Source of the DNA: Sipunculus nudus
Taxonomy: Eukaryota; Annelida; Sipuncula; Golfingiida; Sipunculidae
Reading direction: 5' to 3'
Length of the DNA stretch: 64,000 nt
NCBI GenBank assembly: GCA_026874595.1
Contig: CM049314.1
Location: 24,873,729-24,937,728, forward strand
Shown: positions 1 to 64,000 of the stretch, in pieces
How the letters are laid out: each line of letters starts with the position of its first letter
Position numbering within the stretch: the first letter of the stretch is position 1
Translations under genes and position numbers: made by a program
The notes under the pieces: generated by a model
Database searches by the model: none
Told to the model about the DNA's origin: nothing
The model's input: only the letters and a program-made list of their open reading frames with translations

Positions 1-339
1 TTGGTGTTTTGCAGATTTACCAATGCTTGTTTTCAATTTTCTTTTTATTTCCATTCAATCCTTAATATTAAGGACAATTTTTATTAACTGTTGTGTCAAA
101 ATCAAAGAGTTTTCCACTCAATGGCTACCTTTCGAGAACTTTAAAAGGATAGACCCAAGTGAGGGACAGTTTATATCCGTAAAAATCCTGATAAAAAGAG
201 AAAAATAACGGAAATGTCCTTGAAAAGTCATTGAAACATTGTCATTGACTTATAAGAGCCATGGATATGTCAGTTCTTAATTGGGGGTTTCTTGGTGCTT
301 AAAATTTCTGTCCGTAATTTGCAATATATATGTCACCAT

Positions 340-1870
340 GAACTTCTCTCAGATTCCAAAGGAGATTAGCCAAGGACCTCCCTGGATATTCGGTAACGTG
401 ATTCAGGTCTAATGTTTAAGGTTTTTGTGCCCATTAACAACCAGACCGCTTCATTTGGAGGTCCTACAAATAGTGAAAATCATTCGTAAAATTACAAAAA
501 AATACAGATGGCGCAACCAGTCGGCAGGAACTGATGAAACACTTCATGATCAATATGCATGCAAAGAATCATGGTAATCGTATTATAAGATATTCAGAAA
601 GTGGAGCTTTTGGATAAAATTTTTAATTATTCGGGGGCGGGGGGATACTTACGAGTCCCATAGCTTGGAGGATATGGGTAACAGAGACATAATTTCAGTT
701 TTCCATGGAGATTATTATTGACCTCCTCGAAACCAAGTATGAAGAATCTAGGTCTAACGGTTAGATTTGTGTCCTGTTAAAATAAGACCGCTTCATTTGA
801 AGGTCTCAAAAATATACAAAGAAAATACAAACATTGGAAGAAAAGCACAAGTGGCATCATGAGTCTGCAGGAACTTATGTAAAACTCAATGATCAATATG
901 TGTGCGAAGAATCATGGCGATAATGCATTGGCTCTTCAGATACAGGAACTTTTGTATCTTTTTTTTAATATTTTGGAGGAACTTACTAGCCAAATAGCTT
1001 GGAGGATATGGGAGATTTTCATTGACCTCCTAGGATGTCAAGTTAAAACAGATTCTAGTTCAAACAGTTCCGATTTGTGCCTATCTAACGGACACTCGGA
1101 CGGCCGACCTGACAGATGGTCAAAGATTCATTGCTTTAGCCCAGGTGACATTCAGTCAGCTAAGCTAAAAATTATAACTCAAAAAGGGGAAATTTAGCAT
1201 GGCTGAAACACAAGGTATCCGACATTGAATTTCATTACACCAAACATAATGGTAGTCATGGTGATCAATGCATTAGAAATTCAGTTACTGGAGCTTTTGT
1301 AACAAATTGTTAATATTCTGAGTCGGCGGGAGGTACCTAGGAGCCCAATGGTTCGGAGAATATGGGTAACAGAGACCTAATTTCATATTTCCATGGAGAT
1401 TATTATTGACATCCCTTGAAAACAAGTAAGAAGATTCTAAGTCTAAGGGTTATATTTTGTGTCCTTTTAACGGAAGACGGCATCATTTGAAGGTCTAAAA
1501 AATACGCCAAAAATGCGTAAAACTTCGAAATATACATGTCGCGTCATCTGTCTGCATGACCTGACCAAAAGCTCCATAATCAATATGCATGCAAAGAAGT
1601 ATGTTGTAATATGCATTATTTATTCAGATACTCTAACTTTTGTATAAAACTATAAATATTCGGGGATACTTACGATCCAAGTAGCTCGGAGGATATGGGT
1701 AACAGACCTAAGTTCAGGTCTTCTAGGATATATTTCATGGACTCTCTGGATGTCCAGCTTAACGTTTCTGGGTCCAGCGGTTTTGATTAGTGTATAGGTT
1801 ACAAATACACAATAGAGCTAAAATTTATAACTCCAAGAGGAGAAAATAAGCATGGCTAAACCACATGGTC
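340..1870. repeat. Diverged tandem repeat block, units about 315-370 bp
   Basis: Four or more degenerate copies of one unit follow each other. The anchor gatcaatatg or a close variant falls near 548, 891, 1263 and 1578. Recurring phrases are agaccgcttcatttg, gcttggaggatatgggtaacag and ggagattattattgacctcc. One copy carries a cggacactcggacggccgac tail followed by a cagtcagctaagctaaa-type motif near 1080-1170; a related tail recurs at 61431-61650. It looks like a dispersed repeat family, not coding sequence; the open frame at 889-1197 lies inside a unit. Positions 1-339 hold nothing I recognise. Confidence 0.6.
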
Positions 1871-2169
1871 CCCACATTGGGTTGCATTCCTCCAAACTTA
1901 AGACCATATAATTTTTCTATATTTTTTCTTGACCTTTCCAGCGAAGAAAGCATTCCATTGACATGTCAGTTTATTTCATTTTAATTATGTATACATCCCA
2001 TATTCTAAGTTGAGCATTTTGGAGGACCATAGCATGAAAACATTTGGTTGTACAGGCCTTTGGATGTTTGGAAGATATATTGCGTTTTGATGTTTTTTAT
2101 ATCCAAAAGGTCATAAAATATGAGTAACCGATTTCTTTCACCTTTTGGCTTACTATGTCCAATCAATAG

Positions 2170-4662
2170 CTACCAGACCTTGTGTCTCTCAAAATAAGGA
2201 CTTCTAGCACTATCATTAACGGAGCGACCGTAGTCTCACCCAGCTAGTCGATGTCTCCACCCATAAACACGGCCACACTCTCGACTGGGTGGTTGTACGG
2301 ACCGTTGCACTGTCACTTGAGGTGGTTTATGAATGTGCTGATCTGTTTGATCACAAAGCGTTTCCTGTATTTAAACCGTAACTAGGCCATGTCCACGCAA
2401 AAGGCTTATGACCTCGCGGAGTATCCGAGCGATTTCGCTTCATGAATTGCGGTCTGATATTAAGGAGATGACAGAATCTGCAAAATTAGGTCAGCCAGCC
2501 TGCCTCGACCTGGGCTCTCTCGTTGATGTGTACAATGATCTGCTTAGACGTGCTCTTGACCTCTGTGCGGTGTCTGTCACTGGAATGGTGAGAAATAGAC
2601 CTTTGGTCCCTTGGTTATCTGATGACATCAGAGTTTCCCGCCATAAACGGAGGCAAGCGGAAAGACGCCGGCGACGTTCAAGTCTGTCTGTCCATCGTGA
2701 ATTCTTTGTCAGAGAGAAAGCTGTGATAAAAGCACCCATTTATGAGGCCAAGAGAATTCTACACGGATAATATTGACTCCAGTTTATCATCACAACAGCT
2801 GTTTTCTGTGCATGGTGAGCTACAGAACAAGTCCCGGATAATACCTCTGCCAAACGATATACCTCGCTGTGACCTTACAATAAGTTTCTGCGACTTTTAA
2901 TGGGCCAAAATTGAATTGTATCCATCGTGAACTTGCCTGTTGGGTATGTGAACCTCCTAATTGTGATGTTTATGATGATCCAACCTTGTCTTGGTGTACC
3001 CTAGTGACTGATCAGGAGATACAAATCTATTCATGTCATCATCAACTAAAAGCTGTATACTTGATCCCTTCCCCACTGCCCTTTTTAAGCAATGCATAGA
3101 TGACTTTATTCCATTGAGTACATTTATTATAAATGTCTCTCTCTACACAGGTACAGCCCCTTTTCAGTTTGACACCACTTTTAAAGAAGCCGGGATTAGA
3201 TCTACATGACCTTAAACAGTTTAGGCCAGTGTCAAACCTTCCCATCGTTTCTAAAATATTGAGAAGCCTGTTTAAAAAAGAGGTTGCAATGTCATATTTA
3301 TGAAATGGCTGACTAAAATGCATCAATCCGAGTATAAAATCTACCACAGCACAAAGACCGCCGTACTGAGTGTCATGGATGGTCTGCTGATGGCGGCAGA
3401 CCAGAGACGCGTTTCTCTCCTAGCATTTTTGGACCCCACTGCGTTTGACATGCTTGATCATTCCATTTTGCTCAATGGACTAGTAATTACCTTTCGTATA
3501 CACGGCTCTGCGCTTTCATGGTTTACTTCAAACCTCACCGATTTTCAAAAGCTATTATGGTCGACGGTAGAAAATCAGACCCGTGTACTTTGTTGTACAG
3601 GGTTTCCCAGGGATCCGTGTTATGACTTTTGTTGATCACTTTATATTCACAGCCCTATCTTACATAATATCTGCTAATGATTGTCTTTTCATAAGTTAGC
3701 TGATGACAGTGAACTGTCACAAAGTAGTCAAAAAGGTGAGTTCAGCTCTGTCTAGTTTACCATACAGGCTTGTTTTGAGGATGTACTGTTATGGATGACC
3801 AGCAACAAACTTAAACTGAATACCGTCAAGACTGAAGTTAGGCCTGTCGGATCTAAGCCACTTCTAAGGATGACTGAGAGTGAGACCGTAAGCATTGGTG
3901 GCTGCACTGTACCTTTTCAAACTGCAGTGAAGTATCTCGGTGTTTAGATTGATCGGAATCTTTCAATGTATGATTATATTAGTAGTACATGTCGTGCGGC
4001 CTTTCGCGAGCTCCGCCTTATAGCTTCCATCCGGCGTTTCCTCTCTACTAGTGCATGTTGTCTGCTCATTTGCACCACAGTATCCCCAGTATATCTCGCC
4101 TGGATTACTGTAATTCAGTTCTACAGATGTTCAGAAAAACGCTGCCCTCCTCATTCTTAAGAAGCGTAAGACTTACTACGTCAAGCTGCTGCTCAAACAG
4201 ATTCATTGGCTTCCATTCAAGTACCACATACAATAAAAAGTTGTTGTTATTGTTTATCGGCATTTTGATGGCTTACTTGTATCATATTTGACTGAAAAAC
4301 AATAACTTACCCTTGCTTACGCTGCGCTCGGCTGGCGGAAATCTTCTTAAAGTAACAAAGTGTATTATGAAAATTGGTGCACGTTCCATCCGCTTGATAG
4401 CACAATAAAGTCTGAAATTCGCTTCGTATTACACTTAGAAAATCTTCGACTCTCGACTCTTACATTATTAAAACAAATTTAAAAACGTATCTCTTTCGGC
4501 AAGCTTTTGGTAATTAATATGCATCATTTCCTTTTCTTGGGTGAGGCACAGGGAGTAGATTTTAATGGCATTGTATGTGGGTATGTGTGTGCGCGTGCAT
4601 TGCGCAGAGTCTGACCATCGGATAATTGGCACCATATAAATACTAAATATTATTATTATTAG
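2170..4662 (+). mobile_element. Decayed non-LTR retrotransposon (CR1/Jockey-like), EN tail to RT and 3' end
   Basis: Translating across frames gives the order expected of a LINE ORF2. A HTLD endonuclease tail lies near 2265-2290. The linker PWLSDDIR with an Arg-rich run follows at about 2610-2740. Reverse-transcriptase pieces are the shared FLDPTAFDMLDHSIL block at about 3425-3475, an NKLKLN block near 3805-3835 and VKYLGV near 3930-3945. A C-terminal LLKQIHWLPF-like stretch lies near 4185-4215. Many stops and frame changes make it dead. It ends in (ATT)n at about 4648-4660, a typical 3' end for such elements. The exact clade is uncertain; the 5' part is missing. Confidence 0.8.
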
Positions 4663-5108
4663 CTATGAGCTCCTTAAATTAGTGGAAAATAAAATTGGCG
4701 TTCGGGCTTCTTAAAATCCCTTCCCTACAAAAAGCCAACACATGAAAGTTTTCACAAAATGCAAAAAAAACCAACATGAAGTTCATTTTGTCAAAGTACC
4801 AACATTTAGAATTGAAAGAAATCTGAGATTATGCAGCAGGGGACCCCCCCCCCCCCAAGATATTGGATGATTTGACGTTGAATGAACCTATGGTATTAAT
4901 ACTTCAGTCCACTTTTTATTTGATGTTCTTTCTATAGTGAGCCCTACATTACCAAACCAGAAGCAATTATATTTTAATAATTAGAATTGCTTCAAAGGGC
5001 TGCCATATCATGTATGTCTTTTTTAATATAATAAAAATTGGTATTTTTTTCAATATTCACATTTTCTGCCTGTTTTTTCTGTAAAATAATATAAAAAAGA
5101 TTGCCTAC
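4663..5108. other. 3' flank of the TRPM pseudogene, no gene seen
   Basis: AT-rich sequence with a poly-C run near 4845-4857. No counterpart of the three last exons of the intact paralogue (TRP helix onward) is found here or elsewhere in 1-5108 on the minus strand. Confidence 0.6.
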
Positions 5109-5250
5109 CTGAACATGGCGATGATGAGGTTGAGCACAAGGACGTTCGTAAACAGGATGTAGGTTGTCAACAGTACCAGAACAACGTAGCTACCGGCTCG
5201 GTCTTGACATCCGTTTCCCTGCGAGTAGTTTCCTTCTTGGCAGTTTGAAT
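5109..5250 (-). pseudogene. Pseudogene exon: pore loop to S6, last exon found
   Basis: 142 nt as in intact exon 45290-45431. Reads DRAGSYVVLVLLTTYILFTN and VLVLNLIIAMF; donor CAG|gtaggc is canonical here, whereas the intact copy has gc. No downstream exon follows in the window. Confidence 0.9.
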
Positions 5251-5946
5251 CTTGCAATATTAAAAACACAAAAGCGTTGTTTATTGAAACTTGTTCGAGA
5301 TATGTACTGGCAAAGCCAAACTCACAGTCAAGTTGCATAGCTTGGGTTTTCTTATACTAATCACATTCTCATTCTCGAATGGCGTAATGCCTTTATGTCG
5401 GCCAAAGAGAGTACAGTGTTGTATCAATTAATCGATTATATCGATGACTGGTCCTTCTTTTATATAATGGATCCAATCAGAAGGATATTGTATAACCGAA
5501 CATAAAGATTATGTATGCACATACAACTCAGTCAGTCATATTTAATTATCTGATAAATTAGATGTAACAAATAAACTTTGAAAGGAAACATTTAAATAGC
5601 CCTGTCGTTACCTTGCCATTTCTTGCCTGACTAAAATATGCTATCTGTTATTTGTGCCCTTTTAAAAATTGACCACACTCCTGACGTCACTATACGAACC
5701 TGAATCAACGGGATGACACCTCACGTCGTGTAGGGTTACTATGACAATGTGATTTATCGGGTTTTTTTCATGCATATTGACGTGTAACCCTTTAAACATA
5801 TAATATAGAAGATCAAATATTCGATAAATAACCGGCCGTCGGTGTGGTGTTGTTCAGCTTACTCGTCGAACATGGTTCTACAACCAATCCTACCACTAAT
5901 AAAAGTAACATATGCATGTCAACAAACGTGAAATGCCATCCTGTAC

Positions 5947-6118
5947 CTTCCACTTCGTCAAGGAAAAGCTCCCCATAGATGTGGTAGTATGGTCGTCGTA
6001 TGATGTTTATAAAGAGGAAACCATCAGGGGCAGAGTTTGGAAAGAGCAAAGCCTGGCTTACTCCGTATCCGCATACCAACACAAGCAGAATTAGTACATA
6101 GGCTCCCAGCTGCTTCAT
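5947..6118 (-). pseudogene. Pseudogene exon: S5 and pore, YGE filter
   Basis: 172 nt, acceptor cttgtcag, donor AAG|gtacag. Reads GAYVLILLVLVCGYGVSQAL and HIYGELFLDEVE. One codon shorter than the intact copy (GYGVSQ against GFGVVSQ). Open. Confidence 0.9.
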
Positions 6119-7369
6119 CTGACAAGAAAAGTACATAACGAGTATGTTTCATCAGGCCGAAGAGGGCTCATAATATTGAAATATGAATATCTGCAAAATA
6201 ACACATCCTTTGCACTACAACTTAATATACAGTGGAACCTGTGTAATAAGACCAGCCTTTAGAGTAGCCAAAATAGTTCTGATGCACTCTTTTTTTAGCA
6301 GACAAAAGGACAAACACGTAAGGGTATAAGATGAAACTTCGTTTCTTTTTTCCGTTTCTTGTGGTGTTATGCTTATCTAAATTGACCTCTATATATCTCT
6401 ATGTCACCTTAACCGAATATTCATGAGCAGAGCAGTTGCGAGGAACCAATAAAATCACCATAATTTGGACGACCCTCTTAAACCGGAAATATGTAGGTAT
6501 TATCAATACCTGTGTCAGTGTATTTTTCCGGGATATCTTTTATACAAATGAAAGAGTAAAAACAGATAGCCCAAATGTTGTAGGCGCTATTCCACCGGCT
6601 GCAATGTGAATAATAATATCTAACCTTGCACTGAATTCGTATAAACAAATGATCCGCAATATGGCAAGACAGTTCGTAATAATTGTGATATGTTCATTGC
6701 TGGAGGAAGAGTATAGCAATTCCAGCTAATGTCGTCAGTAAATGAGATGTCACACGCAATCGACATTTGTGACGTCTTTGTCTTTTGTCGTATAAACAGC
6801 CCTGGCAACCAAAGGCATGGAAAGTCTACTATCTAGGAGCGTTTTTGGAGTTAATAAGCATAATTATGTAAAAAAGGGGGAGCAAAAGTTCTATGATGGT
6901 CAGGTCAATTGTCTATAGTATTCAACTCATTTCATTTATTCTTACCAGAATAACTGTCTTGAAGATTTTATCCTTGAAAGCTTTTGGTGTTGACCTTTAG
7001 GATATAACAAGTAAACAGAAGGAGGAAATAGGCTAACTCATTATACAGGGAGAAAGGGCATGGATCGCACGATCAATTAAATTTCAGAAAATATATCATC
7101 AAACTGAGCCAAGGAACGGCGAAGCTTTTGAACCATTCTACACGATCAAGATACGCCAAGCCTCGAATTGCGAAATCATAAATAAATGCAAATCATCATA
7201 TGAGAAAAAATATTTACTCTAAATAAGCCATTGAACCGATTAAATATTTTAACACTTTTGTGACAGTTTACTCTGGTTGAAAAGCTGGCTCATGTTATGT
7301 TATTTAATTTGATATATCTGAAAATGAAAGCCAATATAAAGTAAATGTTGATCTATAAACTCCGCTTAC

Positions 7370-7630
7370 CATTTCGCCGAGCATCAGTAATTTTGGGCCC
7401 AGGTATCTGCTGACTGAGAAGATATTCAGAAAACGCAGGAAGTACAAGGCACAGCTGAATTCATCGATAATGCGTGCCACCACCAGACAGTTGGGGCAAC
7501 TCAAGCCTGGTAGAAATCTCAGGAGCAGGGCAGTGACGTAAAAGATTTCTGCTGATATATCCAGGACGTTCCAGATATAAGAAATGTAGTGCTTTAACCT
7601 ACTGGTAACACCGTGTCCTGCTGCCCACAG
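7370..7630 (-). pseudogene. Pseudogene exon: S3-S4 region
   Basis: Acceptor ctttgtag, donor ATG|gtaagc, 87 codons. Reads YIWNVLDISAEIFYVTALLL, then FLRFLNIFSVSRYLGPKLLM. Open, one codon shorter than the intact exon. The first eleven codons are poorly conserved. Confidence 0.88.
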
Positions 7631-8588
7631 CTACAAAGAACACAAATGTATGTCCATTGTTTAATTATGATATTTGTTTCAACAGTAAGAAGAAGAACAA
7701 GAACTCGTATGATTAGTTAAACTGTGAAATTTAAACTACGTCTAAGGCAGCCCTGGAGTTGAAATGTTTAGACCAATGTATTGTCTGTTTATATTGCCCA
7801 TACTTCCATACACACTATTTCAGGTGCAAAGTGGCGGACTTTCTGGCCTATGTCCACGCGCATAATTGCGCAGGGAACTTTCTGGGATTAGTGTAAAGTT
7901 TCCCGGACAAACACATGGTGTGGCGTCATGCGAGGCGGAGTCTAATGGTGTGGCAGGGAATCGGATGTCACGACGTGCATGGATTGATATGATCCGAGAC
8001 TGGCTCTATTCATAAGTAGTGTGCTATTACATATGTTGTTCTTAAGCTTCCTGACTACATGTCTCCGAGAATGTGGCACCTAAAATGATATGAGTGTAAA
8101 TATCATCAAATTGACGACACCAAAGAGCACCCTATGTGTACCTGAATCACTAACCTCTCAGGGGAGCGCGGAAACTGGAGCATGCGCACACACGATGGTG
8201 TGACATAAGGGTTGCCATTATATTGTTCTTAACCTTAGTGTTAAAAACAGATAATCAAATGTCACTGGCCAATGTATATAAAAATGAAAAACTCAGTAAA
8301 TGACAAAATGAATTTTGCTGCGGAGGACTTTAGAATTACACGATGGAGGTAGATCAAAGACGTGATTATGAAAGAAGACATCAGACATTTTAAGTACCAT
8401 TGACTTAGACACCTGAAGGGAAAAAGCGCAGGCGTAGATTGAAGATCGGTTTTAACTAATTTAGCTTCCTTTAAGCAAGAGGGTAATTTTATTAAGTTCA
8501 CTAAATTTTTTATACTGATATTATACTAATAAGGATGCTAGCATTTACGTTTACGTCATAATTTATAGATACCACTAAAACCACATAT

Positions 8589-8717
8589 CTGTCTTAGCTC
8601 TTCGAAAATCATGCTGGTTACCCATACAATAGGAACTCCGTCATACCAGCGGAAAACGTTGTCAAAGTAACAACAGAGACTGAAGCTGAACAAGACGAGG
8701 AACGCCAGAAAGGACAG
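8589..8717 (-). pseudogene. Pseudogene exon: S1-S2, donor GT lost
   Basis: 129 nt as in intact exon 42913-43041. Reads LSFLAFLVLFSFSLCC and VTSMIFEELRQ. The intron begins atatgt instead of gtatgt, so the donor GT is AT at 8588-8587. The E..Q pair of the Ca2+ site is still readable. Confidence 0.88.
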
Positions 8718-8977
8718 CTAAGACGGAAATAAATAACGAAAGTACATTAAAAATTTCTCAACAGTATAAATTTAAAATACTGGCTTATACCTCTGGAATT
8801 TTCAACTCTTTCTGTTCATTTGATTTATGCTAGTCTGATGGTTTCAATTTTGGTTTACCCTTCCTTCATTTACCCTTACTTTGTGACATCATAACTCACA
8901 TGAACAGATCTTGATATTTTAGTTTGGCATTCCTTAAATGAAACACTTTCTTAAGGTATATATAAATTAGTTCTCAC

Positions 8978-9067
8978 CGTGTTTAGGATAAATTTGACCA
9001 ATGGTGCCTGGTAGACATGGATGCACGAACAGTGACGCTGCAATTTCCTATCCCTAGAGGGTTTGAT
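8978..9067 (-). pseudogene. Pseudogene exon: VYQAPLVKFILNT, just before S1
   Basis: 90 nt, acceptor ctacag, donor ACG|gtgaga. Reads CIHVYQAPLVKFILNT; six codons shorter than the intact counterpart at its 5' side. Confidence 0.85.
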
Positions 9068-9405
9068 CTGTAGAAAAATCCAAGAATATTTCCCAAATAT
9101 CGTTAATCGTTAATTGAAGAAACCACACAATGCTAAACATTAGTCTCTAAGGATAAAATAGAGTAACTTGCTGTTTATGTCTAAAGCTATGTCTTATTTA
9201 TTTTCAGTGAGCATGAACATTTAAATATTATATTAAATACTAAATCTCAGTGCAAAAATTGATCACGAATATTGAAATGTATATAATACTGTATGCCGTA
9301 TATTGAATAAAGGATTCAAAACTAGGATGGTCAATTTATGCCCACTCTCTGTTCATTAATTTATATCAAATAGAATAAATTAGGATGAACTGTTAAAATA
9401 CGAAC

Positions 9406-9513
9406 TTCTGTAGGTTCATTCCTGTCATCGACTTCATCACCAGGATCTTGGTCCTTTTGCTCCCGTTTCAGAATTGAACCAGCCGCAAAAGGAATAACTA
9501 CTACAAGCATTAT
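9406..9513 (-). pseudogene. Pseudogene exon: pre-S1 helix and acidic linker
   Basis: 108 nt as in intact exon 42067-42174; acceptor gttgtag, donor GAA|gttcgt (weak). Reads IMLVVVIPFAAGSILKREQ followed by an acidic stretch. Confidence 0.85.
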
Positions 9514-9834
9514 CTACAACCGAAAATACATCTGTACGACAGAGCTCATAGGTGATTTTCAAAATTTATTCATTAAATTAATATATCTTTGTCCTTGACC
9601 ACGTTTAATGAGAAACGAATATAAACCTGAATTAGCGGTTGTCAATTTTTTTTAGATCTTAGACCAATGGTTAAGCCAATGGTAATAATGCTTTCAGATT
9701 TCTAGGAATTTCTGTACTAATATACCCCACAAAACAAGAGATATATAATGATTCGTTCGTCCCTTGTGTTTTCTTATACATTTCAATACATCGCGTCTTC
9801 TCTAGAAAATATTTCACTATAATGCAGCATTTAC

Positions 9835-10060
9835 CCTGAACAGGCTTGCTTCCTCTGAGATATCTCCCCGCCAGATTTCGTTGAGGAGGCCTTGTCAAAC
9901 CGGATGGGCAACAAAACTCATGTTGTTGTTCTCAAAAGCAAGGTCAAGGGCGGTCTTACCTCTCAATACCCCATTTTTTCTCACAACCAACTTTCGGCAT
10001 CGAACTTCGCCTTGCCCATAAAGGAAATTCAGGAAGTTGAACGCGAAGTCGGAGAAGAAC
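9835..10060 (-). pseudogene. Pseudogene exon: FFSDFAFNFLNFLY segment with in-frame TGA
   Basis: 226 nt, identical in length to intact exon 41370-41595. Reads FFSDFAFNFLNFLYGQGE and KTALDLAFENNNMSFVAHPV, then TGA at 9897-9895 where the intact copy has TGT (Cys), then QGLLNEIWRGDIS in the same frame. Confidence 0.9.
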
Positions 10061-10558
10061 CTGGAAATGATGGATATAGTAGAGGGATTAATGAATAGCT
10101 TACCTTCACCTCGGAGTATGTCTGCTTTGCTGCTTGATAAGGAATATTCCTTGTCACGTAAATATCCCTCCTTAAATAAAAACGTGCGTACTCGGTTGAG
10201 ATGCTTTAGGTTGTCTTTTTTAACGAAATGTAATACCGCACCAGTCATTATCATATGTTTTCAAGGCTAGTGTAAAATTAAAAAAAGCCGCCTGTGGAAC
10301 TGGCCAGGAGTTGTATTAATTCACGGGTGATTTTATTAGACAGGTCAGTTAAAACCAATGTTTATGCCTTTTCTCACTCAAGGTGGTCGTTCTGGAATGG
10401 TGGTCTTTCAGCAAGGTCGCAATGTATAACTATGGAAACAGAAAGGGGCTATGTTAAAAAAATGACTAAGATATATAAATGCATCTGGTTCGTCATCTCT
10501 TATACTTCGGGTGATATTAGACAAAACATTCTACCAAATACATCATAAGAATACATAC

Positions 10559-10659
10559 TTCTCACTCTCTTGAAGGTGGCGTTGCCTTTCAGAATCATCG
10601 GTGCAAGCTTGTATTCTCTGAAGTAGTCTCTGAGCGATGAGTGCTAGAAGCAATCCTTC
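10559..10659 (-). pseudogene. Pseudogene exon: EGLLLALIAQRLLQR segment
   Basis: 101 nt, the same length and phases as intact exon 40691-40791; acceptor atgtcag, donor GAA|gtatgt. Reads EGLLLALIAQRLLQRIQA; open. Confidence 0.88.
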
Positions 10660-11256
10660 CTGACATTTGATTAAAAATACATATTCAGTAAACACATATT
10701 CAGTCCAGTTGTTGGTCTTTTTTTGAATCAGGTAATTAGCGTTTGATATTTGGAGCCTATTTATTCCCCGATTAAGTATACATTTTTGTTTGTTTTTCCA
10801 GACATAAAATTTAAATCAATTACCCATATGTGTAAATAAATCAGATACCTCCGAATTTACTTATAAAGAAACATACAAAAAACCATACCGAAGAATCTAA
10901 CGGAAACAATTCATTTAATATATGAGAAAAATCTATTCTGTCACGACATGTTGAGTGAGTTCAAGTAACAGGGTTTAGTTGACCTTCATCCTGTAACAGA
11001 CGTCGAATAAATCTTGAAAAGAGTTGGTTCTATAAATATAACTAAAATCTGCATTCCAAGTAACAGAAAGCTCCGCCATGTTGGCATTCACTTATACGGG
11101 ATATATATAGCCCTGCGGAAAGGGTGGCTTTTTCTTATTTCCACTCGATTCATTGATTGTATGTATGTGTCCACCAGGTATGTGAAGAAAGGCATTACCA
11201 ATCTTGTTGAAATATGTTTGTATAGTGGAAATGTACAAGAAGTTCCATTTTGGTGT

Positions 11257-11335
11257 AAAGTTTAGCGTTAGTAAGCCCGGAATGAGTGTTTTATACAATA
11301 AAACACTCATTCCGGGCTTACTTACGCTAAACTTT
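11257..11335. repeat. Near-perfect hairpin, 38-bp arms, 3-nt loop
   Basis: The left arm 11257-11294 and right arm 11298-11335 are reverse complements with one mismatch; the loop is aca. The arm core is taagcccggaatgagtgttt. It lies in a pseudogene intron (between 12432 and 10659). It could be the centre of a foldback element, a hairpin-RNA locus or an inverted-duplication artefact. Confidence 0.9.
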
Positions 11336-12431
11336 TTATAACCCGTTTTACCGCTTGCATGTGTCCTATGTAACCATAGGGTCATCTGTCGAGCGTCATA
11401 GGCGAGTTTGACGGCGCGCCACGCGACGTTTTTCTGAGAGGTGGTGGCAATTGAACGTCTTTGCATGGCTGTGGATATATACTAGTAAGCAGGACCGATT
11501 GTATATATAAATGTTTCATCTAACAGGACATAATCTTTGAGCACAATCTTCCTGAGTGAAAATGTCAAACGCACGTGTTGGGGACAACGCCTCAACGTTT
11601 CCTTAGTAGGCCTATCGTATACTCGTTTTTTATTTCACATATGTTTACACTAGGCCTTAGCATTGGAGCCATGACGTCATAGAATACAATGATGTCACTC
11701 CACGTTCCGGTTCCTTGAAAGGTGTCAGTAAACCGACGTACATCATGGAGGTGGGAGGCATAGTTTTTGTGCGTTACGTTTCAAGTCAAGGGAAGCAATA
11801 TCACGATGTTCAGGGTGACGTTCAAAATATTTTTAATAAAAAAGTTCCCAGGAATAGCACAGGTTTAATGAACGTACATGAAGAATAGGCATCAATTTTA
11901 AACAGGCTCTTCCGCCCAGGATTTGCTTCCCCATATTGGACGCATTTTTAATCATAGATCATTCATGCAAATGTAATTGAACAGTTGTTAATATTAATTG
12001 TTCACATTCCGGAATCCGAAACATGTACCAAACCTAATAACTTTTCCTTGGCCCATTCTTGAGAATTATAAGACATTCCGTTCAGAACTACGTTAGTTAT
12101 GCTTTAAACAGAACACAAACACACACACACAGCAATACAAACACACAGACATACACAGTCGGAACTGATCGCATAAATTTCAGGTTGAGACAATAGCACA
12201 AAGTTAAAAGATGCTATTCAGCCCGGTCACATCAAAATGAGAAACCCACCACATAGTAAAGAGAATATCAGTAAATTTCAATCAACCTTTTTTACTTTAA
12301 TTCTCGGGAGTGTTCAAACTTTTCCGTCACTGGCACTTGATGAACAATAATACGAGCATTAAAAAAAATCACATGATCCTGATGAGCACTCCTTTAAGGA
12401 ATGGATCATATTAAATTTGTCGCACCAATAC

Positions 12432-12520
12432 CTTTCCCGTGTCCCAAAAGAGAAGTGCAAGGTCCTTCCTATTTGTGACAACACACCAGATGAACAGGTG
12501 ATGCTCTGGTACAACAAACC
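12432..12520 (-). pseudogene. Pseudogene exon: FIWCVVTNRKDLALLFW segment
   Basis: 89 nt, identical length and phases to intact exon 40099-40187; acceptor tttcag, donor AAG|gtattg. Reads HHLFIWCVVTNRKDLALLFW; open. Confidence 0.88.
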
Positions 12521-12765
12521 CTGAAACAAGGATGACATACTAGCACACTGTTTGCGTCCTAAGGGGAACGACTTATTTTTTACTGTGTAAAGAGAGGCGC
12601 CATAGATCGCATTTTAGAGGATTAATATGCAATACATATACACATATCAATGAACTTCGTCTACTAAAAGATTTTCTTTCAGACTGTTTAACTATTGTTT
12701 CTGAAGGTTGAAAGTCTGACTGGGGAATCTGCAAACTGTTAGAGTTTGACCAACATCTATCCTAC

Positions 12766-12883
12766 CTGTATCAGCATCTTGTAGGTAGATCGGCTGGTGC
12801 ATTAGTTCGTCCTGATATAGGTTATTGTTAAATGAGCGTGGCAGTCTCTTCAAAACTAGCCCAACATCTCGAAATGTCATGGC
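12766..12883 (-). pseudogene. Pseudogene exon: counterpart of intact exon 14
   Basis: Acceptor ttgacag, donor CAG|gtagga; 39 codons plus 1 nt, the same end phase as the intact 106-nt exon. Reads AMTFRDVGLVLKRL; poorly conserved beyond that, as expected for this linker. No counterpart of the 33-nt intact exon 13 was seen upstream. Confidence 0.72.
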
Positions 12884-13008
12884 CTGTCAAACGACATAGT
12901 TCGTTACATCCAACATTTAACAATGTTTAAAAAATCTCCATTGAATGTTTGATTGTTGTATCATATTATATATTTCCTTTGTAATTCACAATAGAGACGT
13001 AACAAGAG

Positions 13009-13071
13009 GCAAATTACGTTAATTACTTGGAGAGTGGAAGTAGATTACGTAAATTACTTGGAGAGTGGAAG
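13009..13071. repeat. Short tandem duplication, about 30 bp x 2
   Basis: The phrase aattacttggagagtggaag occurs twice in succession, each preceded by an attacgt-type lead. Lies in a pseudogene intron. Confidence 0.8.
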
Positions 13072-13696
13072 TGCTTTATCAGTAAAAAACAAGGTCAGAT
13101 ACGGACGGGGACTCGACACCCTGGCACAGGAGCACAAATGTGCAGTACGATAACGACACCAGACGCCAGATGCCTCGTAGCTTCTGTGTCGCAGACTTTG
13201 TAGTAAAAACAGAGGGGACACTCGCCCCCCCCCCCCACATCTAAATCCGACCCTTATAGAGTCTACTGGTTGTGATTCATATAACTATTTTCACATCAAG
13301 ACGAAGGTATCCGTCATATTTACACAGTTTGCGATTATTTTACCTCCTTCATGTGTCCCGTGTAGCGTTCAATGGTATCACAAAATGGAAAACCGTGGAT
13401 ACGAGAACTCTACGAAATAAGAAAGCCCTTCTACTACATTTTGAAATTAGTTCTTGATATTAAGTCTTGCTAAGAAACGCAGCTGATATGAATACCTTCT
13501 GTTTAAAACAAACGTAAAAGACAAAAACATGAACATTCCAACTGTTTACTCTCGAAACTGCATGTTAGCTCTTAGAAATTCCAGACTTATCTGTGCAATA
13601 GCAAACGTCTTGGAACCAGCAAACTGAATCAAAGTTTTATATATATTATTTGTTATTTATAATCAGGTACATAATTAAAACTTGTCTTACACATAC

Positions 13697-13828
13697 TTCG
13701 TGGTAAAGAGATAGGATGCGCCCCCTGGTGAGGAACTGTCGCAGACAGACCACACCACTGTTTAGAAACCGTCTGACCAGATCTGCTTGGTTTTTCTGTA
13801 GAGCGTCCAGGAATATGGAATCGTATTC
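13697..13828 (-). pseudogene. Pseudogene exon: ADLVRRFLNSGVV segment
   Basis: Acceptor tttttag, donor GAA|gtatgt, 132 nt. Reads YDSIFLDALQKNQADLVRRF. A small in-frame insertion follows GVV compared with intact exon 38774-38899; open. Confidence 0.85.
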
Positions 13829-16149
13829 CTAAAAAGGGCAAAGGTTGTAACACAATACTTGTCAATATTAAATGTAAACGTGGGTTATATTTTGAATCAT
13901 GGGTTAGATTACGTTTCTTTGTTACAGTGTTAATTGTCCTGTGTTCTCACAGATTCAATACAGTCTATTCAGAACTGCTGAAAGGGTCATAACACGAACT
14001 TCTTGAAAATGAATATAGGTCATCCTGCTGGTTGCCAAGGATTAAAGAGCACGTTTAATGTAATTTATGTTTTACAAATTTGAAACAGCGGGAAGGCCTA
14101 GCTTGTAATAGGCCATATATATGCATTGAAGAAATTACGTCCAGCTCGCCTTGCTCTGAAAACTGTGTTTATTTGTAGCAACGACCGCTATGATCCTTAT
14201 ACAGACGTGTTTCACGTTGAGGGTGACTCAAGTTGTTTGGAGTAGATAAACAGGACAAGAAAATATTTACCATTAGCATTATTATAATAAGATCACGAAG
14301 AAATCTTTAATTAAATTCGGCGATTTTCTTACATATCAATAACTTGACTTTATATTTCTATACATCTGCTACGGGGAGAATGTTCGTGGTCAATTGTTTT
14401 AAATATCCTTATTAAATATTTCATTATCTAACTTTCTTTATTCTTGTAAAATATATTTTCTTTTTTTCTTTAATAAACTTGGTGCCATCAAATAAATCTG
14501 GACAATGTAGTAATTGGCTTTTGACCATAATAAAGTTTTTCCTTTGCGTTAAATGTATTTATTCACCCATATAAGTTCTCTTGACAGCATTTGTGCTCTT
14601 ATTTTTCCAAGGCTATAATAGATGTGCAACGGTTATTGCTGAATATCATGTGTTGATGAAATATTGGCTGTGATTATAATATTTCAAACTCATTTGAATT
14701 CGAAATATTAGTTTGAATTATAGATTGAATATCTTAATCAATTTCTACTTAAAGGACACTCAACATACTTGGCGCTTGATATCTCCCATTTCTGGTTTTT
14801 GGTATCCATGTACATTTTGGAGCATGTGATATAGACCCAAGTGACGAGTGACAGATCCTATAAAAGTATTTCCTTTTTTATCGCGCATACTTAGAAAGAA
14901 GGAGTACATTATGGTTTCTATTTTTAACACATATCCAGTATACATTTCTATCACAGCTGCTTTTAACAAAAGTTGTAATACGCCGAGAGTTTTTTCATAA
15001 TAAGTATTTGTCCAAAGATTGAAAAATTCCGTCTTTTCCAAAATATTTTTATTTTAACGTTTATCGACAGCATCATTCCAATGCTAAGGGGAAACATCAG
15101 CTTTTGTACATAATTAATATCCGAGGTTATTGAATTGTTTTTTAGTCCAAGTAATTTCTGCATAATTATCAGGTTTATAGATTTGGGACTTAACCGTATC
15201 CCTACACAATTTTAGGTTTTAACTGAGACCAGATAGTTGTCCTAAGAGTTGAACTGTGCCAAGTACATGACGGAATCATTGTCGGAAAATACGGTTATGT
15301 CCTCTGCTAATTGTGTTATCTTATGTTCTATGTAATTTTAGAACAAACCGTGTATTTATTATTTGCAATGGGGAAAGTCATAAATTCTACTTAGGTACGA
15401 ACAAGACATCGGAAACGTAAGACATTGTTTGTACAGAAGAAATTCATCAATTGATTTTTTATGCTAAATTCTGGCTTAGAATAAAATATAGTTAGGTAGT
15501 TTAGACAATGATTTCCGAAATTAAACCAATGTAAAGCATTTATCAAGGCTCATATGAATCTATTAAAAGTCTTGGAAAAATCTAATTGTATTAATATGCC
15601 TGCGTTTCTGTCAACATTTTTGTAATCAATTATGTCTTGTATAAACCGTATATTATTCCTATATATGTTGAACTTTCATATATCCCGTTTGATATACTAT
15701 ATACTTCCTGAAACATTTCGGCATCTAATGCAAAAATAAAGGTCAACATTTTGTAGTCATTGTTGCATGAGCTTACTGGTCTATATATTTTTTAACAATT
15801 CACATCCCCTTTTTCTGTTATAAAGTTAATAGATGCTGGCATCTGTTTTGCTATATATCTTTTTTTTCAATTCAAGACTGTCAGCAGAGAACGGGGACTT
15901 AGTTATATTATTGCATGTTCAAGTAAGAAGTATGACCAGATGATTGTTTTTATATGATGGTTGTTTCTGTCTAGACGATCACTATAGTAACTTTGTTTGT
16001 TGTAAACTATAAAGGCCAAGCACCTGCTTCGTTCATTTCGATTTTCTCCGAGTTTTATATCTGGAGGCGTGTCCATCTTAATATACAAATAATTATTAAA
16101 AGTCGGCATAATATAAAATAATGATTGGCCAGACAACGGCCAGGACTTG

Positions 16150-16516
16150 TGACGTCATCAAGCATATATAAAACGTGATTGAGAAGTAATTTGCGACAAC
16201 TGTCTGTTCAGTGCACCAGGTGGGTGTTGTGTAGAATTTCTGCAGTTTGGAGGCAGGTTTGTGTTCATTAGAGTATGGACAGCTGAAGATTGAAGGCAAT
16301 AAGTGTAAACAGTCAGTGTCTGGGGTAGGCATTGCTTATAACTCTGTATCGGACTTCAGTGCGGATATCGCCATTGCCGAGGGACTGGTAATCTGATGAT
16401 TTGTTTTTGTTGTGAGCGCTTCCAGAATAAGGCTAAGGACTTAGATACACACGAAACGTTATATGTACTGGTTATCACCTAGGTTATCACTATTTTATCG
16501 ATAAGTGTATAATAAA
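16150..16516 (+). promoter_or_regulatory. CRE + TATA box + downstream AATAAA block inside an intron
   Basis: TGACGTCA at 16150-16157 is followed 7 nt later by TATATAAAA (16165-16173), and about 340 nt further by AATAAA (16511-16516), all on the plus strand, antisense to the pseudogene. This spacing fits a compact LTR or a short single-exon transcript. No coding frame of note lies between. Confidence 0.35.
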
Positions 16517-16869
16517 TACTGAGTCTTACCAAGATGTCAGCACCTTTACTGTTCGATGAAAAACTTAGAGATTGTTCGAAAGTATTTGGTTTTGACACCA
16601 AACAGGGTCGAACCAATCAAAATCGTTGTTACGGAGCGCTTTGGTAACATTGTTTTTTTCATGTCTGCTTACGGCGGTTTTGGGAAAGTATTTTTGAATT
16701 ACAAAAATCAACTGAGTGTTTCTGGATCAACACTCTGTATCACCTGATCAGTCGGCCAATCGCTGTGTATGTATGGATTTTCAAACAACTAATCTGGCCT
16801 TTACTAGCCACATCCAGTAAACCTATGGCCAAAATTAACAGGACTATATATATGAAATAAAATACTCAC

Positions 16870-16964
16870 GTGTGTTTTGGAGAGTTTGATGGACTTTATT
16901 GCCATATCAGACAGATTCAATTTCTGGGTCAACTCAATCTTCTTTACTGTACTGTACTAAGACA
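16870..16964 (-). pseudogene. Pseudogene exon: counterpart of intact exon 11, with in-frame TAG
   Basis: Acceptor gttgcag, donor CAC|gtgagt. The second full codon is TAG (16959-16957) where the intact copy has AAG. It continues YSTVKKIELTQKL and SDMAIKSIKL. Three codons shorter than the 104-nt homologue. Confidence 0.87.
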
Positions 16965-17262
16965 CTGCAACATATTACAAGGTATCATTTTTTATCTAAG
17001 TAAATGCTTATTCTTCATAAATAGAGGACTTACTTTGTCAAAGAGGGAAAATAGTAAAATGCCGACTTCTTCCATGATTCATCTACCCTATTTCACGTGA
17101 TTACATTTAAGGTTTAAGAAGGATCCTAAATGGTTCACCACTGAGTCCATTCTGGAAAAACATTAAGGGTCCTAATTAGAAACTTTTTTTTTTATTCTCT
17201 TGTGTGCTAGGAGACTACGGTTCTGCATATTGCACGCTTTCTTGTCCTTTATTTTTACCTAC

Positions 17263-17447
17263 GTTGCAATATTGCACTCAGGATAGCTTCTTCTAAATTG
17301 GTTTCTTTTTGTATGTCGTACACAGTCAGCAAATCCCTCCGTTCAACGCAGTCCTTCAGCCACTGTTTGTGTTCAGTCTGTTTTAGCGTGTCCTTTGCTT
17401 AACGTCTCTCGTACTCTGAATCAAGAGTCTCTGGGTCTTTATTACCA
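17263..17447 (-). pseudogene. Pseudogene exon: TEHKQWLKD segment with in-frame TAA
   Basis: Acceptor attttcag, donor AAC|gtaggt. In the ancestral frame it reads DPETLDSEYERR, then TAA (17401-17399), then TEHKQWLKDCVERRDLLTVY. The frame is the same on both sides of the stop, so this is a nonsense change and not a shift. Six nt longer than intact exon 36942-37120. Confidence 0.88.
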
Positions 17448-17970
17448 CTGAAAATATCACAAAAAAAAATCCAACTTAATAGCCTGTATTGGTTTAATTT
17501 TTTTGTTGATGTTTTATGCGGATCATTGAGGCTGGCGTACCTTTGGTTACCAATTGTTCATCATTGATTCCACAACAAAGCTTGAATTGAGAAAATCTAT
17601 AATCAGAGTATACTGTCGCTATCGCTCCCACATATTTGCCACTTTTTGTGCTGGCTGAAAAACATGCATCAATTGCACTAATTTTAATGGTTAATGATAT
17701 TCTACTTAACCCTATAATTATCAACCTATTTTCATTACAATGAACTAATTGCAAAAGTCGATTTCAAAAAGGTAGCAAAAAGGATGCCCTCATTTCAGTA
17801 TATGATTTAAAAATTCAAATTCTCATATCCTCTGGGTTGATTTACCACAAAACTTAAACACTACACACACATACAATTATATCTATATGAATGTAAAAAA
17901 AAGTTCTATTAAAAGGACAAAGGGGAGTAACATAATGAACAATTACTATTAGTAATGAAATTTTCTTTAC

Positions 17971-17997
17971 CTGACGGCCTGCAACCCGCCCGGAACC
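17971..17997 (-). pseudogene. Pseudogene exon: GSGR micro-exon with 14-bp deletion
   Basis: Only 27 nt against 41 nt in the intact copy. Reads GSGRVAG, then loses the 14 nt that encode the ADIVAE segment, shifting the frame. The next exon then opens TGG TAA, an immediate stop. The acceptor is the weak cattaag. Confidence 0.85.
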
Positions 17998-18809
17998 CTT
18001 AATGAACAAATGCTAATGAGACAGAGTAAATTTTGAAAGCATGTTATGAAATTGTCGCATATTACCAAGGTTAGGTCAAGCTGTCACTTAACATATTCAG
18101 TGACCGGTTCACAATGTTCCTGATATTTGTCCTAAAGTGGGACCTGGTAGGACTTGGCCTTTGCCGTAGAACGTGGGTGGTCTTCAGGGATCAAAGAGAA
18201 CGGCAGAGAACGTGGTTCCTGGCATTTCAATGTGCACTTCTTGAAACCCTTAATCTAAATTATTGCCCTTTTGAGACCATGGGAGAGGGTCATAGTAAAT
18301 CCGCTTCTCAATGGAGACCGTGGCCCATTGCGTTGGATACCGTGGGAAAACAATGCTGAACGTGGATAACGTGACGCTATCATTACACTGCAGTACAGTA
18401 GCGTGAATTTGTCCAGAACGGGCGGAAAGGTGACTATCTGCGTTCTCCAACGACAAAATATGTTTACCATTGGAAAGTGGTAATAACCGTTACAGTACCG
18501 TATATGAACTTGTAATGCCGTGAGGAGAAAGCGCCGCGAATTTATAGAAAAAGCGTTGGTCAGTTTCATCACGATCATCCACGTTCTGGCTTGAAGTGGC
18601 AGAATTGTGATGCACTGCATTAAACGCGGCTGAACATATCAGTTCAATGAAATTCGATAGGATTATCAGGTACTTAGCAAACCAGCTTTACAGTTTATTT
18701 AAACATTTATGGTACAAATATAATATTCGATTGTTAAAATTAAATTTCGATAGTAATGAAACCTTACTCACATTACTATTTGTGTAACAGGTTAAATTAT
18801 TTAGCATAC

Positions 18810-18922
18810 CTTGCAGACCACGACTGGAATATTTTGTTCCAAAGAACATTTGATGGTTTTCAAGGTGCCATGCCCGCCTTCCAGCGCCAGACAAACTACC
18901 GGCACCGGCTCACTGTCCGTAT
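18810..18922 (-). pseudogene. Pseudogene exon: PVPVVCLALEGGHGTL segment
   Basis: Acceptor tatctag, donor AAG|gtatgc. It joins directly to the previous exon in phase 1, so the 72-nt exon found in the intact copy (33882-33953) is absent without breaking the frame. Reads EPVPVVCLALEGGHGTLKTI. Confidence 0.88.
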
Positions 18923-19612
18923 CTAGATAACAACGAATATGATAAAAATATGTAAACCCACATTCTAAAAGCTTGAAACATGTTTCATGATTCAAATTAA
19001 AACGCCGAATTTTTATGTAAATTACATTAAGTATTTAGATGTTCTGAAACACGTGTCTTACTGAAATGAATCTTAACATGTTTCAAATAAAGTGCCATCC
19101 GTTTCAGCTTGAAACAGGCCAAAAGTGTAAAAAGACTTGTTGTCCCATTTTTCAAAGTGTTTCTTATTTCTGAGCACGATTCAGCTTCCACATGTTTAAA
19201 AAGATAACAAACATGAGTTAAGGATCTTTCCCCTCTAGCATACCTAACATTAAGTCTCTATGGTGTTAAATGTCATACAGGATGTCAAAACATTCATAAT
19301 AAACCATGACAGAACGACACAATAACCGTGTCTTTGCAAATAGGCCAAAAGTGAGTATTTCAGACTTGAAACTTATACATTAAGAAGATATTTAATGCAA
19401 ATATCAAATGTTTTCTAAACTATTGAAAGAACATTTATTTTATTTAGAACTACAAAAACGGAAGAACGCACAGCGCAATTCTAATCTTTAATTTGAATTT
19501 TATATAAAGTTTATTTGCAACTAAGTTGAATACATGATAAAACAATGATTAAAATAACTGAAAAATAAAAAGAAAAGAAGTTGTCAAATATAAAGCTCTT
19601 ACACCTCTTGAG

Positions 19613-20243
19613 AACATCAATAGTATGACTGTATAGCACCCAGGCTAATTATCATAACAACTACACTGCCACGAATGTATACTGACGAATTACTTCAACT
19701 ACTTCTGGCCCTCTGTCCGCACGTAAACCATAATATCAGACACAGATTAGAGTCTCTGATGTATTTCTAATTTATAAGGTTCCATTTCATGAATTCCTTC
19801 CTCTCAAAAAAGGTTTTTTTTATCAAATATTTTATGAAAATGGAATTTTAAAATTTACTAAATTTCACTTTATATCATGATAAATACTTTTGACCTAATA
19901 AGACTTTTATGCCAACATAAAAAGAGGTCAAATATTAAATTCTAACCCACAAGTAATCATCTATTGAGCATATCAATAGAGTGACTGTATAGCAGTCAGA
20001 CTTGATATGATAACAACTAGACTCACGGATGGCTAGACAGACGATTCACTTCAACTCCATCTTGTCGTCTGTCCATGCCTAAACTAATTAGATTAGAGTT
20101 CCTGAAGTTGTTCTAATTTCTAAGGTTTAATTCAATGAATTCTTTCCTCATCTAGGTTTTCCGTAGACTTCATAAATAAGATATTTTACGAAATATGGTA
20201 TTTTCAAGTTTACAAAATTTCCTTTTACATCATGATAAATTCT
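19613..20243. repeat. Tandem duplication of about 357 bp in a pseudogene intron
   Basis: The phrase tgactgtatagca starts at 19625 and again at 19982. Similar order follows in both copies: a cttcaact(a/c)c phrase, a gtctgtcc phrase, a gaattc(c/t)ttcctc phrase and a catcatgataaat phrase. The copies are well diverged. Confidence 0.75.
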
Positions 20244-20470
20244 TTCGTACATTCTAACTCGTCATAATTTTATTTGACCTGGGTATATTATTGCTTACTA
20301 GTTCCAATAGTACGTAATAAAGACCTTTCTTTCGACTGGAATGTTTTTTCTCATGAGTTATGTAATGATGTCATTAATAAGCGCGACATAAGCATTTTTA
20401 TACCGAGTAACATAACCGTAATTATGACTGGGTATATGTGGAAATAGATTCACTCAGTGTATTCTTTTAC

Positions 20471-20642
20471 CAGAGGCTTCCGACAGCTTCGCTTCCAAAC
20501 GAGCTCGGAACTCGATCTCGCCGCCATATTCTTTACATGTTCCGTCATCTACCAGTATGAAATGTGTGTGATTCGGGTCGAGAGGGCATTCTCCTTTCGA
20601 ACTTGTTCCCTCGACGTCGTAATGCACGGTTTCTGAACCATT
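20471..20642 (-). pseudogene. Pseudogene exon: LDPNHTHFILVDDGT segment
   Basis: 172 nt, the same length as the intact exon 33170-33341, acceptor ttcacag, donor CTG|gtaaaa. Carries the TRPM hallmark LDPNHTHFILVDDGT and FRARLEAKLSEAS; open. Confidence 0.9.
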
Positions 20643-21081
20643 CTGTGAAAAACAAGTGATATTAATTAATAAATATAAAAACTCATTACTGATAAAAAGT
20701 GACTAATACATGATTCCACAATGAAATACACTGAAAAAAAATTATATGGTAAAAGTGGTTCTCATTGTCATTTACGTGATTTTACCTTTCGTTCCTCACA
20801 GAGCGGTTATACAATTCAGTCGTCTCAGATCTCCTTCGATTTCCTCGCTGCTTATTATAGCAAGATTCTCTGGGTTCAACCACCAGTGCTGGCACAGAGC
20901 AATGAACCGTAAACAGACCATTTAGAGCGTGGTATGGCACTGTGCATCCTGCTCCAAATTTTAAACTCACTGCACCCATTCAAGATGTTCTGCTTCTTGG
21001 CCGATGCCAACACCGGTATAATAAGAAGTGTTATGGTTACATATCAATAATCTTAATTTATACCGGAACTCAGTAGGAACT

Positions 21082-21088
21082 GTATATA

Positions 21089-21153
<65 letters not shown>
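21082..21153. repeat. (TA)n microsatellite
   Basis: About 70 nt of TA, directly downstream of the pseudogene exon 21334-21165, within its intron. Confidence 0.95.
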
Positions 21154-21156
<3 letters not shown>

Positions 21157-21164
21157 AACTTAAC

Positions 21165-21334
21165 CTGTGTGAAGCAATTCTGCAGGGTTTCCCGGTTGGT
21201 CACACAAACCCATGTAGCGATCCCTAGCACAACCAGGTCTTTCTGTATTCCATAAGCCTCTGAATATTCAAGAACCGCTTTACCCACGTGCTCCATGACT
21301 CCACTCTGTGTACCACCGGTGGTTATCCATGCGC
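21165..21334 (-). pseudogene. Pseudogene exon: SLOG AWITTGGT / ATWVCV segment
   Basis: Acceptor ttgccag and donor CAG|gttaag. Reads AWITTGGTQSGVMEHVGKA and VVLGIATWVCVTNRETL. One codon shorter than the intact exon 32477-32649; open. The donor lies next to a (TA)n tract. Confidence 0.88.
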
Positions 21335-21513
21335 CTGGCAATCAAGACTGTTATTTATATCACAACTCAGACGTAAGTCACACAATATGTTACTAGGATA
21401 TATTAATGGAGTTTCAAGGTTTTAGTAGACTATAACCCAAGCCTACAAAATGACCAGTCATGTCAAATGCAGAGAACAGATTAATCAAACCACGGGATAA
21501 GACATGAGAAGTC

Positions 21514-21575
21514 TATTTCATATCATGGCCGGTAAATATAAATCATATCAGCCCGGTTCATCTGTATCAGCCCGC
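21514..21575 (-). other. Intronic block conserved between the two TRPM copies
   Basis: On the minus strand it reads gggctgatacagatgaaccg and then gctgatatgatttatattta. The same order occurs on the plus strand at 32253-32315, in the equivalent intron of the intact gene. The rest of this intron is no longer obviously alignable by eye. Confidence 0.7.
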
Positions 21576-21751
21576 AGAAGTGATTTGGGTTGCACGCAAA
21601 TTACTCTGTTTGCTTCCGATCGATTTAAAGTAAATAACAAATATTTGATTATCATGACAGTATCTTATCGACCGACATGCGTCCCATTTTTGAACTTAAT
21701 GTATCAGGAAAGAATTAAAACTGAAAATTACTTGGAAATACTTATATTTAC

Positions 21752-21932
21752 CAGTACTTGCGGCGGCTTTCAGAAGTAATCGCCGGAAGCTGCGAATGAG
21801 GTCCTCTTCCATAATACATTTAGCAGTGCCCCCTGTAACCGATATTAGAAGCTTCGGCAGACTTAAACGCCACTTGTTTTTAAACCAATACAGCACGTGG
21901 ACCATATCTGTATCCTTATCAAGGCGGACCCA
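21752..21932 (-). pseudogene. Pseudogene exon: SLOG strand LPKLLISVTGG
   Basis: 181 nt, the same length and phase (0 to 1) as the intact exon 31846-32026. Reads WVRLDKDTDM and LPKLLISVTGGTAKC; open throughout. Confidence 0.88.
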
Positions 21933-22613
21933 CTGTGGACATATTAAAGCAAACTACCTATAACCTGTTCATAATAGTATAATATACATGTTAGATAAAA
22001 CCGCTGAAACTTAAAAGCGCCCCTTGAGATACCTGATTATTGTGTGGTTCTTAGTAAAATCTCCATAGAGATTTATAATCCAAAGTCACCATTCCTTACT
22101 ATCATCAGTTACCATATAAGTCATGAATGTTGGTACAAATGAAGACCAAGAAAATATAAATTGATAACCGACGATGGGTTTTGCAATATAACAATCGAGT
22201 AAACCAGCGATATCAAAGTCGGGCAAGCATTGGTTCTAAGGTTACGCTCTTCATTCGGAATTTAAAACGTTGCAGTTCCATACATAGGACCTTGGGGCTC
22301 ATTTTGTCAAATATGGGTATGTGTAGGCGGTTGCACAGTAAGACCGTGATATACAATAAAAACCCGTTTACTTGCCATTTGACCACATACTCTGATCCGC
22401 TATCGACAGTGCCCCAGTAGTCTAGCTGTTATGTTACCATTATATAATATTAGCAAAACTCCAACAACCACCAATGTGTTGTGTCGTCGAGACGTTTAAT
22501 TTTGCACTGATCACCAAAAAATATCATAATCCAGGTTACACAAAATGTTTCTTACGTTTTCTTTAAAATAGGTAATTGGAAAATATTAATGCCACTTATT
22601 AAATATCATTTAC

Positions 22614-22812
22614 CTCTGAAAGACGAGAACTGATCCCTCCGAACTTGATTTTACCGTGAACCTCCCGGTCATCCTCATATACATCAGCAGAGTGACCGTC
22701 TTGGCCTGTTGTCCGCCCTCCTCCCTCTGCTGATGTCGTCTTCTCAGAAGATTGTACTGCTTTTTCTTGATATTCAGACCTCTTGAACTCGCAAAGCTGC
22801 ACGGAGGCATCC
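22614..22812 (-). pseudogene. Pseudogene exon: N-terminal Cys-rich start of the MHR
   Basis: Acceptor ctcacag, donor GAG|gtaaat; 66 codons in the frame used by the intact gene. Reads VQLCEFKRSEYQEKA where the intact copy has CMCQCGYKRSEHLGKA, and ends GKIKFGG against GEINFGG. It has lost the Cys-x-Cys-Gly signature. It is 45 nt shorter than the 244-nt homologue, a multiple of three. Confidence 0.8.
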
Positions 22813-23394
22813 CTGTGAGTTTGTGTGTGTATATATATATACACGGGGTCAGTAATAACCTGCAAGTCTTCGAGAAGCAGCAGAAAGATTTTTTATTACA
22901 AAAATAGCGAACGGGCTGCCAAACCCAATACTAAGGGCTAGGCCGATACCCAAATTATCACACTACTATATTAATCTTGTCCTCGCTGTCTACGATCGCA
23001 TCCTGCTTGATCAATGAAGGCCCAAGCAAATACCTGAATAATTTTGCTTTAGTCGGCTCTGCCATCATAGATCCTATTGAACCACAGATGTTAACAGATT
23101 GTAACAGAGGTCACTCATCAGTGCTTAATGTGGAACGCAAACACCAGCAAATTCCCGAAATTTTGTGAGTGAAGTAAAAAACACGGTCATCACTACCTAG
23201 TAATTTATGGGGGCGCTGCTCAACGTCCAGCCGTTGCTATTGTTCCAGTTTAAAATCGTTACAAGTTTGTTTTATTGATGCTGGAAGCACCGCAACATTC
23301 TGTTCGGAGCAAGTTATGAGACAGGTAAAGATGGATAGAAAACTAAGAATGTTTTGTGTACAATGGGAAGTTGATACAGGTGCTCTTTTTATTG
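22813..23394. other. 5' flank of the pseudogene, no exon recognised
   Basis: Begins with a short (TA)/(TG) tract near 22829-22841. I looked on the minus strand for counterparts of intact exons 1 and 2 and found none. Confidence 0.5.
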
Positions 23395-24101
23395 TGTTGC
23401 GGGGGCGTGACTCGTGTTGTGGCTCCCTCGCCGGGCCGTTTGTTACATTCTGCGTTTAATCCGTGCTGGCTGAACTTTCGTCATGTTGGCCTTGGGTTTT
23501 CACGCCTGGCCGAGGTCACGTGATGACCCTGGTTTGTAGCGATATACACAGCAATGTCTTTCTAGAAAATCCCTGAAACGCGTGTTTACTGTGTTGTGCA
23601 AGATCTTATAGACTGTTCGAGAAGTGGAAAATTCTCAGCTTGAGGTATGAAGGTATTAAAGGTGCTGTGTTTTAGAGCCAGAGAGAGAGGAGAGCAGATT
23701 CCAGCGGACGCAGGAGCGTGTGTCAGTTTCTAGGGCCTTATCCGAGGAATGCGGCAATTATAGATTTACTAAGACTTTCTCCTGGATTTTATTCATTTGG
23801 ACTTCAGTTTACTTTCTTGATTGTTACAAGAGCTTTACACTGGACTGTCATTCTCCTAGAGTGTACATTTACAGAACGTATCGTTGTTGGTATCAAGGTA
23901 CTGTGCACATTATTTTTTCTATGTGATTGTATTGATTTCTTTTTATACCGCTGTTTTCCTGTATAATTGTATTGATTTAGTGTATAGTAATGTTAAGATT
24001 GTTTTAAGAATAAATTATAGTTATTTGTTAAAAAAAAAAACACTGACTTCTTATTCATTCCCCTAGACAGTTCACGCTGCCTAGTGTTACAGAATCTGAT
24101 T
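23395..24101 (+). mobile_element. Possible solo LTR
   Basis: A block more GC-rich than its surroundings begins tgttgcgggggcgtgac and ends ctgcctagtgttaca, so it has TGTT...ACA-type termini. It carries AATAAA near 24009 followed by a poly-A stretch and a tail of the kind seen in invertebrate LTRs. No clear target-site duplication and no internal gag/pol were seen, so this is tentative. Confidence 0.35.
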
Positions 24102-25239
24102 TGTTTTATTTCCGTTACAGAATTTGTGTTCATCACGCATACGTGATCTGTTTAAATTAGGTTCCGTAAGAAAATGAAGCTAAAAGACAGTTATGTGATA
24201 ACATTCTTAGAGAGTATATCAGTTGATAGTAAACATGTAGCTGAACCGCTACCTTTACTAAACTCAGCCAACTATTCCATTAACAGGAACAGCTGGCTGT
24301 AAGCTTGATAACTGCTTGAGACACTCGCACAAATGAGTCAACCGCACACGCGAAACAATTTTTATTTCATTTTTTTCACTTTTATTACATTATTACGTGA
24401 AGAACATGCATATATATTAGGGTCTAGTGGATATTTTTAATTCGTTATTCTTTGATTTATTTATCGATGAATATGCTTAGCAATCACACCCGAGGAATTT
24501 TCCAAAGGAGTTTTGAGAACTGTTGAACTTGTGTAAACTTGAGCATCTAAAGGAATGCATATAAATTAAACACAAAGGTTTATGGCTCATCAAATACGCT
24601 TTGCTACTTAACAACCTGTACGACTCCATGCTCAAGTGCAGGTGGAGTGGAGTATTGCTGATTTACTATTGCTTGATTTAAGAAACCTCGTGTAACCATC
24701 TCCCTAAGTCGGAAAACCTCCTCTAATCAGATCTGAGAAAATAGCCAGGCAGCATATCTAGCGGGGCTGGACAGGGAGAATTCACTCATACCTTATTTCA
24801 TAAGGGAAGTAACGAGTTATCATGACGCGACTAGGCCTGCTCCAGGTCATGTAAAATAATTTGAGCTAAATTTGTCTTTAGTGTGCTACACGTCCCCAGG
24901 TAAAATGGTACGTATGCATCATGTATATATTATGCGTATTTTAGTAACAATCATTTCAGATTAACTGGAATTTGTGTAGTTCCTATATCTAGCCATCGTA
25001 TTTATGTAGATTGCTTTTACATTTCACTGGTTTTTACTTTATGTTGACATACTGGACTTTGCAGATTCTCGACTTACATACCGTTGATTCATGTTCATCA
25101 CACCACGCGCATGTGCTGGTACTATTTTATCACTAATTACGCATTAATCTGACAATAAGTCATTCATAACGCACTGATGTTCTGCTATTTTTGGTTTTAG
25201 TTCAATAAGTTAGCATATTGCTTGTGGTTAATATGCATA

Positions 25240-25625
25240 AACTGAGGCCCCATGATAATACCAAAAATACGGTAGTGGGCCTGAGGTCGCATAATTATAA
25301 TAATGATAATGTAGGGGCCCTAGGATCTCACTGGTGATAATAAAGGTACTACTGTAGAAGGTCTATTAAAAGACTACATGGGGCCTAAGGCCCAATGATA
25401 ATAAAACAATAATAATGATAAAAAAAAGTAATAAAGCTGGAGGGTCTGAAGTCCCATGATAATCGATAATGGACTACATAGGATGCCTACAGTCCCACGA
25501 TAAGCAGAACTGGAGGGGACTTGATATCCCATAGGTCTGTTAGACTAGTTCTTTTGAGGGCTAGGGGCCTATGACAAAGATATTTTAGATATTAAGATTT
25601 TAAGGGTCTAAGACCCCATGGAGAG
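25240..25625. repeat. Degenerate repeat of a GGCCTAAGGTCCCATGATAATAA-like unit
   Basis: Irregular copies of a gggcct(a/g)aggtcccatgat phrase followed by ataata runs recur about every 50-60 bp. It adjoins the 31-bp minisatellite. Positions 24102-25239 hold nothing I recognise. Confidence 0.55.
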
Positions 25626-25814
25626 GATTTGAGGAGCTGGGATTAACTTATAAAAATGCAAGCGTCACATTTCATGTAATATTAGAAAACGCATAAAAAT
25701 TGCTTCAACATGATGTATGCTAAGCCTGTAACAGTTGTGTACTTTGTATTTTATGAGTCTATATTTACAAATCAAATACATGCATTTAATGAAATTATTT
25801 TTACATGCATAAAT

Positions 25815-27293
25815 ATGACATCTGTCACAGGGATCATGCGAAGATATGACCTTTTTTACAGGAATCATGCTAGATATGACCTCTGTCACAAGAATCATGC
25901 ATATATATGACCTCTATCACAGGAATCATGCTTAGATATGACCATTGTCACAGGAATCATGCATAGATATGACCATTGTCACAGGAATCATGCACAGATA
26001 TGACCATTGTCACAGGAATCATGCATAGATATGACTTCTGTCACAGGAATCATGCGTAGATATGACCTCTGTCACAGGAATCATGCATAGATACGACCTC
26101 TGTAACAGGACTCATGCGTAGTTATGACCTCTGTCACAGGAATCATGCATAGATAAGACCTCTGTTACAGGAATCATGCGTAGATATGACCTCTGTCATA
26201 AGGACCATTCATAGATATGACATCTGTCACAGGACTTATGCGTAGATATGATATCTGTCACAGGAATCATGCATATACATGACCTCTGTCACATGAATCA
26301 TGCATAGACATGACCTCTGTCATAGGAATCATGCATAGATATGACCTCTGTCACAGGAATCATGTGTAGATATGACACCTGTCATAAGAAGCATGCATAG
26401 ATATGACCTCTGTCACGGGAATCGTACATAGATATGACATCTGTCACAGGAATCATGCACAAATATGACCTTTTTCACATGAATCATGCGTAGATATGAC
26501 CTCTTTCACAGGAAAGAATCATAGACATGACCTCTGTCATAGGAATCATGCGTAGATATGAACTCTGTCACAGGGATCATGTGTAGATATGACACCTGTC
26601 ACAAGAATCATGCACAGATATGACCTCTGTCACAGGAATCATGCATAGATATGACATCTGTCACAGGAATCATGCACAGATATGACCTTTTTCACATGAA
26701 TCATGCGTAGATATGACCTCTTTCACAGGAATCATGCATAGACATGACCTCTGTCACAGGAATCTTGCATAGACATGACCTCTGTCACAGGAACTATGCA
26801 TAGACATGAAATTTGTCACAGGAATAATGCAAAGACATGTCCTCTGTAACAGGAATCATGTGTAGATATGACCTCTGTAACAGGAATCATGCGTAGACAT
26901 GGCCTCTGTCAGAGGAATCATGCATAGACACGACCTCTGTCACAGGAATTATGTATAGACATGACATCTGTCACAGGAATCATGCGTAGGCATCACCTCT
27001 GTCACAGGAATCATGTATGGATATGACCTCTTTCACTTGAATTATGCGTAGATATTACCTCTGTCATAGGAACCAGGCGTAGATATAATTTCTCTCAAAG
27101 GAATAATGCACAAATATGACCTCTGTCACAAAGACCCTGCGTACATATGACCCCATTACATGAATCATGCATAGATAATTATTATGACCTCTGCCATAAG
27201 GACAATGCATAAATATAACCTGTTTTAAGAACCATGCATATATTTGACCTCTGTCACAAGAAGCATGCATATATATAGCCTCTGTTACATGCA
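25815..27293. repeat. 31-bp minisatellite, about 47 units
   Basis: The consensus unit can be written cacaggaatcatgcatagat + atgacctctgt. Units vary by single bases and a few by length; for example, successive units start at 25861, 25891 and 25922. Each typical unit contains TGACCT. It lies between the 5' ends of the two divergent TRPM copies. Open frames in it are only repeat translations. Confidence 0.95.
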
Positions 27294-27604
27294 TCTTACT
27301 ATAACTTACCATAAAATTAGGTAAATTAAAATGCATGGACAACCATACAGTAGGCCTAATTCAGACCTCGAACGCAAGCATCAGTCATACGTTTGAAACC
27401 CGATCACATATTACATACATATATAACTTTCCATTTAAGCTTGTTACAGCACAGCACCCTGAATCATACCTGAAAACTAGACATGGGAAAGGTGAAACTA
27501 GGACTCATCAGTTCACTAGAATGCAACGTTCGGCAAAAGGCTCGGGTCTGACTGAAGAGACACTGGTGCCTTCAACCGGCTGAATTGTACTTTTTGTTTT
27601 ACAG

Positions 27605-27643
27605 GCCAGGTCCATTGGATCACGCACTTCCGTCTACGAGGAA
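27605..27643 (+). CDS. Exon 1 (tentative), 13 codons
   Basis: A strong acceptor (tgttttacag) and donor (GAA|gtaagt) flank 39 nt that read ARSIGSRTSVYEE in phase 0, the phase exon 2 needs. Too short to prove by similarity; transcript data would decide. Confidence 0.45.
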
Positions 27644-30510
27644 GTAAGTGTAGTCTCCTTCGGAGTAGTTATGTTTTCATCGTCGTTTAATTATATGCAG
27701 CTTCATAGACTGAGTAAACTACAGATAAAAAATGATTGATTTAATTGAACACCCTCCCCCCCCCCCCCGACTAGAAAAACAAGGGAAAATTATAACGTGT
27801 GTTTCTAGAAAATCCTAGAGTTTTAAGGAAAAAGATTGTTTAGATACTTTGGATATCATAATTTTCTATTCCTTACCTATGAAAATGTATGTTTAGACAC
27901 TAAGATTGCTTTCCTAAGTTCCCCAGAAGCCGAGATATTAGCATATCTCTACATGGCGGCCATCTTGAAATCCAAGATGGCTGCCATAATCCATTTTGAG
28001 GAAGTGGCTCCTATCATAAATTGAAGGCTTAGGCCATGAATAATACACGAAAAAAGTTTGGCGCTTTTGACCGGCATGTCCCCATCTGGGTCTAAGCCAC
28101 CTGACTATAAACATGTATGTTTGTGTGCAGTGATGCAGGACGCGACTCCACTTTTTTAGGCATTCGGACTTGAACTCGAATCCCAAGGACACGGACTTGG
28201 ACTCAGACTCTAGTGGCCTGGACTTGTATATTGTAAAAAATATAAATATGATAAAAACACTGCTTATATTTTCTTAGAATGTTACACATTTTTACCAGTA
28301 CACAATACACATTTGTTTTTTCCTTCAGTTCAAAATCCGGCGATGCAGAAGGTTTGTGGCGGCAGAGGGAGCAGCAAAGATCGGGTGAGCTGTTATGTAT
28401 ACAATACCACGTCTTTTAGCCGAATATCGTAACATGTGATACATTTGTTCCACTAAATGATATGTCGGATGAACGAATTCTCGCTCATTAGGTATTCCAA
28501 AGAATTTTAGATTATACATGTATATAGTTAGCGCTCCATCTTTAACCGTGAATTCCAGGTATGAATTTACGTATAAAAAGCACTTCTTGCAGAAGATTTT
28601 GATGCAAGAGAAATTTGTATTTGTTTAACCATCCGCGTACATATAAAAATCCGTTAAATGTGTTAAAAGGGGTGGAGTTTGGATATGCCGGGGTGCCTGA
28701 AATGGAGGGGGGGGGGATAGTGCATATGTAGTTTTATATGTAATCATGTATATTTAGGAAATTATTACATTCTGCCAAAAATCAACCTTGAACTTCAATA
28801 TCCAACCAAAAAAGTTCCCCCGCATTAAAGAAAATTGAGAAGTAGCAAAAATGTTAATGGTTAAATATGTTAAACAAATTAAATTGAATAATCATTTGTG
28901 TTGAAAATTTCATTCATTCATTTTATTGTCCCGGTCACAAATTCAGAAATGACGTTCAAGGGAAATCTCTCTTCCATCTACTTGTTGTAAAGAAGAACAT
29001 ATATATGAAACGATACAATGTCCATGCTTTGAATATTACTTTCACATTTCGTGCTTACATTTCAAACATTTGAAAATATAGAGGCAACAAGAAATATGCA
29101 CCCCAATGAATACATATGCCTCCATCATGTAGCACAAATTTAAAAAAACGCTATGAGAAGCCAATGGACATACTCCGATGGGCTGGGCTCTCGAGCGTGA
29201 CCTGAAAAGGTGACTAGGCCACACAGATGAGGCGGGACTTTTCGTGTATTTTTGGCCCGTATTCCCAGGTTTATTCGTGCATAAGTGACCATTCATTTGT
29301 GAATATTCTTTGATGACTCCCAAGTATCCAGATAATATGCAGTATCCACACCGAAATCTAATCGATTCATTCTAGGCCAATCCCCGAAATGCCCTCACAA
29401 TTTCCTGAGATTCCGTTTATGATTGCCTAATTTATGTTGTGAACAAACGCCCACACACACAGACTAATGGGAATGAACGCATACCCTCCTGGCGGCTTCG
29501 GGAACTTGCAGTTGCCCACCTGCAAATGGAACAAAAGGGCCGTCCACGGATGAGGACGTTAAGTGGTGGTCCCGTGTTCAGCAGGGAATGAACACGTTAA
29601 AGCCCCAATGTTGTTTTTCTATCAAGGAGTCGGCACGTCGGTTGCTGGGAGCATGGAGGGTCAGCTGTTTGGTGAAGAAATGTTATCGGGATCCCGAAAG
29701 GATCGAAAGAGACAAGGCTCTAATTAAGACATGAAATATGGAGGGTGGTGGGGGGGGGGGGGAGGACCTGGCGTGGACAAGGCTCCGGTATGATGAGAAA
29801 GGACGGCAAGGTTCCGATCAAACGGAAACTGTACCTGGTCAGGGGCGGTTCCAGGATTTAGGGAAAAATGGGGAGGGGGGGGGGGGGGTCCAACCAAGGA
29901 TGACCAATGAAAAACCTTAAAAAGATCACCAGATCCGGAAGGCGGGGGGTGGGGGTTCCACGCGGCAAAAATTAGTCTGATACCCATAAAAAAATGGTTG
30001 CAGTGGATGGAAAAAGGAGGTGGGATGAGGTTCGGTCCAGGGCCTTGGACGAAGCGCTCAGAGGTGACTGGCAAGGTTATTAGGGTCAGGCACCCGTTTG
30101 ATCTAGGTTGATGTTTCACGCAACGTCGGAGATTAGGAAACCTGATCCTCCGCTACGCCCCTGACCAACTAACTACAATTGCAAAGTCCGTATATTTCAC
30201 TCGGGTTGTTTGGTATAATATGCGGAACAGTCTTCGGTCATGTCATCTTGCGGGAAATACACGAGTAAACATACATTGTATCGTTATGTTGGTTTGATAA
30301 ATATTCTGAGTTCCTAAGATAAAGTATCTGAGTTCCTAACTCAGACATCACAGTCGCGTGAATTCTTCATTGTGGGTGTGATTTTATCGACACTAGGCGC
30401 TAGGCTAAATATCCCTCTTAGGCAACTTGCAATTTTAAGGATACCTACCCACAACGTTTGAAAATTCAGAAAACACGAATTATGTTCTTCATTTATCTTC
30501 CTCTCTCCCG

Positions 30511-30576
<66 letters not shown>

Positions 30577-30687
30577 CCCCCTCAGTCTTTTTTATCTTTG
30601 CTCTCATTCCATTACCTTTGTCTCTTTTCTGCCATGGTTGCAGCCTAACTGAAATATTTCTTCCAGTATTGTACCAGAACGTTTATG

Positions 30688-30761
<74 letters not shown>

Positions 30762-33700
30762 GTATGACTGCATGTGCCAGTGCGGGTATAAAAGATCTGA
30801 ACATCTTGGAAAAGCTCTGCAAATCGGGGAACAGACACTAAAAGCGGAAGGAGGAACCAGTCCCTCAGTAAGGACTTCCGGTGGTGAGGAAAAGGGGACG
30901 ACAGGTCCTGACAGTTCCTGTGCTGAACAATGTGATTCAGAGTTTTTAAAAACGGACGCTTACGGTGAAATAAATTTTGGAGGGATTAACCCTTGTCTTT
31001 CAAAGGTAGGTAATCATTGAATTAATGTATCCCTTACAAAAGATTAAGAGCAGATCCAAGTAAAAATATAAAGTGAGTAGGCCTACTGGTTCGCTGAGGT
31101 GTAACATTAGATACATGGCAATAACTTTTAGATGTCATATACCTCGAGGCTAACAATCAACCAACGACATTCTATATTTCGGATGTTGCTCTTTACAATC
31201 ACCTGGCACCCCAATACGTTGTCCCTAACAGCAGTCTGATGTACGTTTCTCTGTCGAAACTCAAGTGACAGATCTGGAATGCCGCGAGATGCATATTTTT
31301 TATTTTGTGAAATATTGATTTTTGACTCTTTCTCATGATCTTGGTAAAATTATCCATCTCGACGGCACAGCACATAGTGTTTGGTGGATACAGAGTTTTG
31401 TTGATATGATGTAAAGGTAATATACCAGGAAGATTATTGGCTGTTTTTGGTGGTAGGTGAACAGATTGCGAGGTGGCAAGTGAACGGGTATCCTGTATAA
31501 CACAGTCTCACTGCGCAACCACCTGCACATACCGTATTTGGCATAATGAGCGCCCCGGGCACTTAATGTATGAGATTGTCAGGTTTCTGATCCCAAAGAG
31601 AATAACTCTAGAACCCATATTTGCTCGACTTTTAAGTCGCTGGTCCAATCGACTGAACATCCCAATGGTGTAGTGCAAGACCCGTCATCTGCGATGTCAA
31701 GTTCTACTTTTGTTTTCTTGGTCCTCATTTGTACCAGAGATTACGAATTATATTAACACTTATTAGGGTAAGTACGGTAATATTTAACTTAGTAATAATA
31801 GCATTCTGAAAAGCTGATGGGTAGTTTGCTTTAATATTTTATCAGTACATCCGCCTTGATAAGGATACAGATATGGACCAAGTGCTGCATTTGTTTCGAA
31901 ATGCGTGGGGTTTACGTAGGCCGAAGTTACTGATTTCGGTGACAGGGAGCGCTGTTGAATGCAATATGGACAAGGACCTCAAGCGCAACTTCCGGCGAGG
32001 GCTCCTTAAAGCTGCAGCCAGTACTGGTAAATATATACATTTTCATGGAAACCCCTTGAGTGAAAGAGAGTTTGGAATTTTTTCTTTAATTCTACAAGTT
32101 TTAGAGGTCACCAAAATGCTTTATTAAGTCATTTTCAAAATGGACTCTTTTCGGTCGATCAGATTTTGCATAATATTTAAATGTTTGGTATTGCCTTTAA
32201 ATGGACCCGAGGCAAGTAGGGTCAGCTGCGTGAAACCCCAGTTCAATCAAGCGCGCTGATACAGACTTGCCGGGCTGATATAATTTATATTTGCGTCCCG
32301 TGATACGAACTAGGCACTCGCGTCGTATCACCTGGATGATTTATCTGTACTAAGCCGTTAACCTGAATTGCCATTTAATTTAGTCTGCTTAACCCAATTT
32401 ACATGTCTCCTTCACAAAATGACTGGGCTTGATTGGAGTTAAGTCTGAGGTGAGCTTTAACCATCTTGATTGCCAGGCGCATGGATAACCTCCGGGGGTA
32501 CATGGAGTGGAGTCATGAAGCACGTGGGTAAAGCGGCTCTTGAATATACAGAAGCTTATGGAATACAGGAAGACCTGGTCGTGCTAGGTGTCGCTACATG
32601 GGGCTGTGTTACCAATAGGGAAACACTGCGAAACAGCGTCCCCAGTAGGGTAAGCTGGTATATACAACCTCACAAAACATACCTGGGAACTGTATGCAAG
32701 TAACGATACAGTCAATAGCTTTCTAGACATCATTGTCAACAAATAAAACTTATTTGATAAAACTTTTCATGTGACAATATTAAAAAAAATCGAGATATAT
32801 TAAGTTTGTTACAGGGAATTCATTGACCAATGCAGTCAGTTGTAAAACCTGCATATTATTCTTATTGAAAATACATTAAATCATAAATCTCCGTTTAATA
32901 AAATTTGAACTACTGTTGATGGTAACGAGAGATTTGTAATATGTATCCATGATACTTCCAGAGACACTTTAGATTGCAAAGGCTCTATAAAACTCTGTCG
33001 TATGAAAGCTTTGAAGAAAAACATATAGATTCCATAGATTTTTCAAATCAAATGTTTCTTATATTTTCTTCTTAATATGAAAGCATTTTTATCAATTATT
33101 TAAATATTTATTTTAAAAAATAATAATAATTGTTAATATAAGTTAATTAGTAGTAACTGTTTTTGGCAGCAACGTTCACAAATTGTGTATTATGAAGTCG
33201 AAGGAACAGAGGGGAAAGAAGAATGCTCTCTCGACCCGAATCACACACATTTCCTACTGGTTGATGACGGAACATATAACAAATATGGCGGCGAGATCAT
33301 CTTCCGGACTCGTTTGGAAGCGAAGTTATCTGAAGGCTCTGGTATAGTAACCCACTTAGTTCCTCCCTTCCAAGATATACCTGGTATTCTCTGCAGTTTT
33401 ATAGCACTGCATAAACAACTCTTATATCGTGCTTGAAAATGACAAAGAACGTTTATTACACCTGACAAAAAGCTTGCAGTTAAAAAGGTGTTTATAATGT
33501 AAAATTTGAACGACATAAGGTAGCAATGTTATACCTAGTGCATCGAAAAATCTATGACAAGTTGGAAAGTAAGAAAGTATTTATCATAATGTAAAGTGCA
33601 GGTTACGAAGAACCATGACGGAAAAGAAACCTATAGAATGGACTATTTAAATTAGAACTAGACCATGGAAATCGAATTAAAAAATACTTTATCCGATATT

Positions 33701-36556
33701 GACAGCCTGTAAGACGTACTTCGTCATAAACTCCAGACGTGATGCGGCACTTAGAAATACTTCATGCAGTTCCTGCCTCCGTCAAGAGGGTGTGTGTACA
33801 TTCCCGTTGGTGTGTTTGTGTGTGTGTGTTTGTGCTCAATATAACTCACGCAGTCATGAACACAATTTCATCCATTTTCAGGATATTCCAGAAAAGGAAC
33901 AATAAGAAATCGATTAGACCGTAGTGTGGATTCGGCACATGATCCCGATTCAGGTACGTCACCAAAGTATATTCACAAATGTACAGTCACTTATACACAG
34001 ATTAACCTCGGAACAGGGGCCGAGTAAGTAAATGACAGAGGCTTGCTGATTTCTAGTTGTCATATTAAACTTGACTGATAGGTTTATGTATTTTTATCAT
34101 ATTTTGTTATCTAGGTGACAAGGAGCCGGTGCCGGTAGTTTGTGTGGCACTGGAAGGAGGCCGGGGCACCTTGCACACCATCAAAAGTTCTTTGGAACAA
34201 AATATTCCAGTTGTGGTCTTTAAGGTATTTTAAATAATTAAATTAAGTATAACCTGTTACATAAATATCTGTGTGGTGAAGGGTTAAATACTATCTGAAT
34301 TTATAGTTAAAGTTGAATATCAAATGTGTAATATTTATGTTACAATGATACAGCAGGACTGTTTTCTTTCATTATATATTTAATATTCGTTAGCACATAG
34401 TATGTGTTAACTGCTAGATTAGAATACATTTCTGACTGAAAATAAAATGAACCAATCTAACTTTATAAAGTTTCAATATTCTATTATGGTACTCTTTTTG
34501 GCAATTTAGGCATATCTGCCACTGTTTTAAATTAAGAAGGAAAATTAATTCTTTTTTTCTCCATTTTATGCTCAAATTTAAATAGATTTAAGACCCCTGT
34601 AAAAATTGCTCTCTCAGGGCAGAACTTGTTTCCCTACATAAAGTTGTGTCCACTAAAAAATGTTTTATAAATTTGCAAGTAAGTGAAACAGGTTAACAGC
34701 AACGAAGATGAAAAGTATGGGCATAATGATCGTGCATGAGATTCAAGGTTGTTGCATAAAGAAATATACTAAAAAACTGAATATTCTAAACTGTTATTCA
34801 GTGTAATCAATATTCTTAAAATATAACTAATTTTATTAAAATGATCGTGGCAGGCTATCACGTCAGACGCCATATCACGTGGCCTCAAGACCCTGATGAA
34901 CATGGAGCATGATTCTGTCATGGAAGATTTTCAGTTTACAATAGCCGTTTGTCTGATGTCAGTTTCATCTATTTAAACGCGGAATTTTAATGGACACACC
35001 ATACCTTTAAGTTATTACATTCAGCTTGTCTGGGATTAGGGTTGGCATATACATTTTAATCAATCAAAAACTGACATAAGATGTATACTATGAATTACCA
35101 GAATCAACTCTGTAGGTATAACTTACCATCCAGGATACTCGCGCTAATTTTATAACATATTAATAATATTTATTGCCTTTTATTATTATCAATTACATTT
35201 TCTTTAGGGTTCCGGGCGGGTTGCAGACATTGTTGCCGAGGCCGTAAGGTAAAAACATTTAAAAACATTTAATTTCTTACATAAATTGTCCGTCATGTAT
35301 CTCATAACTGTTCATTACTGCTTCTGTCACAGGCATTTGTTTATAACACACACACACACACACATATATATATACAATGTGTGATAAGTATTCATGTTTT
35401 TCTATGGTATACTAGGTGCCAATAATTGTTAAGCCTTTCTTAGACACTTTCCATATTTTTGGAATCAGGAAGTCGACATTTATTTTTTTATCTCAGCTGA
35501 TTGAAAGTCATCTGAGCTATAGCGATTACTCTTTGTCCATCCTCCGTCTGTCTGGCCGTCCCGGGTTCCATTAACCAGGCACGAAACGTAACCGCTAGAC
35601 TTAGCAACTTTTAACTGAAAACCCATGGAGGTCTATAAAAATCTCCTTGGAAACCTGAATTTAGGCCGATGCAAGCTATACCCTCCAAAATATGGGGCTT
35701 GAAAATATCCTTCAGGTTAATTAAAAATTTGAAATGAAAGCTTCAGTATCTGATTAACTAGTCCATGGATTGCCATGAAACGTTTCCATTCATTGACCAA
35801 TCACTATTGATATTGTTCCACCACGTCTTGAAGACCGGTGTAGCCACCTGTAATGTTTTAGTTATTTTCATTTTTCTTATTTAAATAACGTGACATTTAA
35901 TTAAAATCAGTCGGTTATTATTCGATTCAGTCGGTTTCTCTTAATTTTAAATATAAGAACAACTCGTGTATATTTCCAGCAGGAAGGGGAATGTCAAACA
36001 TGCTATTTACATGTACCGTACTATTTTTCACTATTTGATACGAGATATCATGAATCTTAGTATACCTGACACCCGGCTTCAGCTTTCTCAGGTACTCATT
36101 ACACTTCGAGACACTGATTTAATCGCTTACCTGTCATCTTTAAATATATATTTTTACTATTATCTTAAAAGACGATGACTGGCTGTAACTGGAATCGTGT
36201 TACACCTTAGGATGGCTTGACCAAAGCATACCGAATAACAAAAGCAGCTGGCACATTCTATGTTTTTTACTATATATCTACTCCGTAAATCCAGCATATC
36301 AAATGCATTTTTTTTTTAATTTCGCCGAAAATTTTAACGATTATCTAGTCTCCCGAACAGTATATATATGATATATATATGTGTGTGTGTGTGTGCGAAT
36401 ATGTATGTATATATAGGGTCTGACTCGATCTTCTGCCATCATGCTATTTTGTTACTATATATGTACTCCTTATATAAATCCAGCATATAAAATACATTTT
36501 TTTTTATTTTCGCCGAAAATTTTAATGATTGTCTAGTCTCCTAAACAGTCTATGTA

Positions 36557-36618
<62 letters not shown>

Positions 36619-38118
36619 GGTCTGACTCGACCTTCCTATTATGGTCTGACCCCATCCTGTTGAAAAATAAAATCCTGGGTCCAAGCCTGTGAGAACATCA
36701 GTTCCAGCTTTGTAATGTTGCAGGGTGTGTTTCAAGTATTTTGTTCATCGGGGACATTTTTTTTTATTCTTTAACATTCTTTGCAGGTTTGTATGGAAAA
36801 CAAATGTAAGGCGAAAGTCCCTTTCCAGTACACCTACTACTATATGAACCATCACCTCCACAGAAAAATTATTAAAAATAAAAAAAAAAGAAACCATACC
36901 GGACGGGCAATTTGGATATTCCTTATTTTGTTTGTTTTCAGTGGTGATAGAGACCAAACGACTCTTGATTCTGAGTTGAAGAAACTTTTAGGAGAGGCCG
37001 ATCTGACTGAACACAAACAGTGGCTGAAGGAATGCCTGATGCGGAAGGATTTACTGACTGTGTACGACATACAGAAAGACATCAATTTAGACGAAGCTAT
37101 CCTGACAGCTATATTGAAAAGTAAGTGGGAATGAATTAAGGCACAATAATTAATGCAATATCCCGAATCATAGTCTCTCAGCACACAGTAAAAGAAATGT
37201 TCTGATTGTGACCATTAAAGGTTCTCCAGAATGGACTCGGTTGTAAAACCTTTAAGCTTCCTTCTAAAACATGAAATGGTTGTTGTGAAGTAGGGAGGAG
37301 ATGAGTCATTATGGAAATGTTGAGATTTAGTTTCTTTCAATCGTTGTGCACACCTAGTTCATTTATGTTGAGCCATTTTTTTCAGATAAAATGTTATATA
37401 TTTGAATTTTTGCAGTGTCCAAGTACAGCACCGTTAAGAAAATTCAGATGGCACAGGAATGGAATCGGACTGATATGGCAATAAAGTTCATCAAAATGTC
37501 CCCAGGAGTAAAAGAACACGTGAGTTATTTTTTTTTTTAGTTTCATGTATGTAAAGGGCTCCATAGTTTGGCCAAAGTTTTGCGGGATTCGGCTAAGTTA
37601 TGGCCAGACTTCGTGCTAAAAACTCCGTAACCTGCACTGTGATTGGCCGACTTATCATATTATACAATGTTTTACACATAAACACTCGCTAAATGAGTGA
37701 GCCTCTGGTAAATATAAACCCGAGGTAATATATTCTTAATATATCTCCAGCCAAGTTGACACATTGTTGGTAGCAAATTGATCAAGCAGATGTCCGCTGC
37801 TTCTGAACAGCACCCATTTTTTTGGTTCAGCATAAACCTTGCATTCATTTTTAATATCTCCTGGTATTGAAGCCAGATATCGGATTTCCTAAAAAATATA
37901 TATATAATAAATTTAACACATTGTGATACACGGCAGTTCACAAATGCTCCATGTAAAAAAAAAATGACTAAAAAATGCAAGTTTCAACAGAACTTGGAAT
38001 TTCTTTGTTAATACCCTGAAAATAGGAATATTAAAATAAAAATATAAAAAATAAAAATGATCGACCCCTAAACACACGCAAATAAAATGCCCGCATAATC
38101 GGACAGGGTACAAGGAGT

Positions 38119-38170
<52 letters not shown>

Positions 38171-38624
38171 CTTCCACTAAAGCGTACATAAGAGTTTTTA
38201 GACGCCACTTGAACGTAAGTAAAGAATAGTTGCTGCAGTCACTAATAGACACCGGAATTCTGAGCAAGGTGAGCTGAGTGTACTTTATTCACAATGTACG
38301 ATTCAGAATGCTGGTGCATATATGCAGTACTCCACTTTATTAACATAGAATCTTCATTAAACATCACTTGGACCCCTTCCATGTAAACTGTTTATTTATC
38401 TACCTGCCTGACATGCATATCACTATTTTAAAGTCAGTAAAGGAATATATATCCCCCACATGTTGGCAAATGGGTAGTGGGTGAAGAGAGTACTATATAT
38501 ATAACTAGATTGAGAGACTTTTGTTACCCTTCTGCCTTTCTGCTAGACCATATTTTTAACATTGAACTTGGTTGTATTATCTAAATAGTATAACGCTTTG
38601 TACGCATTAAATAAGGTTAACACG

Positions 38625-38693
<69 letters not shown>

Positions 38694-41600
38694 TTTTGAA
38701 CAAGCTTCAGACAGCCTGTGGGAGTACATGTGTCTCAAATAACCGCGATTATTTCACGTTTGCTCTTTTACAGAGGAATGATTACGTTTCAATTTTCCTG
38801 AAAGCCCTGCAGGATAACCAAGTTGATCTGGTCAAACGGTTTCTGCATACCGGAGTGGTCAGCAGGGGGCATCTCCTGTCTCTATATCGTGACGAATTCG
38901 TAATGCAAATGCTTATTATATACTTAATTATTAATTGTATATAATATTTATGAGACTCGAACGTCAATCGTTATAATAAATTAGAATATGACGTCAGGTT
39001 TTTGTTCCTGAGTAGTTGTCAATGCCACGGACAAGTTGAGAATATCTGATAGCTCAGTTGCGAGACTATCCCTCTCAATGGTTTGTTGTTACGTAAACAA
39101 AAGAGAATTCGATGAACTTTATTTAAATCCTGAACACCAATAGAAAAAAAGATGTAAAATGTATCAGTATTATTTTATTAATTCAAGTGTTCACAATCCT
39201 TCATATTTCGATGCGGTAAAACGATACACTATGCACCGAAAGAGTAGAATGATCGCAAATGTGTAAATGACATACGTACACAGTAAATATGACGGAGATA
39301 AAGTGATAACTACGTCATGGTTTGAAAATTGCTATTTAAATCACAAACAGTTTCTTCTTTCTTGTCTTAGAATCTGGAAGATTCGCTCTCTGGGAAAAAT
39401 AAGGTAAGAGGGCTTTAGCGTCTGATGTTGTTTTCTTGTGCTTCTCCATGAGGTTTACTGACACTTCTGACGTCTTCTACTGTGCCAGGATGATGAGCCC
39501 CTTTCCTTTTCGAAGACCCCGTTTCCGTCCTTTTTCTATTCATAATAAAGCGCAACGCTTCCTCACTCTAAATAATATATATATACCAATATTGACACAA
39601 ATCGTGACCTCACATCACATGTCTTGATTTAATATAGGGGACAAGATATGACACAAAAAACTAACATTTAAAGAACATTTATGAATATCGTTGAATGATG
39701 GATTTAACATCGTTTGCCGTACGACAGGACATGACACTTAAAGTGGTTGGTTCCCTATTGAAGAAACTCGACAGAGATGTTCGTCATAACAGAAACAAGG
39801 TCCAGCCGACAAAGCTAAGGGATATAGATAAAGGTAGGATGGTATTTCATCAAACTCTACAATACAAGGTTAATTTGTCACACTTAAATACTGACAAAGA
39901 ATGGTTGAAAAAAAATGTTCAAATGTTGAATTTCATTGTTTTGTGTAAATGTAATTTTGTGGTCCTTCAACTTCTATAAAGAATGTTCATTCTTAAAAAT
40001 GCAAGCTGATGCGCACTTCTTTAAAAAGAAGTGAACAGGCGTTCCCGTCACACGGTTAGAACCGAATCTTTATACTAATTTTTTCATTCTTATTTCAGGC
40101 TTTGATGTATCACAGCGACTCGTGTTCTTCTGGTGTGTCGTCACAGGGAAAAAGGGCCTAGCACTTCTCTTTTGGGACACGGCAAAGGTATCGGTGCTCA
40201 ACATTAAATGCAAGCCATTCCATTTCGTGGTGTTCATCAGTTTTTTTTTTTTTTGTTTTTGGTGCTTTTAATGCTCATTTTACTCTTATGTGCCAGTCAC
40301 CGAAAAGAACGAATAGTAAGGCAACTTAAAATAAAAGCTTAGATTAAAATGACTAATTTTTCCCTTTAAGTAACTATATTTTATTAGAGTTATGGTGCCA
40401 ACTTTATTAAATATACAGTTGGTCGCTACCAGTCGAAAGCACAGTTGACCCTGTCACTTGAATTCAGTCAAATGTGTCATGACAGAATAGATTTGCTAAA
40501 GATAAATTGTTTCACACAAATAATTCAATATGTTTACGTTAGTCTCATTCAAAGTAATTGCAATGGTTCTTTGTTCATAAACTCACATGGGTAACGGAAT
40601 AAAGTTACATATCTGGAAAAGCTAAGAATCAATGTATACTTTAAAAAAACAGCAACTGGATTGAACTGGAGATTTTTTAAAACATGTCAGGAAGGACTGG
40701 TTCTGGCTCTTATCGCACAGAGATTACTTCAGAGATTACGAGCTATCGAAGATGATTCTGAGGAGCAGAAACAGCTACAGGAAAATGAGAAGTATGGGCT
40801 AATATGTATTTACGGTAGAAACCATTTTACTTTAATATCACTTGGTGTATAACTGATGACAAGTCATATGTTTAAAGCCCCTTTGTGTATATATCTCAAA
40901 CTTTATTGAAACTAAAGCCCTTTTTGTTTATATAGTCTTCACATTAGAATGTGTCAACGAGATGACCAATATAATAGGACCAAATGTCTGTTAAGGCCAC
41001 CCTTGAGTGAACCAAAAGCATTGGTTGTAACTGTGTTTAACTGAACTGTCTAATAAAACCACTTTTGAATTAAGACACCTCTTGGCCGTTTCCATGGGTA
41101 GTCTTATAACACAGGTTTCCCTGTACTTAACAGTCAACAGAAAACAGTCAACAGTTAACAGAACTTTACCAATATATCATGCAGAGTACATGTATTAAAT
41201 ATCGTTGCATAGAAAATAACAATCCAAGGCATCTCAGCGAGTAGGCACGAATTATTTTAGGGATAATATTTAGGTGAACATAAATATTCCTTATAAGGAA
41301 GTATAGTAGAGATGCCACAAGATGAAAAAAGCTATTCATTAATCTCTCTATTATTTACATCATTTTCAGGTTTTTCGCCGACTTCGCGGTGGCCTTCCTA
41401 AATTTCCTTTATAAACAAGACCAAGATCGATGCCGGAATTTGGTTGTGAGAGAAAGCGGAATATTAGAACGGAAGACCGCCCTTGACTTTGCTTATGAAT
41501 GTAACAACCGAAGCTTTGTAGCCCATCCGGTTTGTCAAGGCGTCCTCAACGACATGTGGCGGGGAGAAATTTCCCGGGAAACAAGTTTGTTCAGGGTAGA

Positions 41601-44600
41601 TGTTCCTTTTTATAAAACGTAAATTTTGTGTAGGTACGTACTTGCTTCATAGTCATTTGCATTTTGAATAATTTAAACAGCCCAGTTCTGATATTACACT
41701 TTTGGTATGCCCGTTTGATTTCGGGGATACCCTATAATATGCATATGGTTTCTTTGACCTTTAAAAGAGTTGTAGATAATATATAAATGGTACTTTTAAT
41801 GGAATTGGTAAATTTACCACTGGTCTTTTACAAGTTAAAATGCGGACCTTTATTTCCAATTCTTCGGTTTTCTTTTTTAGTTTTATACTTATCCTCATCT
41901 TGAGTTTATTTGTGTGAATTTCTAACTTTACTACCGTGATTCTTGTTGGATTTGAACCTGTGCCGCTGATTATGCCCATTACTTTACCACACGTCTATGA
42001 ACTAGGATTTTAAAGACTGCGCTCCAAAGAATGAGCTCTGTAATAAAGCTGTTTATTCGGTTGTAGATAATGCTAGCAGTAGTTGTTCCTTTTGTTGCTG
42101 GTTTGATTTTGAAACGCGAACAAAAAGCCCAAGTTCCTGATGATGATGGCGATGACATGGATGAGCCGACACGAGTACGTAAAACAAAGGTTTCAACAAA
42201 TCTATCACAGATATCAAGTACTTTATATACATTTAACCGCTCTATTCACTGTTTTTTTTAACATAAATGCTGCTCCCTTTGAAACAATTTAATATGAACG
42301 GATATTTATTAACTAACAGAGGGTGGGCAGAAATTGTTCATTCTGGATTTGAACCCGTTATGTAATATACCGCATACATAATTCTATGTGCTTTCAATAT
42401 AAATATTATACTTCATAAGGTCATAAGGTCCACTGAGATATTAGTGTTTAAAATAGTGTTTAAATGACATGCTGATGAATTTGTAATAATACCTTTTGAC
42501 AACAACGGCAAAAAAATAATCAGTAAAAAAATAAAAAATAAATTGTTTCGCATTCTGCAGTTTGTTAAATTTGCAACAAACTATTGGCCTGGTCTACCCA
42601 TAAAACATTTTCAGAGAAAGAATTTGCAAGGATCAAGGCTGACAGTCCCACCATCAGGACGATGTTACTACTCATGCCTTCACGTCTACCAGGCACCATT
42701 AGTCAAGCTTATCCTGAACACGGTGAGAACTAATTTTTTATATATGATAAACAAGTGTTTTATTTTAGTTATACCAAACTAAAATATCGAGATCTGTGTT
42801 TAAGAGTCTCCATTTTGTCATTGAAATTACTTGAGTAATCAGCCAGTGTTTTGAATTATTATTGGTGGTTATGAATTCTTTAATGAACTGCCGTTATTTA
42901 TTAATGTTTTAGGTGTTCTTCCTGGCGTTTCTCGTCTTGTTCAGCTTCAGTCTCTGCTGTTTCTTCGACCACATGTTCCACTGGTATGACGGGGTTCTCA
43001 TTGTCTGGGTAACCAGCATGTTTTTCGAAGAGCTACGACAGGTATGTGGTTTTAATAGTGCCTATGATGCATAATATAAACGGAGACGAAAACATTCTTA
43101 TCACAGGTGCAATATTTTATTAATTTTAATGAACCGTGCAAAGTACCCTCTGTTTTAAAAAAAGTGACAAACTCGTAAATAGTGCTTGCCGATAACCAGT
43201 TGATATTCTGACGTCTGCCTTTGGTTTCTCTCTGGGTGTCCCAGTAAATGATAATTAAAAATATATGGGATCTTCCTTCATGATGACGTGTTCTAGTAAT
43301 CTAGAAGATTTTAAGAGCTTCCCACAAAAGCCATGCCTCGACGCTGGGAAGACTTGCATTCCTTAGAATGCATACTTCTAGTCTTTGAAATGCGTTTAGT
43401 TTCTTCTTGTCTACCTGTGTCATTCATTCCCCAGTCTATGAACAATATAATACAGAAAAGACCTATGCTTCTAAATATTCCAGCTCTGGGTTTGTCTTGC
43501 ACCTAGTTAATTTTCATAGTTCATTTGACTAAACTTACGCTTTCCTTGCTGAAGTTCTTCTTCTTTTTGTCCCTTGATTAACCGCCCTCTTAAACCCCCG
43601 CTCCGATTTCAGGAAAGTCCAAATTTGTGGGACATTTATGTCAGCCTCTATTTCCAAGATGAAAATCTGCTGGTTTAAGAACTAAAAAATTGCAACTTTT
43701 TAGAAGTATTTTATAAAAGGAAATATTTATATGCTAGCTTTGTTTTAATCTTAGCTTTGTACTGTAAACCTGAGAGAGAAAATAGTAAAAATAGATGCAT
43801 AAATTGTGGTAAATGTTTTAGCTGTTGTAACATTTTTCTAAACTGAAAATTGGACATACATTTGTTTACTTTGTAGCTGGTGACAATTGAAGGAGAGCGT
43901 GTGATTATTAAGTTAAAGCACTACATATGTGATTTCTGGAACATCCTTGATATATCAGCCGTCATCTTATACGCCACTGCCCTAGTCCTGAGATTTCTAC
44001 CGAGCTCGAGTTGCCCCCACTGTCTGTTGGCGGCACGCATTATCGGCGCGTTCGGCGGTGTGTGCTACTTCCTACGTTTTCTGGATATCTTCTCAGTCAA
44101 TGAACTCCTGGGGCCGAAAGTACTGATGCTCGGTCAAATGGTGAGCAGACTTTACCTTTTAATCTTAAATTTATCAATTTATCTATCAATACCAATGCTG
44201 ATGTCCAGTTCTAGATGTATGAAATTTAATTCCATATACATTTAATGATAACATTCTTTGATTTAACATACAGCTTATTAAGACTGTATACCTTACAAAT
44301 GATAATGATACTTAATACTTTTAATTCTGGCAACCTGTAAATTAAAAATACTTTTGGCCATTTCCAATGATGGTCTCATTACACAGGTTTGGTATTAAAG
44401 GGTGATATTTTATTTTTTTGCAGTGTTTCTTATTTCTGTACAATGACTTCCTCAAAATACAACCTGATGAAATATACCCGTTATTTTATATTCCCTTGTC
44501 AGATGAAGGAGCTGGGAGGCTATGTACTGATTCTTCTAGTGTTGGTATGCGGGTTTGGGGTAGTGAGCCAGGCTTTACTCTTCCCAAACTCTCCCCCAGA

Positions 44601-47600
44601 TGGATCCCTCCTGAAGAACATCCTAAGACGACCGTACTTCCACATATATGGGGAACTCTTTTTTGATGAAGTGGAATGTACGCGATAACATTTCACGTTT
44701 ATCTCCATATAATATACATCCCGTTCATATGGGTTGGTATGGTAATAACATCAGACAGGTGGTAGATTTTGTAAAAGGCATAAATACCAGAAAGCATTCC
44801 TATGGTCAGTTTAACGTGAGCGTAAGTGACACATATCCTTTGCTCAACGTTCAGGTTTAACAGCATGTTTATGAAGGTTATATTACTTCTTTGCATGTGC
44901 ATACGTAATCGTTTGTGACCGATTATACAATAGGAATTCATACACAAGCAATTTAATCGACTATGAAAGAGAACGGTCAGTCATTGATATAAGCGATTAA
45001 TCGGTGCAACATTATTTTATTATCCTTGGAGGATGTTGTAAAGGTATTACTGCCTTTTTGGAAAGCATGCCATGCGGTATTATGCCATGCTTCTCATACT
45101 GAATAATGCGCTTCAATATGAGAAAGCGAAAGCTACGCTACTTGGCTGCCAGTCTGGAATTGTCGATATAAGAAAAGAAACTGCCAACAATGTTGAAGGT
45201 CAGATATATGTTTCAATATAAATCACTTTGTTACATGAACTTGGAACGCTCTGGTAAATTGACTATAATTAAATTATTTTCTTTGCCAGATACAAACTGC
45301 CAAGCAGGAAACTTCTCGCAGGGAGAGAGATGTCCAGACCGAGCCGGAAGTTACGTGGTTCTGGGATTGTTGGCAGTCTACATCCTGTTCACGAACGTCC
45401 TTGTGCTCAACCTCATCATCGCCATGTTCAGGCACGAAGGGAATGAAGTTATACAAGATATTTTTGCATACAGTTTGCGAGCTTTTCGTGTCATTTTACA
45501 GAAAAACTGAGATAAAAATGTTGTTGAAAATAATTGATTATAAATGTTAATAACATACACTTATATGACAGCCCAATGGGGCAATTCTAATTATTAAAAT
45601 CTTCAACTGTTCTTGGCTCTGTAATTTAGGGCCCCGAATGGAAAAATCAGCAAATAAAATATTACTTAATAATTAATACCACAATATTTGTGTATTGATA
45701 TTCTATAAGATCAACAGACAACTTTACAATCTCCTCTTTACCGCAGTTTTACAGTTACAAAGATCCATGAAAATAACAACAAATACTGGCGGATGCAGAG
45801 ATACCACGTGATCAAGGAATTTAACAATCGACCGGTGCTGCCCCCTCCATTCATACTATTCCCTCATATTGCTAGCCTGGTATCGACCATTTTTGGATAT
45901 GGTCCGCAGAAATATGGTAAATTTTGTAAGTAATATTTTTTACAGGAAACTTTTTATATATATTATTCTAGTACAATCAAATTTGTGGCCACCTCATTTT
46001 AGGTATTTTTCTTTGTCATTTTCGTTTAGACGATACCTTATTTTATCTCTTTGAGATGTATCATGGTTTACTCGTTGGTTTGGTCGTATGCAGTTTTACA
46101 TAAAAAGATCTGAACAGGCTTTCTTGTATTTTTTTCGGAGGATTACAATATAACACATGAGGAAATACCTATTTGGAGGTTAGCTAAATCACCGTCATGT
46201 TTATTTCATTGTGATATACAGTCGTATCTTTTCTCTGTTAAATTGACCAATGATAGGTGTTTTTGAAATGTGACAGATTTTTTTTGTGCTTTGTGTCTAG
46301 TTTTATTAGGCGCTGGCGGAGGTTATGGCCTCTGGTCACTTTCCTGTTTGATGAATAAAATGATTATAATACCCGTTATAAATATGGTGAAAAAAATATT
46401 TTTTCGCAACATGGTTAAGGAGAATCAGAAGAGAAAATTCGTTTTTTTATGACTCTGTGAATGGTTGGATGAAGGGTAGACATAGGTAATCTTAAAATGT
46501 CTCAGATCAGTCATAAAAGTGCCGGGCGCCAGCTTTTCCTTGATGTGACACAAATGTAACAATAATTATGCCAGGGATTGGTATTTCCGGCATTATCTTT
46601 TAACACGTGCAACCACATATATTGAGCCGTATGACAGTCATGGATAATCTTACTTCAAGATCCTAGGGCGCAACAAATCACACGGCAAGTCAGAAGTTAT
46701 TACTGGTGGTCATGAGATGTTCATCCGATCATGAAAGCCCACTCGTAATATATGACAGATAATCACAGAAGTGACTGGATATTTATTGGGGATACATAAG
46801 TAAATGCAGGCAAAGATTGGGACTTCAATTAAGAGGTTAGACTAACTGTGTGCGATATTATATGATGGCTGGCAACAGAGTAGCAAAACTGATTGAAAAT
46901 ATATTCAAACTATCTTAAAATAGGGGTTGCCATGAGTGTAGCCAAGAAGAAAAATAAGAAAAAAAAAAATAGTTGATTTAATACTTCATAATGAGTCTCA
47001 GCTATTACATCGAGAGATAAAAGCCAGAAAAACTGCTCAGAAGTGAATATCATGGGCGCAATCTATAGCTTACATCCGCACCAAACAAAATCAATAAACT
47101 TGTAAAATGTGTTGCCGATAGGTGGAACTTTCCTTGAATACGAGATAACACATATTATTCATGTCTTCATGTAAAATTTTAATGATTATTACAAGGTTCC
47201 AAAAATATCCCATATTGGGGTCTTGTGATAAATGAGTAATATTGGGAAGGGGAGGGTCATAGGTGTACATACAGTCATTACAGTTTATGCCGGTCTCAAC
47301 ACCAGGGCTGGCACAGCGCCAAGATTCAGACCAACGGTAGCGGAGTATCGTGAATTTAAAAATTGGATGCACAATGCGATAGCATCCACTTATTGGTCAC
47401 AATGTTGTGCTCTGTAAGACCCTGGTGGTGTAACCCGGAGAATTTTGCTACAAAAAGCAGTGGTTAAAACGAAGGAGATACGGCGCGACTGTAGTGTATA
47501 ACCGTTGCATGAGCCTTGCACCGGTAGCATAGACGTGGACAATTTTAATTATTTTCTTCTTCTGTTGGACTAGGGCTAAGATGAAACATCGGGACAAAGT

Positions 47601-48948
47601 TTCCCCATAAAAGTGCCTACTGTCATTTTGCAGATGGTTACTTGTCGTCAGAGGAGGAAAAAGCCCTCCTGTCATGGGAAACACTGCAAGCCTACGACTT
47701 CATAAATCAATGTGAAAAGATTGGACAACGTAAAAGGTACACGCAAACTGACACACACCCACACACCTATATACAAACGAAATCGTTAGTTCTAATGCAG
47801 TTTACTCATGTTATTCACCACCAACAAATAAAACAAAAATAATCTTCGATTTTCTTTTAGACTAAGGTGACTATATAGACTGCTGTCTCTATAACTATAG
47901 CTTAGCTGTTTACTCTTCACAGGTTACCAAAAGCGCAATGAAAATTGTCACCCAGAACTCCCCAATATGGCTAGATTATCTCCGATCCATCATATTGTTC
48001 ATTTATTTTCATTTTTAAGATTCTCGTTGACTTATACATGGTCCTTTCCCAGGGTATACTACAAGTATGTCTTTTCAGCTGTAAATTAAGTAGTGGTAAA
48101 ACTATATCTGATCAAGATATCGCTCGTAATGTAAATAAAAATTTTCCTTAATATAAGATAAATATAAATTTAAATCTGTTAACCTCACTCGTCCTCATGT
48201 GCCTTACCTTAATTTTATTCATAAGCACCTCCTCTCTTCCGCAATAGTACGAACCATTTATGTTTATGTGGTAAAAGGCATGTTATACGCCGTTTAAGGA
48301 AATTAAGTTGGCCAGATGAGGAGAGCAGAGTAAAAACACGCAAAGAAACAGCAAAAAATGCGCGCACACATGTGTGTCCTTGAAAGACTTTCAAGATTAA
48401 AATTTTAAAGATACATATCTCACTAATCTTCATGCAATAGATTGTTGCAATGATTTTAATAAAATTGATTTGTCACCTCTTTAATAAAATTATGGCAATT
48501 TCAAAACAATTATAACACTGACTTACTCTAAATTTTATATGTATTGGCTGTTAAACATTTGAAAGGGATATACTCAGACTTCTTTATCATGAATACAAAA
48601 CACGTATTGGCGCTGACGCTGTCTATGACTTTACTTGCAACCCGCTCTTACCTGAGGGCTCATAAAATCGAGGCCACAACAGGATTATTAAGAAGATTCA
48701 AGGAGTTTCTTCATTTACAATTATGTCTCAACCTATAACCTGACTGTTGGTAATACCAAGTCGTAACAACGGACGTACATGGGGGCTCTGCAACAGTCAT
48801 ACAAAAAATCTATTATAAAAATATTTTGCTTTTATATTTTAGAATGGCTGAATTTGTGGAAAATGAATTCGGGGCTCCAGAGGGAGAGACCGAGACCTAC
48901 AGCCGTATTTCCCAGAGGATCTCTAATGTTTTGAAGATTTCAAGGTGA
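27605..48948 (+). CDS. TRPM2-like: TRPM2-like cation channel, intact copy, 26 exons, no NUDT9-H or kinase domain
   Basis: Predicted non-selective Ca2+-permeable channel subunit, a tetramer in the plasma or an internal membrane (family knowledge). Exons: 27605-27643 (tentative), 28329-28384, 30762-31005, 31846-32026, 32477-32649, 33170-33341, 33882-33953, 34115-34224, 35208-35248, 36942-37120, 37416-37519, 38774-38899, 39371-39403, 39728-39833, 40099-40187, 40691-40791, 41370-41595, 42067-42174, 42615-42722, 42913-43041, 43877-44140, 44503-44677, 45290-45431, 45747-45916, 47634-47736, 48843-48948. All phases join, giving about 1,118 codons. Order: Cys-rich start, SLOG fold (LLISVTG, LDPNHTHFLLVDDGT, GSGR), MHR3/4, S1-S6, TRP helix with VLPPPFIL, ALLSWE helix, stop. 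Human TRPM2 is longer by its coiled coil and NUDT9-H domain, neither seen here. Every splice site is GT-AG except one GC donor at 45432. The start codon was not found; it lies upstream of 27605 or in an unrecognised exon. Confidence 0.92.
27953..27987. repeat. Inverted repeat, 15-bp arms around CAAGATGGC
   Basis: atggcggccatcttg (27953-27967), loop of 5, then caagatggctgccat; one mismatch. Both arms contain the ATGGCGGC/AAGATGGC core of a YY1-type site. Lies in the first intron of the intact gene; it may be the tip of a MITE. Confidence 0.7.
28329..28384 (+). CDS. Exon 2, start of the TRPM N-terminal region
   Basis: Acceptor tccttcag, donor CGG|gtgagc. Reads FKIRRCRRFVAAEGAAKIG and ends in phase 2, as exon 3 requires. 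It matches the IKKKEC..FV spacing that precedes the CxCGY motif in TRPM2. Confidence 0.62.
29838..30166. mobile_element. MITE-like element with GTCAGGGGCG ends
   Basis: Left end gtcaggggcggttccagg, right end cgctacgcccctgac; the termini are inverted repeats. The body carries a poly-G run and ggtccaacc, then a gaccaatgaaaaaccttaaa phrase. Same family as 58379-58557. Lies in an intron of the intact gene. Confidence 0.6.
30511..30574. repeat. (CT)n microsatellite
   Basis: Nearly pure CT over about 64 nt in the intron before exon 3. Short ORFs over it (Arg/Glu or Ser/Leu repeats) are artefacts. Confidence 0.95.
30690..30758. repeat. (TA)n microsatellite abutting exon 3 acceptor
   Basis: About 69 nt of TA run straight into the acceptor cag of exon 3, so the polypyrimidine tract is replaced by TA. 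Length variation here could affect splicing. Confidence 0.95.
30762..31005 (+). CDS. Exon 3, CxCGY motif and linker
   Basis: Acceptor tatacag directly after a (TA)n tract, donor AAG|gtaggt. Reads CMCQCGYKRSEHLGKAL, then a Gly/Ser/Glu-rich linker, then DAYGEINFGG. This matches the TRPM2 N-terminal pattern of CQCGY..EQHL followed by DAFGDI.F.G. Confidence 0.9.
31846..32026 (+). CDS. Exon 4, SLOG first strand
   Basis: Reads YIRLDKDTDM and RRPKLLISVTGSAVEC, then FRRGLLKAAASTG. LLISVTG is the hallmark of the TRPM SLOG (LSDAT) fold. Acceptor ttatcag, donor CTG|gtaaat. Confidence 0.93.
32253..32315 (+). other. Intronic block conserved with the pseudogene intron
   Basis: Reads gcgctgatacagacttgccg, then ggctgatataatttatattt; pairs with 21514-21575 on the opposite strand. 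Confidence 0.7.
32477..32649 (+). CDS. Exon 5, SLOG AWITSGGT and VATWGCV
   Basis: Reads AWITSGGTWSGVMKHVGKAA and VVLGVATWGCVTNRETL. The Arg in NRETL aligns by eye with an ADP-ribose-pocket Arg of vertebrate TRPM2. Acceptor ttgccag, donor AGG|gtaagc. Confidence 0.93.
33170..33341 (+). CDS. Exon 6, LDPNHTHFLLVDDGT
   Basis: Near-invariant TRPM motif LDPNHTHFLLVDDGT, followed by GGEIIFRTRLEAKLSE with the second candidate pocket Arg (RTRLE). Acceptor ttggcag, donor CTG|gtatag. Confidence 0.94.
33882..33953 (+). CDS. Exon 7, 72-nt exon present only in the intact copy
   Basis: Acceptor attttcag, donor CAG|gtacgt. Reads YSRKGTIRNRLDRSVDSAHD. Phase 1 on both sides, so it can be skipped without a frameshift. 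Basic N-terminal half with RKGT and RSVDS phosphosite-like motifs. No counterpart in the pseudogene. Confidence 0.75.
34115..34224 (+). CDS. Exon 8, VPVVCVALEGGRGTL
   Basis: Reads DKEPVPVVCVALEGGRGTL and NIPVVVFK, matching the IPIVCVVLEGGPGTL strand-loop of TRPM2. Acceptor tatctag, donor AAG|gtattt. Confidence 0.93.
35208..35248 (+). CDS. Exon 9, 41-nt GSGRVADI micro-exon
   Basis: Encodes GSGRVADIVAEAV, the nucleotide-loop motif that closes the SLOG fold. Acceptor ctttag, donor AAG|gtaaaa. Phase 0 to 2. Confidence 0.93.
35505..35850 (-). repeat. Copy of the dispersed tail repeat (cggacgg / cagctgact type)
   Basis: On the minus strand it reads ctcagatgactttcaatcag and then tatagct, followed by a gacagacggaggatgg-type phrase. 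This is the arrangement at 61550-61650 and 1080-1170. It sits in an intron of the intact gene. Confidence 0.5.
36262..36620. repeat. 188-bp tandem duplication ending in expanding TA tracts
   Basis: The phrase cgccgaaaattttaa occurs at 36323 and 36511 (offset 188), with matching flanks (ctactcc.../gtactcc... and ctagtctcc). Copy 1 ends in a mixed TA/TG tract, copy 2 in a pure (TA)n at about 36560-36615. Both are followed by ggggtctgactcga or a near variant. Confidence 0.85.
36942..37120 (+). CDS. Exon 10, MHR3 start
   Basis: Reads DSELKKLLGEADLTEHKQWL and KDLLTVYDIQKDINLDEAIL, equal in pattern to TRPM2 RRQLLTVFREG...DVDVAIL. Acceptor tttcag, donor AAA|gtaagt. Confidence 0.92.
37416..37519 (+). 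CDS. Exon 11, AQEWNRTDMA helix
   Basis: Reads KIQMAQEWNRTDMAIKFI, matching LAVAWNRVDIARSEIF of TRPM2. Acceptor tttgcag, donor CAC|gtgagt. Confidence 0.92.
38123..38167. repeat. (TA)n microsatellite
   Basis: About 45 nt of TA in the intron between exons 11 and 12. Confidence 0.95.
38628..38690. repeat. (TA)n microsatellite
   Basis: About 62 nt of TA, 85 nt upstream of exon 12. Confidence 0.95.
38774..38899 (+). CDS. Exon 12, VDLVKRFLHTGV
   Basis: Reads IFLKALQDNQVDLVKRFLHT, the ankyrin-like MHR helix pair known as PEFVKLFLENGV in TRPM2. Acceptor tttacag, donor TTC|gtaatg. Confidence 0.92.
39371..39403 (+). CDS. Exon 13, 33-nt micro-exon
   Basis: Acceptor gtcttag, donor AAG|gtaaga; reads NLEDSLSGKNK in phase 0. 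Fits a variable linker of MHR3/4. Supported by splice sites and phase only. Confidence 0.55.
39728..39833 (+). CDS. Exon 14, linker with VVGSLLKKL helix
   Basis: Reads DMTLKVVGSLLKKLDRDV, similar to HHVAQVLRELLG of TRPM2, then a basic stretch. Acceptor cgacag, donor AAG|gtagga, phase 0 to 1. Confidence 0.8.
40099..40187 (+). CDS. Exon 15, FFWCVVTGKKGLALLFW
   Basis: Reads RLVFFWCVVTGKKGLALLFW, matching the LLIWAIVQNRRELAGIIW block of TRPM2. Acceptor tttcag, donor AAG|gtatcg. Confidence 0.93.
40691..40791 (+). CDS. Exon 16, ALIAQRLLQRL helix
   Basis: Reads EGLVLALIAQRLLQRLRAIE, then an acidic stretch ending in ENEK, like IAAALACSKILKEL in TRPM2. Acceptor atgtcag, donor GAA|gtatgg. Confidence 0.92.
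41370..41595 (+). CDS. Exon 17, end of MHR4
   Basis: Reads DQDRCRNLVVRE, then KTALDFAYECNNRSFVAHPV and WRGEIS, the pattern TTCLQLALEAKDMKFVSH...WWGQLS of TRPM2. Acceptor ttttcag, donor AGG|gtagat. Confidence 0.94.
42067..42174 (+). CDS. Exon 18, pre-S1 hydrophobic helix and acidic linker
   Basis: Reads IMLAVVVPFVAGLILKREQ, then an Asp-rich stretch (DDDGDDMDEP). Corresponds to CMLAFPLLLTGLISFREK of TRPM2. Acceptor gttgtag, donor CGA|gtacgt. Confidence 0.92.
42615..42722 (+). CDS. Exon 19, HVYQAPLVKLILNT before S1
   Basis: Reads CLHVYQAPLVKLILNT; donor ACG|gtgaga. An upstream acceptor (start 42561) would add 18 in-frame codons. The shorter form is chosen because the pseudogene homologue ends similarly. 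Confidence 0.85.
42913..43041 (+). CDS. Exon 20, S1 and S2 with EELRQ
   Basis: S1 reads VFFLAFLVLFSFSLCC and S2 reads VLIVWVTSMFFEELRQ. The second Glu and the Gln of EELRQ align with the Ca2+-coordinating E and Q of TRPM2/4/5. Acceptor gttttag, donor CAG|gtatgt. Confidence 0.94.
43877..44140 (+). CDS. Exon 21, S3-S4 with FWNILD
   Basis: S3 begins DFWNILDISAVILYATALVL; its N and D match the other Ca2+-site residues. S3/S4 continue RIIGAFGGVCYFLRFLDIFS and LLGPKVLMLGQM. S4 lacks a regular basic ladder, as in other TRPM channels. Confidence 0.94.
44503..44677 (+). CDS. Exon 22, S5 and selectivity filter YGE
   Basis: S5 reads GGYVLILLVLVCGFGVVSQA; the pore helix and filter read RPYFHIYGELFFDEVE. 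The filter is YGE, as in TRPM1/3/6/7-type pores, and not the FGQ of human TRPM2. Acceptor cttgtcag, donor AAT|gtacgc. Confidence 0.94.
45290..45431 (+). CDS. Exon 23, outer pore and S6, GC splice donor
   Basis: Two Cys (NCQAG..., GERCPDRAG) flank the outer pore loop; S6 reads YILFTNVLVLNLIIAMF. The intron begins gcacga. Splicing at this GC is the only way seen to reach exon 24 in frame; read-through gives a stop after 27 extra codons. Confidence 0.88.
45747..45916 (+). CDS. Exon 24, TRP helix and VLPPPFIL
   Basis: Reads FTVTKIHENNNKYWRMQRYH, then FNNRPVLPPPFILFPHI, the TRPM TRP helix and following signature. Acceptor accgcag, donor ATG|gtaaat. Confidence 0.94.
47634..47736 (+). CDS. Exon 25, EEEKALLSWE helix
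   Basis: Reads LSSEEEKALLSWETLQAYDF, matching KNEEAALLSWEIYLKENYL of TRPM2. Acceptor tttgcag, donor AAG|gtacac. Confidence 0.9.
48843..48948 (+). CDS. Exon 26, short C-terminus and stop
   Basis: Reads MAEFVENEFG, then TETYSRISQRISNVLKIS, and ends TGA at 48946-48948. A CAAG|gtgatt donor overlaps the stop, so a spliced extension is possible, but no NUDT9-H (Nudix) or kinase sequence was found downstream to 62076. Confidence 0.78.
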
Positions 48949-50589
48949 TTTGTGAGTTAGCTGGTAGCCAATCACATTTCGTCAGATGACAGCAAGACGC
49001 CAATGAGGTTGCGCCTAACGAGAGTACACGGTATTGTCCATGCCACGCATTCACTATGGTTGTATTATTCTATCGTGGTCATATTCATCATGTAATTTTA
49101 TCATGTATGGTTTATTTTGGGAAATGTCAGTGTCTTCCATAAAATATTTTGAATAAAGTAGATAAAAAGACAGACATGATCACCCATGGTCTAAACAGAC
49201 TTGATTATGAATATTATTGTACGTGTAAAGCAAGAAACAGAATATAATACAAGGCTGTACAGCAGCCAACTGTACACAAATAAAAATATTTCCCTGAATT
49301 TTTACGACTTTCAGTTGACATTTTCTATCAATCATAGCTACATATTCGTTTTTGAAAATCGGTCCAAATAACGTCCATACTGCTTATGTATAACGCACTC
49401 AAAATTAAAGGGGAGGGGGCAGGGTAATATACTTCCCGGCTTTGCTATTTGTATATCCAATCAAAATATATTCATGCAACGTTTAAATTCAAACATGTCA
49501 GGCCATATGACGCAATTAGATTCGAAATCGAATTGATTATTCGGTTCCCTAAGCGTATCCTCGTAAAAACTCTTATATCAGCAATCATATTGGTATAAAC
49601 CGAGAGCCTTATTCATTCTGAGGATACTTGCAATAGCGATGTTTGTTGTTTAACTGTTACCATTTAACACCGATTCCTTACTGGATACCAGAATCTGTTT
49701 TATTTATTTGTGTGCGTCGCCTAGTAACACTTTTGCAAACTCGACTAAGATAAATGTCCAACTGTACCAATTGACGTTTGTATAAAGCATCAAACTTTTG
49801 TGGGAAGCTGTAAGGAGATTGAAATATATGGGAAAAATAACATATAACAGCAAATTAGAAATAGAAGATTACCGCACATTTGGAAAAATGGGACAAAACA
49901 AGGAAACATTTTATAACATACAGTAGCTTTTGTAGTTTTAGTATTGAAAAGTAAACAGCATGGAAAAAATGTATTCTGTAAAGACCACTAGTATATATGT
50001 ATATACTCCATGAGCGAATTACAAATTATAAATTTAGAGTATGGTTGAAATAATATAGAGGAACTTTTGTTTGTATAATTGTCCTTTACATTGTATTTGA
50101 TGTTTATGTACACAAATGTATTAAGTGTATTTCTTATGATTTTTTTTTTGCAAAAACAATATATTAAAAAATAACTTAATCTAAAAAAAGAATTTAACTT
50201 TTATGTTTAAATTTATCAATCATCTCTCTATCTTTATATGAGAGGTCAGCTAGTGCAAGCAGGAAAAGAGACATGATTGTGAGTTCTCAAAATTATCTTC
50301 AAAACCCATGCTTTAACAGCACGTACCTTTAAAATAATTTCACATAAACAAAAATAACAGCCTAGCGTTTGTTTCAGTTAACTTTGAAAGGCTAAAATTC
50401 ATACAATCCTTTTAATCATAACATGTTATATTTCAATAGACTGTCATTTGCCAGAGCTGGAATGGTTGTATTGTCAACAGGAAATAAATCCATTATCACC
50501 TTTATGCACCAGCTAGCCTGTACATTTTGCGAACTTTTAATACTAGTTTTGTCTACACAAAAATGATACATATAATGTAAACTATTCAT
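48949..50589. other. Intergenic, no gene seen
   Basis: AT-rich sequence downstream of the intact channel gene. Apart from the AATAAA at 49152 I see no exon, repeat or Nudix-type sequence. Confidence 0.6.
49152..49157 (+). terminator. Candidate polyadenylation signal AATAAA
   Basis: First AATAAA after the stop codon at 48948, about 200 nt downstream. It would give a short 3' UTR. Confidence 0.45.
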
Positions 50590-51610
50590 TTAAATTAGGG
50601 CCTGCTTAAGCACACAAAGAACAAGATATATGCTCTAGAGAGAAAGATTACCAGGTTAGAAAAAGTAAATAGTGACTTGAAAAAAGAATATCAGAAAGCT
50701 TAGAGAAAGCTCACCAAGCAAAAGTACTGGTCGGTAATATCGTGCATTACTCTTTTTGCCTTAATGTTAGAATCACAGGGGTTACAGAAACGGCAACGGA
50801 TAAACACTGTAAAGAAACAGTGTATAGCATACTGAATGCATAAATGCACATGAACCTATCATCAAATGCAAAGTTACTGCACGCAGAGGCTAAAGACCAA
50901 TAAAAGTGAGCTTAAAAATACAAATGACAGGAACGCAAAGAGAGAAAACATCTAAAAAATACAAGGGTCATGATTTTTAATGATATATGTAAAAAAATGG
51001 TTCACATGTTCAACTGATTTAGAAATGGCCCTAAGTTACAAACTGCTTGGTCTTTGAATGACAAAATATTTGCAAAGGATAAAGATAATTCTTATCACAT
51101 TGTTGAAGTGAAATATGGTGATACGTTTGAGTTGTTCCTACATAAGTCATTATATTGTATATAATACTGGGACAAACAATGCATTGAATATGTGATGTAT
51201 ACTTTTCTTATATTGATTATTATATAATCATAATAACTAAAAGAAGCAGGCCCAAATATCATTTCGGTTAATTTCAAAGTTGGTACTTTTAATTATTATT
51301 AATTTAAGTGTATGTCAAATCCTTGTCTTTGTTATTCTTGTAATTGAAGGATGGATGTATTTATTTAATTGGAGGTACCATGAGAGTGATATTCAATTCT
51401 TTTTATCCCTTTAAACACACCTAAGTGTAACAGAGCAAATTGTATGAATTTAATCGCTTTAAATGTTATTGGAATGAGTAAGTATGAAAAGGGAAGAAAA
51501 CATTTCAATTGGTTTCATGCACATGATTATGTTCAAGGAGAGGGAATTATTCAAGCGTACATAATGTTTAATGTTGATATGAGGAAATTCAAAAGCAGAC
51601 AGTAGGAGAT
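50590..51610 (+). mobile_element. Decayed non-LTR retrotransposon: ORF1 C-terminal part and start of endonuclease
   Basis: A coiled-coil remnant IYALERKITRLEKVN (about 50617-50667) is followed by NVRITGVTETATD (50762-50800), then by LQTAWSLNDKIFAKDKDN (about 51030-51085), the usual end of ORF1 in such elements. Further on, LIALNVIGMSKYEKGRKHFN (about 51440-51505) resembles the start of an APE-type endonuclease. Stops and frame changes are present and the RT is missing. Interpretation rests on family patterns; no search was run. Confidence 0.65.
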
Positions 51611-53579
51611 ATATCTATCTATATTTTCTTATGTTGAGGTGACTGGTGTTCGTTATTCAATGTAAGTGTGGTTTATGTTCTGATATATATAGAAATACAA
51701 TAAAGAATTGTTTAAATCAAAACAAGATTGCCGTTATCAATCATCTATCGATCAACGTATGAGTGGCGCTATTTGTAGCAAAATGAAACGAGGCCTACAG
51801 GCCTAATGCGAAAATATGCAGTGGGATATACACCAGGTATAAAGCGTCCATGACAACATGCTTGGCAATTTTTTTAAAGTGCTTGATTATTTTCAAATAC
51901 CTTTTTTCTCAAATTGACATATTTGTCACAGACTGGCCTACAAGGAGGTTAAGACCACAGCCGGGTGTGTGGGTTCATGTTTACGTGGAGTTACACGACT
52001 GAATCCTTCCGCTTCCGCACATATTTCCAAGTTCACTGTAATCAGTACAAGATATAATCTACACTGTAGCTCTTTAATACCACAACCTGGATTGTACACA
52101 CGGTGATACATTAGTCTGCCGACTGCCCTTACATCGTCACCATCTGCAAATATATCAACCATTGTCTAACAGCAATCGAACATGAACAAGTCAACATCTC
52201 GTCTGACCAACAACACAGGCAACACGGAAACTGGCGAGTTGTGACCTCTGACCCCATTGCCAGGGACACCGCATGCGGTAGTAAGCCTTACACGGGAGGT
52301 TTCAACAAAAAATAACAACAAAACATATATTGCTCGGGGGAATCTAATCTCCAACCGCGAAATATTGATAAATTTTTTATCAAAATATTTAGAATAATTA
52401 CACATGCCTATTCGAAGCAAAATCAGGATAAAAATATATTTTATTCATTGATTTATGTTACATATCAACTGGATGTGGACACCAATTATTTATGTTGCTT
52501 GTACAGCTCTGCTTATACACCCATAGAGTTCAGTCTGTTAATACAATAAGCCTACTAGCTATGTTTACAATGTATCTCACAGTCCTTTCATTGTTTCAGG
52601 TCCAATAATTCAACCAAAACTAATTAATGTAAACGAAAGCCAATGAAGAATATTTATTGTGCAATTGCACAGAATTTGAAACAATAGTTTTGCAGAAAAA
52701 GACTTTTACAGCCCTCAATTCAACATGGGCTTACTGGGTCAGAAGGCTATTTTCAGCTTTCTGTAACTCTTCAAAAAATCAATCAACCCGATCGGTTCTC
52801 ATAGAGTTGAGAGAACCCTACACCGGGATAATTCTTGTGAAAAAATTAACAATTCAGCTTTATAGTTTCATTATGAAACATTTTAATTGAGAACTGAAAG
52901 AGGCTTTTTTTACCGTAAAAAATGTCGATACAGGTGGCGCCACGAAAAAAAACCCTCAATTTCAAATATAATTCATGTCATCGACATTTGGATAAAACTT
53001 GCTGATGCTAGCCCCTGCTGCTTCAGAGACTGTATTGTTAGCATGCCTACTTGGCCAAATGACTAAGTTCAAATTCCTGTAAATCTGCCAAAAAATCATC
53101 AACCCAAAATCATTTGAACAAACGTGAGAGTGCTCGTCTCTGGGATCATTTCTGTGAAAAATTGAACAGCTTCATAGCTTTTCCCTTGCTAGCTCCTGCA
53201 GTTTTTGAGAAAGTATGAGCTGACGACGGACGACGGCTGACGTCACAAAAATCGCATAAGCTCGCAGGTCAGCCTGAAATACGCAAATATACTTTGAAAA
53301 TTCCATTTTAGATGGAAAATTGTGAACTAATTCTCAATTTTATTCTCGTGGGGACTCTGTCATGTTCTTCCATTACAATGGTCACCTAATATGGGTTACA
53401 ATTCTTGAAATTCAAAATATGGAGATTTATTCAAGTAGAATGTGGCTTATTTTATTCATGCTTTCCATTCTCTATGGCATGATTACGTGGCCCACTCTGG
53501 AAGTTTTCCGCTGTCTGTCTCTCTTCTCATCTGCGACTTTTAAAACCAGCCAAAGCACATAAAGATGTGCTTCTATTTT
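51611..53579. other. Intergenic with a repeat-like part
   Basis: The minus-strand stretch 51938-52420 has two adjoining open frames (84 and 74 codons) and more CpG than its surroundings, but matches no family I know. 52690-53230 contains two similar phrases (tgtaactcttcaaaaaatca and tgtaaatctgccaaaaaatc, each before a caac/ccg turn), suggesting a degenerate tandem repeat. Confidence 0.45.
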
Positions 53580-55260
53580 TCCTGAGATAGCGGTTGTTCA
53601 TTTGATCAGATCCAAATGTTCTCTGTCTGTCTGCCTAGTGACTGTCCGTCTGTTTTGCTGTCTTATTTCCGGCTATTTCCGGCAAGCGTCCGACCTCTGG
53701 TCGTCTAGTTTGTTTGTCTGTCTGTCTGTCTGTCTCCAGCCTAAAATGCACAGTTTTGCAACGATCGCTTTCAAACTTACTTACACAGTTGATGTACAAC
53801 CAAAAGTGCCCGAAGCCTATTGAATTTTAAAATTATCAGTCAACGGTCAAGGTCAAGGTCATCAAAAGTTTGCAAAACGGTTTTTCCTTCATATCTTTGT
53901 CACTATTAGTCGTATCTACTTCAACGGAAGCTCATTTTAATCGTCATTCCAAGGCTTTTCTTCTGGTGTATAGCGGCTTCAAATTTCCGGTAACCATGGT
54001 TACGCATTTTGGGGGAAAAATAATGATATTCGAAAATAAGGGGTCTTATTTTGTAAGTTTTAAAGCTACAGAGATCTAGTTTTTTGCATCAGGTAGCATA
54101 CAAGTAGTATTGTTTGCTTATTCTGCAAGTCTCGCAATATCTCGTCAAACGAGATATTTCGAGATATCGCTTAGTGATTGCCTAGATTTCGCAAGTATGC
54201 AGGAATCATTTTGAAACTAATATATCTTATTTCTTACACTAATATCTCGAAACAGTTTTTTAATTTTCCAGATATGGCCGCTAGGGGGCGCTGCACTCGA
54301 AATTCCTCAACATAACTTTTTTTGGGCTATATCTCGAAAATTATAAACCTCAATTACAGAAACTATAGCTTATTTTCTTCCTCTGGGTCGTTTTCATAAG
54401 CTGAGTAAGTCATCTGGTCGTTTTGAAACTGGTACATCTTATGTCTAACAGTAATATCTCGAAATGTATTTTTCATTTTCAGAATATGGCTGTTAGGGGG
54501 CGTTGCATTCGAACCTCCCCAACATTTTATGTTTTGCCCATATCTCCAGAACTATAAACCTCAGTAACATAACCTAAGTTTAACTTATTTTCTTTCCATG
54601 AGTTGTCTCCATAACCTGGACAAGTGATCTGGTGTCAATCTTGTGTCACTTTGCCAGTATGTCTGTCTGTTTGTCAGTTGTCCGCAATTTCGCCTGCTTG
54701 CTGGTTCTTGTGTCTTACATATACCATTCTTCAGTTTTGAAGGAATCCCTTTCAAACTGGTACATGCTATGTCTTACACTAATATCTCAGATTTTTCATT
54801 TTCTGGATATTGCGGCTAGGGGGCGCTGCACATGACCTTCCGATATATTAATTTTTTTGCCATATTTTCAAAACTATAAACCTCAGTTACCTACATAAAC
54901 TATAGCTTATTTTCTTCCTCTGAGTCTTATCCATAACCTGGTTAAGTCATCTGGTCTAAAGCTTGTGTCACTTTGTCAGTATGTCTGTCTGTTTGTCATT
55001 TGTTGTCAGCTATGTCTGCTTTCATGTTCTTTTGTGTGATATATGTCGTTCAACAGCCTTAACTTTTCACCAGTCGCTCTGAAAGTCACTCAATTGTCAA
55101 CCCGACAGTTTGTTCTGTCTGTCCGTCTGTTTGTCATTTCAACTTCTGGCAAGCGTACGACCTATGGTCGTCTAGGTTTTTTTTTTTTTTTTTGGCCTAT
55201 TTTTCATCACAAATCCAGGAGATTACTAGAGCTTTAGCTCATGAGACGTCACATAACGGA
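53580..55260. repeat. Degenerate tandem repeat with GTCTGTCTGT and GGCTAGGGGGCGCTGCA
   Basis: The phrase (c/g)taggggg(c)gctgca or a variant occurs at about 54282, 54493 and 54814. The phrase gtatgtctgtctgtttgtca occurs near 54657 and 54980. The phrase tataaacctca(a/g)t recurs four times. A (C)TGT run lies at 53707-53733. Small frames in it are repeat translations. Confidence 0.7.
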
Positions 55261-56415
55261 GTAAGCCAATGTTGATGTTGGGTTAGCACTGATTATTATA
55301 AGAATAAACACCAACTTATCATTTGTTGATTTAAGTGGATAATTTTGAACCTACCCATGACGTAAAACGAATCTGGCATATTTGCACGTGTGTGTACGTA
55401 CGCGTGAAGCACTCTAGCAATTAAGCATACTTTTTACAATATTCAATGACGTTTAAATTGTTTCTTATCCGATTTGCTACTTTTTGCATTCTTCGTCAGC
55501 AAATTAGGCACAAATTGACTGACCATTAATAAAAGCGGTACCCGTTATTATAATTGAAAACGACCATTAACAGAAATCACTGCTTGAACTTGTTCCGGCA
55601 GCACATAATACGATTAACAAAATTAGATATTTTGGATTGGTGTAAAATTCATGTACAATATCAAAATTATTTATCAGACAGAATATTACTGAATGCAAAT
55701 TGTTTTATATTACTGTGTGCCATTTTTAAAAAAAAATGATAAATTAAATCAAGTTTCATTACAGTTTTCATTAAATGAACGCAAGTATATAGCCATACGT
55801 TCAGATAAAATATAAAACCCCTATATTAGAATGCCCTGAAATGATATTTATAAATCACATTACACTGACAAGACTTTATTTCATAAAGTATGGGAGATCT
55901 TGTGACAGTAAGCTTGAATAAGTATCAATATATTTGATTATTTCCTTCCTAACTTTATTTAAGGATTTTTATTTTTATAAAAGGAACAAAAAGTTATTAA
56001 AAAGTATTTAAGTAATTATAGCTTTTTAAATAAAGCGAATACAGGCCTGCCACAGGTAAATGATCGAAAAGAAGAGTTAATGTCCCGGAAAAAGGAGTTG
56101 ACTTTATTGAAATAAATAGTGAAAAAGATTAAATTAGAGTCAATTTCCCTATTTTCAACACAGACAGAATAAAGACGTGCTTTGCGTACCACAATTGTGT
56201 ATATATATCCATGCATTTCGTTCCCAAAGTCATAAACATACATGGCTTACATCCCCCCGCATGAAGATAAGACAATTTCCACATGTTGTGACACAGGCTG
56301 GACATTTAAACACACAAAAATTGTGAAATGTCCCATTCTTGTTCTGCCTGGACTGTTACAGCACGAGAGAAATAATGTATATCAAAATTCTTTCATGAAA
56401 AAAAAGGGGGGGGGG
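55261..56415. other. Intergenic, nothing recognised
   Basis: AT-rich; ends in an A/G homopolymer run at about 56399-56418. Confidence 0.5.
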
Positions 56416-57330
56416 GGAGAGTGCTGCTAAAACTAGGGACCCAGGGGTCTCTACGCTCAGCTTATTTCGTCTATAAGGATATTTTTAAAGAAAGTTTTCA
56501 GGATTACGGTCCTGCGACCTTAATCATTGACCTTGTGACAAAAAAATCTGAGAACTTATTATCCGTGAGCTTGCAGCATATAGATTACTGTAGCAATCTT
56601 TTAAAAAAGGTGGGTCCAGTGACCTTGGCCTCTTACCAGGTAACCTCAAAATCTAAAGATTTATTTTACTTTGGGCAGGTAAGCCATGTGTGAAAGATGG
56701 GAACTTTAGGATGAAAAGTGTATCCACTATCACTTAAAAGTTGTGACTCCTGTAACCTTTTACTATGACCTCTGGACCCTTGAAATCAAATTGTTATTTA
56801 CTAAAGTGGTGGATAATTAAAAAATCAAGTTTAAAGCCTATCCGTTTATCTGTAACAGAATTATCATCCATAAACTAATTTGTGAATGGATGGGCCTTGT
56901 GACCTTAAGTTATGACCCTAGAATCCCAAATCGAGAAGAATCTTCCCCTAATGGCAGGTGATTATTATATCATGAAGATGGAAGGTTTGTGATGGAAAAT
57001 TTAGCTTGAAATTTATATCCATTCCTTTTAAAGAAATAGTTCCTGTGACCTTAATTTTGGACCCAAAAGTCGACAGAGTTCTTACTTAAGTGGTGAGCCA
57101 TATATAAGTTCAGTTTAAAAACCAATATGTCAAATCAAACTGGAGTTATCATCTAGAAACTAATTTGTGAACAGATGGCCCCTGTGACATGGACCATTGA
57201 CCTTGTGACCCCAAATTCATGTATGCTCTCCCCATACTGGCAAGTCAGCATCATGTGCAAGTAGGAAAGTTTGGGATGAAAAGCTTGGCTTAAAATGGTC
57301 TGGTTCAATTTATTTTTCTCACGGAACTAA
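56416..57330 (+). repeat. Degenerate tandem repeat, TGTGACCTTGACC family, about 140-bp units
   Basis: Successive units share the order g(a)tggaaggtttg.gatgaaaa, ctgtgaccttgacc-like, ttgtgacctcaaaatc and ttcttcccctattgg. The same family fills 60540-61440. Open frame 56421-56693 lies inside it. Confidence 0.65.
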
Positions 57331-58239
57331 TATAGCAAGCGTTGTTGTTATTATGGCGGGTGAAAACTTAAGTTTAAAGAATTGTATAAGCTTTCTAATG
57401 CTAATGTCAGCTGAGCTAAAAATAAAAGTGATTACGGTCATTTTCAGGAAATCCTCCACAAAAGGTGAAACCTTTCTTTAACTGTTGGCATTCGAAAACA
57501 TAGTAAAGACAAACTATAAAAGAACCGGGGAGGGGTTACAGGGAGTCTTAAACATGGAATCCATTCAGTCTGTTTGAACAACACACAACTGATTGGGGAA
57601 AAAAACACAATAAGAAGAAAGAAGCTCCAATAATTTTAATAAGACCTCTTAGCCATTTTCCGATGTGTGTACCCTATGCTGTGCGGCGCATGCGCAATAT
57701 CTCTATAACATCCCTTTGAACCTATTGTCCTGGTACCTATAATCCTACTCATCCAAATTTTCCGAAAGCAGCCCTGACAGAGTAAAAATATGATATTTCA
57801 ATAAGCATGTACACACACAAACCTGGAACACAGTCACCCGTAATATTACTAATGTATGAGTGTAGTGCTTAATTTAGCCACTAGATGGCGGTGCGACCAA
57901 GCTCTATTCATGAAAGTGTGAAGTCCTGGAGTTACGCCACAAAACATGCCCGTGGAAGAAGCAAAGCTATAACAGAAAGTAAACGCATGGAGGGCACTTT
58001 TTCAGTTTAACTGTTTACGAAAATCCAAAATGCCCATCAACGTGGGCCTACATGCATGAAAATTGCCACAGGAGTGATTTCTACACATCTGTATGAACTT
58101 TCAGGTATTCACAATGTGGTCTTGTCACACGCCTATTTTCAGAGGATGGGCCAGGATCAATATTGTGCACGCATACCAAGGCCAATATGGGTCATTTCTG
58201 GCAGTTCACGCGTGTACACACATTGGTTTTGCACCAAAT

Positions 58240-58248
<9 letters not shown>
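57331..58248. other. Intergenic, nothing recognised
   Basis: Contains a gtcagctgagctaaaaataa phrase near 57407, a short relic of the dispersed tail repeat. No gene seen. Confidence 0.45.

Positions 58249-58287
<39 letters not shown>
58249..58287. repeat. (TA)n microsatellite
   Basis: About 39 nt of TA. Confidence 0.95.
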
Positions 58288-58290
<3 letters not shown>

Positions 58291-58378
58291 TATACATTAT
58301 GCTCAGATGGGTTTAATGCTTCACACTGAACATTTTGCCATTTGTAATTTGACCCTGATACCAATCAGAATGTCCAAT

Positions 58379-58557
58379 CAGAAGCGGATCCAGGGGGTTT
58401 CATCAGAAACAACAATTTTAAGGGCTTCATACAAAATTTTGCGGCCTGGAGCCCCCCCCCCCCCCTTTCCAGACCTGGGAACTTTTTTTTAGGGTTTTCA
58501 TTAGTCCTCCTGGGTTGGACCCCACCATTTCCTATATCCTGGATCCGCCCCTGCCAA
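58379..58557. mobile_element. MITE-like element with AGCGGATCCAGG ends
   Basis: Left end gaagcggatccagggggttt, right end atatcctggatccgcccctg; the termini form inverted repeats. It carries a poly-C run (58450-58465), and ggttggacccc is shared with the element at 29838-30166. Non-autonomous; no transposase. Confidence 0.7.
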
Positions 58558-60539
58558 TGGTATTCTGCAACATAAATTATTGCATTATTTTGACTGTAAC
58601 AGCAGCACACTGTCACAGATCCTAGTCACAGATCGTAATACTTTGAAATTTCTCACCTCTCCAATGGAAAGCATTTATACAGGTTTGCCTTTCCACAGAA
58701 AAAAAAATTCCTTTCCGCTAAAGATTCATCCAAGGGTAAACCCGATTCTGTAAAATCAGCCTAAATGCACACTTACATGCAAAAAGACCTGAATGTTTTC
58801 AAAAGTAACACAGTTCTATCAGAAACACGACTGTGCAGTGAAACAAATACAGGAAATATAGGTGAGGAGGACCTTAATGCTGGAAAGTGTAAGAAATTAC
58901 CGACCATGTTTACAGGAAAATATAGCATATATATAGGGAGTCAGTGGAACACCTCCGGTAAAATATTTTTTTTTTTAACATGTTTGGCACTACTCATCAG
59001 CTACTAATGTGGAAAACATCTAGATGTTCACCTTTCCAAAGGATTGGTACAAAATGCCTTTCCATACTCATGTTTGCATGTCTGAAACAGGTTTAAAGGT
59101 GTTATTACGACCCCTGCTAGTATCATCAGAATAATTATTTACTTATTTCTTTGCAAGGTTAAATATTGGAAGTTTCTGATGTTTTAATACAAGACTGTGT
59201 AATCTTTGTGGGAAAAAAAATTGTAACAAGTGACCCATGGGTCATGACGCTCAGCTGCCAAGCATGACCTGTGACATCATGGACTGAGATTCACAACTTC
59301 CAGTCAAATTTTGAAGAACCAATTTGTCAATTTGTTGAAAATTTTCTATGACAACAGAAATATATATCACCTATGTCTGGTTAAAACACAGTGAATTGAT
59401 GGTCTGAGGAAAATGCATGATTGTTAAGCTATCATGAACTATTCCAACAGCTTGCTTGAAACCTGTCAGTCTCAAAGGAACACCACAAAGGGCAAATAGA
59501 AGATCAAAATATATAGCAAAAATCAAGGAAATACATGCAAGAATTATTGAGAAACAGGTGCTTCTGTATGAATTTTTATTCAATACAAGCCAACTGTACT
59601 GCACTTTTATAAATGATGGTAATATTTATTCAGAAATATTTGACCCAATCCTTTACAAGATTACATAAATATACATCCAACTGCATTCACTTTAACTGTT
59701 CTTGAGATAATATGATCAAAAGGAATTAAAAGATGGTTGCCTGGTGGCCATATTGGACTTCTGACAAGTCTGAAATCAGACAACAAACATTCTCTAAATC
59801 GGACCAAACATTAAAGAAAAATTACTGAAACTGCACTGAAGAAAGAATTTCTAAGGTGGCTAACTGGCAGACATAATTCTGACAAGTATGACATTTGATA
59901 TCCCACATTCTCCAATAAGAGACCAAACTATGGGCAAATTATCCAGTAATGAATGCCCAAAATAATTCAAAAGGCATGTCAAGGCCCTCATATCAGATTT
60001 ATAGATATGCAATTGTAAAAAATGTAAGTCCAATATTTTTTATTATCACTCTGCTTTTCAATGGGATCAGCAGGGTAGGTAAACTGCCAAACCTGAAAGA
60101 AAAGAAATGCAGAAAGCATGACTAAGAGTCTTGAAATAAAACAAAAAGCCATCCTAAATCAAGGTACACATCCACATATTATGAGAACAAACACTTGCTT
60201 TTATATGTGGTGATATATATTAAAATATTCAGATATCTAGGAAACTAAGTTTATTGCTAGGATTCCATAAAATAAACTGCAAAATGTTCCCATCATCTTA
60301 TAAATCAGTAGCTAAACCTTAATACTATACTCTCATAGTCTTAATGCCTGGCTGAAGCATTCTGACAACAGTGTTTTTGTTATGAAGTAACGAGGTACTT
60401 AGCACTGAGCCTTATCACTTAATAGGCTGATACAAAAGGGAGTCATATGTCACCAGTGTCACTCACAATTACAGCCACACAGGGAGATGTACCAGCTGGA
60501 GTGGGATGGTTATATATACAAGAAAAATAGAGATGGTCT
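58558..60539. other. Intergenic, no gene recognised
   Basis: AT-rich. Two loosely similar phrases (ggtggccatattggacttct.. near 59743 and ggtggctaactggcagacat near 59854, each followed by gacaagt(c/a)tga) hint at an old tandem duplication. Could include the long 3' UTR of the Kelch gene; no decisive poly(A) signal was assigned. Confidence 0.4.
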
Positions 60540-61440
60540 ATAAAATAAGTAATTGTGAACATCCCTGACCTATGACCTTGGCCTTTTGCCCATATATCAA
60601 CTGGATTCTTTCTAAATGATGGGTAACTACTAACCACTTAAAGCTGGTGTAATTACTTGGCAACCAATGGGTGAATAACTTTGACCTGCAACCTTTAACC
60701 TGCTGACCAGCTGACCCCAAAATCAATAAGTTATTTATTCAAGCAAAAAGACCCATAAATATGAAGTTTGAGTCAAACTGAGTGATGCATAGATGTGGCA
60801 TATGTGAAAGACTGAAGGTTTGGGTTGAACAGTTACACTTGATATATGCTCACAAGCATTTAGAACAATTAAATATTGTGACCTTGACCTTTAACTTTTT
60901 GACCTCAACATCAATGGGCTTCTTCCCTTATTGGTAGGTAAGCCATATATGACAGATGGAAGGTACAGATTGAAAAGTATGCCTGAAAATGACTCCACGC
61001 AAGAAGTGGGTGCTGTGAACTTGACCTTTGACGTCAAAATCAACAGGTCTTTTCCCCTGTTGGCAGAGAAGCGATATCAGTGCTGGAAGGTTTGGAATGA
61101 AAAGTCTAGCTTGAAATGTGTCCACAACCTTTTCAAAGAAGTGGATCCTGTGACCCTGACCTTTGACCTTGTGACCTCAAAATCTATAGGATTCTTCTCC
61201 AACTTAGTAGGTGAGCTATATGTGAAAAATCAAAGAATTGCGATGAAAGGGTTGGCTTAAAATGCATCCACAGGCTTTTCAAAGAAGAGGCTCCTGTGAC
61301 CTTGACCTTTGACCTTGTGACCTCAAAAAAATTATGGTTCTTCCCCTGTTGGTAGGTGAGCTGAATGTGAAAGATGGAAGGTTTGGGATGAAAATTTTGT
61401 CTCAAAGAGTTATTTCTGGGGGGTGCAAACACACACCATA
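60540..61440 (+). repeat. Degenerate tandem repeat, TGTGACCTTGACC family
   Basis: Same unit as 56416-57330, better preserved here: tgtgaccttgacctttgacc, then ttgtgacctcaaaa, then ttcttccc..ttggtaggtgag at about 60880, 61015, 61150 and 61295. Confidence 0.75.
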
Positions 61441-61650
61441 ACTTCGGGAATATAGGTCGCAGTGACCTAATTTCAGGTTTTCAAGGAGATCTTTTTATAA
61501 CCTCTAAGACTGCATAGGGTTCATGGCCCTAGCCCCTACGGTTACGATTTGTGCCCTGCTAACGGCCGGACGGCCGGACGGACAGACGGAAGGACGACGG
61601 ACAAAGACCCATCGCTATAGCCCAGCATGACTGAAAGTCAGCTGAGCTTT
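61431..61650 (+). repeat. Dispersed tail repeat with (CGGA)n
   Basis: Reads ggtcgcagtgacctaatttc, then a cggccggacggccggacgga run at about 61564-61583, and ends gactgaaagtcagctgagct. It follows directly on the TGACC repeat and is related to the blocks at 340-1870 and 35505-35850. Confidence 0.6.
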
Positions 61651-62076
61651 TTTAAAAAAGGCCTTGATGGAGTATCCAACTACGTTGTTTAAAACCATGT
61701 GCATGTATATATACATGTGTGTGTGTGTGTGTATAACTGTGCATTCATATGCAACTATGTGCAAGCAAACAGACATTATCTGTGGTACAGTAATGATCCG
61801 ATAAGATTCCCCCCATAAGACTTTGGACTGCTGTACCTTGACAGGAATACTGAAGTTCACACAGCATATGGCTGTACTTATTTTCTTGCATATAAACATG
61901 TACATACACTGACAGACACAAGGGTTTTACAGTGGTACAAACTAATAAATGCAATTTCTCACATAATTATGCATATACTCTAGTGGCACAGGTTTCAGGT
62001 TGCAATAAGAGAAGTTAAAGGTATATTGTACGTGTTGTGACTTTGTGCAAGTCCCCCACATCTCTTGAATACTGGG
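61651..62076. other. Probable 3' UTR of the Kelch-like gene
   Basis: Non-coding sequence just downstream of the Kelch stop on the minus strand, with a short (TG)n at 61714-61731. Confidence 0.4.
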
Positions 62077-63708
62077 TCACCTTTTCTTGTCTCTGTCTCC
62101 TATCGTCCTTTTGCTGATTCTCTCGTTGTTATAATCCACCAATAGGAGAGCCCCAGAAGCAGAGGCAAGGCCAGTCCGATGTGGTACTTTTGCATATGGT
62201 GCCCATTTGTCTTCCTTAATACTGTACAACCATATATCGTCTTCTGTGGCCTGCAAGTGTTCTCGACCCAGTGATAATACGGCTTCCTGGAAGTACAAGA
62301 AGTGGCCGACAGAACGGCCAGCTAGGGTTGATGCCAATACTGTCCACTGTTCCGTCTCAATGCTGTAATACTCCATTGGCATCTGTGATTGCTGGTGGTA
62401 GCTCTGGACACCGATTCCTCCGACGACATAAATCTGTTTTTCCACTGACACCATGTCATGTAAGCGTCGGGCAAAATGCATTTCAGTCTTGGTTTCCCAG
62501 CTGTTGTCTGCTGGGTTCAGCTTCCACAAGTTGGCCGTTGGAAGTCTCTCTTGCCCTGATATCCCACCACTGAGGTAGATCTGCCCATCACAGTATACGG
62601 AGGACAACGCCTGGGCAGGCATCGGTAGACGGTCTACGTCCTGCCATCTGTTGGCCACAGCGTCGTAGCATTCTACCCCATCCAGCAAAACATGATGCTC
62701 ACTCATACCCCCAAGTATGTACAATTTGTTGCCACTTGCAACAAGAGCTGGATCAATCCTGATCCACTTGCAAGGTTGCAATGTTTGAAGCTCAAGCTGT
62801 GTGGGGTCAAACCTCACCATCGAGTTCATGAGGGCACCACCGCCACAATCAACCACACGACAAATATATAAAAAATTATCAATAACTGCTACCCTGCAGT
62901 CCCTGCTCCCGCAAATATCACTTACAAGCTGGTAGAATTTTCCTGTTTCATGGTTGTAAGCGGTGATTTCAAAAGGCCTGTATGACGATCCCTGATGTAC
63001 CAGAACTAGAGATTTTTCTTTTGCACGAGGTAGGGCCATCTTTTTGGCGGCTGGAAGCCTGCCTTTAGACTCCCGCCGATACTGGAGTGCTTCTGTGAGG
63101 TAGCGGACTATATTCGGTAGTTTAGCACCCCATAATTGCTGAATCTGGACAAGTTCAAAGTCTGCCAGCAAGCAGAACCTGACCTCTTCTAAAATCTTAC
63201 CAAGTGAATCGTCCGATACTTTGTTATTCAAATACCACCTGCCGATACATTCAATGAGCACCCGATCGGACGGAATCTTGAGATCATCACTAGAGATGTA
63301 CTTCAGCACTTTCTCCTCAGGTAAACTGTAATAAAGTTCAGACCTGCTGAATTCAACAAAATCTTGCAAAACCATATTATCAAAGTACGAGGTCACTTTG
63401 GTCAGTGAATACATGTCAGCCACTTCCAGGAAATCTTCAGCGTTACTGAAGCTGATCTGTGCATTTATGTAGTCACTGCACAGATCCACTGCTGCTGGGA
63501 TCTGCAGATGGCTGGCGGCATTAAGGATTTCCGTAAGGTTCTCCAACGTTACCTCCATCTCACTGCTGTATATAAAATCTATAAGCTGTTCCAGTCCTGA
63601 CCCTGTGACTCCTTTCAGGTCAACCAGCTTTTCTTGATTTTCTTTGGTGGGACTGGTCAACATGGCCCGGAAGTAGTCACTTGTGGCTGCAAGGAGGACT
63701 CTGTGGAC
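62077..63708 (-). CDS. BTB-BACK-Kelch (KLHL) protein, large 3' terminal exon, 5' end off the window
   Basis: Probable substrate adaptor of Cullin-3 ubiquitin ligases (family role). The exon codes 543 residues plus TGA (62079-62077). It opens in the BTB domain with VHRVLLAATSDYFRAML (residues 1-17), then the DFIYSSE...ILNAASHLQI end of BTB (to about 75). BACK runs to about 205 with the IGRWYLNN helix. Kelch blades run from about 230 to 530, with GG turns at KLYILGGM, QIYLSGG and QIYVVGG; the last blade holds DDIWLYSIKEDKWAPY. Acceptor: ttattttctcag before GTC at 63708, phase 0, as at the intron inside BTB in many KLHL genes. The Met codon upstream at 63750 lies in the intron and is not the start. 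The 5' BTB exon is not seen to 64000. The exact KLHL number was not assigned. Confidence 0.93.
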   Translation of the reverse strand, partial: VHRVLLAATSDYFRAMLTSPTKENQEKLVDLKGVTGSGLEQLIDFIYSSEMEVTLENLTEILNAASHLQIPAAVDLCSDYINAQISFSNAEDFLEVADMYSLTKVTSYFDNMVLQDFVEFSRSELYYSLPEEKVLKYISSDDLKIPSDRVLIECIGRWYLNNKVSDDSLGKILEEVRFCLLADFELVQIQQLWGAKLPNIVRYLTEALQYRRESKGRLPAAKKMALPRAKEKSLVLVHQGSSYRPFEITAYNHETGKFYQLVSDICGSRDCRVAVIDNFLYICRVVDCGGGALMNSMVRFDPTQLELQTLQPCKWIRIDPALVASGNKLYILGGMSEHHVLLDGVECYDAVANRWQDVDRLPMPAQALSSVYCDGQIYLSGGISGQERLPTANLWKLNPADNSWETKTEMHFARRLHDMVSVEKQIYVVGGIGVQSYHQQSQMPMEYYSIETEQWTVLASTLAGRSVGHFLYFQEAVLSLGREHLQATEDDIWLYSIKEDKWAPYAKVPHRTGLASASGALLLVDYNNERISKRTIGDRDKKR

Positions 63709-64000
63709 CTGAGAAAATAAAGTAAAACAAATCATGAATGGTAATTCCACCTGAAAATATGAATATTGAATATGAAAATTTAAAGCGGTCTAAGATCTCT
63801 GAACATGCAAAATTTAAGGTCAATAAATCAAACCACTTTTGAGACAACAGGACAGAGGTCACATCAAAAGGACCAGGCATGAGGTCATACATCACCTTGT
63901 AGTGATGTAAAGTTTTGGAAAGTTCTATCTAGCAATTCTAGGAGCAGTGGCCTGTAAATGACAGGAAACCTAGCCAGATATATAGTATCTGTAAAACTCT
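63709..64000 (-). other. Intron of the Kelch-like gene
   Basis: Begins on the coding strand with the acceptor ttattttctcag; no exon was seen up to the edge. Confidence 0.7.

Follow-up and report, generated by a model that had tools for sequence, protein, structure and literature searches.

An old inverted duplication of a TRPM-type channel gene in Sipunculus nudus, with one copy open in frame and the other broken

The window, a stretch of 64,000 nucleotides from Sipunculus nudus, contains two TRPM copies in opposite orientation. Comparison of the window with itself revealed an inverted repeat with arms at 22.7-4.9 kb (minus strand) and 31.0-45.7 kb (plus strand), separated by about 8 kb, in which the 5' ends of the two copies face each other, and the pair is thus head-to-head; the spacer between the copies carries a tandem array at 25804-27289 (31-bp unit, 47.8 copies, 79% matches). 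When the open frames of the arms were compared, the coding blocks of both chained in one order, and 19 homologous exons (e0-e18) follow in the same order on both strands, at 22812..5109 in the minus copy and 30762..45431 in the plus copy (Table 1). Splice borders were placed by eye at each coding block and the exon models assembled by script, so that the borders reflect homology and consensus rather than transcripts. Exon lengths are equal in eight of the 19 (e1, e3, e10, e11, e12, e13, e15, e18), differ by a multiple of three in ten, and differ by 14 nt in e5 (27 nt in the minus and 41 nt in the plus copy); as read by eye, the junction phases match between the copies except at the end of e5. 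The homology of the arms is far above chance (blastn E to 1e-114, protein E to 1e-37) and extends to the introns, which are 65.6% identical over 5952 columns (JC distance 0.46), with 79.5% identity over 2523 exon columns in the DNA alignment. Since introns as well as exons are homologous, the TRPM pair is confirmed as an inverted duplication of DNA, introns included, with one copy broken. This agrees with a preliminary description made from the letters alone, which had reported a head-to-head pair with at least 19 common exons, often of equal length and with the same intron positions and phases, had read it as an inverted segmental duplication followed by loss of one of the copies, and had proposed the DNA-level alignment. 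A search of the window for further TRPM pieces gave 42 HSPs with E no greater than 1, and none of them marked such a piece outside the modelled exons. Gene conversion between the arms was considered and rejected, as the 276 four-fold sites were no more heterogeneous from exon to exon than expected by permutation (638 of 2000 permutations reached or exceeded the observed value).

Table 1. Modelled exons of the two TRPM copies and the end of the aligned block, in positions of the window
Feature	Positions	Strand	Remarks
plus e-2	27605..27643	+	tentative; N-terminal, phase 0; AG/GT borders; frame joining e-1 gives ...SVYEEFKIRRCRRFV
plus e-1	28329..28384	+	tentative; AG/GT borders; phase 2 end fits e0
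plus e0	30762..31005	+	Cys-rich N-terminal region; homologous to minus e0; CQCGY...DAYGEINFGG
plus e1	31846..32026	+	SLOG domain
plus e2	32477..32649	+	SLOG
plus e3	33170..33341	+	SLOG
plus e4	34115..34224	+	SLOG
plus e5	35208..35248	+	GSGRVADIVAEAV
plus e6	36942..37120	+	
plus e7	37416..37519	+	
plus e8	38774..38899	+	lacks 18 nt that minus e8 has
plus e9	39728..39833	+	
plus e10	40099..40187	+	TRPM2-like Pfam domain
plus e11	40691..40791	+	
plus e12	41370..41595	+	
plus e13	42067..42174	+	before S1
plus e14	42615..42722	+	
plus e15	42913..43041	+	channel domain
plus e16	43877..44140	+	channel domain
plus e17	44503..44677	+	pore region
plus e18	45290..45431	+	last transmembrane segment; GC donor (CAG/GCACGA)
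plus e19	45747..45916	+	TRP helix; minus counterpart not found in window
plus e20	47634..47736	+	minus counterpart not found in window
plus e21	48843..48948	+	ends with TGA stop; minus counterpart not found in window
minus e0	22614..22812	-	
minus e1	21752..21932	-	
minus e2	21165..21334	-	
minus e3	20471..20642	-	
minus e4	18810..18922	-	
minus e5	17971..17997	-	14 nt shorter than plus, frameshift lesion
minus e6	17263..17447	-	in-frame TAA 17401-17399
minus e7	16870..16964	-	in-frame TAG 16959-16957
minus e8	13691..13828	-	
minus e9	12766..12883	-	
minus e10	12432..12520	-	
minus e11	10559..10659	-	
minus e12	9835..10060	-	in-frame TGA 9897-9895
minus e13	9406..9513	-	
minus e14	8978..9067	-	
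minus e15	8589..8717	-	splice lesion: AT donor instead of GT
minus e16	7370..7630	-	
minus e17	5947..6118	-	
minus e18	5109..5250	-	last homologous exon, GT donor
minus intron sequence homologous to plus e18-e19 intron	4891..5108	-	aligned block ends here, about 65 nt before expected e19 start

The plus copy was modelled with 24 exons, which add e-2 and e-1 (both tentative), e19, e20 and e21 to the shared set and form an open frame of 1083 residues over 3252 nt with its sole stop at the end. A search of reading frames and patterns upstream found no exon with the start codon; the frame runs into a stop upstream of e-2, and an in-frame ATG inside e0, at 30772, is one possible start. The e18 donor is GC in the plus and GT in the minus copy. 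When 42 donors are ranked upwards by the score of their flanks, the GC donor comes 34th with 5.05, and the highest of the same 42 scores, 6.20, belongs to the broken e15 donor of the minus copy; good flanks are thus no proof of use, and the score, from which the two key bases are excluded, is of little help on this point. A small share of introns do use GC donors, and on that background a GC-AG intron after plus e18 is plausible. In e8, 18 nt (six residues) are absent in frame from the plus copy where the minus copy reads VCLRQFLT and TRPM3 VSMHRFLT, a likeness judged by eye. Furthermore, neither model accounts for about 25 residues that TRPM3 has between its e8-like and e9-like stretches, and no exon for them was found by eye or from reading frames in 38899-39728 of the plus or 13691-12883 of the minus copy; both models may lack an exon here, or both genes may have lost it. 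The earlier statement that one copy keeps a full frame therefore stands for the 3252 nt, but its wording as intact is weakened by the GC donor and the undetected first exon.

The minus copy carries five disabling lesions, namely three stops (e6, e7, e12), a 14-nt deletion (e5) and a lost donor (e15), the remaining 18 of its 19 donors being GT; at least five had been claimed. With its introns kept, these lesions and an open paralogue, it has the features of a duplicated (unprocessed) pseudogene. Searches of the window by blastn and tblastn gave no credible minus-copy counterpart for e-2, e-1, e19, e20 or e21 (lowest E 0.047 and 0.051 for e21, 0.19 for e19, 0.33 for e20, 0.92 for e-1 and 1.8 for e-2), with e18 and e11 as controls finding their minus counterparts at 2e-21 and 3e-12. 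The minus copy probably once had working ends, because it stayed in frame over most of its history, and these ends may have been deleted, displaced beyond the left edge of the window or diverged past detection. The place expected for its C-terminal exons is occupied by plus-strand frames at 2375-4288, which we take to resemble pieces of a non-LTR retrotransposon reverse transcriptase; a Pfam search of these frames returned no match. Repeats are present in the first 4.9 kb of the window, including an internal repeat (569-1012 / 1256-1699) and a family of which several stretches in 488-1801 match 35485-35905, in the plus e5-e6 intron, at 60-66%. Another similarity, perhaps a dispersed repeat, links 20795-21017 in a minus-copy intron to 47301-47513 between plus e19 and e20 (225 columns, 68%).

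Membership of the TRPM family is evident from the plus model, which matched TRPM chains in the PDB over most of its length (TRPM2 chains to 8.2e-143). The TRPM SLOG amino-terminal domain was recognised by Pfam LSDAT_euk (221.5 bits, 1.8e-65, cut-off 25.7), a TRPM2-like Pfam domain at 2.4e-22 and the ion-transport domain by Ion_trans (58 bits, 1.1e-15, cut-off 25), while in alignments with solved TRPMs e19 falls on the TRP helix stretch. With SLOG, a channel domain with pore and a TRP helix, the predicted product of the plus copy is most likely a TRPM-type cation channel subunit. An amino-terminal Cys-rich region, given as a feature of TRPM channels in the available text of PMC13143021, is represented by RRC...CMCQCGY in plus e-1/e0 (e-1 being tentative), and minus e0 retains a single one of the three cysteines that e0 has in this stretch.

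The label TRPM2-like, used in the preliminary description, appears to be only partly right. The SLOG part of the plus model is closest to TRPM2 (218.6 bits, vs 133.9 for TRPM3), but the channel part is closest to TRPM3 (197.2 bits, vs 177.4 for the best listed TRPM2, that of Nematostella). In a channel-region alignment of six sequences the copies share 72% identity, against 30-36% with every reference, and in the unrooted tree the two form a pair on a long branch, separate from both vertebrate TRPM2s, with a split support of 0.391 and no resolved grouping among the remainder, including Nematostella TRPM2. For NUDT9-H, three frames from 48900-62001, 13 kb downstream of the plus copy, gave no PDB match, a domain beyond 62 kb being possible; two frames covering known exons were run as controls, of which one found TRPM (to 8.8e-22) and the other, with few exons, found nothing. 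Three frames from 48900-58501 likewise gave no NUDT9-H match in Pfam, a weak test whose own control gave a single match at 8.7e-5. Within these limits the absence of NUDT9-H, a feature of TRPM-beta-like and TRPM-gamma channels that other TRPMs also exhibit, is observed here, and the pair may belong to one of these two clades. In the TRP helix, plus e19 has N where the TRPM2 chain has D (ENNNKYW vs DNTDTIW), a position that in TRPM2 contributes to the calcium site, whose E, Q and N, in its other part, seem to be retained.

Over 882 codons the copies differ by a dS of 0.47 and a dN of 0.208, giving a dN/dS of 0.44 (bootstrap 0.37-0.55); resolved by exon, as had been suggested at the outset, the lowest ratios are those of e17 in the pore region (0.11) and e15 (0.19), with no value obtained for e14. 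As a ratio of 0.44 is high for a channel, constraint on both copies appears to have been weak to moderate and never strong. The synonymous distance agrees with the JC distance of the introns, and because of this dS and the low intron identity the duplication is old. A minus copy that had been neutral ever since should carry about 21.8 stops, 23.6 frameshifts and 15.7 lost splice sites, 61.2 lesions in total, vs three, one and one observed (P of 1.4e-9 for at most one frameshift and 6.8e-7 for at most three stops). The five lesions correspond to 8.2% (2.7-19.1%) of the minus branch, and stops and frameshifts alone to 8.8% (2.4-22.5%), on a clock that halves the pairwise intron distance, assumes equal rates on both arms, intron rates in exons and a transition weighting for stops, and uses a rough count of splice sites. 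The lesion count set against intron divergence thus implies that the loss of the minus copy falls in the last 8% or so (3-19%) of the time since duplication, a date that compares the two arms only and that a third, closer paralogue would change.

Length differences between the copies are multiples of three in ten of the 11 differing exons vs 22 of 128 intron gaps (P 2.1e-7). In the DNA alignment three of ten exon gaps are out of frame (2, 7 and 17 nt); we attribute these to where gaps were set near exon borders, as the lengths of the exons in question differ by 3, 12 and 18 nt. The 13 gap events of the codon alignment were dropped as evidence of frame, since an alignment based on translation has its gaps in frame by construction. 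Among 192 columns invariant in three TRPM2 references, which come from 12 of the 19 shared exons, 122 are kept by both copies, nine by the plus copy only, seven by the minus copy only and 54 by neither (p = 0.80 for nine vs seven). The minus copy therefore exhibits no clearly greater loss of conserved residues than the plus copy, as expected if both were constrained until lately. In the six-sequence tree the minus branch is somewhat longer (0.276 vs 0.203). The few lesions relative to expectation, the in-frame lengths and the retained conserved residues together suggest that the minus copy worked until lately.

The homology, exon structure, lesions, open frame and domains, all observed directly, are probably best explained by an old inverted duplication of which both copies stayed long in frame, the minus copy being lost late and the plus copy remaining a channel gene. 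An ancestral TRPM channel gene without NUDT9-H would have been copied, introns included, into inverted head-to-head orientation, and both copies would have stayed in frame for most of the time since, at the fairly high pairwise dN/dS reported above. The minus copy would then have lost its function late and gathered its five disabling lesions, its terminal exons having gone from the window by divergence or displacement beyond it, and the plus copy would go on making a TRPM-type cation channel subunit. What the plus copy does, what the minus copy once did and when it ceased are in this account predictions from sequence, and the dN/dS, the GC donor, the start exon that was not found, the e8 gap and the longer minus branch count against it. 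A scenario in which the plus copy too is dead or on its way out, as a very young pseudogene through its e18 GC donor and missing first exon, is unlikely; the GT at the same donor in the minus copy, the 18-nt in-frame difference in e8 and the dN/dS would fit this, but with zero internal stops in 3252 nt the plus copy can have been neutral for no longer than about 0.026 substitutions per site, the phases chain through all 24 modelled exons, and GC donors, as noted, do serve some introns.

A minus copy dead on arrival, from a duplication that took only e0-e18 and left it to decay neutrally from birth without terminal exons, would account for the five plus exons that lack a credible counterpart in the window and for a homologous block that ends shortly before e19; it is nevertheless very improbable, given a twelfth or so of the lesions expected on a whole neutral branch and conserved residues kept about as well as in the plus copy. 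There is slightly less reason still to believe that the minus copy remains useful, as a shortened subunit or as a regulatory or antisense RNA, as its clean frame and mostly clean splice sites, with 18 of 19 exons of in-frame length and 18 of 19 donors GT, are all that favours it; the e5 frameshift and the e6 and e7 stops precede the channel, late loss accounts equally for the preserved parts, and at 79.5% exon identity few long stretches would pair perfectly. An artefact of assembly, through errors or allelic haplotypes placed side by side, is the least probable of these alternatives. The lesions were judged from the assembled sequence rather than from reads, but introns that differ by 34% are too far apart for alleles, and assembly errors do not usually take the form of stops by substitution (three here), a 14-nt deletion away from a homopolymer or a substituted donor. 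As an extension of late loss after an old duplication, the pair might represent a TRPM lineage that is deep and evolves fast, lacks NUDT9-H and combines a cytosolic part like that of TRPM2 with a pore region like that of TRPM3. In it, two inverted copies would have worked for more than four-fifths of their history, one would have just been lost and the other would have its first doubtful splice site; this idea, by which the subfamily may be leaving the genome, is speculative and rather doubtful.

The pair is a well-preserved case of ordinary gene-family turnover, in a family whose expansion in invertebrates has been described before, and what is added here is that the loss is placed late relative to an old duplication. 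Because homologous introns supply a neutral clock, this single locus allows the time of duplication to be distinguished from the time at which a gene died. The pair also offers a local example of the gene gains and losses reported for invertebrate TRPMs, while knowledge of TRPM function is unchanged by it. Targeted searches, limited to one literature library, returned no paper on TRPM pseudogenes. Elsewhere in the window, a single open frame of 570 codons at 62080-63789 (minus) with BTB, BACK and Kelch domains is a KLHL-type gene, and local direct repeats of 0.2-0.4 kb with 70-77% identity lie at 54198-55044 and 60898-61406.

Among known systems, vertebrate TRPM2 and Nematostella TRPM2 (TRPM-beta) resemble the plus copy in the top whole-protein score among solved chains (480.6 bits) and in the best SLOG match, but differ in that NUDT9-H was not found within 13 kb downstream here and in the low identity of the channel region. 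TRPM3/TRPM1 (TRPM-alpha) exhibit the reverse pattern, with TRPM3 the best match in the channel region but a much lower SLOG score. The TRPM2 chanzyme of Salpingoeca rosetta matches in the TRPM channel core (361.7 bits), but its NUDT9-H, described as enzymatic in the available part of PMC13143021, has no counterpart found here. In scallop, two TRPM2 copies both keep the ADPRase domain, according to the portion of PMC8539334 consulted, unlike the pair described here. A cephalopod survey, in the section at hand, placed many unannotated sequences in the beta clade (PMC13402157). Species-specific duplications and expansions of TRPM genes in invertebrates are reported in the accessible sections of Morini et al. 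2026 (PMC13143021), in line with the earlier remark that the family is known to expand in some invertebrates. The clades of that study, whose members carry database names such as TRPM2-like and TRPM3-like in the text available, likewise combine a TRPM architecture without NUDT9-H with species-specific duplications, a likeness to the present pair in described features rather than in clade sequences.
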